From the NCBI RefSeq assembly GCF_027000115.1, contig NZ_JALTON010000031.1, positions 1-54,500 on the forward strand: DNA of 54,500 bases, given 5' to 3'. The position numbers were made by a program, and so were the translations under genes. This DNA is from Thiohalobacter sp. (GTDB lineage Bacteria > Pseudomonadota > Gammaproteobacteria > Thiohalobacterales > Thiohalobacteraceae). Shown one piece after another: positions 1 to 54,500 of this stretch. The notes beneath the pieces are model-generated. The model was not told the origin of the DNA. It worked only from the letters and a program-made list of their open reading frames with translations, and did not search any database. The stretch's first letter is position 1. Every line of letters starts with the position of its first letter.

Positions 1-976
<976 letters not shown>

Positions 977-984
977 AGTTTGTC

Positions 985-1055
985 GGTCGCTTTGAGGGCG
1001 ACCAATCCTTGCTCGATGAATTACTGTCCAGGTATTTCTGGACGCTCTTCATCGA
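985..1055 (-). other. rRNA leader hairpins next to the 16S 5' end
   Basis: Two stem-loops lie just upstream of the 16S gene: GGTCGC/GCGACC at 985-1003, and a longer one at 1013-1055 whose outer arms TCGATGAA/TTCATCGA enclose the inner arms GTCCAG/CTGGAC. Leader stems of this kind normally take part in precursor folding and processing of 16S rRNA. The pairing is seen directly; the processing role is inferred from position. Confidence 0.55.
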
Positions 1056-1103
1056 TATTTGGTTGGCATCGCAACCATCGACGTGAGCGCCCACACAAGT
1101 CAC

Positions 1104-1124
1104 CTGATCAAATTGTTAATGAGC
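1104..1124 (-). promoter_or_regulatory. rrn boxA antitermination site
   Basis: On the minus strand the leader reads GCTCATTAACAA followed by TTTGATCAG. This is very close to the E. coli rrn boxA and its downstream context (GCTCTTTAACAATTTATCAG). It lies between the promoter and the 16S gene, where Nus-factor antitermination sites are expected. Confidence 0.7.
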
Positions 1125-1148
1125 CTGCCGGGAGCTGCGCCCGACAAA

Positions 1149-1174
1149 GAAGATCTATTATGCGGTCGATCTTC
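1149..1174 (-). other. Leader inverted repeat
   Basis: GAAGATC at 1149-1155 pairs with GATCTTC at 1168-1174 in the rrn leader. It sits between the promoter and boxA, so the likely role is leader RNA folding. No U-run follows on the minus strand, so it is not called as a terminator. Confidence 0.35.
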
Positions 1175-1254
1175 TGCTTCGTCAACCCCTTGGGGGTTGG
1201 TTTCCCGACCGATCCAGCGGCCCGCCGGGCTGCGTCATCGATCAGGAGCCGCGC

Positions 1255-1310
1255 ATTATACGCAGGCCCCCGGGGCCGTCAACACCCCATGACAAAATAA
1301 TTTCAACCCG
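1255..1310 (-). promoter_or_regulatory. rRNA operon promoter with UP-like element
   Basis: Read on the minus strand, a -35 box TTGACG (1277-1282) is separated by 16 bp from a perfect -10 box TATAAT (1255-1260). A GC-rich discriminator (GCGCGGC) follows, typical of stringently controlled rRNA promoters. Upstream of -35 is an AT-rich stretch (1290-1310, AAATTATTTTGTC on the minus strand) resembling an UP element. It begins only about 30 bp from the tyrS stop, so tyrS transcripts would read into it. Confidence 0.8.
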
Positions 1311-1337
1311 CCCGCCGTGGCTCGGCACGACGAGCCT

Positions 1338-2537
1338 TCAGGCCAGGAAAACCCGGGCAAAACGGCGCTTTCCGACCTGTACCACGACCTCGGTGCCGGG
1401 GGGCAATGAGCGGCCGGTGTCGCTGACCCGCTCGCCGTCGAGGCGCACCGCGCCCTGGCGGATCATGCGCAGTCCCTCGGAGGTGCTGGACACCAGGCCG
1501 GCGGACTTGAGCAGGTTGGGCAGCGGCAGACCTTCCTCCGGGGCTTCGAGCCGAACCTCGGGCAGCTCCTCGGGCAGCACCCCCTTCTGGAAGCGGGCGA
1601 CGAATTCGGCCTGAGCTCGCTCGGCAGCGACAACATCATGGAAACGGGCAACGATCTCGCGGGCCAGCTCGAACTTGACGTCGCGGGGGTTGCGGCCCTC
1701 GGCCACGGCCCGGCGCAGGGCCTCGATCTCGGTCATGGGCCGAAAGCTGAGCAGCTCGAAGTAGCGCCACATCAGCTCGTCGGAGATCGACATCAGCTTG
1801 CCGAACATCTCCCCCGGCGGCTCGTCGATCCCGACATAGTTGCCCAGCGATTTGGACATCTTCTGCACACCGTCCAGGCCCTCGAGGATGGGCATCATCA
1901 GCACCACCTGTTGCGGCTGGCCGTACTGGCGCTGCAGCTCGCGGCCCACCAGCAGGTTGAACTTCTGGTCGGTGCCGCCCAGCTCGACATCGGCCTTGAG
2001 AGCCACCGAGTCGTAGCCCTGGATCAGCGGATAGAGAAACTCGTGGATGGCGATGGGCTGGCCGCTTCGGTAGCGCTTGTCGAAGTCCTCGCGTTCCAGC
2101 ATCCGCGCCACCGTGTGACGGGCCGCCAGCTGGATCAGGTCGGCGGCGTCCATCTCGTTCATCCAGCTGGAATTGAACACCACCAGGGTCTTCTCGGGAT
2201 CGAGGATCTTGAAGATCTGCTGCTCGTAGCTGCGGGCGTTCTCCAGCACCTCGTCGCGGGTGAGCGGCGGGCGGGTGGCGCTCTTGCCGGTGGGGTCGCC
2301 GATCATGCCGGTGAAATCGCCGATCAGGAACAGCACCTCGTGCCCGAGGTCCTGGAACTGGCGCAGCTTGTTGATCAGCACCGTATGCCCCAGATGCAGG
2401 TCGGGTGCCGTGGGATCGAATCCCGCCTTGATTCGCAGCGGCCTGTTTTCCTTCAACTTTTCGAGAAGCTCCGATTCGACCAGGATCTCCGCCGCACCGC
2501 GACGGATCTGTTCGAGCGCCTGTTCCGGTGTTGCCAC
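1338..2537 (-). CDS. tyrS: Tyrosyl-tRNA synthetase
   Basis: Charges tRNA-Tyr with tyrosine in the cytoplasm. The class I signature HLGH is at residues 48-51, KMSKS at 226-230, and an S4-like RNA-binding tail occupies about the last 65 residues. At 399 aa it matches the roughly 400 aa TyrZ-like bacterial form. I chose the GTG at 2537 because it has AGGGAG seven bases upstream. An in-frame ATG at 2594 would add 19 residues but lacks a clear ribosome site. In Pseudomonas the same gene also lies between an rRNA operon and an M23 peptidase/anmK pair, so this is an old conserved neighbourhood. Confidence 0.95.
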
Positions 2538-2626
2538 TGACTGACTCCCTGGAATAACTGGTTGCTGGGTGCGTCGCCGAAGAAAAAGGCGCACAGGTTA
2601 ACATATCCCGCGCCTGCGCCCGGCTA

Positions 2627-2882
2627 GCCCGCATATTGCGCCAGGGTCTGCGGATGATGGCGGATTTGCAGCCGGGTTCGGGGAGGGCTGGAGCGCAAGC
2701 CGTAGCCGTCGCTACGGCTTGCGTGAAGCGCCCCCGAGGCCGAGCGAAAATCCGCCAGGGCCGCAGCAGGATGCGGGCGGGCACAAATCGTACTCCGGGC
2801 CATGGGCAAGAAACCCGGTTCATTGCCCGCCAGGACAACAGGTTGCCTGCCGCCCGCTTCCGACCTGGTGCAATATGCGGGC
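2627..2882. repeat. MITE-like repeat, copy 1 (long form)
   Basis: This 256 bp element has 19 bp terminal inverted repeats. The left end is GCCCGCATATTGCGCCAGG; the right end is the complement of GCCCGCATATTGCACCAGG, with one mismatch. Outside, CTA and TAG extend the symmetry to 22 bp. Module A (2659-2756) folds into a long hairpin with GGCGGATTT/AAATCCGCC outside and CGCAAGCCGTAGC/GCTACGGCTTGCG at the tip. Module B follows, with GGCGGGCA/TGCCCGCC arms enclosing CCGGG/CCCGG. It fills the tyrS-mepM divergent intergenic region. No transposase is present, so it would have to be moved in trans, if it is mobile. Confidence 0.8.
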
Positions 2883-2984
2883 TAGACTGGGAGACCCGGT
2901 CCGCAGCTCGGTTGATTCCTGTGGCACGGAAGCTGCAGATAATTCTCAGGCCGGCCGACAACCTGACTGAAGGCCGGCAAGCTA

Positions 2985-3013
2985 TTGACTGCCGGTGCCA
3001 TGGCCGCTACTGT
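2985..3013 (+). promoter_or_regulatory. Putative sigma-70 promoter of the M23 peptidase gene
   Basis: TTGACT (2985-2990) and TACTGT (3008-3013) are separated by 17 bp. They would start a transcript near 3020, about 20 bases before the GTG at 3042. This arrangement argues against the longer ATG start at 2985, which lies inside the -35 box. Confidence 0.5.
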
Positions 3014-3041
3014 TCGGCCCGGAGAAACACAAGGAATTTCC

Positions 3042-4562
3042 GTGACCTATTCGTCGCAAGTGCGCATGGACTACAAGTCGCTGCTGGAACCCGCGCGGCG
3101 ACGGAAATTCGCCTCGCTCCACTGGTGGGCGCTGGGGCTTGCAGCCATCGGCGGGGCCGCCCTGTTCGTGGCCGGCCCCGAGGAGGCCACCGCTCACCGC
3201 GAGGCCGCGCTCCGAGGCGGAGAACAGGCCGTCACCCTGCCGTTGCCGGACATCACGGCCACTGCGGGGAGTCCCAGGCCAATACAGACCCCGCGCACCG
3301 CGAAGCTGAGCCTGCCGCACCCCGCGAGCTCCGAGCCGACACGGCCATCGGCAGCGGCACCCGCATCCGTTCCGAATCCGCCGGCCGTCGAGATCGATCC
3401 CGCCGTGGACGTGGCAGTCAGCACGCCGCATGCGCCAGGCGCCGAACCGGCAGGGCGCTGGGAAACCACCACCGTCCGCCCGGGCGACAGCCTGGCCCGC
3501 ATCTTTTCGCGCATGAAGCTCAGCGCCCGGGAGCTGCATGACATCATGGCGCTCGGTGAACCCGTCGCCAGCCTGAAGAAGATCCACCCGGGCGAGACCC
3601 TGCGTTTCCGCATCGGCGACGACGGCCGGCTGCTGGCGTTGCAGTACGACAAGAACCGGCTGCATGGCCTGATCGTGGAGCGCGGCGACGAAGGTTTCAG
3701 CGCCAGGGAGATCGCCCGCCAGCCGGAACGCGAGACGGCCTACGCCTCGGCCACCATCGACAGCTCGCTGTTCGTCGCCGCGCAACGGGCCGGCCTCAGC
3801 GACAACCTCACCATGGAACTGGCCAACATCTTCGGCTGGGACATCGACTTCGCCCTGGACATCCGCAAGGGCGACCGTTTCACCGTGCTGTACGAGAACC
3901 TCAATCTCGATGGCGAGCGCATCGGCCAGGGCGACATCCTTGCCGCCGAGTTCGTCAACCAGGGCCGCGTCTATCGCGCCGTACGCTACACCGATGCCAG
4001 CGGCCGCACGGACTACTACACCCCCGAGGGCCGCAGCATGCGCAAGGCCTTCCTGCGCACGCCGGTGGCCTTCTCCCGCATCAGCTCGCGCTTCAGCCTG
4101 GGGCGCAGGCATCCCATCCTGAACCGCATCCGCGCCCACAAGGGTGTCGATTACGCCGCGTCCTACGGCACGCCGATCAAGGCCACCGGCGACGGCAAGG
4201 TGGTCTTCCGCGGCACCAAGGGTGGCTATGGCCGCACCGTCATCCTCGCCCACGGCAGCCGCTACAGCACCCTGTATGCGCACATGTCGCGCATCGCCCG
4301 GGGCATCCGCAACGGCAGCCGGGTGAAGCAGGGCCAGGTCATCGGCTACATCGGCCAGTCCGGCCTGGCTACCGGGCCGCACCTGCACTACGAATTCCGC
4401 ATCAACGGTGTGCACCGCAATCCGCTGACGGTGAAGCTGCCGGCCGCGGCGCCCATCGACAAGCGCTACGCCGCGGACTTCAAACGCAAGTCCGCGACCC
4501 TGCTGGCCCAACTCGAACTGGTCCGCGAACGCGAGACCCAGGTCGCCCTGAACGGCAACTGA
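3042..4562 (+). CDS. mepM: OapA-type M23 murein DD-endopeptidase
   Basis: Predicted to cleave peptidoglycan crosslinks in the periplasm during wall expansion, like E. coli MepM. The order along 506 aa is: basic N-terminus, one membrane anchor (about residues 26-45, HWWALGLAAIGGAALF), a low-complexity Pro/Ala linker, an OapA/LysM-like domain (VRPGDSLARIF, about 145-220), then the M23 catalytic domain. The zinc signature is visible as HKGVD (H366, D370) and HLH (447-449). The GTG start is preceded by AAGGAA at suitable spacing and by a plausible promoter. The next gene, anmK, starts 26 bases downstream, which links wall cleavage to recycling of the sugar products. Confidence 0.9.
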   Translation: MTYSSQVRMDYKSLLEPARRRKFASLHWWALGLAAIGGAALFVAGPEEATAHREAALRGGEQAVTLPLPDITATAGSPRPIQTPRTAKLSLPHPASSEPTRPSAAAPASVPNPPAVEIDPAVDVAVSTPHAPGAEPAGRWETTTVRPGDSLARIFSRMKLSARELHDIMALGEPVASLKKIHPGETLRFRIGDDGRLLALQYDKNRLHGLIVERGDEGFSAREIARQPERETAYASATIDSSLFVAAQRAGLSDNLTMELANIFGWDIDFALDIRKGDRFTVLYENLNLDGERIGQGDILAAEFVNQGRVYRAVRYTDASGRTDYYTPEGRSMRKAFLRTPVAFSRISSRFSLGRRHPILNRIRAHKGVDYAASYGTPIKATGDGKVVFRGTKGGYGRTVILAHGSRYSTLYAHMSRIARGIRNGSRVKQGQVIGYIGQSGLATGPHLHYEFRINGVHRNPLTVKLPAAAPIDKRYAADFKRKSATLLAQLELVRERETQVALNGN

Positions 4563-4588
4563 ACCGGCCCCGAAGGCTCCCCCGACCC

Positions 4589-5698
4589 ATGACGGAGCCC
4601 ACCCTGTTCATCGGCCTCATGTCCGGCACCAGCCTGGACGCGATCGACGCCGTCGTGGTCGACTTCACCGATGACCGGCCGCGTCTGCTGGCGGCGGTCG
4701 CTCACCCGCTCGATGCCGACCTGCGCTCCCGCCTGCTGACCGCGCTCGCCTCCGACTGCACCGACCTCGACACCCTGGGCCGGCTGGATGCCGAACTGGG
4801 CGAGCGCTTCGCAGCCGCCGCAATCGCTGTCCGCGAGGCCGCGGGTCTCACGGCGGACGCAATCGCCGCCATCGGCAGCCATGGCCAGACACTGCGCCAT
4901 CGCCCGGACCTGCAACCCGCCTTCAGCTTGCAGATCGGCGACCCGGCCCGCATCGCCGAGCGTACCGGGATCACCACCGTCGCCGACTTCCGTCGCCGCG
5001 ATGTCGCCGCCGGTGGTCAGGGTGCGCCGCTGGTGCCCGCCTTCCACGCCGCCCTGTTTCGCGCACCGGACGAGGACCGCGCCGTACTCAACATCGGCGG
5101 CATGGCCAATCTCACCCTGCTGCCCGGCGACCCTGCGGCACCGGTCACCGGCTTCGACACCGGGCCGGGCAACGTGCTGCTGGACGGCTGGATCCGCAAA
5201 TGCCGCGGCGAGGCCTTCGACCGCGACGGTGCCTGGGCGGCGGGCGGGCGCGTGGACGAAACCCTGCTGGCCCGGCTGCTGGAGGACCCCTGGTTTCGGA
5301 GGCCACCACCCAAGAGCACCGGCCGCGAACACTTCGACCTCGAGTGGGTGAAGCAGCGACTGCCCGCCGGCATCGCACCTGCGGACGCGCAGGCCACACT
5401 GGCGGAACTGACCGCGCGCAGTATCGCCGATGCGATCCAACAGTGGGGCAGCGGCTGCCATCGCCTGCTGGTCTGCGGAGGCGGCGCGCGCAACGGCGAC
5501 CTGCTGCGGCGCCTGCAACACCGGCTCCCGGAAACCGCCGTGGAACCGACCGACGCGCATGGCCTGCCTGCGGAATGGGTCGAAGCGGTGGCCTTTGCCT
5601 GGCTGGCACGGGAAACCCTGGCTGGCCGCCCCGGTAATCTGCCCGGCGTCACCGGTGCCGCAGGCCCGCGGACCCTGGGCGCGATCTATCCGCGCTGA
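4589..5698 (+). CDS. anmK: Anhydro-N-acetylmuramic acid kinase
   Basis: Phosphorylates and opens 1,6-anhydro-MurNAc released from murein, giving MurNAc-6-phosphate for recycling. The hallmark GLMSGTSLDAID lies at residues 9-20, and further kinase-fold motifs are seen (GSHGQT, FDTGPGN, CGGGARN). At 369 aa it has the normal family length. It lies 26 bp after the M23 endopeptidase gene, so the two are probably cotranscribed. AmpD and AmpE, other murein-recycling functions, are encoded about 27 kb away in this window. Confidence 0.96.
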   Translation: MTEPTLFIGLMSGTSLDAIDAVVVDFTDDRPRLLAAVAHPLDADLRSRLLTALASDCTDLDTLGRLDAELGERFAAAAIAVREAAGLTADAIAAIGSHGQTLRHRPDLQPAFSLQIGDPARIAERTGITTVADFRRRDVAAGGQGAPLVPAFHAALFRAPDEDRAVLNIGGMANLTLLPGDPAAPVTGFDTGPGNVLLDGWIRKCRGEAFDRDGAWAAGGRVDETLLARLLEDPWFRRPPPKSTGREHFDLEWVKQRLPAGIAPADAQATLAELTARSIADAIQQWGSGCHRLLVCGGGARNGDLLRRLQHRLPETAVEPTDAHGLPAEWVEAVAFAWLARETLAGRPGNLPGVTGAAGPRTLGAIYPR

Positions 5699-5705
5699 GT
5701 GGCGC

Positions 5706-7151
5706 TCAGCCCTTCCAGAAGGTGGGTGTGAACAGCACCACCACGGTCATGATCTCCAGCCGCCCGAGCAGCATGCCGGCACTCAGCATCCACTTGGAGG
5801 CGTCGGGCAGGCTGGCAAAGTTGCCGGTCGGACCCACCACATCACCCAGCCCGGGGCCGACGTTGGTCACCGACGTGACCGCAGCGGTGAGGCTGGTGAC
5901 GAAATCCAGCCCCTGCATGGCCAGGCCCAGCGCCAGCAGACCGATGGTCAACCCGAAGAAGAAGGAAAAGGCGACGATGGAACGGATGACGTCGTCACCG
6001 ATCTCGCGGCCGTTGTACCGCTCGCGAATCACCGCCGTCGGATGCACCAGCCGGTGCAACTGCGCGCGCAGCAGCATCCAGGCGACCTGGAAGCGGAACA
6101 CCTTGATCGAGCCCGTGGTCGAGCCGGAGCAGGCGCCGACGAACATGAGATAGAAAAACACCACTGCCGCGAACGGCCCCCAGCTCTGATAGTCATGGGA
6201 GACGTAGCCCGTGGTGGTGATCACCGACACCACGTTGAACACCACGCGCGTCGCTATCACACCCAGTCCCTCGTCGCCGCGCAGCCAAAGCCAGGCAATC
6301 AACACCAGGCTGATGAAGGCCACGAAGCCCAGGAAGCCGCGCACCTGCGCGTCCCGCCACAGCAGCCCCGGCCGGCCACGCAGGGCATGAATGTAGAGGG
6401 TGAAGGGCAGCCCCCCCAGCAGCATGAACAGCACGCTGACCCAGTGAATGGCCGGTTGCGGGAAATGCCCCATGGAATCGTCATAGGTCGAGTAACCACC
6501 GGTGGAGATGGTGGTCATGATGTGGTTCAGGGCATCGAAGTCGTCCATGCCCGCCATCCGGTAGGCGAGAAAGCCCAGCACGGTCAGGCCGAGATAGATG
6601 GCTGCAATGGCGCGCGCCACGCTGGCAAAGCGCGGAAAGGCCTTTTCCGACCAGTCCGATGACTCGGACTGGAACAGCCGCATGCCGCCGACCCTGAGAA
6701 AGGGCAGGATGGCAACGCCCATGACGATGAAACCGATGCCCCCGGCCCATTGCAGCAGGGAGCGCCACAGCAGGATACCGCTGGCATGATGCTCCAGACC
6801 ACTGAGCACCGTGGCGCCGGTGGTGGTAATGCCGGACATGGTCTCGAAGAAGGCATCGGTAAAACCGATGTGCTCGACAAACATCAGCGGCAACGCGGCA
6901 AAGGCGCTCACCGAACACCAGACCAGGGTGGTCAGGACAAAGGCCTGGCGGGTGCTGAGGGAAAACTCGGACTGGCGGTTGAACACCACAGCAACGGCGC
7001 CGCAAAAGGCCGTGACGGCGGCAGCCAGCATGAAGGCGTTCCAGTGCCCTTCCTGGCGCAGCATCATCAGCAGCGCGGGTACCAGCATGAGCACGCCGAG
7101 CGCCACCAGGAACAGGCCAACGATGAACAGCAGCGGCCGCAACTGGATCAT
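5706..7151 (-). CDS. trkH: Trk system potassium uptake protein
   Basis: Integral inner-membrane channel/transporter for K+, normally gated by the cytoplasmic TrkA. The 481 aa protein holds four pore-loop repeats with selectivity-filter-like motifs: TTTGA (about 109-113), STGGYS, TTTGY and SVTNVGPG. It is converging on anmK (8 bp between stops) and lies 18 bp downstream of gltA on the same strand, so a gltA-trkH transcript is likely. The trkH and gltA genes appear inserted between two groups (tyrS-mepM-anmK and argC-erpA) that are adjacent in Pseudomonas. Confidence 0.95.
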   Translation of the reverse strand: MIQLRPLLFIVGLFLVALGVLMLVPALLMMLRQEGHWNAFMLAAAVTAFCGAVAVVFNRQSEFSLSTRQAFVLTTLVWCSVSAFAALPLMFVEHIGFTDAFFETMSGITTTGATVLSGLEHHASGILLWRSLLQWAGGIGFIVMGVAILPFLRVGGMRLFQSESSDWSEKAFPRFASVARAIAAIYLGLTVLGFLAYRMAGMDDFDALNHIMTTISTGGYSTYDDSMGHFPQPAIHWVSVLFMLLGGLPFTLYIHALRGRPGLLWRDAQVRGFLGFVAFISLVLIAWLWLRGDEGLGVIATRVVFNVVSVITTTGYVSHDYQSWGPFAAVVFFYLMFVGACSGSTTGSIKVFRFQVAWMLLRAQLHRLVHPTAVIRERYNGREIGDDVIRSIVAFSFFFGLTIGLLALGLAMQGLDFVTSLTAAVTSVTNVGPGLGDVVGPTGNFASLPDASKWMLSAGMLLGRLEIMTVVVLFTPTFWKG

Positions 7152-7169
7152 GCCGGTACCGCCTGCCGT

Positions 7170-8327
7170 TCAGCGCTGATCGATCGGCACGTAGTCGCGT
7201 TCCTGTTCGCCGGTATAGACCTGGGTGGGACGGAAGATGCGGTTGTCCTTGAGTTGCTCGCGCCAGTGCGCCAGCCAGCCGGCACAGCGGGCCACGGCAA
7301 AGATGGAAGTGAACTGGTCCTCGGGGATACCCATTTGCAGATACAGCAGCCCGGAGTAGAAATCGACATTGGGGTACACGCCCTTGGCGCCGAGACGCTG
7401 CTCCGCGGCCTTCTCCAGCGCCAGCGCGATCTCGAACAGGGGCGTGACCTCGCCGCCGCGCTTTTCCATCAGCTCCATCATCATGTTTTGCAGGATGGTG
7501 GCGCGCGGATCCTTGACCTTGTACTCGCGATGGCCAAAACCCCAGATCTTGCGCTTGTGCTCCAGCTGCTCGTCCAGCCAGGCCTCGACGCGATCCGGCG
7601 AGCCGATCTCACGCAGCATCTGCACCACCTTCTGGTTGGCGCCGCCGTGCAGGGGGCCTGCGAGGGTACCGACCGCAGCGGCAATCACCAGGTAGGGGCT
7701 GGCCAGGGTGGAACCGGCGACCAGCGCGGCAAAGGTGGAGGCATTGATGGTGTGCTCGGCATGCAGTATCAGGCAGGCATCCATGATCCGTGCATAGTCG
7801 GGGTCCGGATCCTCGCCATTGAACATGTACAGCAGGTTCTCGGCGTAGGTCAGATCCCTGCGCGGTTCGATCGGGTCGTAGCCGTTGCGCAGGTGTTCCC
7901 ACATGGCCACGATGGTGGCCATGCGGGCGAGGATCTTCACCGACATGTTGTGCACGTAGTTGAGATCCTCGCAGACATCACTGCCGGTCAGGCACTCGTC
8001 GCCGGGATAGAACATGGACAGGGCCGCGATCGCACTCTGCAGCATTTCCATCGGATGCCCGGTCTCGGGGAGGTACTTCATCATTTCCCGGATGTTGTAC
8101 TTGACCCGCCGGTTGTCGCGAAGCTGATGATCGAATTCCGTCAGTTCCTTGCGGGTAGGCAAGCGTCCGTCCAGCAGCAGCATGGCCGTTTCCTCGAAGC
8201 TGCTGCAGCGGGCCAGATCGGCGATGCGATAACCGCGATAGGTCAGGATGCCGCGCTTGCCGTCGAGATCGGAAATGTTCGACTTGGTGGCGGGAACGCC
8301 TTCGAGACCCGGCAGGTATTCGCTCAT
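7170..8327 (-). CDS. gltA: Citrate synthase
   Basis: Condenses acetyl-CoA and oxaloacetate to citrate, the first TCA step. The catalytic triad positions are recognisable: H227 (GPLHGGA), H266 (GFGHREY) and D322 (NVDFYSG), with the substrate-binding AEH at 190-192. At 385 aa with the opening SNISDLDGKRGILTYRGY it resembles the shorter dimeric citrate/2-methylcitrate synthase group rather than the roughly 430 aa NADH-regulated E. coli hexamer. No propionate genes are nearby, so citrate synthase is the preferred reading, but methylcitrate synthase activity cannot be excluded. Confidence 0.92.
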   Translation of the reverse strand: MSEYLPGLEGVPATKSNISDLDGKRGILTYRGYRIADLARCSSFEETAMLLLDGRLPTRKELTEFDHQLRDNRRVKYNIREMMKYLPETGHPMEMLQSAIAALSMFYPGDECLTGSDVCEDLNYVHNMSVKILARMATIVAMWEHLRNGYDPIEPRRDLTYAENLLYMFNGEDPDPDYARIMDACLILHAEHTINASTFAALVAGSTLASPYLVIAAAVGTLAGPLHGGANQKVVQMLREIGSPDRVEAWLDEQLEHKRKIWGFGHREYKVKDPRATILQNMMMELMEKRGGEVTPLFEIALALEKAAEQRLGAKGVYPNVDFYSGLLYLQMGIPEDQFTSIFAVARCAGWLAHWREQLKDNRIFRPTQVYTGEQERDYVPIDQR

Positions 8328-8382
8328 GGTGCATCCTCACGCAAGTGGACGGGCAGGCGCAAAGCATAGCAAAGCGGGACCC

Positions 8383-8415
8383 GGAAAAGGAAAAGGGGGC
8401 GCCAGGCGCCCCCTT
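8383..8415 (-). terminator. Intrinsic terminator of the argC-erpA operon
   Basis: AAGGGGGCGC (8393-8402) pairs with GCGCCCCCTT (8406-8415) around a three-base loop. Reading leftwards, the stem is followed by TTTTCCTTTTCC. It lies between the erpA stop and the gltA start, so it separates the two transcription units. Confidence 0.75.
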
Positions 8416-8433
8416 GATCCGTGATGCAGCGAC

Positions 8434-8790
8434 TCAGGCCGAGAAGGAGGAACCGCAGCCGCAGGTCGTGGTCGCGTTGGGATTGCGGATCACGAATTGC
8501 GCACCCTCGAGATCTTCCTTGTAGTCGATCTCGGCGCCGACCAGATACTGGAAGCTCATGGGATCGACCAGCAGGGTCACGCCGCACTGCTCGACGGTGG
8601 TATCACCCTCGTTGATGTCCTCGTCGAAGGTAAAGCCGTACTGGAAGCCCGAGCAGCCGCCGCCGGTGATGAACACGCGCAGCTTGAGGTTGGGGTTGTC
8701 TTCCTCCTCGATCAGACTCTTGACCTTGAGGGCCGCCGCCTCGGTAAAGATCAACGGCGATTCGGTTTCGGTCGCAGCGGTTTCGCTCAT
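8434..8790 (-). CDS. erpA: Iron-sulfur cluster insertion protein ErpA
   Basis: A-type carrier that delivers Fe-S clusters to apoproteins, including isoprenoid enzymes in E. coli. The three conserved cysteines are seen at C46 (GGGCSGFQY), C110 and C112 (CGCGSSF). I chose the ATG at 8790, giving 118 aa, because GGAGAA precedes it; a TTG/ATG extension upstream adds only six non-conserved residues. It is the last gene of a four-gene leftward operon (argC, DUF6776, bactofilin, erpA) and is followed by a strong terminator. Confidence 0.95.
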
Positions 8791-8859
8791 TTCAGTTCTC
8801 CACAGCAAGTGCCGGATGGTTCGGAAATGGCAAAATTATCCTTTTTCCGAGTACGGCAG

Positions 8860-9285
8860 TCAAGAATTCCGGGTGGCCAAGCCATCCTCGCCGGCCTCGT
8901 CGATGCGGGTCACCGGTGCCGGCTCGCGGGTTCCGCGATGCACCAGGTTGCCATTGACCTCGGCCCCCATGGCCATCTCGATCAGGCTGTAATAGACATT
9001 GCCGGTCACCCGTGCCTGCGCCGCCAGCTCGACCCGCTCGGCGGCATGGACATCCCCGATGACGGTGCCGTTGAGCATCAGGGTGGGCACCTGCACCTCA
9101 CCCTCGATACGACCATGTTCGCTGACCATCAGCAGGGCGTCGCCGCCCTCCGCGATCACGTTGCCCTTGATGGTCCCATCCACATGCAGGCCGCCGCTGA
9201 AGCGGATGTCGCCCTCGATCACCGTCTGCTGCCCGATCAGCGTATCGATGCGCGCCGGGCTCTTCCTGAGCTTGATTCCGAACAT
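8860..9285 (-). CDS. Bactofilin family cytoskeletal protein
   Basis: Bactofilins polymerise without nucleotide into filaments used for cell shape, stalks, polarity or wall-enzyme placement. This 141 aa protein has the central right-handed beta-helix built from Val/Ile/Gly repeats (about residues 15-110; for example VIEGDIRF, VDGTIKGNV, RIEGEVQVP, VIGDVHA, VTGNVYY) with short polar tails. It lies 69 bp before erpA and 21 bp after the DUF6776 gene, which has a membrane helix and coiled coil. That co-occurrence is conserved in Pseudomonas and suggests a shared envelope role. Confidence 0.92.
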   Translation of the reverse strand: MFGIKLRKSPARIDTLIGQQTVIEGDIRFSGGLHVDGTIKGNVIAEGGDALLMVSEHGRIEGEVQVPTLMLNGTVIGDVHAAERVELAAQARVTGNVYYSLIEMAMGAEVNGNLVHRGTREPAPVTRIDEAGEDGLATRNS

Positions 9286-9306
9286 GGCACTGTCTCCCTG
9301 GCTGCC

Positions 9307-10041
9307 TCAGGCCGGCGCCTGCGGGTGCTCCGCCGGCCATTCAAAGGTCCATTCTAGCGGATCGGCGCCGCGCCGTGACGGGATCGCCTTCACAGTCACG
9401 CGCTCGGGCACGAAGCCGGGCGGGAACCGCCATTCCCCCTGGATATTCTGGAAATAGCGGAAACGGTACTTGAAATCACGGCTTGCGTCGGCGCTGATGT
9501 CCGCCTGCTCGAGCGTCTTTGCGGCCCCGCCCTGCTGGCCGGTGACCGCCAGCCGCACCCGCCCGCTCGCGACGCGGTCGTTCTTCTTGATCTGCACCAG
9601 CACCAGCCGGAACCGGTAGCCGTTCTCCAGCCCGGGGATCGGCTCGACCACGAACCCCTGGGCCTGAAGGCCGATACGGCTGGTTTCCGGGGCCATGATG
9701 CCCCGGTAGAACGTGAGTTCCTTCTGCAGGTCGTGGATCTGCTGCTCCAGCGCTGCCCGGTCACGACGGATCTCCGCGTAGGCCGCCTCGTCGACCTGGC
9801 GCGCACGCTGGAGCAGCGCCAGCGAGCGCTCGGCCTCCGCCAGACGCTCGTGTGCCGCCGCCAGTTCCTGCGCCAGTCGATCGCGCTCGGCGCCGAGCCG
9901 CAGCAGCTCGGCCTCGGCATGACTGCCGCCCATGCGATACAGTTGCCAGCCGCCGACCAGGGCCAGCACCGCGAGCAGGGCCAGCGCCATCCGAAGTTTC
10001 CAGGCACGGTAGACGAAGACCTCGGTGCGATGGGCATCCAT
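9307..10041 (-). CDS. DUF6776 family membrane-anchored coiled-coil protein
   Basis: A 244 aa protein of unknown function. A single N-terminal membrane helix (about residues 17-35, LRMALALLAVLALVGGW) is followed by a Leu/Glu/Ala-rich coiled coil (about 40-110) and a beta-rich C-terminal domain (about 115-235, with FVVEPIPGLENGYRFRLVLV and FRYFQNIQGEWRFP). I infer that the soluble part faces the periplasm. It lies 9 bp after argC and 21 bp before the bactofilin gene, so it may tether or sense something for the bactofilin. The family name is assigned from remembered sequence features and gene order, not from a search. Confidence 0.75.
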   Translation of the reverse strand: MDAHRTEVFVYRAWKLRMALALLAVLALVGGWQLYRMGGSHAEAELLRLGAERDRLAQELAAAHERLAEAERSLALLQRARQVDEAAYAEIRRDRAALEQQIHDLQKELTFYRGIMAPETSRIGLQAQGFVVEPIPGLENGYRFRLVLVQIKKNDRVASGRVRLAVTGQQGGAAKTLEQADISADASRDFKYRFRYFQNIQGEWRFPPGFVPERVTVKAIPSRRGADPLEWTFEWPAEHPQAPA

Positions 10042-10050
10042 GCGCGACGC

Positions 10051-11082
10051 TCAGGGCAGCAGGCCGATGCCGCCCAGGCCCAGCGCCTCGTCGAGGCCGA
10101 ACATCAGGTTCATGTTCTGCACCGCCTGGCCCGCTGCGCCCTTCACCAGATTGTCGATCACGCTCAGCACCACCAGGGTGTCGCCGTCCTGGGGCCGGTG
10201 CACTGCAATCCGGCAGTGATTGGCGCCGCGCACGCTGCGGGTCTCGGGATGGGCGCCCGGCGGCAACACGTCGACGAAGGGCTCATCGCGATAGCGCGCC
10301 TCGAACAGCGCCTGCAGGTCGCGGTCGGGATCGCGCAAGCGGGCATAGAGGGTGGCATGAATGCCGCGGATCATGGGCGTGAGGTGCGGCACGAAGGTCA
10401 GTTCCACCGGCGCGCCCGTGGCGGCCTCCAGACCCTGCCGGATCTCGGGCAGGTGACGGTGGCCGGGTACGGCGTAGGCCTTGAAGGAATCGCCGGCCTC
10501 GGCCAGCAGCGTGCCCACGGCCGCCTTGCGCCCGGCGCCGCTGATGCCGGACTTGCAGTCGGCGATCAGACCCTCGGCCGACACCACGCCCGCTTCGAGC
10601 AGCGGCAGCAGGCCCAGTTGCACCGCGGTCGGATAACAGCCGGGATTGGCCACCAGCCGCGCCTCGCGGATGGCAGCGCGGTTGACCTCGGGCAGGCCGT
10701 ACACCGCCTCGGCGAGCAGCCCGGGGCAGGCGTGTTCCATGCCGTACCACTGCGCCCACTGGCTGGCGTCGCGCAGGCGGAAGTCTGCAGCCAGATCGAT
10801 CACCCGCGCACCGGCCGCGAGCAGTTCCGGCACCATCCCCATGGCGATGCCATTGGGGGTGGCGAAGAACACCAGGTCGCAGCGGCCGAGCCGGGCGACA
10901 TCCGGCTCGCTGAAGCACAGGTCCACATGGCCGCGCAGGTTGGGGAACAGCTCGGCCACCGGGCGGCCGGCCTCGCCCCGCGAGGTAATGGCCTCCAGCC
11001 GCACCTCGGGATGCCCCGCCAGCAGCCGCAACAGTTCCACGCCGGTGTAACCGGTACCTCCGACCACGCCCACCCGAATCAT
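10051..11082 (-). CDS. argC: N-acetyl-gamma-glutamyl-phosphate reductase
   Basis: NADPH-dependent third step of arginine biosynthesis. The Rossmann motif GGTGYTG is at residues 8-14 and the catalytic cysteine C149 sits in ANPGCYPTA. The 343 aa length is standard. The ATG at 11082 starts the conserved [14 protein letters not shown]; open frames further upstream run into a repeat and are not coding. It is the first gene of the argC-DUF6776-bactofilin-erpA operon. A MITE-like repeat lies only 52 bp upstream, within the promoter region shared with the divergent CLC gene. Confidence 0.96.
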
Positions 11083-11134
11083 GACTGCCCGAACCTCGAT
11101 CGACTGTGAAACAGGCCGCCCATGGTAAAGCCTG

Positions 11135-11272
11135 GCCCGCATATTGCGCCAGGGGCTGGGATGATGGCGGGCACACATCGTACTCCGGGCCATGGGCAAG
11201 AAACCCGGTTGATTGTGCACCAGGACAACAGGTCGCCCCCCGCCCGCTTCCGCCCTGGTGCAATATGGGGGC
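11135..11272. repeat. MITE-like repeat, copy 2 (short form)
   Basis: A 138 bp copy with the same termini as copy 1: GCCCGCATATTGCGCCAGG at the left and CCTGGTGCAATATGGGGGC at the right. It retains GGATGATGGCGG and then jumps directly into module B (GGGCAC...ATCGTACTCCGGGCC...AAGAAACCCGG), so module A has been deleted. It occupies most of the divergent argC/CLC intergenic region and may affect expression of both. Confidence 0.75.
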
Positions 11273-11360
11273 GAGCCCGGCGCTTGAACACCGGCCGCGC
11301 CTTGCACCCGTTGCGGCGGCTGCCTTAGCATGAGCGGCGCACGCCGCCACGAGTCCTCCC

Positions 11361-12668
11361 ATGTTCCACCACTTCCGCCATTCCGGCAAAGACCTGCTTT
11401 CGCCCCAGGCCTGGAAGGCGCGCATCCTGTTCTGGAGCGGCGCGGTGCTGGTGGGCCTGTTGGCGACCGGCTTCGCACTGGCCACGGAGTGGGCCAACGA
11501 GCTGTTTCGTCACGGCATCGACGACCGGCTTTGGGTCACCTTTCTGCTCTGCCCGGCCGGACTGGTGACGGTGGCCTGGCTGACCCGGCGCGTCGCGCCG
11601 GAGGCCCGCGGATCCGGCATCCCCCAGGCCATCGCCGCGCTGGACATGACCGACCATCTCAGCCGCAGCCGGCTGCTCTCCTTCCGCATTGCCTTCAGCA
11701 AGATCGGGCTGTGCCTGCTGGGCATGCTGAGCGGCGCCTCCATCGGCCGCGAGGGGCCGACCGTGCACATCGGCGCTGCGGTGATGTTCTCGCTCGGGCG
11801 CTTCGCCCACTTCCCGCACCACTACCTGGATCGCGGCCTGATTCTCGCCGGCGGTGCAGCGGGCATTGCCGCGGCCTTCAACACGCCGCTGGCCGGCATC
11901 CTGTTCGCGATCGAGGAAATGGGGCGCTCGTTCGAGGAACGCACCAGCGGCACCCTGCTCACGGCGGTGTTCCTCGCCGGCATCACGGCGGTCGCGATCC
12001 AGGGCAACTATGCCTATTTCGGGACGGCGCACGCCCAGCTCGCGCCCAGCCAGGTACTGCTGCCGATCCTGGTCTGCGGCATCCTCGGCGGCCTGATCGG
12101 CGGCCTGTTCGCGCAACTGCTGGTCGGCAGCACCTCGGCGATTGCGGCCATCGCCGGGCGACGCCCGCTGTTGCTGGCCGCGGGCTGCGGACTGGCGCTG
12201 GCGGTCATCGGCTGGCTGTCGGGCGGACTCACCTTCGGCACCGGCTACCACGAGGCCCGGGGGGTGCTAACGGCAGAGGCGGAACTGCCGGAGAGCTATT
12301 CGCTGCTCAAGATGGCCGCCACCTGGGTGTCCTATCTGAGCGGCATCCCGGGCGGCATCTTCGCACCCTCGCTGGCCGCCGGTGCCGGCGTCGGCTCGGT
12401 CTTCGCCGACTGGTTCCCGGCCTATCCGGCGGGCGCCATCATCATCCTGGGCATGGTCGGCTACTTCACCGGCGTGGTGCAGACCCCGATCACGGCCTTC
12501 GTCATCGTCATGGAGATGACCGACAACACCGACCTGCTGCTGCCGCTGATGGCCACTGCCTTCCTTGCCTACGCGACCTCGCGGATGGTCTGTCCCACGC
12601 CCATCTACCAGGCGCTGGCAAACGGCTTCCGGCCCGGGTCCGCGAAGGAACCCGCGGCCGGCGGCTGA
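11361..12668 (+). CDS. clcA: CLC-family chloride channel or H+/Cl- antiporter
   Basis: A 435 aa integral membrane protein. The CLC selectivity motifs are all present: GSGIP (84-88), GREGP (129-133, with gating Glu131) and GGIFAP in the second half. Presence of the gating Glu suits an exchanger or a gated channel. There are about ten hydrophobic segments and no C-terminal CBS domains, as in the short prokaryotic forms. The gene starts 89 bp right of a MITE-like repeat and is followed, after 89 bp, by a three-gene membrane/thioredoxin/haem operon. Confidence 0.92.
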
Positions 12669-12757
12669 GCAAGGCGCGTCCATTTCAGGATCGCGACCGG
12701 CCACTCCGGTATGATGGATACCGGACCCGCCCTCGCGGGCACAGCGGGAGGCCGTAC

Positions 12758-13435
12758 ATGGACCCCATCGTTCAGACCATCGCGCTCACCATGGGCGTCG
12801 CCTGGGCCAGCGGCATCAACCTCTATGCCGCCATCTTCATGCTCGGCTACCTGGGTATGACCGGAGACATCACCCTGCCGCCGGACCTGCAGGTACTCAG
12901 CGACCCGCTGGTACTGTTCGCCGCCGGCTTCATGTACTGCGTGGAATTCTTCGCCGACAAGACCCCCGGCGTGGACACCGGCTGGGACGCCATCCACAGT
13001 TTCATCCGCATTCCCGCAGGCGCGGTGCTGGCCGCGGGCGCGGTGGGTGACGTCAGCCAGGCCGCGCAGATTGCGGCGGGACTGGTCGGAGGCACCCTGG
13101 CCGCCACTAGCCACGCCACCAAGGCCGGCTCGCGGGTGCTCATCAACAGCTCGCCCGAACCCTTCAGCAACTGGGCGGCGTCCATCGGCGAGGACATCGC
13201 CGTCATCGCCGGGCTGTGGACGGCGCTGCACCATCCCTGGCTCTTCATCGTGCTGCTGGCCCTGTTTATCCTGCTGGTGGCCTGGCTGCTGCCGAGGATC
13301 TGGCGGGGCATCCGCCGCCTGTTTGCCTTTGTCGGCCGGCTGCTGGGACGAAAGAGGGAACCCGAGCCGCCGTCGGCGGGTCCCAGCCACGAGAACCGGC
13401 TGCCGCCGGGCACCAATTCCACGGGAGACCCATGA
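12758..13435 (+). CDS. DUF4126 family membrane protein
   Basis: A 225 aa hydrophobic protein of unknown function. Visible features are the opening VQTIALTMGVAWASGINLYAA, a glycine-rich repeat region (GAVLAAGAVGD, LVGGTLAATSHATKAG), a conserved SPEPFSNW-like segment, and two C-terminal helices ending in a basic, proline-rich tail. The ATG has GGGAGG six bases upstream. Its stop overlaps the start of the TlpA-like gene (ATGA), so translation is coupled. The family assignment comes from the TSHATKAGSR and SPEPF motifs. Confidence 0.75.
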   Translation: MDPIVQTIALTMGVAWASGINLYAAIFMLGYLGMTGDITLPPDLQVLSDPLVLFAAGFMYCVEFFADKTPGVDTGWDAIHSFIRIPAGAVLAAGAVGDVSQAAQIAAGLVGGTLAATSHATKAGSRVLINSSPEPFSNWAASIGEDIAVIAGLWTALHHPWLFIVLLALFILLVAWLLPRIWRGIRRLFAFVGRLLGRKREPEPPSAGPSHENRLPPGTNSTGDP

Positions 13436-13938
13436 AACTCAAGGATTCACTGATCGCGCTGTTCGCCGTTGTCCTGCTCGCCGTCCTCGGCTGGATCTGG
13501 CTGTCGCCACAGGGGCTGGAGAGGGCACCCGAGATCAGCGTCACCACGCTGGATGGCGAAACCATCGACCTGGCCGAGTTGCGCGGCCGGCCCGTGCTGG
13601 TCACCTTCTGGGCCACCAGCTGTCCCGGCTGCATCAAGGAGATGCCGCATCTGATCGAGCTTTACGAGGCGTTGCATCCCAAGGGGCTGGAACTGATCGG
13701 TATCGCCATGGCCTATGATCCGCCGAATCACGTGCTCGCCATGCGCGAGGCAAGACAGATTCCCTACCCCATCGTGCTCGACACTGAAGGCAAGCATGCG
13801 TTGGCCTTCGGTGACGTGAGGCTCACCCCCACCTCTTTCCTGATCGCGCCGGACGGGCGCATCGTGCGGCACAAGATCGGCGAAATGGACATGGACGCGT
13901 TGCGCGCCCAGATCCTTGGCATGCTGCCCGGGGCCTGA
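13432..13938 (+). CDS. TlpA/ResA-like membrane-anchored thioredoxin
   Basis: Likely periplasmic thiol-disulfide oxidoreductase. An N-terminal signal anchor (about residues 7-24, LIALFAVVLLAVLGWIW) is followed by a thioredoxin/AhpC-TSA fold with the redox motif WATSCPGC (CPGC) and the cis-proline segment LTPTSFLI. It has 168 aa. It overlaps the DUF4126 stop by four bases, and hemJ starts two bases after its stop. Context hints at a role in haem-protein or cytochrome maturation, though this is inference only. Confidence 0.88.
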   Translation: MKLKDSLIALFAVVLLAVLGWIWLSPQGLERAPEISVTTLDGETIDLAELRGRPVLVTFWATSCPGCIKEMPHLIELYEALHPKGLELIGIAMAYDPPNHVLAMREARQIPYPIVLDTEGKHALAFGDVRLTPTSFLIAPDGRIVRHKIGEMDMDALRAQILGMLPGA

Positions 13939-13939
13939 A

Positions 13940-14383
13940 ATGCACGCCGCCTACACCAGCCTGCCCTGGGTGCTCGCCTTCCACGTCATCTTCATGGTGA
14001 CCTGGTTCGCCGGCCTGTTCTACCTGCCGCGGCTGTTCGTCTACCACGCCATGACCGAGGACGCCGCCGGCAACGACCGCTTCAAGATCATGGAACGAAA
14101 GCTGTTCTTCGGCATCATGACCCCCGGCGCCATTTTCACCATCGCGCTCGGCCTGTGGATGCTGGCCGACAACTGGCCGGCCTACGCCAGGGCCGGCTGG
14201 CTGCATGCCAAGCTCGCGCTGGTGGCCCTGCTGGTGGTCTACCACCTCGCCTGCGGCAAGTGGTTGATGGATTTCCGGCATGATCGCAACCGGCACAGCC
14301 ATGTCTACTATCGCTGGATGAACGAACTGCCCGTGTTCGCCCTGATCGGCATCGTACTGCTGGTCATGCTCAAACCCTTCTGA
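13940..14383 (+). CDS. hemJ: Protoporphyrinogen IX oxidase HemJ
   Basis: Oxidises protoporphyrinogen IX to protoporphyrin IX in haem synthesis, in the inner membrane. The 147 aa protein has four hydrophobic helices and the family signature HVIFMVTWFAGLFYLPRLFV near the N-terminus, containing the conserved His; a later AGWLHAKLALVALLV carries the conserved Lys and His. The gene is tightly coupled to the TlpA-like gene. Haem supply fits the nearby bacterioferritin, which needs haem. Confidence 0.9.
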   Translation: MHAAYTSLPWVLAFHVIFMVTWFAGLFYLPRLFVYHAMTEDAAGNDRFKIMERKLFFGIMTPGAIFTIALGLWMLADNWPAYARAGWLHAKLALVALLVVYHLACGKWLMDFRHDRNRHSHVYYRWMNELPVFALIGIVLLVMLKPF

Positions 14384-14413
14384 CAGACCCTCAGGCCGTT
14401 CACCGCCCGCGCA

Positions 14414-14456
14414 GCAAATCCGCCATCATCCGCAGCCCCTGGTGCAACATGCGGGT
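14414..14456. repeat. MITE-like repeat, copy 3 (terminal fragment)
   Basis: The stretch is the reverse complement of the left 43 bp of the long form: GCAAATCCGCCATCATCCGC, then the degenerate end CCTGGTGCAACATGCGGGT. The other end and both hairpin modules are missing, so it is a relic. It lies between hemJ and the porin gene. Confidence 0.65.
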
Positions 14457-14522
14457 TAACCCAGAAAGCGTGACCAGATAACCCGTTGTTTCTCCTAGAT
14501 CTCACCGTCTCCTTCAAGTTGT

Positions 14523-14544
14523 AAATACGAACCGTTTGCATTTG
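14523..14544. promoter_or_regulatory. Fur-box-like site before the porin gene
   Basis: AATACGAACCGTTTGCATT (14524-14542) is an imperfect 19 bp inverted repeat. Over 22 bp it shares about 17 positions with the site in front of bfd at 18201-18222, which resembles the Fur boxes of Pseudomonas and Bordetella. Iron control of the porin-FMN-PepSY genes is inferred from this similarity and their neighbourhood with bfr and bfd. Confidence 0.5.
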
Positions 14545-14654
14545 CGTTACTGATTCTACTAAGATGTGCTCTCCGGCGCACGGACGCCGGTCCAACAACC
14601 GCAACCCGGCGGCACCCTGGGTGCCGCGACCGAATCCAAGGGGAGAAACTAGCA

Positions 14655-15923
14655 ATGCACAAGCGCACCCTGTTGGCCAGCGCACTCACCGGCCTGATGG
14701 CCACCACCGCCGCCCAGGCGGACCGCATGCCGACCGCAGAGGAGATGTGGCGGATCATCCAGCAGCAGCAAAAGGAAATCGCGGATCTCAAGGCCCGCCT
14801 CGCCGATACCGACGAGAAGGTCGAGGCCACCGGCGAGATGCTCGACGAAATCGCCAGCAGCGCACCGGCCTCGGGCGGGGAACGGAAGGCTGCACTCGGG
14901 GCAGCACATTCACCGTTCGAACACGGCAGCAGCGGACGCACCATCGTGGGCGGCTATGGCGAGCTGCACTACAACAACCTCGAGGGCGATGGCGGCGCCT
15001 CCGACAAGAACGAGATCGATTTTCACCGCGCCATCCTGTTTCTCGGCCACGAGTTCTCCGACCGCATTCGCTTCTTCTCGGAAATCGAATACGAGCACGC
15101 CTCGATAGACAACAACAGCGACGGCGGTGTCTATCTCGAACAGGGTTACCTCGAGATGGACCTGAACGAGCGCCTGCGGGCCCGCGCCGGCCTGTTGCTG
15201 GTGCCGGCCGGCTTCCTCAACGAGGTGCACGAGCCGCCGCGCTTCTATGGCGTGGAGCGCAATCCCGTGGAGGCCAATATCATTCCTACTACCTGGTGGG
15301 TGGGCGGCGCCATGCTGACCGGCGAGATCGCGCCGGGCTGGAGCTTCGACGCGGCGCTGCACGAGGGCATGAACATGAGCGCGGCAGACAACTACGCGGT
15401 GCGCAAGGGCCGCCAGAAGACCAGCAAGGCGGTTGCGGAAGATCTTGCCTTTACCGGCCGCATCCGCTGGAACGGACTCACGGGACTGGATCTGACGGCC
15501 TTCTGGCAGTACCAGTCCGACGTCACCCAGGGCACCGACCCGAACGCAGGATCGGCCAATCTGCTGGGCGTCACCGGGGTCTACAACACCGGACCCTTCA
15601 CCGTGAAGGCGCTCTATGCCCAGTGGGATCTGGACGGCAGCGGACCGGCGGCCATCGGCGCGGACAAGCAGCGCGGCTGGTACATCGAGCCCTCCTACAA
15701 GTTCTCGGAGAAGCTGGGGCTGTTCGCACGCTACAACGACTGGGACAACCAGGCCGGCAGCGACACCGGTGCCGGCGCCAACACCGGCAAGACCCAGTGG
15801 AATGCCGGCCTCAACTGGTGGATCCATCCCGACGTGGTGCTGAAGGCCGACCTGGAGTTCCAGGACAACGACGACGGCCAGGACCGCAACGGCTTCAACC
15901 TGGGCGTGGGCTATCAGTTCTGA
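14655..15923 (+). CDS. Outer-membrane porin with N-terminal coiled coil
   Basis: A 422 aa exported protein: signal peptide MHKRTLLASALTGLMATTAAQA, a coiled-coil segment (about 25-70, EEMWRIIQQQQKEIADLK), then a beta-barrel-like region rich in alternating aromatic residues and ending in a terminal aromatic (GVGYQF). This resembles phosphate-selective or anion porins of the OprO/OprP type, but the substrate is unknown. AGGGGAGAAAC lies just upstream of the ATG. The gene follows a Fur-box-like site and precedes an FMN-binding and a PepSY gene, which suggests an iron-responsive outer-membrane component. Confidence 0.82.
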   Translation: MHKRTLLASALTGLMATTAAQADRMPTAEEMWRIIQQQQKEIADLKARLADTDEKVEATGEMLDEIASSAPASGGERKAALGAAHSPFEHGSSGRTIVGGYGELHYNNLEGDGGASDKNEIDFHRAILFLGHEFSDRIRFFSEIEYEHASIDNNSDGGVYLEQGYLEMDLNERLRARAGLLLVPAGFLNEVHEPPRFYGVERNPVEANIIPTTWWVGGAMLTGEIAPGWSFDAALHEGMNMSAADNYAVRKGRQKTSKAVAEDLAFTGRIRWNGLTGLDLTAFWQYQSDVTQGTDPNAGSANLLGVTGVYNTGPFTVKALYAQWDLDGSGPAAIGADKQRGWYIEPSYKFSEKLGLFARYNDWDNQAGSDTGAGANTGKTQWNAGLNWWIHPDVVLKADLEFQDNDDGQDRNGFNLGVGYQF

Positions 15924-15953
15924 CGCTGTATCCGGACCTTCGGGTCAGGCACA

Positions 15954-15981
15954 ATACGGGGCCCGCTTGCGGGCCCCGTAT
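15954..15981 (+). terminator. GC-rich hairpin after the porin gene
   Basis: ATACGGGGCCCGC (15954-15966) and GCGGGCCCCGTAT (15969-15981) form a nearly perfect stem. No run of T follows (TCACCGTTCC), so it may act as a partial terminator or mRNA stabiliser between the porin and the downstream FMN-binding gene. Confidence 0.5.
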
Positions 15982-16014
15982 CACCGTTCCAGCTCCATGC
16001 ATGGACCCATCATC

Positions 16015-16536
16015 ATGTTCAGACACCTGATGCACGCCCTGCTCCTGCTCCTGCCCCTGGCGTGTGGCCCCGCAGCGGCGCGTGGCGTGTACCAGACCCC
16101 CGAGGCCTTTCTCGACGAAGTCTTTGCCGGCCAGGTACCGGAAGCGCGGGTGCTGTGGCTCCGCGGCGAGATCAGGGCCGGCGTCAAGCGCATCCTCGGC
16201 CACCGCTATCCCAGCCTGCGCATCCGCTACTGGCAACGGGGTCCGCGTACTGCCTGGATCCTGGAAGAGATCGGCAAGGAACAGCCCATCACCACCGGTG
16301 TCGTGGTCGAAAATGGGCGCATCGAGCGTATCCGGGTACTGGTGTTCCGCGAGTCCCGTGGCTACGAGGTACGACACGAATTCTTTACCCGCCAGTTCGA
16401 CCAGGCGGGCCTCGACGAGGAAGGCAGACTGGACCGGCACATCGACAACATCTCCGGCGCCACCCTGTCGGTGCGCGCCATGAAGAAGCTGGCGCGGCTG
16501 GCACTGTTCCTAGACCGGCAGATTCGCAAGCCCTGA
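16015..16536 (+). CDS. FMN-binding domain protein, exported
   Basis: A 173 aa protein with signal peptide (LMHALLLLLPLACGPAAARG) and an FMN_bind domain. The motif NISGATLS (SGAT at 147-150) matches the site at which ApbE attaches FMN covalently to a threonine, here T150; such proteins pass electrons across or outside the inner membrane. The start is uncertain: ATG 15997 and ATG 16015 both lack a strong ribosome site, and I prefer the one giving the cleaner signal peptide. The stop is 16 bases before the PepSY gene, suggesting a joint redox unit. No apbE is seen in the window. Confidence 0.82.
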   Translation: MFRHLMHALLLLLPLACGPAAARGVYQTPEAFLDEVFAGQVPEARVLWLRGEIRAGVKRILGHRYPSLRIRYWQRGPRTAWILEEIGKEQPITTGVVVENGRIERIRVLVFRESRGYEVRHEFFTRQFDQAGLDEEGRLDRHIDNISGATLSVRAMKKLARLALFLDRQIRKP

Positions 16537-16552
16537 ACCCGGCAGGCAACGC

Positions 16553-17332
16553 ATGAAGCTCAAGGCCTTTTATCTCTGGCATCGCTACACCGGCCTGGTT
16601 GCTGCGGCCCTGGTGCTGGTACTCGCAGTGACCGGCCTGCTGCTCAATCACACCGATCGCCTGCAACTCGACCGCCGTCACGTTCAGACTGCCTGGATCC
16701 TGGACTGGTACGGCATCCGCATGCCGGACGCGGTCATCAGCTACGCCCTGGGCGGGGGCCGTCATCTGACTCAGGTGGGACGACACCTGTATCTCGACCA
16801 ACGGGAGCTGGAGGGGGAATACGAGAACCTGATCGGCGCCGTGGCCTTGACCGACCTGATTGCGGTCGCGGCCGATGACCAGATCCTGCTGCTCACGCCG
16901 GAAGGCGATCTCATCGAGCGCCTGACCGGCGCCGAGGGTGTGCCTGCAGGGATGCGCAAGCTGGGCACTACGGCAGAGGGACGGCTGCTGGTCGAGGGGG
17001 GGCATGCCCTCTATGCCGCCGACAAGGACTTCCTGCGCTGGGAACGCTGGACGGGCGACGCGGCGACCACCGAATGGGTGCGACCGGGACCGTTGCCCGA
17101 CGGCCTGCGCCGGGCGCTTGAGGCACACTATCGCGGAGAGATCCTGCCCTGGGAACGGGTCCTGCTCGACTGGCACTCAGGGCGTTTCTTCGGACGCTAC
17201 GGCCCCTGGGTCATGGATGCGGCCGCCGTGCTCCTGATCCTGCTGGCACTGAGCGGCAGCTGGATCTTCCTGCGCATCCAGATCAAGCGCCACCAGCGCC
17301 ACGAACGGCCCGCCGGCCGTTCACGGAAATAG
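16553..17332 (+). CDS. PepSY-associated transmembrane protein
   Basis: A 259 aa protein with an N-terminal membrane helix carrying the PepSY_TM signature (LWHRYTGLVAAALVLVLAVT, followed by GLLLNHTD), a large periplasmic part, and a C-terminal helix (about 220-243, AAAVLLILLALSGSWIF) ending in a basic tail. The His residues in helix 1 and near the second helix (DWHSGRFF) are typical haem or quinone-contacting positions in PepSY ferric-reductase-like proteins. With the FMN-binding protein next to it, an electron relay to periplasmic or outer-membrane iron is plausible, but this is inference. Confidence 0.8.
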   Translation: MKLKAFYLWHRYTGLVAAALVLVLAVTGLLLNHTDRLQLDRRHVQTAWILDWYGIRMPDAVISYALGGGRHLTQVGRHLYLDQRELEGEYENLIGAVALTDLIAVAADDQILLLTPEGDLIERLTGAEGVPAGMRKLGTTAEGRLLVEGGHALYAADKDFLRWERWTGDAATTEWVRPGPLPDGLRRALEAHYRGEILPWERVLLDWHSGRFFGRYGPWVMDAAAVLLILLALSGSWIFLRIQIKRHQRHERPAGRSRK

Positions 17333-17394
17333 CGCCCGACCTCTTGACGCATTCACGCAGGTGCGCAGAGCGCACCCTGCACACCCGCGATGGC

Positions 17395-17859
17395 TCACAT
17401 CTTCGACTGCAGGTAGTTCTGCAGGCCCACCTTGCCGATCAGTTCCAGCTGGGTTTCCAGCCAGTCGATGTGTTCTTCCTCGCTCTCGAGGATGTCCTCG
17501 AACAGCTCGCGACTGACATAGTCCTTGCAGCTCTCGCAATAGGCAATGGCCTCGCGCAGCAGGGGCACGGCCTCCTGCTCCAGGGCCAGGTCGCACCTGA
17601 GCATTTCCTCGACCTGTTCACCCACCTTGAGCTTGCCCAGGTCCTGGAGGTTGGGCAGCCCCTCCAGGAACAGGATACGCCGGATCAGCGCATCGGCATG
17701 CTTCATCTCGTCGATGGATTCCTGGTATTCGTGCTCGTTCAGTTCCTTCAGGCCCCAGTTCTCGTACATGCGGGCATGCAGGAAGTACTGGTTGATGGCG
17801 GTGAGTTCGTTGCGCAGCGCCTGGTTGAGATAATCGATGACCTTCGGGTCTCCCTTCAT
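17395..17859 (-). CDS. bfr: Bacterioferritin
   Basis: Iron-storage 24-mer with ferroxidase and haem sites. All ferroxidase ligands are at the canonical positions of this 154 aa protein: E18, E51, H54, E94, E127 and H130. The haem-ligating M52 is present, so this is a haem-binding Bfr. The gene lies 81 bp downstream of bfd on the same strand, giving a bfd-bfr operon behind a Fur-box-like site. Storage and release partners are therefore coexpressed. Confidence 0.96.
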
Positions 17860-17940
17860 GCGGGGTCCTCCGGTGACTGGGAAATGAAACGGGAATGGGA
17901 AGTGTAGCCGATCAGCGCGGCCTTGCGCCGCGGCGGGCGC

Positions 17941-18144
17941 TCAGGCGCACTGCAGGGCGGGATCGTCCAGGCTGCAGCTCTCGCGTTCCTCGTCGATCAG
18001 TGCGCGCGCGCAACGCCCGCACTTGCCGCACTGGGTCGCCACGCCCAGCGACTGGCTGAGATCGCGCAGGCTCTGCGCCTCCCCCTGACGCACACGTTCG
18101 CGGATCTGGCTGCAGGTCACCCCCTTGCACAGGCACACGTACAT
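17941..18144 (-). CDS. bfd: Bacterioferritin-associated [2Fe-2S] ferredoxin
   Basis: A small electron donor that binds Bfr and reduces its ferric core to release iron. The 67 aa protein has the CXC...CXXC cluster ligands C4, C6, C39 and C42 (VCLCKGVT and QCGKCGRC). AGGAG lies upstream of the ATG. A promoter overlapping a Fur-like operator is visible just ahead, matching the known induction of bfd in iron starvation. Confidence 0.95.
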   Translation of the reverse strand: MYVCLCKGVTCSQIRERVRQGEAQSLRDLSQSLGVATQCGKCGRCARALIDEERESCSLDDPALQCA

Positions 18145-18190
18145 GTTGCGGTCTCCTCTCGCCCTTGCGGTTGATCGATTCGCTGTCTGT

Positions 18191-18222
18191 ATTCAAACCT
18201 AAATGCGAATCGTTGTCAATTG
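18191..18222 (-). promoter_or_regulatory. bfd promoter overlapped by a Fur box
   Basis: On the minus strand, TTGACA (18214-18219) and TTGAAT (18191-18196) are 17 bp apart. The plus-strand AATGCGAATCGTTGTCAAT (18202-18220) covers the -35 region and resembles known Fur operators. Repression by Fe-Fur of the bfd-bfr operon is the straightforward inference. Confidence 0.65.
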
Positions 18223-18323
18223 TATTCCATAAAACAACCGGAGCGACCCCGCCCGGATGCCAGGAGATCCAGGAAACCGATGTACATACAATACTTTGCA
18301 GAAGAGACTCGGGCGCGCGGCCC

Positions 18324-20597
18324 TCAGGTCTTGCCGGCCCGGATCAGGCCACCGAGCCCCGCCTCGTCCAGCGCCGCTTCCAGCCGCGCGCGGACGCCGG
18401 CCGCGCGTTCCTCGCCCAGCACCGCCTCGGCCACGCAGCGGGCGCTGCGGCTGTCAAAGGAACGGATGGCCCACTTGACCCGGGGCAGGCTGCCGACGCT
18501 CATGCTCAGGCTGTCGATGCCCAGCCCGAGCAGCACCAGGGCCGCACCGGGATCGCCCGCCATCTCCCCGCACACGCCCACCGGCCGGTCGCACTCGTGG
18601 GCGCGGCGAATGATCTCGGCCACCACCCGCAACACCGCCGGGTGCAGCGCGTTGTACAGGTCTGCCACCTGCGGGTTGTTGCGATCGACCGCCAGCAGAT
18701 ACTGGGTCAGGTCGTTGGTGCCGATGGAGAAGAAGTCCACCCGGCGCGCCAGCGCGGCCATCTGGTAGACGGCGGCCGGCACCTCGATCATCACGCCGAC
18801 AGGCGGCAGGCGCACGTCGTAGCCCTCCTCGCGCAACTCGTCGGCGGCCTTGTGCAGCAGCGCAATGGCGTCGTCGACCTCTCCCACGTCGCTGATCATG
18901 GGCAGCATCAGGCGCAGATTGCCCAGTCCCAGGTCGGCGCGCAGGATGGCGCGCAACTGCAGCAGGAAGATCTCGGGATGGTCCAGGGTAAGCCGGATGC
19001 CGCGCCAGCCGAGAAAGGGATTGTCCTCCTCGATGGGGAAATAGGGCAGCGGCTTGTCGCCGCCCACGTCGAGGGTACGGATGGTCACCGGGCGCGGCGC
19101 GAAGGCCTCCAGCACCTGGCGGTAGACCCGGTACTGTTCGTCCTCGCCAGGGAAACCCTCGCGGATGAGAAAGGGGATCTCGGTGCGGTACAGTCCCACG
19201 CCCTCGGCGCCGCTGCGCAGCGAGGGGGTAATGTCGGCCAGCAGGCCGGTGTTGACCTGCAGCGGGATGCGCACGCCATCCTCGGTCTCCGCCGGCAGCT
19301 CCGCCAACTCGGCCAGCCCGGCCTTGAGCTCGTCCTCCTCGCGCACCAGGCGCCGGAACTCGCCCATCAGCACCGGCGAGGGCTTCACGTAGACGCGACC
19401 GCGATAGCCGTCCACCACCAACGGCTGACGATCGAGTCGCGGCGCCGGCAGGTCGGCGACACCCATCACCGCAGGGATGCCCAGGGCATGGGCCAGAATG
19501 GCCACATGGGAGGCGCTGGAACCGGTCGCCGATACCACCCCGACCAGGTGACCGGTGGGAATCTCGGCCAGCTGCGCGGCACTCAGTTCCTCGCCGACCA
19601 GGATGGTGGGGCCGTCCACCTCCAGCGTCTCCTGCTGCTGGGCCTGCAGCCGGACCAGGATCCGCCGGCCGAGATCGCGCACGTCGGCGGCGCGTTCGCG
19701 CAGGTAGGGGTCGTCCATGTTCTCGAACATCCGAACATGTTCGGCAATAGTGTCGCGCAGCGCCGCCGGCGCCCAGTTGCCGGCGCGGATGCGCGCCAGG
19801 GTGCCGTCGATCAGGGTGTCGCTGGACAGCATCAGCGAGAAGGCCTCGAAGAGGGCAAGGTCCTCCTCCGGCAGCACCTTCTCCATGCGCAACTGGAAAC
19901 CGCGCAGCTCCTGCTGCACGCCGGCGACGGCCTCCCGGAACAGCCGCTCCTGTTCCTCGATTTCGACACCGCTGACGGGATGATCGGGCACGGCCTCCAG
20001 CTTGGCCGCCGGATACACCACCCGCGCCGTGCCGATGGCCAGCCCGGGCGACCCGGGCACGCCGCGCAGGATGAACTCGGTGTCGCCGACCTCCTTGACC
20101 AGGTGGGCGACACCGCCGCTGGCCTCGGCATGGCTGATGGCGCCGGCGAGCTGCGCGGCCAGCGTGACCAGGAAGGTGACTTCGGATTCCTCGAAGCGCC
20201 GTCGCGCCCGGTTGCGCACCACCAGCACGCCCAGCACCTGGCGGTGCTGGATCAGCGGCACCCCGAGAAAACTGCGAAACACCTTCTCGCCGGTGTCCCA
20301 GGTACCCTGGTAACGGGGATGCGAGGGGGCATCTTCCAGATTGACCGGCTCGGCACGCTCCGCGACCAGGCCGACCAGGCCGTGGCCGACCGGCACCCGC
20401 ACCTTGCCGATGGCCTTGCGCGGCACCCCGTCGGCTGCCATCAGCAACAGCTCGTCCTGTTCGGGCTCGCGGAAATAGACGGTCGCCGCATCGACCTGCA
20501 TGGCCGAGCGCACCCGCTGGACGGTCAGCTCCAGCGCCGCCTGCAGATCGGGCGCGTCATTGACCTCCTGGACGATGCGGCGCAGAACCTCGAACAT
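18324..20597 (-). CDS. ptsP: PTS-Ntr enzyme I (phosphoenolpyruvate-protein phosphotransferase)
   Basis: Starts the nitrogen phosphotransfer relay by taking phosphate from PEP and passing it to NPr. The 757 aa protein has an N-terminal GAF sensory domain (about 1-150), then PEP-utiliser N-terminal, His-swivel and TIM-barrel domains. The phosphorylated His is H364 in SASHVAILAHALG. AGGGAG precedes the ATG at 20597; an open frame upstream of it is not conserved. It lies 73 bp downstream of rppH, the same arrangement as in E. coli. The P-II gene elsewhere in the window is another nitrogen-signalling component. Confidence 0.95.
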   Translation of the reverse strand: MFEVLRRIVQEVNDAPDLQAALELTVQRVRSAMQVDAATVYFREPEQDELLLMAADGVPRKAIGKVRVPVGHGLVGLVAERAEPVNLEDAPSHPRYQGTWDTGEKVFRSFLGVPLIQHRQVLGVLVVRNRARRRFEESEVTFLVTLAAQLAGAISHAEASGGVAHLVKEVGDTEFILRGVPGSPGLAIGTARVVYPAAKLEAVPDHPVSGVEIEEQERLFREAVAGVQQELRGFQLRMEKVLPEEDLALFEAFSLMLSSDTLIDGTLARIRAGNWAPAALRDTIAEHVRMFENMDDPYLRERAADVRDLGRRILVRLQAQQQETLEVDGPTILVGEELSAAQLAEIPTGHLVGVVSATGSSASHVAILAHALGIPAVMGVADLPAPRLDRQPLVVDGYRGRVYVKPSPVLMGEFRRLVREEDELKAGLAELAELPAETEDGVRIPLQVNTGLLADITPSLRSGAEGVGLYRTEIPFLIREGFPGEDEQYRVYRQVLEAFAPRPVTIRTLDVGGDKPLPYFPIEEDNPFLGWRGIRLTLDHPEIFLLQLRAILRADLGLGNLRLMLPMISDVGEVDDAIALLHKAADELREEGYDVRLPPVGVMIEVPAAVYQMAALARRVDFFSIGTNDLTQYLLAVDRNNPQVADLYNALHPAVLRVVAEIIRRAHECDRPVGVCGEMAGDPGAALVLLGLGIDSLSMSVGSLPRVKWAIRSFDSRSARCVAEAVLGEERAAGVRARLEAALDEAGLGGLIRAGKT

Positions 20598-20670
20598 TCG
20601 GACTCCCTGGCACAGCCACCGCCACCACGGCGCCGACCGTGGCGGGAGGCAGGATGAATCGGAGGGTGAA

Positions 20671-21204
20671 TCAGCGGCGCGCGGAGCCGGCCAGACGTCC
20701 GCCGGCTGCCCCCGGTGCGGGCGGCACCCCTTCCGGAAACAGCAGCGGCGCCAGCTCGCGCAGCGCGCGACGATAGACACCGCGCTTGAAGGCCACCACT
20801 TCGCGCAGCGGGTACCAGTAGCTCACCCAGCGCCAGCGGTCGAACTCGGGATGGTCGGTGGCGTCCAGCCTCACCGCCTCCTCGCTGCCCACCAGCTGCA
20901 GCAGGAACCAGACCTGCTTCTGGCCGATGCAGACAGGGCGCGCGTTGCGCCGCACATAGCGGTCCGGAAGACGGTAGCGCAGCCAGCCGCGCGTGGCGCC
21001 CATCACCCGCACGTCATCGGGCCCCAGTCCGACCTCCTCCTCCAGCTCGCGATACAGGGCCTCCTCGGGCGTCTCGTCGCTGCGGATGCCGCCCTGCGGG
21101 AACTGCCAGGCATCCTGGCCGATCCGGCGCGCCCACAGCAGGCGACCCTCCCGATTGCTCAGGATGATCCCGACATTGGGACGATATCCATCCGGATCAA
21201 TCAC
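20671..21204 (-). CDS. rppH: RNA pyrophosphohydrolase (Nudix)
   Basis: Removes pyrophosphate from 5' triphosphate mRNA ends and so triggers RNase E decay. The 177 aa protein opens with the family signature [15 protein letters not shown] and has the Nudix box at about 38-60 ([12 protein letters not shown], then RELEEEVGL). I chose GTG 21204, nine bases after GGGAG, because the family begins with the [11 protein letters not shown] segment; a GTG at 21237 would add 11 residues. It is transcribed with ptsP and divergently from a HAD hydrolase gene. Confidence 0.93.
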
Positions 21205-21355
21205 TTGCCTGAACTCCCGGCGACGACTGGCTCCCACCCGATTCTGTCAGAAAGGCCCGCGCGCCGCAAACGGCTCCAGCCCGCGGCCGTGGCCAGGACC
21301 GGGCCGCTCCGGGTATGCTGTGCGCCCCTTTCGACGGCACCGGCGAGGAGCATCC

Positions 21356-22012
21356 GTGGGTCTGGCCCTGTTCGATCTCGACAACACCCTGCTCGGCGGG
21401 GACAGCGACTATCTCTGGGGGCGTTTCCTGGTCGAGCACGGCATCGTCGACGGCGACGAATACGAGGCCCGCAACCAGGACTTCTACGAACAGTACCGCG
21501 CCGGCTCGCTGGACATTCAGGCGTTCCTGGCCTTCTCGCTGGCCCCGCTGGCCGCCCACCCGCCCGAACGCCTCTATCAGTGGCGCGAGGCCTTCGTGGA
21601 GACCTTCATCGAGCCCATCATGCTGCCGGCCGCCCGCGACCTGCTGGAGCGCCACCGCGCGGCCGGGGACGAGCTGGTCATCATCACCGCCACCAACCGC
21701 TTCGTCACCGAGCCCATCGCCGAGCGCTTCGGCGTTTGCCACCTGCTGGCCACCGAGCCCGAGATGCGCGACGGGCGCTACACCGGCCGCCCCGCAGGCA
21801 TCCCCTGTTTCCAGGACGGCAAGGTCCGGCGCCTGGAGGCGTGGCTCGCCGAGCAGGGCCGCGACCTGAGGGATACCTGGTTCTACAGCGATTCCCATAA
21901 CGACCTGCCGCTGCTGGAACGGGTCGACCGCCCGGTGGCCGTGGACCCCGACGAGACCCTGCGCCGCATCGCCCACGAGCGCGGCTGGCCGGTCATCAGC
22001 CTGCGCGACTGA
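21356..22012 (+). CDS. HAD-IB family hydrolase (SerB-like)
   Basis: A 218 aa probable phosphatase. HAD motif I is FDLDNTLL (D7, D9) at the very N-terminus, motif II is IITATN, and motif IV is [11 protein letters not shown]; these place it in the SerB/CicA-type HAD-IB group. The substrate is unknown. The GTG start has GAGGAG five bases upstream. The stop is two bases before the btuC ATG, so the B12 permease genes may be cotranscribed with it. Confidence 0.88.
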
Positions 22013-22014
22013 CC

Positions 22015-23001
22015 ATGGAGGTGCCGGCCCGCCGCCCTGCCCCGCTGCTGTTCGGCCTGCTGGCGGTGACCGCGGCCAGCCTCGCCGCCGGCCTGGCGCT
22101 GGGCAGCCTGCCACTGGGCGTCGACCAGCTTTTCGATGCCCTCTCCGGTCGCGGCGATCCCCTGCTCGCGCGCATCGTCACCGAACTGCGCCTGCCGCGG
22201 GTACTGGCCGCCTTCGCGGTCGGCGGGCTGCTGGCGCTGTCCGGGGTGCTGATGCAGGTGCTGCTGCGCAATCCCCTGGCCGACCCCTATGTGCTCGGCA
22301 CCTCCGGCGGCGCGGCCGTGGCGGCGCTGGGACTGATGCTGCTGGGGCTGTCGGGCTGGGTGATCAACCTCGGCGCCTTCGCCGGCGCGCTGGGGGCGGT
22401 GCTGCTGGTGTTCGCGCTGGCGGGGCCGCAACGGCGCGGCGATCCGACCCGGATGCTGCTGACCGGCATCATCCTCGCCGCCGGCTGGGGCGCGCTGATC
22501 GCCTTCCTGCTCACCCTCAGCCCCCCGGGCCGGGTACAGGGCATGCTGTTCTGGCTGATGGGCGACCTGGCCCAGGCCTGGCAGCCGGGAGCGGCACTCT
22601 GGCTGTTGCTGCTGCTGACTGTGGCCGGCCTGCTGCTGGCGCGTCCCATCGACCTCATGGTACGCGGTGACCGCAGCGCCGCCGCACTCGGCGTGCCGGT
22701 GACGCGGCTGCGGCCGCTGCTGTACCTGATCGCCTCTGCCGCCACGGCCACCGCCGTCGGTCTTGCCGGCAGTGTCGGCTTCATCGGCCTGATCGTGCCT
22801 CACCTGCTGCGGCTGGCCGGCGCCCGCGGCCACCGCCTGCTGCTGCCGGCCAGCGTGCTCGGCGGCGGCAGCCTGCTGGTGCTGGCCGACGCCGCGGCGC
22901 GCAACCTGATGGCGCCCATGCAACTGCCGGTGGGCATACTCACCGCGCTCATCGGCGTACCCCTGTTCCTGTTCCTGCTGCTGCGGAGCCGGTCGTGCTG
23001 A
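22015..23001 (+). CDS. btuC: Cobalamin/iron-siderophore ABC transporter permease (BtuC-like)
   Basis: Inner-membrane FecCD/BtuC permease of 328 aa with about nine to ten helices. Family motifs are RLPRVLAAFAVGGLLALSGV, NPLADPYVLGTSGGA and GFIGLIVPHLLRLAG. The ATPase gene overlaps its last seven bases. FecCD permeases carry either siderophores or B12; assignment to B12 rests on the PduO, BtuF and riboswitch-controlled BtuB genes encoded within 7 kb. No riboswitch is visible in front of this gene. Confidence 0.85.
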   Translation: MEVPARRPAPLLFGLLAVTAASLAAGLALGSLPLGVDQLFDALSGRGDPLLARIVTELRLPRVLAAFAVGGLLALSGVLMQVLLRNPLADPYVLGTSGGAAVAALGLMLLGLSGWVINLGAFAGALGAVLLVFALAGPQRRGDPTRMLLTGIILAAGWGALIAFLLTLSPPGRVQGMLFWLMGDLAQAWQPGAALWLLLLLTVAGLLLARPIDLMVRGDRSAAALGVPVTRLRPLLYLIASAATATAVGLAGSVGFIGLIVPHLLRLAGARGHRLLLPASVLGGGSLLVLADAAARNLMAPMQLPVGILTALIGVPLFLFLLLRSRSC

Positions 23002-23753
23002 GCATTCGCGGCCTCGTCCTGCAGGCAGGGGAACGCCGCCTGTGCGCCCCCTTCGACTGGGACGTGCGCGCGGGCGAATGCTGGGGCGTGCTGGGGCCGA
23101 ACGGCGCCGGCAAGTCCACCCTGCTGCACAGCCTCGCCGGCCTCCTGCCCCCCGCCGCCGGCGCCATCCGGCTCGACGGCGCACCCATCGACAACCTCGC
23201 GCCTCGGGCCCGCGCCCGGCGCCTCGGACTCATGGCCCAGGACGACGGTGACGCCTTCCCGGCCAGCGTGCTCGAGACCCTGCTCACCGGCCGCTACCCC
23301 TGGCTCGGCCCCTGGGGCTGGGAGGGCGAGGCCGACCGGGCCGCGGCGCGCACGGCGCTGGCGGCCGTCGATCTCGGCGGTTTCGAGCACCGCGACGTGC
23401 GTACCCTGTCGGGCGGCGAGCGGCGCCGGGTGGCGCTCGCCACCCTGCTGGTGCAGAACCCGGCGCTGATGCTGCTGGACGAACCCCTGAACCACGTCGA
23501 CCTGGCCCACCAGCAGCGGATCCTTGCCCTGCTGCGGGAACGGGCCGCAAGCGGCAACCACGCCGTGGTCATGGTGCTGCACGATCTCAACCAGGCCCAG
23601 CGCAGCTGCGATCATGTACTGCTGCTCGGACGGGGGCAGGCAGAGACCGGACCGACGGCTGAACTGCTTGAAGCCACGCGCCTGTCACGGCTGTTCGGCT
23701 GCCCGCTGCGGCAACTCGACTGCGAGGGAGGCAGGGTCTGGGTCGCCGACTGA
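22995..23753 (+). CDS. btuD: ABC transporter ATP-binding protein (BtuD-like)
   Basis: A 252 aa ATPase that would drive the neighbouring permease. Walker A is GPNGAGKST (34-42), the signature LSGGERRR, Walker B ALMLLDEPLNHVD, and the switch His is in VLHDLNQA. The ORF starts inside btuC. It belongs to the FecE/BtuD group, and substrate assignment follows the same B12 context as the permease. Confidence 0.87.
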   Translation: MLSIRGLVLQAGERRLCAPFDWDVRAGECWGVLGPNGAGKSTLLHSLAGLLPPAAGAIRLDGAPIDNLAPRARARRLGLMAQDDGDAFPASVLETLLTGRYPWLGPWGWEGEADRAAARTALAAVDLGGFEHRDVRTLSGGERRRVALATLLVQNPALMLLDEPLNHVDLAHQQRILALLRERAASGNHAVVMVLHDLNQAQRSCDHVLLLGRGQAETGPTAELLEATRLSRLFGCPLRQLDCEGGRVWVAD

Positions 23754-23776
23754 TGCCCGCCGCAGCCCCCTGACTG

Positions 23777-23805
23777 CGGCCTTCGGCCTCCCTCCAGGCT
23801 ACGCA
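23777..23805. repeat. Partial GTAGCCTGGATG-type intergenic repeat
   Basis: GCGGCCTTCGGCCTCCCTCC followed by AGGCTACG resembles the right half of the complete repeat at 48632-48716 (CGGCCTTCGGCCTGCATCC then AGGCTACG). It lies between the convergent btuD and tetR genes and overlaps the last codons of tetR. Confidence 0.5.
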
Positions 23806-24398
23806 ATGCCACCCGGCAGCACCGCGCGCAGGAACAGCTCGACCAGCCGGTCGGTCAGGGCTTCGAGGGGGATGTCCTTGACCTGCGGCGACTCCAGAAT
23901 GCACTTCTCGTACAAGGCCTCGCGCACCATGCCCTGGAACATCAGGCCGGCGACCCGGGCATCCGGCGTGCGCTGGCCGGTCTGGCGACCGACTTCGGCC
24001 AGGGAGTGGGCAATGAACTCGGCGAAGGGCCGCCAGCGGTTCTCGAAGAAGGCGCGCGCCTGGGAACTGCCCTCGAGCACGCTGTGCAGTTCCATGCGCA
24101 GGTAGTCCGGGTCCTCGGCCACGGCATTGACGTAGACGCGGGTCATGCGCCGGAGCACGTGGGCAAAGTCATCCGGCTCGGCAAGGATGGCCTCGACATA
24201 GCTCTCGCGCCGCGCCGCGATCTCGCCGAGTACGGTTTCGTAGAGGACCTGCTTGGACTCGAAATGGCGGTAGAGCACCGCCGGGCTGACGCCGACCCGG
24301 CGGGCGATCTCATCCACCGACACCCCGTGATAGCCGCGATCGGCGAACAGCACCTTGGCGACTGCCAGGATCGCCGCCCGCCGCTCGGCGGCCTTCAT
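23799..24398 (-). CDS. TetR-family transcriptional regulator
   Basis: A 199 aa protein with an N-terminal helix-turn-helix (about 8-52: AILAVAKVLFADRGYHGVSV, then DEIARRVGVSPAVLYRHFESK) and a ligand domain without recognisable specificity. ATG 24398 is chosen because GGGGGG lies six bases upstream; the longer open frame reads into a MITE-like repeat. That ribosome-binding site is formed by the terminal repeat of the element. The stop codon lies within a GTAGCC-type repeat tail. A perfect palindrome at the promoter of the tusA-like gene upstream is a candidate operator. Confidence 0.88.
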   Translation of the reverse strand: MKAAERRAAILAVAKVLFADRGYHGVSVDEIARRVGVSPAVLYRHFESKQVLYETVLGEIAARRESYVEAILAEPDDFAHVLRRMTRVYVNAVAEDPDYLRMELHSVLEGSSQARAFFENRWRPFAEFIAHSLAEVGRQTGQRTPDARVAGLMFQGMVREALYEKCILESPQVKDIPLEALTDRLVELFLRAVLPGGIA

Positions 24399-24404
24399 GC
24401 GTTT

Positions 24405-24662
24405 ACCCCCCATAGTGCACCAGGGGCTGCGGATGATGGCGGATTTGCAGCCGGGCTCGGGGAGGGCTGGCACTCAAGCCGTGGCCGTCGCTACGGCTTG
24501 AGTGAAGCGTCCCCGAGACCGAGCAAAAATCCGTCAGGGCCGCAGCAGGATGCGGGCGGCCACAAAATGCACGCGGAGACAAAGAGGTCGAATTCCGGTT
24601 CATCGTCCACCAGCGCAACAAGTTGCCCGCCGCCCGCTTCCGCCCGGCTGCAATATGGGGGC
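24405..24662. repeat. MITE-like repeat, copy 4 (long form)
   Basis: A 258 bp long-form copy with degenerate left end (CCCCCCATAGTGCACCAGG) and right end CTGCAATATGGGGGC. Module A is intact at 24438-24535; compared with copy 1 its tip stem has CTCAAG/CTTGAG in place of CGCAAG/CTTGCG, a compensatory change. Module B is partly degenerate (the GGCGGGCA arm reads GGCGGCCA). It sits between tusA-like and tetR, and its left end supplies the tetR ribosome-binding site. Confidence 0.75.
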
Positions 24663-24711
24663 TGGCATGTATCACCCGGCGGGGCGCGGAAGCCCTCCGC
24701 GCCCCGCTTCG

Positions 24712-24942
24712 TCACGCCTTGCGGATGAAGAACTCGAACTCGCCGCCGGCATCATTGGACGCCACCAACTGGTTGCCGGTCTGCTTGCAGAAGGCCTCGA
24801 AGTCCTTCACCGAGCCCGGATCGGTGGCCAGGATGCGCAGCACCTGGCCGCTGCTCATGCCGGCGATGCTCTTCTTGGCCCGAAGAATGGGCAGCGGACA
24901 ATTGAGACCGCGTGCGTCCAGTTCCGTGTCGAATGTGCTCAT
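24712..24942 (-). CDS. tusA: TusA/SirA-family sulfur carrier protein
   Basis: A 76 aa protein with the CPxP motif C15-P-L-P (RGLNCPLPILRAKKS), the persulfide-bearing site of TusA-type proteins used in tRNA thiolation, cofactor synthesis or sulfur oxidation. AGGAGG precedes the ATG. Several paralogues share this fold, so the exact role is open. It is upstream of tetR on the same strand with a MITE copy between them, and its promoter carries a palindrome that the TetR protein could bind. Confidence 0.82.
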   Translation of the reverse strand: MSTFDTELDARGLNCPLPILRAKKSIAGMSSGQVLRILATDPGSVKDFEAFCKQTGNQLVASNDAGGEFEFFIRKA

Positions 24943-24975
24943 CTCCCGCCTCCTGGCGCCGTGCGCCAATAAGTT

Positions 24976-25018
24976 AGTAAACGTTTACTTATTTAGACCA
25001 GGCGAACGGTCCTGTCAA
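24976..25018 (-). promoter_or_regulatory. tusA-like promoter with palindromic operator
   Basis: On the minus strand, TTGACA (25013-25018) lies 17 bp before TAAATA (24990-24995). AGTAAACGTTTACT (24976-24989) is a perfect 14 bp palindrome immediately downstream of -10, and AATAAG/CTTATT flank it. It has the size and position of a TetR-family operator, and a tetR gene is next on this strand. The regulatory link is inferred. Confidence 0.6.
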
Positions 25019-25047
25019 GGGCAAGCCACTGGTGGACAAGGGCGGGG

Positions 25048-25500
25048 TCAGCCCCCGAACAGGCGCTGCCACCAGCGGCGGCGGTTGCCGGGGAGGGGTC
25101 CGTCGGCCTCGAGATCGACGGGCGGGATCTTGGAGAGGATCCAGCCGGGTTTGGGGGGATTGTCGGAGAAGCCGCAGGAGACGCCGAGGTTGTTGGGATC
25201 GAAGATCTTGATGTAGGCCGGCGCCTCGAAGGAATCCGTGTAGACGATGCCGCAGTAGTCCTCGCCGTGCTCGCGCCGCAGCAGCGCGTCGACCTCGTCG
25301 ATGAAGCGCAGCAGCTGCTCCGGCTCGGCGGTGTCGGTGGGCGGGGTTTCGCCCACGGCATAGATGTACCAGCCACCGTCGGCATCGCGGCGGACGACCT
25401 CCCAGAGCGCATCCAGCTGCGGCCAGCGCAGCACGCCATGGAAGCTGCCCCGGAAGGCCTCGAGAAAGGGATTCTGCGTCGGTGTCTCGGCGCGGTTCAT
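25048..25500 (-). CDS. Conserved-looking protein of unknown function
   Basis: A 150 aa probably cytoplasmic protein that I do not recognise. It has no signal or membrane segment. Features are aromatic motifs (GVLRWPQLDALWEVV, GGWYIYAVGE), an acidic middle (IDEVDALLRREHGEDYCGIVY), and a segment with two Gly/Pro turns (IKIFDPNNLGVSCGFSDNP, then PGWILSKIPPVDL), ending WWQRLFGG. GAGGA lies eight bases before ATG 25500. It is divergent from the cobalamin riboswitch and btuB. The frame stays open upstream to 28911, but that stretch lies antisense to btuB and tonB and is a high-GC shadow. No function is proposed. Confidence 0.7.
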   Translation of the reverse strand: MNRAETPTQNPFLEAFRGSFHGVLRWPQLDALWEVVRRDADGGWYIYAVGETPPTDTAEPEQLLRFIDEVDALLRREHGEDYCGIVYTDSFEAPAYIKIFDPNNLGVSCGFSDNPPKPGWILSKIPPVDLEADGPLPGNRRRWWQRLFGG

Positions 25501-25607
25501 GGCTCGGTTCCTCGTGGTCGGGGCCGGCGTCGTCACGACTTCAACCACGACGACGCCCCCTGATTCCCTGCTGCGGCCCAATTTAAGCACATTCCCCGCA
25601 TGGCGGC

Positions 25608-25636
25608 TTGACTCCCCCAGGGTGGCTGCGTAAATT
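25608..25636 (+). promoter_or_regulatory. Promoter of the riboswitch-btuB transcript
   Basis: TTGACT (25608-25613) and TAAATT (25631-25636) are spaced by exactly 17 bp. Initiation would fall about six bases before the first helix of the cobalamin riboswitch. Confidence 0.65.
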
Positions 25637-25648
25637 GCCGCCATCCCT

Positions 25649-25856
25649 GCTTCAGGTGCCCGCGGCCCTTCCCCTGGCCGCGGGTGAAACGGGAAGCCGG
25701 TGCGCCCCGGAGAACCCCGGTGCAAGTCCGGCGCTGCCCCCGCAACGGTAGGTGAGTCAGGGGCCGATCCTCTAGCCACTGTGTCGATGACACGGGAAGG
25801 CGATCGGCCCGGAAAGCCCGGCTTTCCACTCGCGAGCCCGGAGACCGGCCTGAGGC
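25649..25856 (+). ncRNA. Cobalamin (AdoCbl) riboswitch
   Basis: The conserved B12 core is present: the B12 box with GCCACTG (25775-25781) and GGGAAGGC (25794-25801), the upstream GAAACGGGAAGCCGG, CCGGTGCAAGTCCGG, GCTGCCCCCGCAACGGTA and GTGAGTCAGG, and the closing GAGCCCGGAGACCGGCCTGA. The end helix P1 is formed by the CTTCAGG and CCTGAGG ends. It controls btuB and probably tonB and the PduO gene. Between its end and the btuB start (136 bp) is a GGCGCGCGGGTGCGCGCC-like stem but no U-run, so translational control is likely. Confidence 0.93.
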
Positions 25857-25992
25857 GTTCGTGTGATGTGCTGCGGAGGGCGGCACAGCGGCGCAACGGC
25901 CCGGTTCCGTTTCCCCGTCCCCGCTCTCGCTTGCCACCACAGACCGCAACCGGCGCGCGGGTGCGCGCCCCGACACGAGAGCCTAGCCCGAC

Positions 25993-27822
25993 ATGATGTT
26001 TCGCCCCCGAGCCCTGCCCCTGGCCCTGAGCCTTTGCTGCACCATCAGCCTGCCTGCGCTGGCCGACGAGATGGCACCGGTTGTCGTCACCGCCACCCGC
26101 ACCGCCCAGACCGCCGACCAGACCCTGGCCTCGATCACCGTCATCACGCGCGCCGACATCGAACGCCTGCAGGCCCGGTCGGTGGAGGAACTGCTGTCCG
26201 GCCTGGCCGGCGTGACCCTGGCCAACAACGGCGGCCGTGGCAAGCAGACCTCGCTGTTCCTGCGCGGCACCAACTCCAGCCATGTCCTGTTCCTCATCGA
26301 CGGCATCCGTGTCGGTTCGGCAACCACCGGTGCGGCGGCCTTCCAGGACTTCCCGGTGGACCAGATCGATCGCATCGAAATCGTGCGCGGCCCGCGCTCG
26401 GCGCTGTACGGCTCGGAGGCCATCGGCGGCGTGATCCAGATCTTCACCCGCAAGGGCGGCGGGGACACGCGGCTGCGTCTCGATGCAGGGACTGGCACGC
26501 ACAACACTCGGCTGTTGAGCGGCGGCGTCAGCGGCGGCGGCGACCGTCACTGGTACAACCTGCAGCTCTCCGGAGAAGACACCGACGGCTTCAATGCCTG
26601 CACCGGCTCCTCCACTGCCTTCGCCGGCTGCTTCACCGAGGAACCGGACGACGACGGCTATCGCAACCTCTCCCTGTCGCTGCGCGCCGGCACCCGCTTC
26701 GACAATGGGGCGAGCCTGGACCTGAGCCTGCTGCGCGCCGACACCGAGGTCGAATACGACGGCAGCTTCCAGAACGAGACCGACGGGCTGCAGCAGGTGC
26801 TGGGCGCCAGCCTCGAACTGCCGCTGGGCGAGACGCGGCTGGGCTTGCGTGTCGGCCAGAGCCGCGACGAGGCCGACAACTTCAAGGACGGCAGCGCCGC
26901 CTCCCGCTTCGACACCCGCCGCAACAGCGCCGGCATCCAGATCGACACACCGCTCGGTGCAGCGGGCCTGGTCACCTTCGGCGGCGACTGGTACGACGAC
27001 CGGGTATCCTCGACCACGGCCTACGACCGCTCCAGCCGTGACAACAAGGCCCTGTTCGCCCAGTACCTCGGCAACTTCGGTCGCTTCGACCTGGAGGCCG
27101 CCCTGCGCCGTGACGACAACGAGCAGTTCGGCGGCCACACCACCGGCAGCCTGGCGGTCGGCCACGACCTGGGCGAGCGGCTGCGGCTGACCGCGAGCTA
27201 CGGCACCGCCTTCAAGGCGCCCACCTTCAACGACCTCTACTTCCCGGGCTTCAGCAACCCGAACCTGCAGCCGGAAACCTCGAAGAGCCTGGAGTTCGGC
27301 CTCTCGGGGCTGGCCGGCAGCCTGCGCTGGGCTGCCCAGATCTACGAAACCCGTATCAACGACCTGATCGCCTTCGACAGCAGCTTCGTTCCGCAGAACA
27401 TCAGCAAGGCGCGCATCCGCGGTCTGGAACTGACACTGGCCGGCCGCATCGGTGGATGGGACGCCCGCGCCAACGCCGGCTTCATGGACCCGGAACATCG
27501 CGGCGACGACGCCAACCGGGGCAACCAGCTCACCCGACGCGCCAGACGCTCGCTGCGCATCGATCTCGACCGCGAATTCGGCGCAATCCAGTTCGGCGGC
27601 ACCCTGCGCGCGGAGAGCCGGCGCTATGACGACCTCGCCAACACCCGCGCCATCGGCGGCTACGCCACTGTCGATCTGCGCCTGGACTGGCAGCCGGCAC
27701 GCGACTGGACCCTGGGACTGCGCGCCGCCAACCTGTTCGACCGCGACTACGAGCTGGTCAGCTACTACCCGCAGGACGGCCGCAACTTCATGCTCACCCT
27801 GCGCTATCGTCCGGAGGGCTGA
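25993..27822 (+). CDS. btuB: TonB-dependent cobalamin receptor BtuB
   Basis: Outer-membrane barrel that imports vitamin B12 using TonB energy. The 609 aa precursor has a signal peptide ending PALA (residue 24), a TonB box near 27-35 (MAPVVVTAT), the plug domain (LFLRGTNSSHVLFLIDGIRV, RIEIVRGPRSALYGSEAIGG), a 22-strand barrel region, and the C-terminal LRYRPEG. Riboswitch control and adjacency to tonB and the adenosyltransferase support B12 as the ligand. Two tandem ATGs at 25993 and 25996 leave the start uncertain by one codon. Confidence 0.95.
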   Translation: MMFRPRALPLALSLCCTISLPALADEMAPVVVTATRTAQTADQTLASITVITRADIERLQARSVEELLSGLAGVTLANNGGRGKQTSLFLRGTNSSHVLFLIDGIRVGSATTGAAAFQDFPVDQIDRIEIVRGPRSALYGSEAIGGVIQIFTRKGGGDTRLRLDAGTGTHNTRLLSGGVSGGGDRHWYNLQLSGEDTDGFNACTGSSTAFAGCFTEEPDDDGYRNLSLSLRAGTRFDNGASLDLSLLRADTEVEYDGSFQNETDGLQQVLGASLELPLGETRLGLRVGQSRDEADNFKDGSAASRFDTRRNSAGIQIDTPLGAAGLVTFGGDWYDDRVSSTTAYDRSSRDNKALFAQYLGNFGRFDLEAALRRDDNEQFGGHTTGSLAVGHDLGERLRLTASYGTAFKAPTFNDLYFPGFSNPNLQPETSKSLEFGLSGLAGSLRWAAQIYETRINDLIAFDSSFVPQNISKARIRGLELTLAGRIGGWDARANAGFMDPEHRGDDANRGNQLTRRARRSLRIDLDREFGAIQFGGTLRAESRRYDDLANTRAIGGYATVDLRLDWQPARDWTLGLRAANLFDRDYELVSYYPQDGRNFMLTLRYRPEG

Positions 27823-27828
27823 TCGGGC

Positions 27829-28530
27829 ATGTCGTCCGGTGTCGTACAGCCCCTCACCGATGGCCGCCCGCTGGCGGCCATGCTGCTCGCCTCGGTGCTG
27901 ATCCATGCGGTACTGCTTGCAGCCTGGGGGCCATCGACACCGCCTGCCGCACCGCAGGCATCGGCCCTCTCGGTACGGCTGCAGGCCGGTACCACAGCCA
28001 GCGCACAGGCGGCCGCTGAGACACCGCAAGCCTCCACAGCCGTGAAAACGGAGGTGGCCGAACGGCACGCGGTCCGGACCCGACCCGCCGTACCGGCAGC
28101 GACCCCCCGGGAGGCCGTGCGCCCGTCGGCACCGCCCGCGCCGCATATCGTCGAAGTGGAACCCGCCACAGCGTCGCTTCCCCGGGCCGGGACTGCCGAC
28201 GCAGCCGCCACGCCGCCCGAGGCCCGCGCAGAGGCCATGGCCGCCAGCCGCATCCTCGCCGACATCCGCCTCGCCCTGGCCCGTCACTTCCGCTATCCGC
28301 CGCTGGCGCGCCGGCTCGGCTGGGAGGGCGACGTGGTCCTCGGCTTCCGTCTCCATGCCGACGGGCGAATCGACGACATCCGCATCACCCGGCCCTCGGG
28401 GCACCGCCTGCTCGACCGCTCGGCGCGCGAGGCCCTCGGCCGGGTGCAGCGGGTGAGGCTGGCCGCCGGGCTCATCGACGGCAGCCGGGTGCTGGAACTG
28501 CCGGTACAATACCGGCTGACGGACAGCTGA
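27829..28530 (+). CDS. tonB: TonB-family energy transducer
   Basis: A 233 aa protein: membrane anchor (about 16-33, LAAMLLASVLIHAVLLAAW, with the conserved His), an Ala/Pro/Thr periplasmic linker, and a TonB C-terminal domain (about 142-233) with YPPLARRLGWEGDVVLGF and the SGHRLLDRSA segment. It starts six bases after btuB, so it is probably a dedicated transducer for B12 uptake, although exbB/exbD are not in the window. Confidence 0.88.
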   Translation: MSSGVVQPLTDGRPLAAMLLASVLIHAVLLAAWGPSTPPAAPQASALSVRLQAGTTASAQAAAETPQASTAVKTEVAERHAVRTRPAVPAATPREAVRPSAPPAPHIVEVEPATASLPRAGTADAAATPPEARAEAMAASRILADIRLALARHFRYPPLARRLGWEGDVVLGFRLHADGRIDDIRITRPSGHRLLDRSAREALGRVQRVRLAAGLIDGSRVLELPVQYRLTDS

Positions 28531-28542
28531 GGCAGGAGAGAC

Positions 28543-29091
28543 ATGGGCCACCGCCTGTCGAAGATCTACACCCGCACCGGCGACGCCGGCAGTACCGGTC
28601 TCGGTGACGGCAACCGCGTGGACAAGGACCACCCGCGGGTCGAGGCCTTCGGCACGGTCGACGAGCTGAACAGCCAGATCGGCTTGCTGCTGACCGAGAT
28701 CGACCCGGCCAGCGAGGTCGCAGGCGATCTCACCGCCATCCAGCACGACCTGTTCGATCTCGGCGGCGAGCTGTCCATCCCGGATCATCGCAGTATGGAA
28801 GCGAAACAGGTGGAACACCTGGAAGCCCGACTCGACGCGCTGAATGCCGATCTGCCCTACCTGAAGGAATTCATCCTCCCCGGCGGCTGCCGGGCCGCGG
28901 CACTGGCCCATGTCGCGCGCACCGTCTGCCGCCGTGCCGAGCGCCGGCTGTTCAGCCTGTCACGCGACGAGACCCTCAACCCCGCGGCGCTGCAGTATCT
29001 CAACCGCCTGTCCGACTACCTGTTCGTGCTGGCCCGCCACCTGAACCGGGCCACCGGCCGCGACGACGTGCTCTGGGACCGCAGCCGCTGA
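28543..29091 (+). CDS. pduO: PduO-type ATP:cob(I)alamin adenosyltransferase
   Basis: Makes adenosylcobalamin from imported cobalamin. The 182 aa protein has the N-terminal ATP-binding signature IYTRTGDAGSTGLGDGNRV, the central RTVCRRAER and the C-terminal LNRLSDYLFVLAR, all diagnostic of the PduO family. It starts 12 bases after tonB, giving a riboswitch-btuB-tonB-pduO operon that couples import to coenzyme formation. Confidence 0.94.
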   Translation: MGHRLSKIYTRTGDAGSTGLGDGNRVDKDHPRVEAFGTVDELNSQIGLLLTEIDPASEVAGDLTAIQHDLFDLGGELSIPDHRSMEAKQVEHLEARLDALNADLPYLKEFILPGGCRAAALAHVARTVCRRAERRLFSLSRDETLNPAALQYLNRLSDYLFVLARHLNRATGRDDVLWDRSR

Positions 29092-29112
29092 CGCCGCCCC
29101 GCGGCCCCTCAT

Positions 29113-29146
29113 GTAGCCCGGATGCAGCGCAAGCGGAATCCGGGAA
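29113..29146. repeat. Partial GTAGCCCGGATG repeat
   Basis: GTAGCCCGGATGCAGCGC, then AAGCGGAATCCGGGAA, matches the left half of the complete copies at 45339-45421 and 48632-48716. The mirrored right half is missing. It lies in the 103 bp between the convergent pduO and btuF genes. Confidence 0.65.
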
Positions 29147-29194
29147 CCCCTGCGGATGCCCGCCTTCGTGTTCCATTCGGAACCGGGACCTGAC

Positions 29195-30070
29195 TCATTC
29201 CCCGCGCGCCGCGTCCAGGCGCGCGCACAGCCGCGCCGCCCCCTCCGCCAGCCGCGGGCCGGCGCGCTGCAGCAGGTCCGCCGGCAGGCTGTAGAGATGG
29301 CCCTTCGCCACCGCCGGCAGTTCCGGCCAGGCGGCCCACGCCGCCAGCCAGGCCGGCCGTTCGGCGCCCAGACCACTGGCCAGGATCACCTCAGGCCGCC
29401 GCGCCAGGACCGCCTCGGTGCTCACCGACAGTGCCAGCCGGTCGACGTCGGCGAACAGGTTGTGGCCGCCGCAGAGTGCGATGACCTCGGTGAGGATGTG
29501 CGGTCCGCCCAGTGTCATCAGCGGCCGGTCCCAGATCTGGTAGAAGACACGCAGCGGGCGGACACCGGCATGGCGCACGCGCAGGGCCTCGATGCGGGAC
29601 TCGAAGGTCCGGGCCGCAACCTCTGCCTCCGCCGTGGTATGCGCGAGCCGGCCGAGGGCGCGCAGGGTACGGGGGATGTCGGCCAGTCGCCGGGGCTCGG
29701 TGACATACACGGCAACGCCGAGCGCACGCAGCCGGTCGAGATCGGCGCCGCGCGCGCCGCTGCCCCAGGCCACCACCAGATCCGGCGCCAGCAGCGCGAT
29801 GCGTTCGACATCCAGCGCGCCCAGGGTACCGATGCGGGGGAGCCGCGCCACCGCCGGCGGATGATCGCTGGCCAGGTCCACGGCCACCACCCGCGCGCCG
29901 GCGCCCGCCGCGAACAGCAGTTCGGTGGCGCTGGGGGCGGTGCTGACGATGCGCGCGGCGGGCGCCGCGAGACGCACCGGATTCCCGGTGTCGTCGGTGA
30001 CCGCCACGACCGCGACCGCGAGCCGGCAGGTCAGGGCCAGCAGGCCGAAGGCATACAGCAGAAATTTCAT
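29195..30070 (-). CDS. btuF: Periplasmic cobalamin-binding protein BtuF
   Basis: Class III substrate-binding protein for the BtuCD transporter. The 291 aa precursor has a signal peptide (MKFLLYAFGLLALTCRLAVA) and the typical two-lobed pattern RIVSTAPSATELLFAAGAG, RIGTLGALDVERIALLAPDLVVAW and GGHNLFADV. It is convergent with the btuB operon and separate from btuCD. No riboswitch is visible in its short upstream region (about 99 bp shared with the divergent oxidoreductase gene). Confidence 0.9.
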   Translation of the reverse strand: MKFLLYAFGLLALTCRLAVAVVAVTDDTGNPVRLAAPAARIVSTAPSATELLFAAGAGARVVAVDLASDHPPAVARLPRIGTLGALDVERIALLAPDLVVAWGSGARGADLDRLRALGVAVYVTEPRRLADIPRTLRALGRLAHTTAEAEVAARTFESRIEALRVRHAGVRPLRVFYQIWDRPLMTLGGPHILTEVIALCGGHNLFADVDRLALSVSTEAVLARRPEVILASGLGAERPAWLAAWAAWPELPAVAKGHLYSLPADLLQRAGPRLAEGAARLCARLDAARGE

Positions 30071-30169
30071 GCCCGCAGTCTACCGGAAGCGCCGCCGGCC
30101 GACGCTGACAGCCCGCGCCCGGGCGGGTATCCTTGGCCGCCCGTCCGCAACCAGCCGCTGGAGATCTGC

Positions 30170-30937
30170 ATGAAATCCCCCGTCGTGGTCATAGGCATCG
30201 GAGAACTGGGCGCCGTGTTCGCGCGCGGCCTGCTGCGCACCGGCCATCCGGTCTTCCCCGTCACCCGCGAGACCGACATGGCACTGGAATCGGCCAGTCT
30301 CCCCGACCCGGAGCTGGTGCTGCTGGCGGTGGCGGAAAAGGACCTGCATCCGACGTTGGAGGGCATCCCCGCGCCCTGGCGCGAACGGCTGGTGCTGCTG
30401 CAGAACGAACTGTTGCCGCGCGACTGGGAACGCCATGGCATCGAACAGCCCACGGTGATCTCGGTCTGGTTCGAGAAGAAGAAGGGCATGGACTCGAAGG
30501 TGCTGCTGCCCTCGCCCGCCTGCGGTCCCGCGGCCGAAACCCTGCACGCCGCGCTGGCGAGCATCGACATCCCGGTCCGCGTCCTCGACGACAGGGAGGC
30601 CCTGCTGTTCGAACTGGTGGTGAAGAATGTCTACATCCTCACCACCAACATCGCCGGCCTCGAGGTCGGCGGCACCGTGAGCAGCCTGTGGCGGGACCAT
30701 CAGAACCTCGCCCGCGCCGTTGCCGCTGATGTCATCGCCATCCAGGCGCACCTCACCGGCCGCGACTTCGACACCGAGGCGCTGATCCGGGGCATGCTCG
30801 CCGCCTTCGAGGGCGATCCCGATCACGGCTGCATGGGCCGCTCGGCGCCGGCACGCCTGCAGCGCGCACTCGCCCTGGCCGACGAGGCCGGCCTCGAGGT
30901 GCCCACCCTGCGCCGCATCGCCGCCGCGCATCCCTGA
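30170..30937 (+). CDS. Ketopantoate-reductase-like NAD(P)-binding protein
   Basis: A 255 aa protein with an N-terminal Rossmann motif GIGELGAVFARGLL (about 9-22) and a helical C-terminal domain (about 140-250) with VVKNVYILTTNIAG and GRSAPARLQRA, resembling ketopantoate reductase/6-phosphogluconate dehydrogenase folds. The catalytic Lys could be that in VVKN. GGAG precedes the ATG at suitable spacing. Its substrate is unknown; lying next to btuF does not define it. Confidence 0.65.
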   Translation: MKSPVVVIGIGELGAVFARGLLRTGHPVFPVTRETDMALESASLPDPELVLLAVAEKDLHPTLEGIPAPWRERLVLLQNELLPRDWERHGIEQPTVISVWFEKKKGMDSKVLLPSPACGPAAETLHAALASIDIPVRVLDDREALLFELVVKNVYILTTNIAGLEVGGTVSSLWRDHQNLARAVAADVIAIQAHLTGRDFDTEALIRGMLAAFEGDPDHGCMGRSAPARLQRALALADEAGLEVPTLRRIAAAHP

Positions 30938-31027
30938 GTCATCGCGGCCCATCTTCAGAGAGTGCCGCGCACATCCCCGGGCATTCAGGGTCAGGGGCGC
31001 CGCAACGCCTTGCCGGTGCCGTGATCC

Positions 31028-31612
31028 TCAGGGCCTTCGGCCATGGAAGATCAGCATCGGCGGCCTTTCGCCGTCGGCCTCGATGCGGGTCAGACCGGCG
31101 CTCGGGACCTTGATGCGAAACAGGCTGGGGGCGGGCGCTTCGAGCAGATGCACGAGCGCAGCGCGGATGACGCCGGCATGCCCCACCACCAGCGCCCGTC
31201 GGCCGGCGTGGCGTTGCAGGCAGTCGTCGAGACCGGCCGCGATGCGGGCCAGAAACTCCGCCACCGGCTCGGCACCGGGTGGGCGGTGGGCAACGGGATC
31301 GGCATAGAAGCGCGACAGGGCCTGGGCGTCCTCCGCCCGCAACTCGGCCGCGGTGCGGCCTTCCCAGGCACCGAAGCCGATCTCCCGGAAGCGGTGCTCG
31401 ATCTCCAGCGGCAGGCCACGTTCCCTGGCCAGCGCCTCGGCAAAGGCACGGCAGCGGACAAGCGGTGAACTGACCAGGACATCCCAGTCCTCGCCGGCGA
31501 CGGCGCCACGCATCTCCGCCCAGCCGCGCTCGCTGAGCGGATCGTCGATCTGGCCGCGGTAGCGGGGGCCGCCCACGGGCTCGCCATGGCGAAGCAGGTC
31601 GAGACGGGTCAT
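31028..31612 (-). CDS. cobC: Histidine phosphatase, alpha-ribazole phosphatase-like
   Basis: A 194 aa phosphoglycerate-mutase-fold phosphatase with the catalytic LLRHGEP (His9), SPLVRCRAFAEAL, and the second His in VVGHAGVIRAAL. CobC dephosphorylates alpha-ribazole-5-phosphate or adenosylcobalamin phosphate in B12 nucleotide-loop assembly. Assignment is supported by the B12 context and length, but general histidine phosphatases look alike. It starts five bases after the ampE stop; ampE belongs to a family related to the CobD/CbiB corrin amidation proteins. Confidence 0.75.
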   Translation of the reverse strand: MTRLDLLRHGEPVGGPRYRGQIDDPLSERGWAEMRGAVAGEDWDVLVSSPLVRCRAFAEALARERGLPLEIEHRFREIGFGAWEGRTAAELRAEDAQALSRFYADPVAHRPPGAEPVAEFLARIAAGLDDCLQRHAGRRALVVGHAGVIRAALVHLLEAPAPSLFRIKVPSAGLTRIEADGERPPMLIFHGRRP

Positions 31613-31617
31613 GGCAT

Positions 31618-32490
31618 TCAGGCGATCAGACCAGCCAGTACCAGCAGGGCTATCACGAACACCCACACGAACAGGGCGCGCCCGACCAGCCCGGAGACGG
31701 ACTCCAGCAGTCGTGCCTGGGCATCGGGATCGCGGTGCGGGCCGGGGTCGTTGAGGGCACCGCGGCCGACACCGGCGAGGATGGCATCCGAGGCCAGCGA
31801 CCCCGATCCCGCCGTATCGGCATGGTGACGCCAGCGGGTCAGCGCGCCCTCGAAGTCGCCGGACAGGGCGTAGGAGAGGGCGGTCAGCCGGGCCGGAATC
31901 CAGTCCAGCACAGCCAGCAACTGCAGGATGGCCTGCGCAAACAGCGGGTCGCCATCCTGCGCCTCGCGCAGCCTGAGTTCCTGCGCAGCCCGGTAGAGCA
32001 CGGCGCCCAGCGGCCCCAGCAGCGCAAACCAGAACAGGACACCGAAGATACGCCGGTTGGCCTCGGCCAGCAGTTCGCCGGTCACCTGATCGATGCGGGC
32101 GTCGGGCTCCGGCACCAGCGGCAGGGCCAGGCTCTCGTCGGCGAAGCGGGCAAAGGTCAGGTCGTCACCGGAGGCCGCGGCATCGGCCAGGGCACGGATG
32201 TCCACGAACAGGTCGCGCGGCCCCAGGCAGACAACCAGCACCAGCACACCAAAGATCAGCCCGCCCAGCCCCCAAAGGGCGTCGTCCAGCCAGGCCTGCA
32301 GCAGGGCGACGACCAGCAGCGGCCCGGCCAGCACCAGCAGCAACTCGCCCCGGCCGGCCACGGGTGCCTCGGCGAGGCGGCTGCGCAGCCAGAGCACGTA
32401 GTCGTGGAAATGTTCATAGCGGCGCCAGTGCCGGACCCGGTCGTACAGCCGTTCCAGGCCCAGGCCGAGCAGAATGGAAATGAGCGTCAT
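31618..32490 (-). CDS. ampE: AmpE-family membrane protein
   Basis: Inner-membrane protein of 290 aa linked to AmpD and beta-lactamase/murein-recycling signalling in enterobacteria. The N-terminal MTLISILLGLGLERLYD and the segment VLDWIPARLTALSYALSGDFEGAL match E. coli AmpE in order and position, and four hydrophobic segments are visible. The family is distantly related to CbiB. It lies 42 bp downstream of ampD on the same strand, the ordinary ampDE arrangement. No beta-lactamase or ampR is seen here. Confidence 0.88.
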   Translation of the reverse strand: MTLISILLGLGLERLYDRVRHWRRYEHFHDYVLWLRSRLAEAPVAGRGELLLVLAGPLLVVALLQAWLDDALWGLGGLIFGVLVLVVCLGPRDLFVDIRALADAAASGDDLTFARFADESLALPLVPEPDARIDQVTGELLAEANRRIFGVLFWFALLGPLGAVLYRAAQELRLREAQDGDPLFAQAILQLLAVLDWIPARLTALSYALSGDFEGALTRWRHHADTAGSGSLASDAILAGVGRGALNDPGPHRDPDAQARLLESVSGLVGRALFVWVFVIALLVLAGLIA

Positions 32491-32532
32491 GTGCTCCTCC
32501 TGCCGCCAAGCTAAGGACAGCCCCCGGGGGTG

Positions 32533-33093
32533 TCAAGCAAGGCCCTTTGCTGCCAGCAGCGCGGCCAGGCGTGGCCACTCGAAGGCCGGGCCGGGGTCGG
32601 TCTTGCGCCCGGGCGCGATGTCGCTGTGACCCACGACACGCCCGGCGGTGATGGCGGGATAGCGTTCGGCCAGCGCCGCGATCAGCTCGGCCAGCGCCCG
32701 GTATTGCACCGGCTCGTAGGCGATGTCGTCGGCACCCTCCAGCTCGATGCCCACCGAGAAGTCGTTGCAAGCGGTGCGCCCTTGGTGGCAGCTCTGGCCG
32801 GCGTGCCAGGCGCGTTCCCCGAAGGGAACGAACTGCACCAGGCTGCCGTCGCGGCGAATCAGCACATGGGCGGACACCCGGAGATGCGCGACCTGCGGAT
32901 AATACGGATGGGCGTCGGGGTCGAGCCGGTTGGTGAACAGCGCCTCGATGGCATCGCCGCCGAACTCGCCCGGCGGCAGGCTGATGCCGTGCACCACCAC
33001 CAGCGAGATGTCGGCCGGATCGGGGCGCGCGTCACGGTTCTCGCTGGGCACACGGCGCACCCCCTCCAGCCAGCCCCGGGCATCGATTCTCAC
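32533..33093 (-). CDS. ampD: 1,6-anhydro-N-acetylmuramyl-L-alanine amidase
   Basis: Cytoplasmic zinc amidase that strips the peptide from anhydro-muropeptides in murein recycling. The 186 aa protein has the AmpD zinc ligands H35, H156 and D166 (VVVHG; VGHSDIAPGRKTDPGP) and the catalytic Glu118 (GIELEG). It overlaps the stop of the thioredoxin-like gene by four bases. Its product, anhydro-MurNAc, is the substrate of AnmK, also encoded in this window. Confidence 0.95.
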   Translation of the reverse strand: MRIDARGWLEGVRRVPSENRDARPDPADISLVVVHGISLPPGEFGGDAIEALFTNRLDPDAHPYYPQVAHLRVSAHVLIRRDGSLVQFVPFGERAWHAGQSCHQGRTACNDFSVGIELEGADDIAYEPVQYRALAELIAALAERYPAITAGRVVGHSDIAPGRKTDPGPAFEWPRLAALLAAKGLA

Positions 33094-33428
33094 GGCGCCT
33101 CCCGCGGCGGCGCGGCCAGCAGTGCGGCGATGCCCCGATCGACGGCCGCGGGGGTGGCCTCCACCGCCAGCGGCCCCTGGTAACGGCCATCGACGTACAG
33201 GAACAGCGCGGGCAGGTGGAAGACCTCGAACTCGGCGGCGAGCCCCGGATCCAGCCCCGCATCGACCTCGAACAGTTGCAGGTCGCCGCGCCGCACCGCA
33301 CAGGCCTCCAGCAGCCGTTTCCAGTGCCGGCAGCTGCCGCAGGCCGCGGCGGAAAACAGCACCAGGGCCAGCCCTGTCGTGGCCTCCAGGGCGTGATGAA
33401 AGTCGAACTGGTCGAGTCTGCGAAACAT
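33090..33428 (-). CDS. Thioredoxin-like protein
   Basis: A 112 aa thioredoxin-fold protein with a CGSC active-site motif (30-33, AAACGSCRHWKRL) and the cis-Pro loop HLPALFLYVDG. It has no signal peptide, so it should act in the cytoplasm. It is the first gene of a compact leftward group with ampD, ampE and cobC. Its partner is unknown. Confidence 0.82.
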   Translation of the reverse strand: MFRRLDQFDFHHALEATTGLALVLFSAAACGSCRHWKRLLEACAVRRGDLQLFEVDAGLDPGLAAEFEVFHLPALFLYVDGRYQGPLAVEATPAAVDRGIAALLAAPPREAP

Positions 33429-33617
33429 GCCGCGCCGCTTGATTTCGGGGGTTGGCTCACGCGATCATGCACCGGCGGAGCCAATGGGCATCCTAGCAGC
33501 TTGCAGGTGTCCCCGCAGGGCGGCTGGCCGGAAACGTGAACCCCGCCGCATCCGTGTCCGACAACGGACCCTAGAATCCGTCGGCTGCAGGCCGACCCTC
33601 TTGCCCGAGGAAATCCA

Positions 33618-34292
33618 GTGAAGCGCATTCTGCCGTTCATCCTTCTCGTCGCCGCCCTCGGCGGTGCCTGGCAGGTTCAGGCGGAGACCCGTTACGTCTC
33701 CGACCGGCTCGAAATCCCCATGCGCTCCGGCAAGAGCACCCAGCACCGCATCCTGCGCATGGTGCCCTCCGGCACGCCGCTGGAGGTGCTGGAGGTGGAC
33801 AAGGAAAACGGCTGGACGCGGGTACGCACGCCCAGCGGGGCGGAAGGCTGGGTGCTGACCCGGCTGCTGATGGACATCCCTGCCGCCCGCGACCGGCTGG
33901 CGCGCGCCGAGAAACGGCTGGCCGAGCTGGAACTTCGCGACCGTCAGCGGACCCAGAACCTCACCGCAGCCGAAAAGGAGAAGGCCGGGCTGCAGGCGGA
34001 ACTGGAGAAGCTCCGCGAGGAGAACCGCAGTCTGGCCCAGCAGCTAGCCGAAATCCGCCGCACCGCCTCCAGCGCGCTCGCCATCGACGCCGAGAACAAG
34101 GAACTCAAGAGCCGGCTGATGCAGATGGAGCGCGAACAGCAGACCCTCGCCCAGGAAAACGAGACCCTGCGGGACCGCACCGCCCGCGACTGGTTCATGG
34201 TGGGTGCCGGCGTGGTGGTACTGGGCATCCTCATCGGCCTGATCCTTCCCCGCCTGCGCATCCGCCGCAAGTCGAGCTGGGGCGATCTCTGA
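33618..34292 (+). CDS. SH3-domain protein with coiled coil and C-terminal membrane helix
   Basis: A 224 aa protein of the YgiM/TIGR04211 type. Order: signal peptide (MKRILPFILLVAALGGAWQV), bacterial SH3 domain (about 24-90, RYVSDRLEIPMRSGKSTQHR, then GWTRVRTPSGAEGWVLTRLL), a long coiled coil (about 95-185) and one C-terminal membrane helix (about 193-213) with a basic tail. The SH3 and coiled coil would lie in the periplasm, perhaps contacting murein. Function is unknown. Confidence 0.85.
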   Translation: MKRILPFILLVAALGGAWQVQAETRYVSDRLEIPMRSGKSTQHRILRMVPSGTPLEVLEVDKENGWTRVRTPSGAEGWVLTRLLMDIPAARDRLARAEKRLAELELRDRQRTQNLTAAEKEKAGLQAELEKLREENRSLAQQLAEIRRTASSALAIDAENKELKSRLMQMEREQQTLAQENETLRDRTARDWFMVGAGVVVLGILIGLILPRLRIRRKSSWGDL

Positions 34293-34322
34293 CAAGCCGC
34301 CTGCAGCGCCCGGCCTGCACCC

Positions 34323-36005
34323 CTATTCGTCGGTCACGCAGCCGTGCGAGGCATCCTTCACGCACTTGATGAACTTGTGCAGGGTGCCGCGGGTGGCCTT
34401 GTACGGCGGCATCTGCCACTCGGCCCGGCGCCGTGCCATCTCCTCGTCGGAGACATCGACGCTGAGTGAATTGGCCACGGCGTCGATGCTGACGACGTCG
34501 CCGTTGCGGATCAGGCCGATGGGTCCGCCCTCCTGGGCCTCGGGCACGATGTGGCCGATGATGAAACCGTGCGAGCCGCCGGAGAAGCGGCCGTCGGTGA
34601 GCAGCGCCACGTCCTTGCCCAGCCCCGCGCCCATGATGGCCGAGGTAGGGGTGAGCATCTCGGGCATGCCGGGACCGCCCTTGGGGCCCTCGTAGCGGAT
34701 CACCACCACGTCGCCCTTCTCGATCTCGTTGCGCTCCAGCGCCGCCAGCATGTCCTCCTCGCAGTCGTAGACCTTGGCCGGCCCGGAGAAGTGCAGCCCC
34801 TCCTTGCCGGTGATCTTGGCCACGGCGCCGCCCGGCGCCAGGTTCCCGCGCAGGATGCGGATGTGGCCGCTCTCTTTGATGGGGTTGTCCAGCGGGCGAA
34901 TGACGTCCTGGCCTGGCGTGAGATCGTCGACCTCTTCGAGGTTCTCGCCCAGGGTACGTCCCGTCACCGTCATGCAGTTGCCGTCGAGCAGGCCCTCGCG
35001 CAGCAGGTACTTCATCAATGCCGGGATACCGCCCACCTTGTGCAGGTCTTCCATGACATAACGGCCCGAGGGCTTGAGATCGGCGAGGAAGGGAATGCGA
35101 TCGGACACGACCTGGAAGTCGTCCAGAGTCAGCTCCACGCCGACCGCCCGTGCCATGGCGATCAGGTGCAGCACCGCATTGGTCGAACCGCCCGTGGCCA
35201 TGATCATCACCATGGCGTTCTCGAAGGCGGCGCGGGTCATGATGTCGCGGGGCTTGATGTCGCGTTCCAGCAGCACCCGCATGGCGGCGCCGGCACGGTG
35301 GCACTCGCGCAGCTTTTCGGCATCGTCGGCCGGCGTGGAAGAACTGAAGGGCAGGCTCATGCCCATGGCCTCGATGGCGGTGGCCATGGTGTTGGCCGTG
35401 TACATGCCGCCGCAGGCGCCCGGCCCGGGGCAGGCATGCTCGACAATGTCCTGGCGTTCCTCGTCATCGATCTTTTCCGCCAGGTATTCGCCATAGCTCT
35501 GGAAGGCGGAGACAATGTCCAGCGTCTTGCCATGGCTGTGGCCGGCGCGGATGGTGCCGCCATAGACCATAATCGAGGGCCGGTTGAGCCGCCCCATGGC
35601 GATTACCGTGCCGGGCATGTTCTTGTCGCAGCCGGGCAGGGCAATCAGGCCGTCGTACCACTGTGCAGCGACTACCGTCTCCACCGAATCGGCGATGATC
35701 TCGCGCGACTGCAGCGAGTAGCTCATGCCCTCGGTGCCCATGGAGATGCCGTCGGAGACACCGATGGTGTTGAAGCGCATGCCGACCATGCCGGCCTCGA
35801 CCACGCCCTCCTTCACCTTCGCCGCCAGGTCGTTGAGGTGCATGTTGCAGGTGTTGCCCTCCCACCAGACACTGGCGATGCCGATCTGGGGCCGGTCCAT
35901 GTCCTCGCGGGTAAGCCCGGTACCATAGAGCATGGCCTGGGAGGCGCCCTGTGCGCGGGGCTGGGTAATGCGGGAACTGTAGCGGTTCAGTTTCTTGTCG
36001 GACAT
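34323..36005 (-). CDS. ilvD: Dihydroxy-acid dehydratase
   Basis: Dehydrates dihydroxy acids in valine/isoleucine synthesis. The 560 aa protein has the family cysteines C53 (NTCNMH), C126 (GCDKNMPG) and C198 (CPGPGACGG), which carry the Fe-S cluster, and the ending [26 protein letters not shown] lies five bases before the ATG. The ErpA protein encoded upstream is one possible source of the cluster. The gene stands alone; no other ilv genes are nearby. Confidence 0.96.
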
Positions 36006-36128
36006 CAGACTCTCCGGGGGAATGGAACAGGCCCGGCGGGGCCGGAAAGTGCGCTATTGTACCCCAGCCGCCAGCATTTCGGCCGGGCCTGCCCGGGTTA
36101 CCGCGCCCGGGCGCAGAGAGGGCGGCGA

Positions 36129-36153
36129 CCGTGACGCGCTGCCGGCGTCACGG
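36129..36153 (-). terminator. Hairpin after the EAL gene
   Basis: CCGTGACGC (36129-36137) pairs with GCGTCACGG (36145-36153). It lies downstream of the leftward EAL gene and upstream of ilvD. No U-run follows, so it is only a candidate terminator. Confidence 0.35.
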
Positions 36154-36179
36154 TTGCGCACGCCTGGAATGGCGGCGGT

Positions 36180-38228
36180 TCAGAGGGTGAAGGATTCCGC
36201 CCCGCCGGGCGGCAGGCGGGACTCCAGGTAGTTGAGCTTGCCGAGCCAGATGGGCACCGGATCGGGGACGCCGAGCAGGTAGCCCTGGCCGAAGTCCATC
36301 CGCATGGACTCCAGGGTACCGGCCTGTTCGCGGGTCTCCACGAACTCGACCACCGTTTCCAGACCCAGTGCCTGGGCCATCTGCCGGGTGATCTGCATGA
36401 TGTGCTGGTTGGCCATGCTGGTGGTGATGTCGCGGGTGAGGGAGCCGTCCAGCTTCAGGTAGCGCACGCTGCCGTCCAGGGCCAGCTCGATCACTGTCTG
36501 CAGGGTGGAATAGCCGGTGCCGAAGTCGTCGATGGCGAACACCAGTCCATGTCGGCGATGCAGTTCGCCGACCCGCGCGCGGCGTTCGAGCAGCACCTGC
36601 TCGGTCAGTTCCAGCACCACCTCGAAATCCTTCAGCGGCCCTTCCAGGATGCGAACCAGGGTGGCCAGATAGTCGTCCCGCTCCAGGGAATCGGCCGAGA
36701 CATTGATGAACAGGCGCCGGGTGATCCGCGACAGGGCCGGCGCATGGCGGGCCACCGCTTCGAGCACCAGGCGGTCGAACTCGGCCGCCAGGCCCATGGC
36801 GATGATGTCGTCGATGAACAGCCCGGCACTGATATGGCCCTCGCCATCGCGGAAGCGGCCCAGCACCTCGAAGGCATGAATGCGACGCCGATTGTCGAGC
36901 GTCACCAGCGGCTGGATGAAGATGTCGGTCTGCTCGGGGGTCAGCTTGGCCTGCAGGTCGAGCGATTTGTGATACTGGGCCTTGAGCCAGTCGACCATGG
37001 CCCGGGTATGTTCTTCGCCGGTGAGCACCTGCACGTCGGCCTCACGGGCCTGATCCGTGAGGTATTGCACCAGCAGGTGCATGTTCTCGGTGGTCAGCTC
37101 GTTGAGATCCGTCAGTTCGATACCGCGATAGAGCAGGTCGATGTCCGTGGGCAACGCCTCGCTGCACCTGGCCACGACCTCCCGGTGGATCCGGCGCAGC
37201 AGTGCCTGCACGGTCTCGGCATCGGTGTCACACCCGATGAGATAGAAATCCCCGGCGATGCCGCGGGTATGGACCAGCCACGCGCGGTTGGCCTCGGCCT
37301 CCGCCTGCAGGACGCCATCCACGCAGTCCAGCGCCCGGTCGCCCACGTCGGTGCCATACAGCTTGTTGAGCCGCCCCAGGTCGCGGAGGTTGATCACGCT
37401 CAGGAACTTGCGCCCGGGCAGATAGAGCGCCGCCTGCAGAAAGTTGAAGAACCGGTTGATGCGGTTGGTCTGGCTCTCGAAATAGAGCACGCTCAGCAGG
37501 TTGAGCAGCTCGGCCACCTTCCTGACCATGTCCTGGTAGGCGATGTAGGCCTGTTCGAAGCGCCCCGCACACAGCATGGCATAGAGAATGCTGGACTGCT
37601 GGGTGATCAGGCGATGCTGTTCGAGGATCTGGTCGCAGAGCTTCAGATCGAGACAGATCAGCATGCTCTCGGGGTAGCGCAGGGCGGCATGGAACGGGCT
37701 CTGATCGGCAGGTTCGAGCGGGTAGCCGCTGAGGTCGTCGTCCCGAATCGCCCGGTTGATGGCCTCGAGCCATTCGATGTAGAGGCGGATCAGGATCTTT
37801 TCCTGCAGGATCTTCGCCGGCAGGTGATCGGGCTCGCGGACTTCGCACAGCAGATAGGCACGCGCCGTGTCACGCTTGATGCGTTCGAAGGTCTCGTCGA
37901 TCTCCCGGTAATGCCGCAGGGGCTCGTCGGTGTTGGCTGCCACCGACTGCGTCAGCTCAGCCTTGATATGGTTGAAACTGCCCATCAGCAATGCGAAGGG
38001 AATGTGCGCCGAGTGATAGGTCCCGGCCAGGGACTCGACCACCGGCGCCGATGCGGCCTGTTCCTCGAAAAAACAGCCCAGGAGTTCCCGGAACCCATCG
38101 AGCAGCAGGCGCTCGCGCCGCTCGTCCAGCAGGGTCTCCAGCGCACCGTAACCTTCATGGAAGGCATGGAGTCCGTTCAGGAGGCGTTCGATCTGGTCTG
38201 GCGAAAGATACAGGTCAGCTTCCTTCAT
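36180..38228 (-). CDS. Degenerate GGDEF-EAL domain protein (putative c-di-GMP phosphodiesterase)
   Basis: A 682 aa soluble protein. The first 250 residues form an alpha-helical sensory region that I cannot assign. A GGDEF-like domain (about 275-395) reads AGDFY near residue 325 where GGDEF is expected, so cyclase activity is unlikely. The EAL domain (about 435-670) has EVL at E454 and keeps the other expected residues: NVSADSL, ELTE, IDDFGTGYS, LKLDG, VEFVE and FGQGY. A working c-di-GMP phosphodiesterase is therefore possible. ATG 38228 is chosen because a promoter with TATAAT lies 40-50 bases upstream; no clear ribosome site is visible. Confidence 0.85.
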   Translation of the reverse strand: MKEADLYLSPDQIERLLNGLHAFHEGYGALETLLDERRERLLLDGFRELLGCFFEEQAASAPVVESLAGTYHSAHIPFALLMGSFNHIKAELTQSVAANTDEPLRHYREIDETFERIKRDTARAYLLCEVREPDHLPAKILQEKILIRLYIEWLEAINRAIRDDDLSGYPLEPADQSPFHAALRYPESMLICLDLKLCDQILEQHRLITQQSSILYAMLCAGRFEQAYIAYQDMVRKVAELLNLLSVLYFESQTNRINRFFNFLQAALYLPGRKFLSVINLRDLGRLNKLYGTDVGDRALDCVDGVLQAEAEANRAWLVHTRGIAGDFYLIGCDTDAETVQALLRRIHREVVARCSEALPTDIDLLYRGIELTDLNELTTENMHLLVQYLTDQAREADVQVLTGEEHTRAMVDWLKAQYHKSLDLQAKLTPEQTDIFIQPLVTLDNRRRIHAFEVLGRFRDGEGHISAGLFIDDIIAMGLAAEFDRLVLEAVARHAPALSRITRRLFINVSADSLERDDYLATLVRILEGPLKDFEVVLELTEQVLLERRARVGELHRRHGLVFAIDDFGTGYSTLQTVIELALDGSVRYLKLDGSLTRDITTSMANQHIMQITRQMAQALGLETVVEFVETREQAGTLESMRMDFGQGYLLGVPDPVPIWLGKLNYLESRLPPGGAESFTL

Positions 38229-38273
38229 GAAGGGAAATGCGGAACGGCAAGATAAACAGGCCTCCGGCAACCG

Positions 38274-38301
38274 ATTATAGACGGGGATTGTCTCGCCGCA
38301 A
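38274..38301 (-). promoter_or_regulatory. Promoter of the EAL gene
   Basis: On the minus strand, TTGCGG (38296-38301) and a perfect TATAAT (38274-38279) are separated by 16 bp. Transcription would begin near 38267, leaving a leader of about 39 bases before ATG 38228. Confidence 0.6.
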
Positions 38302-38498
38302 CTGGCATCCGGCCAGACCGAACATTCCATTTCGTTGGCACCAAAATGGTGCGAGGCTGGCGATCGATCTGCCCGCAGCCGCTGTCGATTGCTGCCGATG
38401 CCCGCCGTACCATTGCACTTCGACCCACGTGCGGTGGGCAGGCCGGGGGCAGGCCCCCTGGCCGAATCGACGCGCCCATGCCGGTCATACCAACGCAA
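38302..38498. other. Intergenic stretch without a recognised feature
   Basis: About 200 bp between the EAL promoter and the glnB terminator. I see no gene, repeat family member or clear signal here. Open frames across it are short and not conserved-looking. Confidence 0.5.
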
Positions 38499-38521
38499 GA
38501 GGCCGGGCAATGCCCGGCCTC
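38499..38521 (-). terminator. Intrinsic terminator of glnB
   Basis: GAGGCCGGGCA (38499-38509) and TGCCCGGCCTC (38511-38521) form an 11 bp stem; leftwards it is followed by TTGCGTTGG. It lies 28 bp after the glnB stop. Confidence 0.6.
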
Positions 38522-38548
38522 TCGTCGGCGAATCGCCCGGCTCTCCGT

Positions 38549-38935
<387 letters not shown>

Positions 38936-38991
38936 TCAATGCGGCTGAAAAGCTGGGGCAGGGTGCGCGACGGTGGGCAAGGTGGTTTGCT

Positions 38992-39026
38992 TGATGGGCA
39001 CGCTTCGCTTTGCCCAGCCTACCTCA
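38992..39026. repeat. GATGGGCA repeat, tandem unit 1
   Basis: TGATGGGCACGCTTCGCTTT followed by GCCCAGCCTACCTCA. The GGGCA...TGCCC arms make a short hairpin. A near-identical unit lies 76 bp to the right. It is in the 220 bp between nadE and glnB. Confidence 0.7.
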
Positions 39027-39067
39027 TTGATGAACAGGGTACGTGGCCGTGGGATGGGCGGTTTGGG

Positions 39068-39102
39068 TGATGGGCACGCTTCGCTTTGCCCATCCTACCT
39101 CA
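39068..39102. repeat. GATGGGCA repeat, tandem unit 2
   Basis: TGATGGGCACGCTTCGCTTT followed by GCCCATCCTACCTCA, differing from unit 1 by one base (T for G). The preceding bases GGTTTG are also shared, so a segment of about 76 bp appears duplicated in part. It ends five bases before the nadE stop codon. Confidence 0.7.
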
Positions 39103-39106
39103 CGCC

Positions 39107-40759
39107 TCACACATCCTTCCGGTCCTCGAGCTGGGTGGCGAGGTAACCAGAGGTGATGGGATAGCGGCGGTCGCGGCCGAAGGCACGGCGCGACACCCGC
39201 ACGCCGGGCGGTGCCTGGCGACGCTTGTACTCGTTGCGGTCGACCATCCAGGCCACACGCCGCACCACCGCCTCGTCGAAGCCGGCGGCGACGATGTCGC
39301 CGATGCTCTGGTCGCACTCGACATAGCGCTCGAGGATGGCATCCAGCACCGGATAGGGCGGCAGCGAGTCCTGATCGGTCTGATCGGGCGCCAGCTCGGC
39401 CGAGGGCGGGCGGCTGATGACCCGCGCGGGGATGATCTCGCGCTCGCGATTGAGGTATTCGGCGAGCCGGTAGACCATGGTCTTGGGCACGTCCTTGATA
39501 GGCGCAAAGCCGCCGGCCATGTCGCCGTAGAGGGTGGTGTAGCCCACCGCGACCTCGCTCTTGTTGCCGGTGGTGAGCAGGATCTTGCCGGTCTTGTTGG
39601 AGATCGCCATCAGGATCACACCGCGGCAGCGGGCCTGGATGTTTTCCTCCGTGACATCGGGCTCCAGGCCGCGGAATTCGTCGGCCAGCACATCGAGAAA
39701 GGCCTGGAACGGCCGCTCGATGGGGATCACCCGCCAGGTCACCCCCAGCCGGGTGGCCTGGGTGCGCGCATCCTCGACGCTCATCCCGGCGGTATAGCGC
39801 GAGGGCATCATCACCGCCTCGACCGCCTCCGCACCCAGCGCCTCGACGGCAATGGCCAGGGTCAGCGCCGAATCGATGCCGCCGGACAAACCCAGCACCG
39901 CGCCGGGAAAGCGGTTCTTGTGCACATAGTCGCGCACGCCCAGCACCAGCACCTTCAGCAGCCGCCCCTCCAGGGGCTCGAAGGCACAGACTTCGCCACC
40001 GCGCGGGCGCAAGGGGCCATCGGCAATTTCGAACTCGGCGAGGAACAGCCCCTCCTCGCAGAAGGGCGCGCGCTGCACCACCTCGCCGCGCGCATCCATG
40101 ACGAAGGACTCTCCATCGAACACCAGTTCGTCCTGGCCGCCGACCAGGTTGAGATAGACCGCCGGCAGGCCCGTCTCGCGCACGCGGTCGCGCACCGCCG
40201 CCTCGCGCTCGACCTCCTTGCCGAGGTGGAAGGGCGAGGCGTTGATGTTGAGGACAAGCTGCGCGCCGGCCTCGTGCACCATGGCCGCAGGGCCGGGATT
40301 CCAGATGTCCTCGCAGATGGTGAGCCCCAACCGCGCACCCTTGAACTCGAACACGCAGCCGCCATCGCCGGGCACGAAGTAGCGTTTCTCGTCGAACACG
40401 GCATAGTTGGGCAGATGCTGCTTGAGGCAGACCGCTTCGATGCGGCCGTCGCGGATCACCGAGGCGGCATTGTGCAACCCGCCGATGTCGCGGTGCGGAT
40501 GGCCAACCACCAGGGCGATGCCCTCCACCTGCCGGCGGATGGATTCCAGCGCCTCCAGCACATGCACCTGCAGGCCGGGACGCAGCAGAAGGTCTTCGGG
40601 CGGGTAGCCGGTCAGCGCCAGCTCCGGGAACAGCAGCAGGTCGGCCTTGAGCCGGTCGCGTGCCTCGGCGGCGACCTCGATGATCCGGCGCGCGTTGCCG
40701 TGCACGTCACCGACCAGCAGGTCGATCTGCGCCAGCGCGATGCGAAGGGTCTGGCTCAT
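39107..40759 (-). CDS. nadE: NAD+ synthase, glutamine-hydrolysing
   Basis: Final step of NAD+ synthesis, amidating nicotinate adenine dinucleotide. The 550 aa protein joins an N-terminal nitrilase-type glutaminase (Glu46, Lys113 and Cys149 as the likely triad; FPELALTGYPPEDLLL, CLKQHLPNY, TICEDIWNPG) to a C-terminal synthetase with the P-loop SGGIDS (292-297). ATG 40759 begins the conserved RIALAQIDLLVGDV segment; AGGCC lies upstream. Confidence 0.95.
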   Translation of the reverse strand: MSQTLRIALAQIDLLVGDVHGNARRIIEVAAEARDRLKADLLLFPELALTGYPPEDLLLRPGLQVHVLEALESIRRQVEGIALVVGHPHRDIGGLHNAASVIRDGRIEAVCLKQHLPNYAVFDEKRYFVPGDGGCVFEFKGARLGLTICEDIWNPGPAAMVHEAGAQLVLNINASPFHLGKEVEREAAVRDRVRETGLPAVYLNLVGGQDELVFDGESFVMDARGEVVQRAPFCEEGLFLAEFEIADGPLRPRGGEVCAFEPLEGRLLKVLVLGVRDYVHKNRFPGAVLGLSGGIDSALTLAIAVEALGAEAVEAVMMPSRYTAGMSVEDARTQATRLGVTWRVIPIERPFQAFLDVLADEFRGLEPDVTEENIQARCRGVILMAISNKTGKILLTTGNKSEVAVGYTTLYGDMAGGFAPIKDVPKTMVYRLAEYLNREREIIPARVISRPPSAELAPDQTDQDSLPPYPVLDAILERYVECDQSIGDIVAAGFDEAVVRRVAWMVDRNEYKRRQAPPGVRVSRRAFGRDRRYPITSGYLATQLEDRKDV

Positions 40760-40799
40760 GACAGAGGCCTGTTCCCGGGCGCGCGGGCAGCAGACGCGG

Positions 40800-40886
40800 G
40801 ATAGCCGAAGCAGCGCAGCGACCTGTCCATCATGATCCGCCGGCCTGATGATGGGCACGGCCCTTCGGACCTTTGCCCATCCTACG
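40800..40886. repeat. GATGGGCA repeat, bipartite copy
   Basis: CAGCGCAGCGACCTGTCCATC then TGATGATGGGCACGGCCC and ACCTTTGCCCATCCTACG form two half units around ATGATCCGCCGGCC. The same order is found at 41885-41975. It lies between sucD and nadE. Confidence 0.65.
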
Positions 40887-40947
40887 GGTTTTTCGCAACG
40901 ATAGAGGGAATCCCGTCATGGCATGACCTCCGGCGGCTGGCGCAGAC

Positions 40948-41814
40948 CTACAGGCGATCGGCCATGGCGCGCCCCATGTCGGCCGGCGAGCGGACCACGG
41001 TCACGCCGGCCGCCTCCAGTGCCGCGATCTTGGCCTCGGCGGTACCGCTGCCGCCGCTGATGATGGCGCCGGCATGACCCATGCGCTTGCCCGGCGGCGC
41101 GGTGACACCGGCGATATAGGCGACCACGGGCTTGCTCACCTGGCCGCGTATGAACTCGGCGGCCTCTTCCTCCGCGCTGCCGCCGATCTCGCCCACCAGG
41201 ATGATGCCCTCGGTCTGGGGATCGTCCTCGAACCGTTCCAGGCAGTCGACGAAGTCCAGGCCATGGATGGGATCGCCGCCGATGCCGACGCAGGTGCTCT
41301 GCCCCAGCCCGGCCAGCGTGGTCTGGTGCACCGCCTCGTAAGTCAGGGTGCCGGAACGCGACACGATGCCGATGCGACCCGGCTGATGGATGGCGCCGGG
41401 CATGATGCCGATCTTGCAGGCCCCGGGCGTGATCACGCCGGGACAGTTGGGACCGATCAGGTCCACGCCGCTGCCTGCCAGCGCCGCCTTGACCCGCAAC
41501 ATGTCCAGCACCGGGATGCCCTCGGTGATGCAGACGATCACCCGGATGCCGGCGTCGGCGGCCTCGAGAATGGCATCGGCAGCGAAGGGCGCCGGCACAT
41601 AGATCATGCTGGCATCGGCGCCGGTTTCGCGCACCGCCTCGGCGACGGTATCGAACACCGGCCGATCGAGATGCGTCTGGCCGCCCTTGCCCGGGGTGAC
41701 ACCCCCCACCAGGTGGGTGCCGTAGGCAATGGCCTGCTCGGAATGGAAACTGCCCTGCTTGCCGGTGAAGCCCTGGCAGATGACACGCGTGCTGCTGTTG
41801 ACGAGGATACTCAT
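40948..41814 (-). CDS. sucD: Succinyl-CoA synthetase alpha subunit
   Basis: With SucC converts succinyl-CoA to succinate with nucleotide triphosphate formation. The 288 aa subunit has the phosphohistidine H247 in RMGHAGAI (E. coli H246), the CoA-binding [15 protein letters not shown] and the [11 protein letters not shown] loop. It is separated from the upstream sucC by 175 bp that hold a bipartite GATGGGCA repeat, which is unusual because these genes commonly overlap or nearly do. Confidence 0.96.
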
Positions 41815-41884
41815 GGGGTCGTCAGATACAAGTTGCAGGATACAAGATACAAATGCCTTCCCCTTGTGGAATGCTGTTCAGCCC

Positions 41885-41975
41885 GCAGGATGGGCAAAGG
41901 CGCGCAGCGACGTGCCCATCATGATTCACCGGCGTGATGATGGGCACGGCCTTTCCGGCCTTTGCCCATCCTACG
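41885..41975. repeat. GATGGGCA repeat, complete bipartite copy
   Basis: AGGATGGGCAAAGGCGCGCA...TGCCCATCA is mirrored by TGATGGGCACGGCC...CCTTTGCCCATCCTACG, giving two hairpins that also pair with each other. It sits between sucC and sucD in a single operon, so the structure would be transcribed. Confidence 0.7.
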
Positions 41976-41989
41976 CTGCTTGTCTCTTG

Positions 41990-43162
41990 TCACCTGGATC
42001 CTGCAGCCGCGGCCGCAACGGCCGTCCTGGCCGCTTCCGTCAGGTCATCCACCGGAATCAGATCGAGCCCCGACTCGCCAAGCAAACGGCGGCCGCTTTC
42101 GACATTGGTACCCTCGAGGCGCACCACCACGGGCAGCGACACATCCACCTCGCGCACCGCCTGGATGATGCCCTCGGCGATGAGGTCGCAGCGCACGATG
42201 CCGCCGAAGATGTTGACCAGGATGGCGCGCACCTTGGTATCGGACAGGATCAGCTTGAAGGCCTCGGCGACCTTCTCCGCCGTGGCGCCGCCGCCCACGT
42301 CCAGAAAATTGGCGGGCTCGCCGCCGTGCAGCTTGATCAGGTCCATGGTCGCCATCGCCAGGCCGGCACCGTTCACCATGCAGGCGATGTTGCCGTCGAG
42401 GGTGACATAGTTCAGCCCGTGCTCCCGTGCCTGGCGCTCGCGCGGCTCCTCCTGCAGCGGGTCGCGCAGCTCGGCCAGCGCCTTGTGGCGATACAGGGCG
42501 TTGTCGTCGAGGTTGATCTTGGCGTCCAGCGCCAGCAGGACATCGTCGCCGGTGACGATGAGCGGATTGATCTCCACCAGGCTGCAGTCCTGTTCCTGGA
42601 ACAGGCGCACCAGCGCCAGCAGGATGCGGCTGAAGGCCCCGACCTGGGCGGCATTCAGCCCGAGCCGGAAGCCGAGCTTGCGGCACTGGTAGGGCTGCAG
42701 GCCGGCGACGGGATCGACCGCCTCGGTGAGGATGGCCTCGGGCGTCTCGGCGGCGACCGCCTCGATGTCCATGCCGCCGGCGGCGGAGGTCATCACGGTC
42801 AGCCGCTCGCGGGCGCGGTCCACCAGCACACTGACATACAACTCGCGGACGATGTCCTGCGGCTGCTCGACCAGCAGTGCCTCCACGGGGAGGCCATCGG
42901 CCCCGGTCTGGGGCGTGACCAGGCGGCTGCCCAGCAGTTCGCCGGCAACCCGGTCCAGCGTCTCCAGGTCCTCGACCAGGCGCACGCCCCCGGCCTTGCC
43001 CCGGCCGCCGGCATGCACCTGCGCCTTGAGCACCCAGCGCCCGCCGCCGAGCGACCGGGCCACGCTCACCGCTTCGTCGGTGCTGCGCGCAACGTCGCCT
43101 GCCGGCACCGGAATGCCGTACTCGGCGAACAGCCGCTTGGCCTGGTATTCGTGCAGATTCAT
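41990..43162 (-). CDS. sucC: Succinyl-CoA synthetase beta subunit
   Basis: ATP-grasp subunit of 390 aa that binds nucleotide and succinate. Recognisable are [44 protein letters not shown] and [16 protein letters not shown] precedes ATG 43162. The first of two TCA genes transcribed leftwards; it diverges from the small zinc-ribbon gene before pilS. Confidence 0.96.
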
Positions 43163-43275
43163 TGCCGCGCCCCTTCGCGCCACCGCAGACAGGCCCGCTA
43201 TTGTGCATGGAAGGCCGGGGCCGGGCAAAGCGCGGCGGCTTGCGCCCCGTCACCGGAACCCGGAAACTTCCCGGC

Positions 43276-43500
43276 ATGGGACTGATTCGCCTGCTCCTGC
43301 TGGTGGCCATCGTGTGGCTGGCCTACCATATCTACCGACGCTGGAAGCTCGGCCGCGCCGTCCCGCCAACGGCAACGCGCGCGGCCGGCGACATGGTGCG
43401 CTGCCGACACTGCGGCCTGTTCCTGCCGCGGGAACAGGCGCTGCGCAACGGCGATCACTACTATTGCTCGCAGGCCCACCGGCAGGCCGACCGCGGCTGA
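43276..43500 (+). CDS. Small membrane-anchored zinc-ribbon protein (PP0621 type)
   Basis: A 74 aa protein with an N-terminal membrane helix (MGLIRLLLLVAIVWLAYHIY) and a zinc-ribbon-like C-terminus with CRHC and YYCSQAH. Such a small gene is commonly found immediately before pilS in Gammaproteobacteria; here it starts 11 bases before. Its role is unknown; association with pilus regulation is by context. Confidence 0.8.
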   Translation: MGLIRLLLLVAIVWLAYHIYRRWKLGRAVPPTATRAAGDMVRCRHCGLFLPREQALRNGDHYYCSQAHRQADRG

Positions 43501-43511
43501 CGGCCCCGCCC

Positions 43512-45155
43512 ATGCCGGCCACCGACCTCCGCTTCCCCGACAGCAGCCTGCATGCCGATCGCAGCGATCACCTGACCTGGAAACCGCTGCGCTTCCTCAC
43601 CCTCTACCGGCTGCTGCTGGCCAGCCTGATCGTCAGCCTGTTCTTCATGCTGCCCTCGCTGTCCTCGCTGGGCGGCCAGGCGCCCTGGCTGTTCGGCAGC
43701 GTGGCGGTACTCTATTTCCTGTTCGCGCTCGCCGCCGGCTTCGCCGCGCGCCGCCGCCGCCCCGCCTTTGCCGTGCAGGTATTCGTGCAAACGCTGGTGG
43801 ATGTCGTCGCCATCCTGCTGCTGGTGCACGCCAGCGGCGGGGTGGGCAGCGGCCTGGGCATCCTGCTGGTGCTGGCCATCGCCGGCGGCGCACTGCTGCT
43901 GCCCGGGCGCATGGCCTACTTCTTCGCCGCCACCGCCAGCATCGGGCTGTTGCTGGAGCTGGGCTATCGCACCCTCGACGGCCAGGGCATCGGCAGCGGC
44001 GATCTCACCCGTACCGGCCTGCTCGGCTTCGGCCTGTTCGCCACCGCCATCCTCGCCTCCTTCCTCGCCCGGCGCATCCGCGAGACCGAGGCCCTGGCCG
44101 AGCAGCGCGGGGTGGACCTCGCCAACCTGGCACGACTCAACGAGCACGTGATCCAGCGCCTGCAGTCCGGTATCCTGGTGGTGGACGATCAGGATCGCAT
44201 CCGGCTCATCAACGACACCGCCTGGATCATGCTCGGCCTGCCCGCCGACCACCCGGCCGAACGCCTCGCCCAGGTCTCGCCCCGGCTGGCCGAACAGCTC
44301 GCAGCCTGGCGCGCCGATCCCGACAGGACCGCCGAGTCCTTCCAGCCTGCCCATGGCGAGGCCAGCCTGCGCGCCCACTTCACCCCCCTGGGACGGGTGC
44401 GCGGCGCGGCGACCCTGATCTTTCTGGAGGACGCCGCCCTGCTGGAACAGCAGGCGCAGCAGCTCAAGCTGGCGGCGCTGGGCCGGCTCACCGCCAGCAT
44501 CGCCCACGAGATCCGCAACCCGCTCGGCGCCATCAGCCACGCCAACCAGCTGCTGGCAGAATCGGCGCACCTGGACGCCGACGACCGCCGCCTGTCGGAG
44601 ATCATCGCCAACCACGCGGAGCGGGTGAACACCATTGTCGAGAACGTGCTGGCGCTGTCGCGGCGCGGGCGCACCGAGCCCCAGCCCATCCGCCTCGCCG
44701 AGTGGCTGGCGGACTTTCGTGACGAGCTGGTGCGCTGCGGCGGCATCACCCCGGACCGGCTGACCCTCGAGGTCGAGCCGCCCGACCTTACCATCAGCTT
44801 CGACCCCAACCAGTTGCACCAGGTGGTATGGAATCTGGTACAAAATGCGCTGCAGCACGCCGGCACGGAGGCGCAGCCGGCGGCAGTCACCCTGAGCGCG
44901 CGGCGCGCGGAGGCCGGGGCGGCCTGGCTGGACGTGATCGACAACGGCCGCGGCATCGACGCCGAGGGCCAGGCGCGGATCTTCGAGCCCTTCTACACCA
45001 CCGCCGGCCAGGGCACCGGACTGGGGCTGTATCTGGCCCGCGAACTGTGCGAGGCCAACCGCGCCCGGCTCAACTACGTCCCCGGCCGTCGCCGCGGCGC
45101 CTGCTTCCGCATCAGCTTCAGCCGCGTGCCCGCGATGGAAGCGGGACGCCCATGA
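43512..45155 (+). CDS. pilS: Sensor histidine kinase PilS
   Basis: Membrane sensor for pilin level that controls PilR. The 547 aa protein has about six N-terminal helices (25-195), a PAS-like segment (about 215-310, HVIQRLQSGILVVDDQDRIR), the dimerisation/phosphoacceptor motif ASIAHEIRNPLG with His332, and HATPase motifs NLVQNALQHA, DNGRGI and GTGLGLY. The C-terminus is followed within eight bases by a MITE-like repeat. Unusually, pilR does not follow directly but lies about 2.1 kb away. Confidence 0.95.
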   Translation: MPATDLRFPDSSLHADRSDHLTWKPLRFLTLYRLLLASLIVSLFFMLPSLSSLGGQAPWLFGSVAVLYFLFALAAGFAARRRRPAFAVQVFVQTLVDVVAILLLVHASGGVGSGLGILLVLAIAGGALLLPGRMAYFFAATASIGLLLELGYRTLDGQGIGSGDLTRTGLLGFGLFATAILASFLARRIRETEALAEQRGVDLANLARLNEHVIQRLQSGILVVDDQDRIRLINDTAWIMLGLPADHPAERLAQVSPRLAEQLAAWRADPDRTAESFQPAHGEASLRAHFTPLGRVRGAATLIFLEDAALLEQQAQQLKLAALGRLTASIAHEIRNPLGAISHANQLLAESAHLDADDRRLSEIIANHAERVNTIVENVLALSRRGRTEPQPIRLAEWLADFRDELVRCGGITPDRLTLEVEPPDLTISFDPNQLHQVVWNLVQNALQHAGTEAQPAAVTLSARRAEAGAAWLDVIDNGRGIDAEGQARIFEPFYTTAGQGTGLGLYLARELCEANRARLNYVPGRRRGACFRISFSRVPAMEAGRP

Positions 45156-45162
45156 GGCACTG

Positions 45163-45306
45163 GCCCGCATATTGTCCCAGGCCGGAAGCGGGCGGCAGAC
45201 AACTTGTTGTCCTGGCGGGCAATGAACCGGATTTCTTGCCCACGCGGCCCGGAGTACGATGTACGCCCGCCCGCTTGCTGCTGCGGCCCTGGTGCAATAT
45301 GCAGGC
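45163..45306. repeat. MITE-like repeat, copy 5 (short form, inverted)
   Basis: A 144 bp copy in the opposite orientation to copies 1, 2 and 4. It has ends GCCCGCATATTGTCCCAGG and CCTGGTGCAATATGCAGGC. Module B is present (TGGCGGGCAATGAACCGG, TTCTTGCCCAC, CCCGGAGTACGAT); module A is absent, with a junction different from that of copy 2. It begins eight bases after the pilS stop. Confidence 0.75.
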
Positions 45307-45338
45307 TATTGAGGATGACATAAACGCCTGACGTTTTC

Positions 45339-45421
45339 GTAGCCCGGATGGCGCGAAGCGAAATCCGGGAACAGGCCGCGCTTTCCCGGATTCCGGCCCT
45401 TCGGGCCTTCATCCGGGCTAC
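45339..45421. repeat. GTAGCCCGGATG repeat, complete copy
   Basis: GTAGCCCGGATGGCGCGAAG, then CGAAATCCGGGAA, is mirrored by TTTCCCGGATTCCGG and CATCCGGGCTAC. The arms GTAGCCCGGATG/CATCCGGGCTAC are perfectly complementary over 12 bp. It lies between pilS and the orphan lipoprotein gene, beside MITE-like copy 5. Confidence 0.75.
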
Positions 45422-45428
45422 AGGATGA

Positions 45429-45449
45429 CTGGTGCAATATGCGGGCTAG
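45429..45449. repeat. Solo terminal repeat of the MITE-like family
   Basis: CTGGTGCAATATGCGGGCTA with a following G matches the right end of copy 1 exactly over its 21 bases. No partner end or internal module is attached, so it is either a relic or the outer end of a nested element that began at 45163. Confidence 0.65.
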
Positions 45450-45520
45450 CAGCCTGTCGGACTTAGGCGATCGTAGCGAGCAGGGTGGGAGAGCGAGAAC
45501 GAATCTTCCAGTAGCCAGGC

Positions 45521-45556
45521 GAAAAAACGGGGCGAGACCTGGATCTCGCCCCGTTT
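45521..45556 (-). terminator. Intrinsic terminator of the orphan lipoprotein gene
   Basis: AAACGGGGCGAGA (45525-45537) and TCTCGCCCCGTTT (45544-45556) form a 13 bp stem. Reading leftwards the stem is followed by a run of six T. It lies 22 bp after the stop codon. Confidence 0.85.
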
Positions 45557-45577
45557 CCTCCGGCGAACACGCGTGCG

Positions 45578-47152
45578 TCAGAATGCGGGTTTCGAATACC
45601 CCGTGGCCTGAATGCGCGCCTCCAGGGAGGCATAGCTGCCCTTGTCCATCAAATCCGCTGCTGCGACATCAATGTCGCTGGCCCCTTCGTCAACCAGCCC
45701 ATTGAGATTCCGGTCGTACCAGAAGCCACCCCCACCGGCATAGGTACAGCTGTCGGTAGGCGCATAAAGGATATCGGAATCGCCGGTGGGCTGTGTCCAC
45801 TTTTCGGTCACTGAGTCGTATACCAGTGCCTGGCGCTGCGCCATCGGTTGCAGTGTCTTTGTGCCGCCGATTGCCGTCCAGTTGCAGAAAAAGCCCTGAA
45901 TGCTGATGGTCGCCGAATCGATGCTATCTCCATAGCCATACCAGGCCTCGCCCGCACCGGAACTGTTTCCGCTCACCGGTCCGCCATCCAGACGGACCTC
46001 GAACACCCGTGAGTGGCTGTCCATGTAACCCGCCTGCCAGCCGTAAAAGTAGCTGCCAGCCAGGGTGGTCGGATCGTAATCAGCGCCGAAACGCGAGAAG
46101 CTGTCAGCCCAACCCGTGGCCGTGCCGAGATTCCAGGTATCGGCGGGATCGAGCTGCCCATCGGACTGGAACCCGGCCAGGGTGGTGTAGCTGCCGTTGC
46201 CGCAATAACGGCCGCTCCGGTGGCTCAACCGCATGTCGGAAAGACCGTTCCGAGTGTACTTGAGCGTGCCGATGGTGGTCACGTCGCGCAACCCGGTGCC
46301 GGGGCAGTTGCCGCCGTTGAACTGGTCCTGCACCGCGTAGGTCAACAGCCCCTGATACTGGCTCGAGGTGGCGCCTGTGACGTGTTCGAGCTTGACGATG
46401 ATGCCATGCGCCTTGCCGCCCGAATCGGTATAGACGAAATCCATAACGTAGGTCCAGACTGTCCCCGAGGCGTCCAGGGAGAGGGTTGCCTGATTGAAGG
46501 TCACATCCGTCAAACCCATGGCATTCATGGCCACGGTGACATCCGCCCGACTCCCGGCTGCCGGAATCGCGACGCCTGACCGGTTCATCTCCCCGACCAT
46601 GGCGGCCAGCCCCATCAATGCCATGTTGCCACGCCAGCTCACTCCCTCCATCCGCGCGGTAAGCTGAGCGGCCGCGCAGGCATGGCCCGTCGCCGTATCT
46701 CCCTCCAGCCAGATCCCGAGATCGCCCGCAGGCATCTGGCCGTTGTAGTTCGAACTGCCGGAGGTCGTATCCGGGTGTGCCGTGTATTGCAGGTTGGGGC
46801 CGAAGCACTGGGCGTCACTCTCCTGAACGAGGAACTTTTGCGGTACGAAGACACCGGCGGGCAAAACCGACCCATTAAGTAATTCGTTGATTTTCAAGGT
46901 TGCCCATGTATACCGCGCCACCTTCCCCGAGGCTGCGTGGGCCTTCGGCACCAACAGCTCGCCCAGCCAGGCAAGCAAGGAAGCGGGGGGCGCGCCGTTC
47001 AGGGCCACTGCGGCCCCTTCGGTCACTACGTCCGTCGGAGAACCCAGCGCCAGACTGGACGGGAATCCGGCCGAGCCGGTCGAATCGGAACCATCATTGC
47101 AGGCCATCAGCCCCAGGGCCGATATCGCTGCGACACTCATCCATTTTTTCAT
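45578..47152 (-). CDS. Orphan secreted lipoprotein, unknown function
   Basis: A 524 aa protein that I do not recognise. It begins with a lipoprotein signal (MKKWMSVAAISALGLMACND, lipobox Cys18). The rest is Gly/Ser/Thr/Asp-rich with few charged residues and several Cys, suggesting a beta-rich extracellular domain; near the C-terminus DRNLNGLVDEG resembles a calcium-binding loop. AAGGAG precedes ATG 47152, and the frame extends far upstream only as an antisense shadow of pilR. It is transcribed against pilS and pilR, has its own terminator, and its start region has lower GC (27 of 60 bases at 46861-46920) than neighbours. Its place between pilS and pilR suggests an acquired or relocated cassette. 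Confidence 0.78.
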   Translation of the reverse strand: MKKWMSVAAISALGLMACNDGSDSTGSAGFPSSLALGSPTDVVTEGAAVALNGAPPASLLAWLGELLVPKAHAASGKVARYTWATLKINELLNGSVLPAGVFVPQKFLVQESDAQCFGPNLQYTAHPDTTSGSSNYNGQMPAGDLGIWLEGDTATGHACAAAQLTARMEGVSWRGNMALMGLAAMVGEMNRSGVAIPAAGSRADVTVAMNAMGLTDVTFNQATLSLDASGTVWTYVMDFVYTDSGGKAHGIIVKLEHVTGATSSQYQGLLTYAVQDQFNGGNCPGTGLRDVTTIGTLKYTRNGLSDMRLSHRSGRYCGNGSYTTLAGFQSDGQLDPADTWNLGTATGWADSFSRFGADYDPTTLAGSYFYGWQAGYMDSHSRVFEVRLDGGPVSGNSSGAGEAWYGYGDSIDSATISIQGFFCNWTAIGGTKTLQPMAQRQALVYDSVTEKWTQPTGDSDILYAPTDSCTYAGGGGFWYDRNLNGLVDEGASDIDVAAADLMDKGSYASLEARIQATGYSKPAF

Positions 47153-47245
47153 TCGCCATCTCCTTGTGCACAGTGAGTTCCTGAACTGAAACCGAGCGCT
47201 TTCCGGCAATCGTCCCGACGGAGTCGCATGCGGTATCATCAAGCA

Positions 47246-48592
<1,347 letters not shown>

Positions 48593-48601
48593 AGGCGGCG
48601 C

Positions 48602-48626
48602 CCTGGACCCGTACGGGCGGTCCAGG
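48602..48626 (+). terminator. Hairpin after pilR
   Basis: CCTGGACC (48602-48609) and GGTCCAGG (48619-48626) form a GC-rich stem ten bases after the pilR stop. No U-run follows, so termination is uncertain. Confidence 0.35.
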
Positions 48627-48631
48627 CTCGC

Positions 48632-48716
48632 GTAGCCCGGATGAAGCGCAGCGTAATCCGGGAATCCAGGTCACCACATATCCCGGATTCCGGCCTTCGG
48701 CCTGCATCCAGGCTAC
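48632..48716. repeat. GTAGCCCGGATG repeat, complete copy
   Basis: GTAGCCCGGATGAAGCGCAG, then CGTAATCCGGGAA, is mirrored by TCCCGGATTCCGGCC and GCATCCAGGCTAC. It lies between pilR and the DUF433 gene and is adjacent to the pilR hairpin. Confidence 0.75.
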
Positions 48717-48741
48717 GGCCACCGGACGGTCTCGCATTCCT

Positions 48742-48791
48742 TGTCCCGGTACCTGCTATGATTCAGGTTATCGACCAGGGACACCGGGACA
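48742..48791 (+). promoter_or_regulatory. Promoter region of the DUF433/DUF5615 pair with inverted repeat
   Basis: TGTCCCGGT (48742-48750) and ACCGGGACA (48783-48791) are exact inverted repeats flanking a good -10 box TATGAT (48757-48762). The -35 region is weak. The second arm lies seven bases before ATG 48798. Autorepression by a toxin-antitoxin complex, or a hairpin blocking the ribosome site, are two readings of this arrangement. Confidence 0.5.
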
Positions 48792-48797
48792 GGAAAC

Positions 48798-49040
48798 ATG
48801 CTGAACTACAAGGAACATTTCGTGCGTGATCCATCGATCTGCGGCGGAGAACCCGTCATTCGGGGTACCCGCGTCACGCTGCGGAGCGTTCTTGCCAGCC
48901 TCGCGGACGGCGACAGCCCCGAGGACATCCTGCGCAGCTTTCCCACCCTGACCGCAGATGACGTCCGGGCCGTCATCGCCTTCGCGGCGGCCTCCACCGA
49001 GGAAGACCTGCCGGTACCGGAAATCCCGAAGGCATCGTGA
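48798..49040 (+). CDS. DUF433 family protein, putative antitoxin
   Basis: An 80 aa protein with the DUF433 core (DPSICGGEPVIRGTRVTLRS) and a winged-helix-like segment (SPEDILRSFPTLTADDVRAV, then IAFAAA). DUF433 proteins are commonly paired with DUF5615 PIN-like proteins and are treated as VapB-like antitoxins. AGGAAAC precedes the ATG. Its stop overlaps the start of the next gene (GTGA), the standard coupling of such pairs. It lies between pilR and pilA, where no such pair is expected. Confidence 0.88.
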   Translation: MLNYKEHFVRDPSICGGEPVIRGTRVTLRSVLASLADGDSPEDILRSFPTLTADDVRAVIAFAAASTEEDLPVPEIPKAS

Positions 49041-49393
49041 GGTTCAAGCTCGACGAAAACCTCCCGGCCGAATTGACCGAAGTTCTCGGTCGGCACGGCG
49101 CCGATGTCGACACCGTCCCGATGCAAGGACTGACCGGTCAACCCGACGCAGCCATCTGGGAGGCCTGCCTCAGCGAACGGCGATTTCTGATTACCCAGGA
49201 CCTCGACTTCTCGGATATTCGCCGCTACCGCCCAGGCACCCACCCCGGGCTGCTCCTTGTTCGGCTCGACGCGCCGAGCAGGCGCAATCTCCTTGCGCGC
49301 ATGGCACAGCTGTTCGAGTGCGAAGACGTCGACAGCTGGGCCGGCTGTTTCGTGGTCGTCACCGACAGAAAGATCCGTGTTCGCCGGCCCTGA
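49037..49393 (+). CDS. DUF5615 PIN-like protein, putative toxin
   Basis: A 118 aa protein with the PIN-like acid residues at expected places: FKLDENLP near the N-terminus, HGADVDTV, DAAIWEAC and LITQDLDFSD. DUF5615 (Mut7-C related) proteins are thought to be ribonuclease toxins; activity here is inferred. The GTG start overlaps the DUF433 stop by four bases. Confidence 0.85.
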   Translation: MRFKLDENLPAELTEVLGRHGADVDTVPMQGLTGQPDAAIWEACLSERRFLITQDLDFSDIRRYRPGTHPGLLLVRLDAPSRRNLLARMAQLFECEDVDSWAGCFVVVTDRKIRVRRP

Positions 49394-49426
49394 CTCCTGC
49401 GGAATCACTACCGACCAACGCCAGAA

Positions 49427-49443
49427 GTGACGCTCAGCGTCAC
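49427..49443. other. 17 bp palindrome upstream of pilA
   Basis: GTGACGCTCAGCGTCAC is a perfect palindrome around a central C. It lies 33 bp after the toxin stop and about 155 bp before the pilA -24/-12 promoter. It might terminate the toxin-antitoxin message (no U-run) or be an activator site. The rest of 49394-49590 shows nothing else. Confidence 0.4.
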
Positions 49444-49597
49444 CTTGGAGGGGCGCTGTCTGGACGCAATGCGTCAGCTTGCCGTGAATAGCAGGGTGGC
49501 CGACGCCGACACACTGACAGCCCAATCAATGAAAGTTCCTTGAACTTCAATGAGTTCACGGCACCCCTAAAGAATCCCTTACCCCATCCGCCATATC

Positions 49598-49613
49598 TGG
49601 CACGGCTCCTGCT
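49598..49613 (+). promoter_or_regulatory. pilA: Sigma-54 promoter of pilA
   Basis: TGGCACGGCTCCTGCT fits the sigma-54 consensus (TGGCACG-N4-TTGCW): GG at 49599-49600 and GC at 49611-49612 with exactly ten bases between them. It lies about 75 bases before the pilA ATG, and PilR, its expected activator, is encoded 1 kb upstream. Confidence 0.82.
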
Positions 49614-49687
49614 CGCAGGGAAGCCAAGGCCGGGACTACCCCGCCGACAACTCACAGGTCACCACCCACTCATCAGGAGACAGACCC

Positions 49688-50155
49688 ATGAAGAAAGTAC
49701 AGCAGGGTTTCACCCTCATCGAACTCATGATCGTGGTCGCGATCATCGGCATCCTGGCCGCGATTGCTCTGCCGGCGTATCAGGATTACGTCATCAAATC
49801 CAAGATGTCCGAGGTTATTCTGGCCACCAGCCAGTGTCGGACCACGATTGCGGAGGTCTACCAGACCGCCCCTGCCGGCACCACGCCGGGCGCAAATGGC
49901 TGGGGATGCGGTGAAGGCACCACGACGACCCAGTACGTGAGCGCGATCGCAACTGATGCAAACGGCGTCATTACCGTTACCGTCCAGAACATTGACAGCG
50001 CCGTAAACGGCATGACGGTCGACCTGGTGCCCACCGACTCCTCGGGAACCGCTCTTACTGTTGCCAGCATTCCCACGCAGGTTGGCGGCTTCGACTGCGG
50101 CCCCGGCTCTTCGAATGGCGTCTCGGCGAAATATCTGCCTGGCTCCTGCAAATAA
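49688..50155 (+). CDS. pilA: Type IV major pilin
   Basis: A 155 aa prepilin. The class IVa leader MKKVQQG is followed by [20 protein letters not shown] with the key Glu at mature position 5, for cleavage and N-methylation by PilD. Four cysteines (C50, C74, C137, C154) allow two disulfides; the last pair defines a C-terminal D-loop. AGGAG precedes the ATG. It has its own sigma-54 promoter and a strong terminator, isolating it from pilB. Confidence 0.95.
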
Positions 50156-50171
50156 TCTCCGGCGATATCCA

Positions 50172-50210
50172 CGCGCCCCCTGGCAAATCAGCCGGGGGCG
50201 CGTTCTTTCA
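50172..50210 (+). terminator. Intrinsic terminator of pilA
   Basis: CGCGCCCCCTGGC and GCCGGGGGCGCG (arms 50172-50184 and 50191-50202, one bulged base) are followed by TTCTTTC. This is the expected end of the abundant pilA message. Confidence 0.8.
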
Positions 50211-50444
50211 TTCCACGCAACTTGTTACCGACCTGTGACAGGCCAGCAACATCCTGTCGCCCTTCCCCCGTAAAGATCAGTCGCCAAAAGCCGATAACCT
50301 TCCTGGCAGGGCGAAACGTGGGACACCACGACACCGAAACCATCCGGTTGTTATTTCGCAAGAATGGCAGTAAGTTTCATGGCTTCGAGCGGTGACCACG
50401 TAACGAATTTCTCTGTACCTTTCTATTGAGACAACCGAGAAGAC
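50211..50444. other. pilA-pilB intergenic region
   Basis: About 230 bp with lower GC than the flanks. No second -24/-12 promoter with GG-N10-GC was found, and no repeat family member. It presumably contains the pilB promoter, but I cannot name it. Confidence 0.4.
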
Positions 50445-52166
50445 ATGTCCGCACCTGCATCGTCAATCACCCTCACCGGCCTCGCCCGCCGCCTTGTCCA
50501 GGAAAACCTGCTCGACGAAGGTGCGGCCGTTTCCGCCGTGGAAGCGGCGAACAAGGAAAGGGTGCCCTTCGCCAGCTACCTGGTCGCCAACAAGCTGGTT
50601 TCGAGCGCCGACATCGCCCGGCTGGCCTGCCAGGAATTCGGCCTGCCGCTGTTCGACCTCTCCGCCATGGATCTGGAGGCGGCACCCATCAAGCTGGTGG
50701 AGGAAAAGCTCATCCGCCAGCACCATGCGCTGCCGCTGTTCAAGCGCGGCAACCGGCTGTTTGTAGCGGTATCCGACCCGACCAATCTCTCCGCACTCGA
50801 CGAGATCAAGTTCCACACCGGCATCACCACCGAGGCCATACTCGTCGAGGAGGACAAGCTCGCACAGGCCATCGACAAGGCCCTGGACGCCGCCGACACC
50901 AGCATGGCGGACATGCTGGACGAGGACCTGGAGAACCTGGACATCGTCTCCGGGGAGGAGCTGGACCAGCAGGACGACGACAAGGGCTCCGAGGTCGACG
51001 ACACGCCGGTGGTGCGTTTCGTCAACAAGATCCTGCTGGACGCCATCAACAAGGGCGCCTCGGACATCCACGTGGAGCCCTACGAGAAGACCTTCCGCGT
51101 ACGCTTCCGCCAGGACGGCGTGCTGCACGAGGTCGCCCAGCCGCCCATCGCGCTGGCGCCCAAGATCGCGGCCCGCCTCAAGGTAATGAGCCGCATGGAC
51201 ATCGCCGAGCGTCGCATTCCCCAGGACGGCCGCATCAAGATGCACCTGTCCAAGAACCGGGCCATCGACTTTCGTGTAAACACCTGCCCGACGCTGTTCG
51301 GCGAGAAGATCGTGCTGCGCATCCTGGACCCCTCCAGCGCCAAGTTGGGCATCGATGCCCTGGGCTACGAGGAGGACCAGAAGCAGCTCTATCTGGAAAA
51401 TCTGAACAAGCCCTACGGCATGATACTGGTCACGGGTCCCACGGGTTCCGGTAAAACGGTTTCGCTGTACACCGGGCTGAACATCCTCAACACTCCGGAT
51501 CGCAACATCTCCACCTGTGAGGACCCGGTGGAAATAAACCTGCCGGGCATCAACCAGTGCAACATGAACCCCAAGACGGGATTCACCTTTGCGGAGGCCC
51601 TGCGCGCCTTCCTGCGCCAGGACCCGGACATCATCATGGTCGGCGAGATCCGTGACCTGGAAACGGCAGAGATCGCCATCAAGGCGGCCCAGACCGGCCA
51701 TATGGTGATGTCCACCCTGCACACCAACGACGCGCCCCAGACCCTGGCCCGTTTGATGAACATGGGCGTACCGCCCTACAATATCGCCTCTGCGGTAAAT
51801 CTCATTATTGCCCAGAGACTTGCGCGCCGCCTGTGCAACAATTGCAAGCAACCGGACGATGTTCCGGAGGCGGCCCTGCTGGAGGAAGGCTTCACGGAGG
51901 AACAGATTCCGGGCCTGAAGCTGTACAAGGCCAATCCCGAGGGATGTGACCAGTGCACGGGCGGATACAAGGGGCGTGTGGGTATATATCAGGTCATGGA
52001 GATCTCCGAAGCCATGTCCCGTATCATCATGGAGGGCGGCAATGCCATCCAGTTGGCCGACCAGGCCCGCAAGGAGGGTATCCGCGACCTGCGGCAATCG
52101 GGGCTGCTGAAGGTCATGCAGGGCATCACCAGCCTGGAAGAGGTCAACCGGGTGACCAAGGACTGA
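50445..52166 (+). CDS. pilB: Type IV pilus extension ATPase
   Basis: Cytoplasmic hexameric motor that drives pilin polymerisation. The 573 aa protein has an N-terminal MshEN/T2SSE-N domain (about 1-150), Walker A GPTGSGKT (331-338), the Asp/His boxes and Walker B region (DPDIIMVGEIRDLETAEIAI, then KAAQTGH), and a tetracysteine zinc site (C464, C467, C501, C504). pilC follows after 17 bases. Confidence 0.96.
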   Translation: MSAPASSITLTGLARRLVQENLLDEGAAVSAVEAANKERVPFASYLVANKLVSSADIARLACQEFGLPLFDLSAMDLEAAPIKLVEEKLIRQHHALPLFKRGNRLFVAVSDPTNLSALDEIKFHTGITTEAILVEEDKLAQAIDKALDAADTSMADMLDEDLENLDIVSGEELDQQDDDKGSEVDDTPVVRFVNKILLDAINKGASDIHVEPYEKTFRVRFRQDGVLHEVAQPPIALAPKIAARLKVMSRMDIAERRIPQDGRIKMHLSKNRAIDFRVNTCPTLFGEKIVLRILDPSSAKLGIDALGYEEDQKQLYLENLNKPYGMILVTGPTGSGKTVSLYTGLNILNTPDRNISTCEDPVEINLPGINQCNMNPKTGFTFAEALRAFLRQDPDIIMVGEIRDLETAEIAIKAAQTGHMVMSTLHTNDAPQTLARLMNMGVPPYNIASAVNLIIAQRLARRLCNNCKQPDDVPEAALLEEGFTEEQIPGLKLYKANPEGCDQCTGGYKGRVGIYQVMEISEAMSRIIMEGGNAIQLADQARKEGIRDLRQSGLLKVMQGITSLEEVNRVTKD

Positions 52167-52183
52167 CGAGGGGATAGAAAGGG

Positions 52184-53404
52184 ATGGCGGAAAAGGCAAT
52201 CAAGCAGGACCTGTTCACCTGGGAGGGCACCGACCGGCGCGGCAACCGCGTCAAGGGGGAAAGCCGGGCAGCCAACCAGAACATGATCAAGGCAGACCTG
52301 CGCCGGCAGGGCATCACGCCGCTCAAGGTCCGCAAGAAATCGGCGCTGTCCTCCCGATCCAGGAAGAAGAAGATTCTCCCCAAGGACATCGCCATTTTTA
52401 CCCGTCAGCTCGCGACCATGTTGGCTGCGGGCGTACCGCTGGTACAGGCCTTCGAGATCATCGGCAAGGGCCACGAAAATCCTGCCATGCAGGAACTCGT
52501 GATGACCATCAAGAATGATGTAGAAGCTGGATCCAGCCTAAATTCCGCTCTAGCAAAACACCCGCTTTACTTCGACGAACTTGTCTGCAATCTGGTGGAG
52601 GCTGGTGAGGCGGCTGGTGTACTTGATACGCTTCTGGACAAGATCGCTACTTACAAGGAGAAAACTGAAGCACTCAAAAGCAAGATCAAAAAAGCATTAT
52701 TCTATCCTACAGCGGTCATGATCGTAGCTTTTATCGTTACCGCGATCCTGCTGATTTTCGTGGTACCTCAGTTTGAATCAGTGTTCCGTAACTTCGGGGC
52801 AGACCTGCCAGCGTTCACCAGGATGGTCATAAACCTGTCGGAGTTCATGCAAAAATACTGGTGGGCAGTTTTTGGCGGGCTCGGTATCGCCGTCTATTCC
52901 ATACTAGAGGGCAAACGGCGATCCATCAGGTTCAATCATTTTCTGGACCGATTGATACTCAAATTACCAATTGTGGGGGAAATCATGCGCAAAGCGGCTG
53001 TTGCCCGCTATGCGCGCACCCTGTCCACCATGTTCGCGGCCGGCGTGCCGCTCGTGGAAGCCCTGGAGTCCGTGGCTGGCGCAACAGGGAACATCGTTTA
53101 TGGCCAGGCGGTTTTGCGCATGCGCGACGCCGTCGCCACCGGCCAGCAGCTGCAACTGGCCATGCAGCAGACCGGACTGTTCCCGAACATGGTGGTGCAG
53201 ATGGTCGCCATCGGCGAGGAATCCGGCTCGCTGGACGCGATGCTGGCCAAGGTCGCCGACTTCTACGAGCAGGAAGTGGACGACGCCGTCGACGGCCTCA
53301 GCAGCCTGCTGGAGCCGCTGATCATGGCCATTCTGGGTGTCCTGGTGGGTGGCCTGGTGGTGGCCATGTACCTGCCGATCTTCAAGATGGGTTCCGTCGT
53401 CTAG
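52184..53404 (+). CDS. pilC: Type IV pilus inner-membrane platform protein
   Basis: A 406 aa T2SSF-type protein with two homologous halves (FTRQLATMLAAGVPLVQAF and YARTLSTMFAAGVPLVEAL) and three membrane helices (about 180-200, 220-240, 370-400). The central part, roughly 52500-52990, is AT-richer and uses codons such as CTA, ATA, AAA and TTA that are rare in the flanks (26/60 and 22/60 GC in two sampled lines against 37/60 at 53161). The reading frame and motifs remain intact, so this looks like a recombination tract within a functional gene. Confidence 0.95.
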   Translation: MAEKAIKQDLFTWEGTDRRGNRVKGESRAANQNMIKADLRRQGITPLKVRKKSALSSRSRKKKILPKDIAIFTRQLATMLAAGVPLVQAFEIIGKGHENPAMQELVMTIKNDVEAGSSLNSALAKHPLYFDELVCNLVEAGEAAGVLDTLLDKIATYKEKTEALKSKIKKALFYPTAVMIVAFIVTAILLIFVVPQFESVFRNFGADLPAFTRMVINLSEFMQKYWWAVFGGLGIAVYSILEGKRRSIRFNHFLDRLILKLPIVGEIMRKAAVARYARTLSTMFAAGVPLVEALESVAGATGNIVYGQAVLRMRDAVATGQQLQLAMQQTGLFPNMVVQMVAIGEESGSLDAMLAKVADFYEQEVDDAVDGLSSLLEPLIMAILGVLVGGLVVAMYLPIFKMGSVV

Positions 53405-53414
53405 GCATCCCGCC

Positions 53415-54299
53415 GTGGACTTCCTGCAGATTCTCCAGACCAGCCCCGCCTGGCTGGCCGGCACGGTGTTCTTGCTGGGCCTGGTGGTCGGCAGCTTCCT
53501 GAACGTGGTCGCCCATCGCCTGCCGCTGATGATGGAGCGCGAATGGCGGGCGCAGTGCCGGGAGCTGATGGGGAATGAAGCGGGAATCGGCACGGACGAT
53601 GACGCCGCACCGCTGAACCTGGTCTCGCCCCGTTCCCGTTGCCCGCACTGCGGTCATGCCATCACCGCACTGGAAAACATCCCGGTCCTGAGCTGGCTGT
53701 GGCTGCGCGGTCGCTGCTCCGACTGCGGCACGCGCATATCGGCGCGCTACCCCGTCGTCGAACTCGCCACGGGCGTGCTGAGCGCAGTGGCGGCCTGGCA
53801 CTTCGGCTGGGGCTGGCCGCTCGCCGGCGCGCTGCTGTTCACCTGGTTCCTGGTGCCGCTCACGCTGATCGACCTCGACCACCAACTGCTGCCCGATTCC
53901 CTGACCCTGCCACTGGTCTGGATCGGCCTGCTGGCCAGCCTGGTGCCCGTGTTCGTCACCCCCGAGCAGGCCATCGTCGGCGCCGCGGCCGGCTATCTGT
54001 CGCTGTGGCTGGTCTATCAGCTGTTCCGGCTGGTCACCGGCAAGGAGGGCATGGGCTTCGGCGACTTCAAGCTGCTCGCCGCCTGCGGCGCCTTCATGGG
54101 CTGGCAGATGCTGCCGGTGGTGATCCTGCTCTCCTCGCTGGTCGGCGCCGTGGTCGGCATCGGCCTCATCGCCCTGCGCGGCCGCGACCGTTCCGTGCCC
54201 ATCCCCTTCGGCCCCTACATCGCCGCCGCCGGCTGGATCGCCCTGCTCTGGGGTCAGGAGATCATCGACGCGTACCTGCGTTTTGCCGGGCTTCGCTGA
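53415..54299 (+). CDS. pilD: Prepilin peptidase/N-methyltransferase
   Basis: Cleaves and methylates prepilins at the inner membrane. The 294 aa protein has the zinc-binding CPHC (76-79) and CSDC (101-104), the aspartic protease residues in LIDLDHQLLPD (about 153-155) and GMGFGDFK (D217), and about eight helices. The start is GTG 53415 in VDFLQILQTSPAW; it has no strong ribosome site, suggesting coupling to pilC, whose stop is ten bases upstream. Confidence 0.95.
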   Translation: MDFLQILQTSPAWLAGTVFLLGLVVGSFLNVVAHRLPLMMEREWRAQCRELMGNEAGIGTDDDAAPLNLVSPRSRCPHCGHAITALENIPVLSWLWLRGRCSDCGTRISARYPVVELATGVLSAVAAWHFGWGWPLAGALLFTWFLVPLTLIDLDHQLLPDSLTLPLVWIGLLASLVPVFVTPEQAIVGAAAGYLSLWLVYQLFRLVTGKEGMGFGDFKLLAACGAFMGWQMLPVVILLSSLVGAVVGIGLIALRGRDRSVPIPFGPYIAAAGWIALLWGQEIIDAYLRFAGLR

Positions 54300-54500
54300 T
54301 TCAAGTTCAAGAGCGCCACGGAATCCATATATGGACTCCCCCGTTTTGCAAGACGCCGGAAGACAGGTGGGGGCGGTTGCCTGCATATATTCGGCCTCTG
54401 TGATATGGGCGGTCTGTTGCCCGCCCGGGCCCTGATGGTGAAGTCGCGCACCGGGTCCTCGGCATTACGGTAAAGCGGTCTGGCCTGCCGCAGCAGGCGC
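54300..54500. other. Region after pilD, no supported gene
   Basis: In many relatives coaE follows pilD directly; no coaE start is visible here. A minus-strand frame is open from the right edge to 54254 (with RQARPLYRNAEDPVRDF near the edge), but it overlaps the end of pilD and I do not recognise it. A CCATATATGG palindrome lies near 54326-54335. A gene entering from the right could explain the edge frame, but the window is too short to tell. Confidence 0.3.

What the first reader, a model, noticed from the sequence alone, without database searches (positions are those of the whole stretch)
2627..45449. A modular MITE-like repeat family with 19 bp ends
Five copies or fragments and one solo end share termini of the form GCCCGCATATTGCACCAGG and its complement (2627-2882, 11135-11272, 14414-14456, 24405-24662, 45163-45306, 45429-45449). 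Long forms have two hairpin modules; short forms lack module A, with different junctions in copies 2 and 5. Both orientations occur and all copies are intergenic. At this density (about one per 10 kb) the genome may hold hundreds. None carries a transposase, so movement in trans is likely. Ends with an ATATTGC core suggest an IS1380-like parent, but that is only a guess.
Basis: partly seen in the sequence, partly recalled or inferred. Interest (0 to 1): 0.72.

Follow-up and report, generated by a model that had tools for sequence, protein, structure and literature searches.

The report
Widespread IS1380-type mini-transposon with conserved hairpin
The repeats are small non-coding jumping elements with the ends of a known transposon family (IS1380), and an inner hairpin of theirs recurs, with matching changes on both arms, in about twenty families of bacteria.

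Summary
The repeats are real: 10 end matches in the window (0.03 expected), 172 in the genome (control 1). Flanking 4-mers are identical in 17 of 32 two-ended copies held (shifted controls 0-1), mostly YTAR (CTAG, TTAA). One copy is nested in another with its empty site visible. IS1380-family elements elsewhere (Acidihalobacter MAG, Acidovorax, Halomonas) have the same kind of ends and target, so the guessed parent is supported; but no IS1380 transposase was found in this genome, nor by the same search in 26 of 27 genomes holding the hairpin (one of these has a decayed remnant).
Beyond the finding: the long form's 128-base hairpin (module A) recurs, about 15 bp inside one end of elements mostly 238-256 bp long, in 27 of 369 genomes of the class (21 families) and in one family of another class. 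In six families, 27 of 36 pairs show two-sided changes. Here, variants shared by several copies avoid its stems while private ones do not, which points to mobility rather than host use. The YTAR target contains stop codons; some copies sit exactly on one, and the duplication preserves it.

The parts
2624..2627 (.). target duplication CTAG, left
2628..2881 (+). copy 1, long form (A+B), intact 18-bp ends
2644..2770 (+). module A hairpin of copy 1 (model R1, 119.5 bits; copy 1 is one of the sequences the model was built from)
2771..2863 (+). module B of copy 1 (weaker, more variable hairpin; borders by eye)
2882..2885 (.). target duplication CTAG, right
11136..11271 (+). copy 2, short form lacking module A; flanks CTGG/CGAG, no duplication left
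14414..14455 (-). copy 3, fragment: module-A-side end and about 24 inner bases; TTAA follows at 14456-14459
24407..24661 (+). copy 4, long form, divergent; flanks TTAC/CTGG
24423..24549 (+). module A hairpin of copy 4 (model R1, 116.8 bits; also among the model's sequences)
45164..45305 (-). copy 5, short form lacking module A, junction differs from copy 2; flanks CTGG/CTAT
45428..45445 (-). solo end, next to CTAG (45446-45449) and to a second repeat family

Best explanation
A family of miniature inverted-repeat elements (MITEs) whose 18-bp ends are those of a subgroup of the IS1380 family. An IS1380-type DDE transposase, supplied in trans by an element not found in this genome, cuts at the ends and inserts the DNA into YTAR tetramers, duplicating the 4 bp. 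Shown: ends, duplications, one nested copy with its empty site, IS1380 elements elsewhere with the same kind of ends. Inferred: that this enzyme acts on these MITEs. The long form carries a hairpin (module A) conserved by two-sided changes; the likeliest reason is that it helps the element to be mobilised (extruded as a hairpin, or bound by the transposase or a host protein), since variants that spread avoid the stems while private ones do not. Module A can be lost, probably by deletion between short direct repeats, giving short forms.
For: 172 ends against 1 in the control. Identical flanking 4-mers in 17 of 32 own elements held and 28 of 52 held from relative G004, 0-1 at each shifted position; non-palindromic duplications (ATAG, CAAG, TTAG, CTAA) exclude a mere longer inverted repeat. 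The copy at C61:95557 splits another copy's end at ATAG; its joined flanks match undisturbed copies, the four shown at 84-89% over 47-49 bp (others 77-89% over 40-53 bp). Acidovorax temperans plasmid pEP1: CTAG|CCCGGATATTTCAC...GTGAAATATCCGGG|CTAG around an IS1380 transposase. Of the best 80 IS1380 loci kept from a scan of genomes, 69 gave some terminal repeat and 37 have an end at least 13/18 identical to the MITE end; Halomonas socia 17/18. Hairpin: covariation 0.594 against 0.224 +- 0.017 shuffled and 0.06-0.08 slid, 17 sequences; 0.620 against 0.201 +- 0.007, 86 distinct rows, in an alignment fitted to the model. Own copies, 20 less divergent: variants shared by copies in 2 of 86 stem columns and 8 of 36 loop columns; private changes equal in stem and loop (p 0.74).
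Against: No IS1380 transposase found in this genome or in G004, a single-contig genome with 323 end matches (sub-cut-off PF13701 matches only). Among 27 hairpin-bearing genomes only G273 has an NF033539 match at 1e-10, against 40 of 369 overall; G367 has a PF13701 remnant with stops. G160, with the best parent, is not among the 27, and G009, of our own family, has an IS1380-type gene (145 bits) but no end match at 2 mismatches. The G160 element has unequal flanks (TTAG/CTGA). 15 of 32 own elements lack identical flanks. IS1247, an IS1380 member, is listed with a 5-bp repeat (PMC3281130, passage). Module A was not found in 73 IS1380-bearing loci (best E 0.88), so it was not inherited from the parents seen. 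Short forms also stand between duplications, so the hairpin is not strictly needed, unless they were deleted in place. Private changes are rarer in module A than in B, which the mobility argument does not explain. Movement was not observed.
Confidence: 0.78

Rival explanations
1. The MITEs are moved by another, perhaps host-encoded and immobile transposase, as REPINs are by RAYT (recalled); the IS1380-like ends reflect remote ancestry or convergence.
For: Carriers rarely have IS1380: 1 of 27 by NF033539, plus a decayed remnant in G367. Own genome has no PF13701 or PF01609 match. Yet one pair of own copies is 99.6% identical, so movement was recent.
Against: Ends, YTAR target and end variants match IS1380 elements. 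A lost or unassembled IS explains the absence; G004's 13 DDE_Tnp_1 matches do not lie between such ends. Other transposase families were not searched.
Confidence: 0.13
2. The hairpin (not the mobility as such) is kept as a structured RNA or regulatory element because it serves host genes (3' end, stability, termination).
For: Strong fold (z -13.6; -10.8 on the other strand); covariation; in 83 rows G-U cells exceed A-C 131 to 51, or 90 to 51 without one mostly G-U pair, and G-G plus G-A mismatches (123) far exceed C-C plus U-C (14), so one strand behaves as the structured one; copies abut gene stops.
Against: No clear orientation bias: a gene reads into the module-A end in 11 and into the module-B end in 15 of 24 copies. 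Private stem changes are G-U 5, A-C 5, other 2. No Rfam family at gathering score; one terminator-like site against 0.4 expected. The G-U excess may come from fitting to an RNA model. The short form folds only weakly better than shuffles (z -2.5).
Confidence: 0.2
3. The two-sided changes arise by mutation, not selection: palindrome arms correct each other by template switching.
For: Both ends of one own copy carry the same deviation more often than chance: 7 cells against 1.4 expected, at most 6 in 5000 permutations; G004 26 against 9.2, mostly two subfamily positions. G-U cells are few (131 of 2965).
Against: Among own copies module A stems show no two-sided changes (0 of 44 pairs), and shared variants, not private ones, are depleted in stems.
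Confidence: 0.2
4. REP/REPIN or other palindromic repeat family, not a DDE element.
For: Mostly intergenic, palindromic, high copy number; a GTAG-type repeat lies beside copy 5.
Against: 4-bp duplications and an empty site, IS1380-like ends.
Confidence: 0.02

Closest known systems
IS1380 family insertion sequences (NF033539, PF13701)
   Same: Terminal sequence of the type CCCGSATATTKCAC, YTAR target, 4-bp duplication in the elements compared
   Different: The MITE is 134-257 bp in the own copies held, codes for nothing, and has a hairpin core not found in 73 IS1380 loci
Bacterial MITEs in general (Correia elements, TIMEs, QMITE2; PMC4133298 and PMC10969869, passages seen)
   Same: Short, terminal inverted repeats, no transposase, mostly intergenic, foldable
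   Different: A covarying core recurring in about twenty families; the review's text has no hit for IS1380 or 'stop codon'
piggyBac (PMC10813416, passages seen)
   Same: 4-bp TTAA-like duplication, termini often starting CCC; that paper uses IS1380 as outgroup
   Different: Eukaryotic and autonomous; closer kinship of the enzymes is recalled, not tested
REPIN-RAYT (recalled)
   Same: Non-coding palindromes moved in trans
   Different: REPs are not known to me to make such target duplications; no RAYT was sought

Membership tests
MITE | terminal inverted repeats | tested here: met
   18-bp ends
MITE | short, no transposase gene | tested here: met
   own two-ended copies held are 134-257 bp
MITE | target-site duplication | tested here: met
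   17 of 32 own, 28 of 52 G004, 14 of 25 in other genomes
MITE | empty site shows insertion | tested here: met
   one clean case in this genome, ATAG, against paralogous copies; the G004 candidates shown there were less clean at the junction; no strain comparison was possible
MITE | moves in trans | not testable with these tools
   needs a transposition assay
IS1380-derived | ends like those of IS1380 elements | tested here: met
   37 of 69 loci with a repeat have an end at least 13/18 identical
IS1380-derived | same target and duplication length | tested here: met
   38 of 69 IS1380 loci show a YTAR duplication, one more ATAG; border choice favoured duplications and no shifted control was run
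IS1380-derived | supporting, not defining: parent IS in the same genome | tested here: not met
   no PF13701 or NF033539 match, (draft of 63 contigs)
IS1380-derived | supporting, not defining: inner sequence shared with the IS | tested here: not met
   matches to the IS loci are at the ends (best E 0.017) apart from weak inner ones (E 0.2 or worse); R1 best E 0.88 in 73 loci
REPIN/RAYT | no DDE-type target duplication | tested here: not met
   duplications present
REPIN/RAYT | RAYT transposase gene | not tested
   not sought

The most novel reading that the evidence does not exclude
The module-A hairpin is a cis-acting mobility signal of a non-autonomous lineage that has lasted across two classes of bacteria, mostly without a resident IS1380, its ends shifting to fit whichever IS1380-like or host-encoded transposase is at hand: a DDE counterpart of REPIN-RAYT.
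Probability: 0.22. Interest if true: 0.82.

Novelty: new variant of a known kind. Interest (0 to 1): 0.62.

Why it matters
Cores of bacterial MITEs are usually treated as filler (my impression of the field). Here one core keeps its pairing, its place about 15 bp inside one end and roughly the element's length across some twenty families, while the ends change by lineage. That makes it testable whether inner structure controls MITE mobility, and how MITEs outlive their parent. The YTAR target also shows a way to insert at a gene's end without harm: the 4-bp duplication restores the stop codon. Some contig breaks of this assembly lie in the repeat.

Tried and rejected
IS5-type parent (also YTAR, recalled): PF01609 gave no match in the own genome, and the 13 matches in G004 do not lie between such ends. 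Rfam: no family at gathering score on the element. Plasmid and phage records: no match to copy 1. Viral contigs: no exact CTAG-plus-end match. Stop codons as a preferred target: 9 of 35 insertions against 23 of 135 free YTAR sites, p 0.24; G004 10 of 69 against 28 of 259, p 0.40: no preference beyond availability shown. Orientation to genes: no clear bias. Literature; in the titles and abstract openings listed I saw no paper that assigns a bacterial MITE to IS1380. The lists were capped (25 of 1,313; 20 of 55 papers holding the end's 10-11-mers, their titles on unrelated subjects; 12 of 14; 12 of 25), only open-licence papers are held, and four were opened, by passage search.

Rows dropped or weak: the 32 own and 52 G004 elements come from fetched sequence (loci chosen by best match, plus stretches chosen partly because they hold copies), not from whole genomes. 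In one search, 11 of 80 loci gave no terminal repeat, some of the other 69 are plainly chance repeats, and of the 47 called duplications 8 (CCGG 5, ATAT, GCGC, NNNN) look like shifted or masked ends, leaving 39. In one search three of 87 rows were left out (two reverse self-matches, one partial); one search keeps them. In one search three divergent own copies were left out; one search has all 23. In one search, 23 of 30 hairpin loci (27 genomes) had paired ends, one of which (G140, 379 bp, AGGT/ACCT) looks spurious; of the 7 without, G304 and G268 show ends with CTAG duplications when sought without a template and G335 ends without one; G298, G296, G077 showed none and G299's second end was not found. 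Scans with R1 scored only 8-9 candidates per genome, so copy counts are lower bounds; some of the 27 hits are weak (E near 1e-6, e.g. G004). Gene calls are my own crude hexamer calls.
Full report
OBSERVATION. The six places hold the described repeats. The whole genome (2,648,815 bases, 63 contigs) has 172 matches to the 18-mer up to 3 mismatches and 1 to the reversed control. A BLAST search with copy 1 gave 70 matches, 40 strong and 30 weaker ones, mostly reverse matches of the palindrome; 24 span nearly the whole element.

ANATOMY. CCTGGTGCAATATGCGGG|CTAG. In the 32 own two-ended elements within the sequence held, the flanking 4-mers are identical in 17, against 0-1 at five shifted positions; in 52 elements held from relative G004, 28 against 0-1. 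The duplications are CTAG 10, TTAA 3, ATAG 2, CTTA 1, CAAG 1 here, and CTAG 16, TTAG 4, CTAA 3, CTAT 2, ATAG, TTAA and CAAG 1 each in G004. Lengths here are 134-160 (9 short) and 250-257 (23 long). Long forms hold module A (a near-perfect hairpin) and B. Short forms lack A, with junctions that by eye fall at short direct repeats (CCAGGG; GGATGNNGGCGG), which suggests deletion by slippage (inference). One short copy looks like A without B (L184, C40:65752).

INSERTION SHOWN. The copy at C61:95557 lies inside another copy's end at ATAG; joining its flanks restores a stretch that matches undisturbed copies, the four shown at 84-89% over 47-49 bp. Other candidates, in G004, were less clean at the junction. 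Pairs of long copies are up to 99.6% identical, median 91.6%, so some movement was recent.

DISTRIBUTION OF THE ENDS. Among 95 relatives 17 have a match at 2 mismatches. Within our own family the spread is patchy: 323 in G004, 138 here, 14 in G008, 12 in G003, none in the other seven genomes. In the class sample 21 of 369 genomes have YTAG-plus-end matches.

PARENT. No PF13701 or PF01609 match exists in the own genome, nor NF033539. In G160 two such ends, 1637 bp apart from border to border, flank an intact 448-aa IS1380 transposase. In G324 a decayed one stands between CTAG|CCCGGATATTGCCCG and its partner with CTAG on both sides. Acidovorax temperans plasmid pEP1 carries the same arrangement, annotated as IS1380 family. 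Border choice favoured duplications and no shifted control was run there. So ends and target are those of an IS1380 subgroup. The MITE's inside does not convincingly match these elements. G009, of our own family, has an IS1380-type gene without such ends nearby, apart from one 3-mismatch match far upstream.

TARGET. CTAG is rare here: 87 in 451 kb against 367 expected from its trinucleotides. Insertions avoid predicted genes relative to free YTAR sites: 4 of 39 against 58 of 193, p 0.01; G004 6 of 75 against 97 of 356, p 0.0002. Of 54 own ends and 112 in G004, nine and ten lie exactly at a gene's stop codon, and in all 19 the gene is outside the element and reads into it. Of the nine own proteins seven have a Pfam match; for a 363-aa protein with the YchF C-terminal domain and for a UPF0047 protein the domain runs nearly to the last residue, so the gene is whole: YTAR contains TAG or TAA and the duplication keeps the stop. 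This is not shown to be more frequent than YTAR sites at stops would give.

CONSERVED HAIRPIN. Long-form cores recur in other families. Seventeen copies from six genomes of six families (own, G156, G367, G220, G121, G100), 251-272 bp, were aligned; mean identity between genomes is 50-73%. RNAalifold found 57 pairs, 32 with two-sided changes. For 36 core pairs: 95.4% of cells paired, 27 pairs with two-sided changes, covariation 0.594 against 0.224 +- 0.017 in shuffles and 0.06-0.08 when slid. A covariance model of the hairpin alone (R1) finds 27 of 369 class genomes at E 1e-4 or better, in 21 families, some weakly (G004, E 2e-6), and 3 genomes of one family of another class in a phylum sample of 398, E 8e-5 to 9e-7. 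Of 30 loci, 23 have paired ends around the hairpin, one probably spurious (1 of 30 after shuffling), and 12 an identical duplication. Element lengths are mostly 238-256 (272 in one G156 copy, 266 in G032). Ends differ by lineage but mostly agree within a copy: CCCGCATTTCTCAC (G250, G272), CCTGCATATTGCAGC (G273), CCCTCATATCTCACC (G053). All four loci from the other class have paired ends, one with CTAG on both sides. In a wider alignment fitted to R1 (86 distinct rows) covariation is 0.620 against 0.201 +- 0.007.

WHY KEPT. In the 23 own long copies, stem positions of module A deviate in 1.1% of cells, its loops 9.4%, paired positions of the ends 3.9% (the structure came from the same alignment, which favours stems). 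Splitting changes: private ones are equal in stem and loop (0.0061, 0.0053), shared ones 0.0051 against 0.088; without three divergent copies, shared variants fall in 2 of 86 stem and 8 of 36 loop columns. Changes that were passed on avoid the stems; changes in resident copies do not, and those in stems are strand-neutral (G-U 5, A-C 5). This fits a requirement for mobility better than a use to the host. Against it: private changes are rarer in A than in B, short forms without A exist, and across families G-U exceeds A-C and purine mismatches exceed pyrimidine ones, which suits an RNA. Genes read into either end about equally (11 and 15 of 24).

OPEN PROBLEM. Of 27 carriers of the hairpin, only G273 has an NF033539 match, against 40 of 369 genomes overall; G367 has a decayed PF13701 remnant. 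Either the parent comes and goes, or another enzyme serves these MITEs.

VERDICT. Finding and interpretation hold. As a MITE it is of a known kind; the covarying core shared by about twenty families, and its usual lack of a resident parent, make it a new variant. I saw no description in the listings of the paper searches made.

Noticed in passing
45450-45500; also contig C6:5242-5401 and G004 loci L197, L198, L203, L210: A second MITE-like family with inverted ends CAGCCTGTCGGACTTAGG about 160 bp from outer edge to outer edge, in the window beside CTAG and a solo end of the present family, shared by this genome and G004.
   Followed up: partly
45339-45421, 48632-48716, and 7021, 23786, 29113: A third repeat, GTAGCCCGGATGAAGGC and inverse, REP-like with GTAG start: 6 matches in the window, 14 in 451 kb including these.
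   Followed up: no
both ends of own copies, e.g. L044, L047, L050, L192: The two ends of one copy share the same deviation more often than chance, 7 cells against 1.4: paired correction or end matching.
   Followed up: partly
1-975: The contig ends inside a 16S rRNA gene.
   Followed up: no
25637-25867: Cobalamin riboswitch, 101 bits.
   Followed up: no
contigs C17, C27, C30, C36, C55 of the own genome: Contig ends lie inside or within about 150 bases of copies: probable assembly breaks at this repeat.
   Followed up: no
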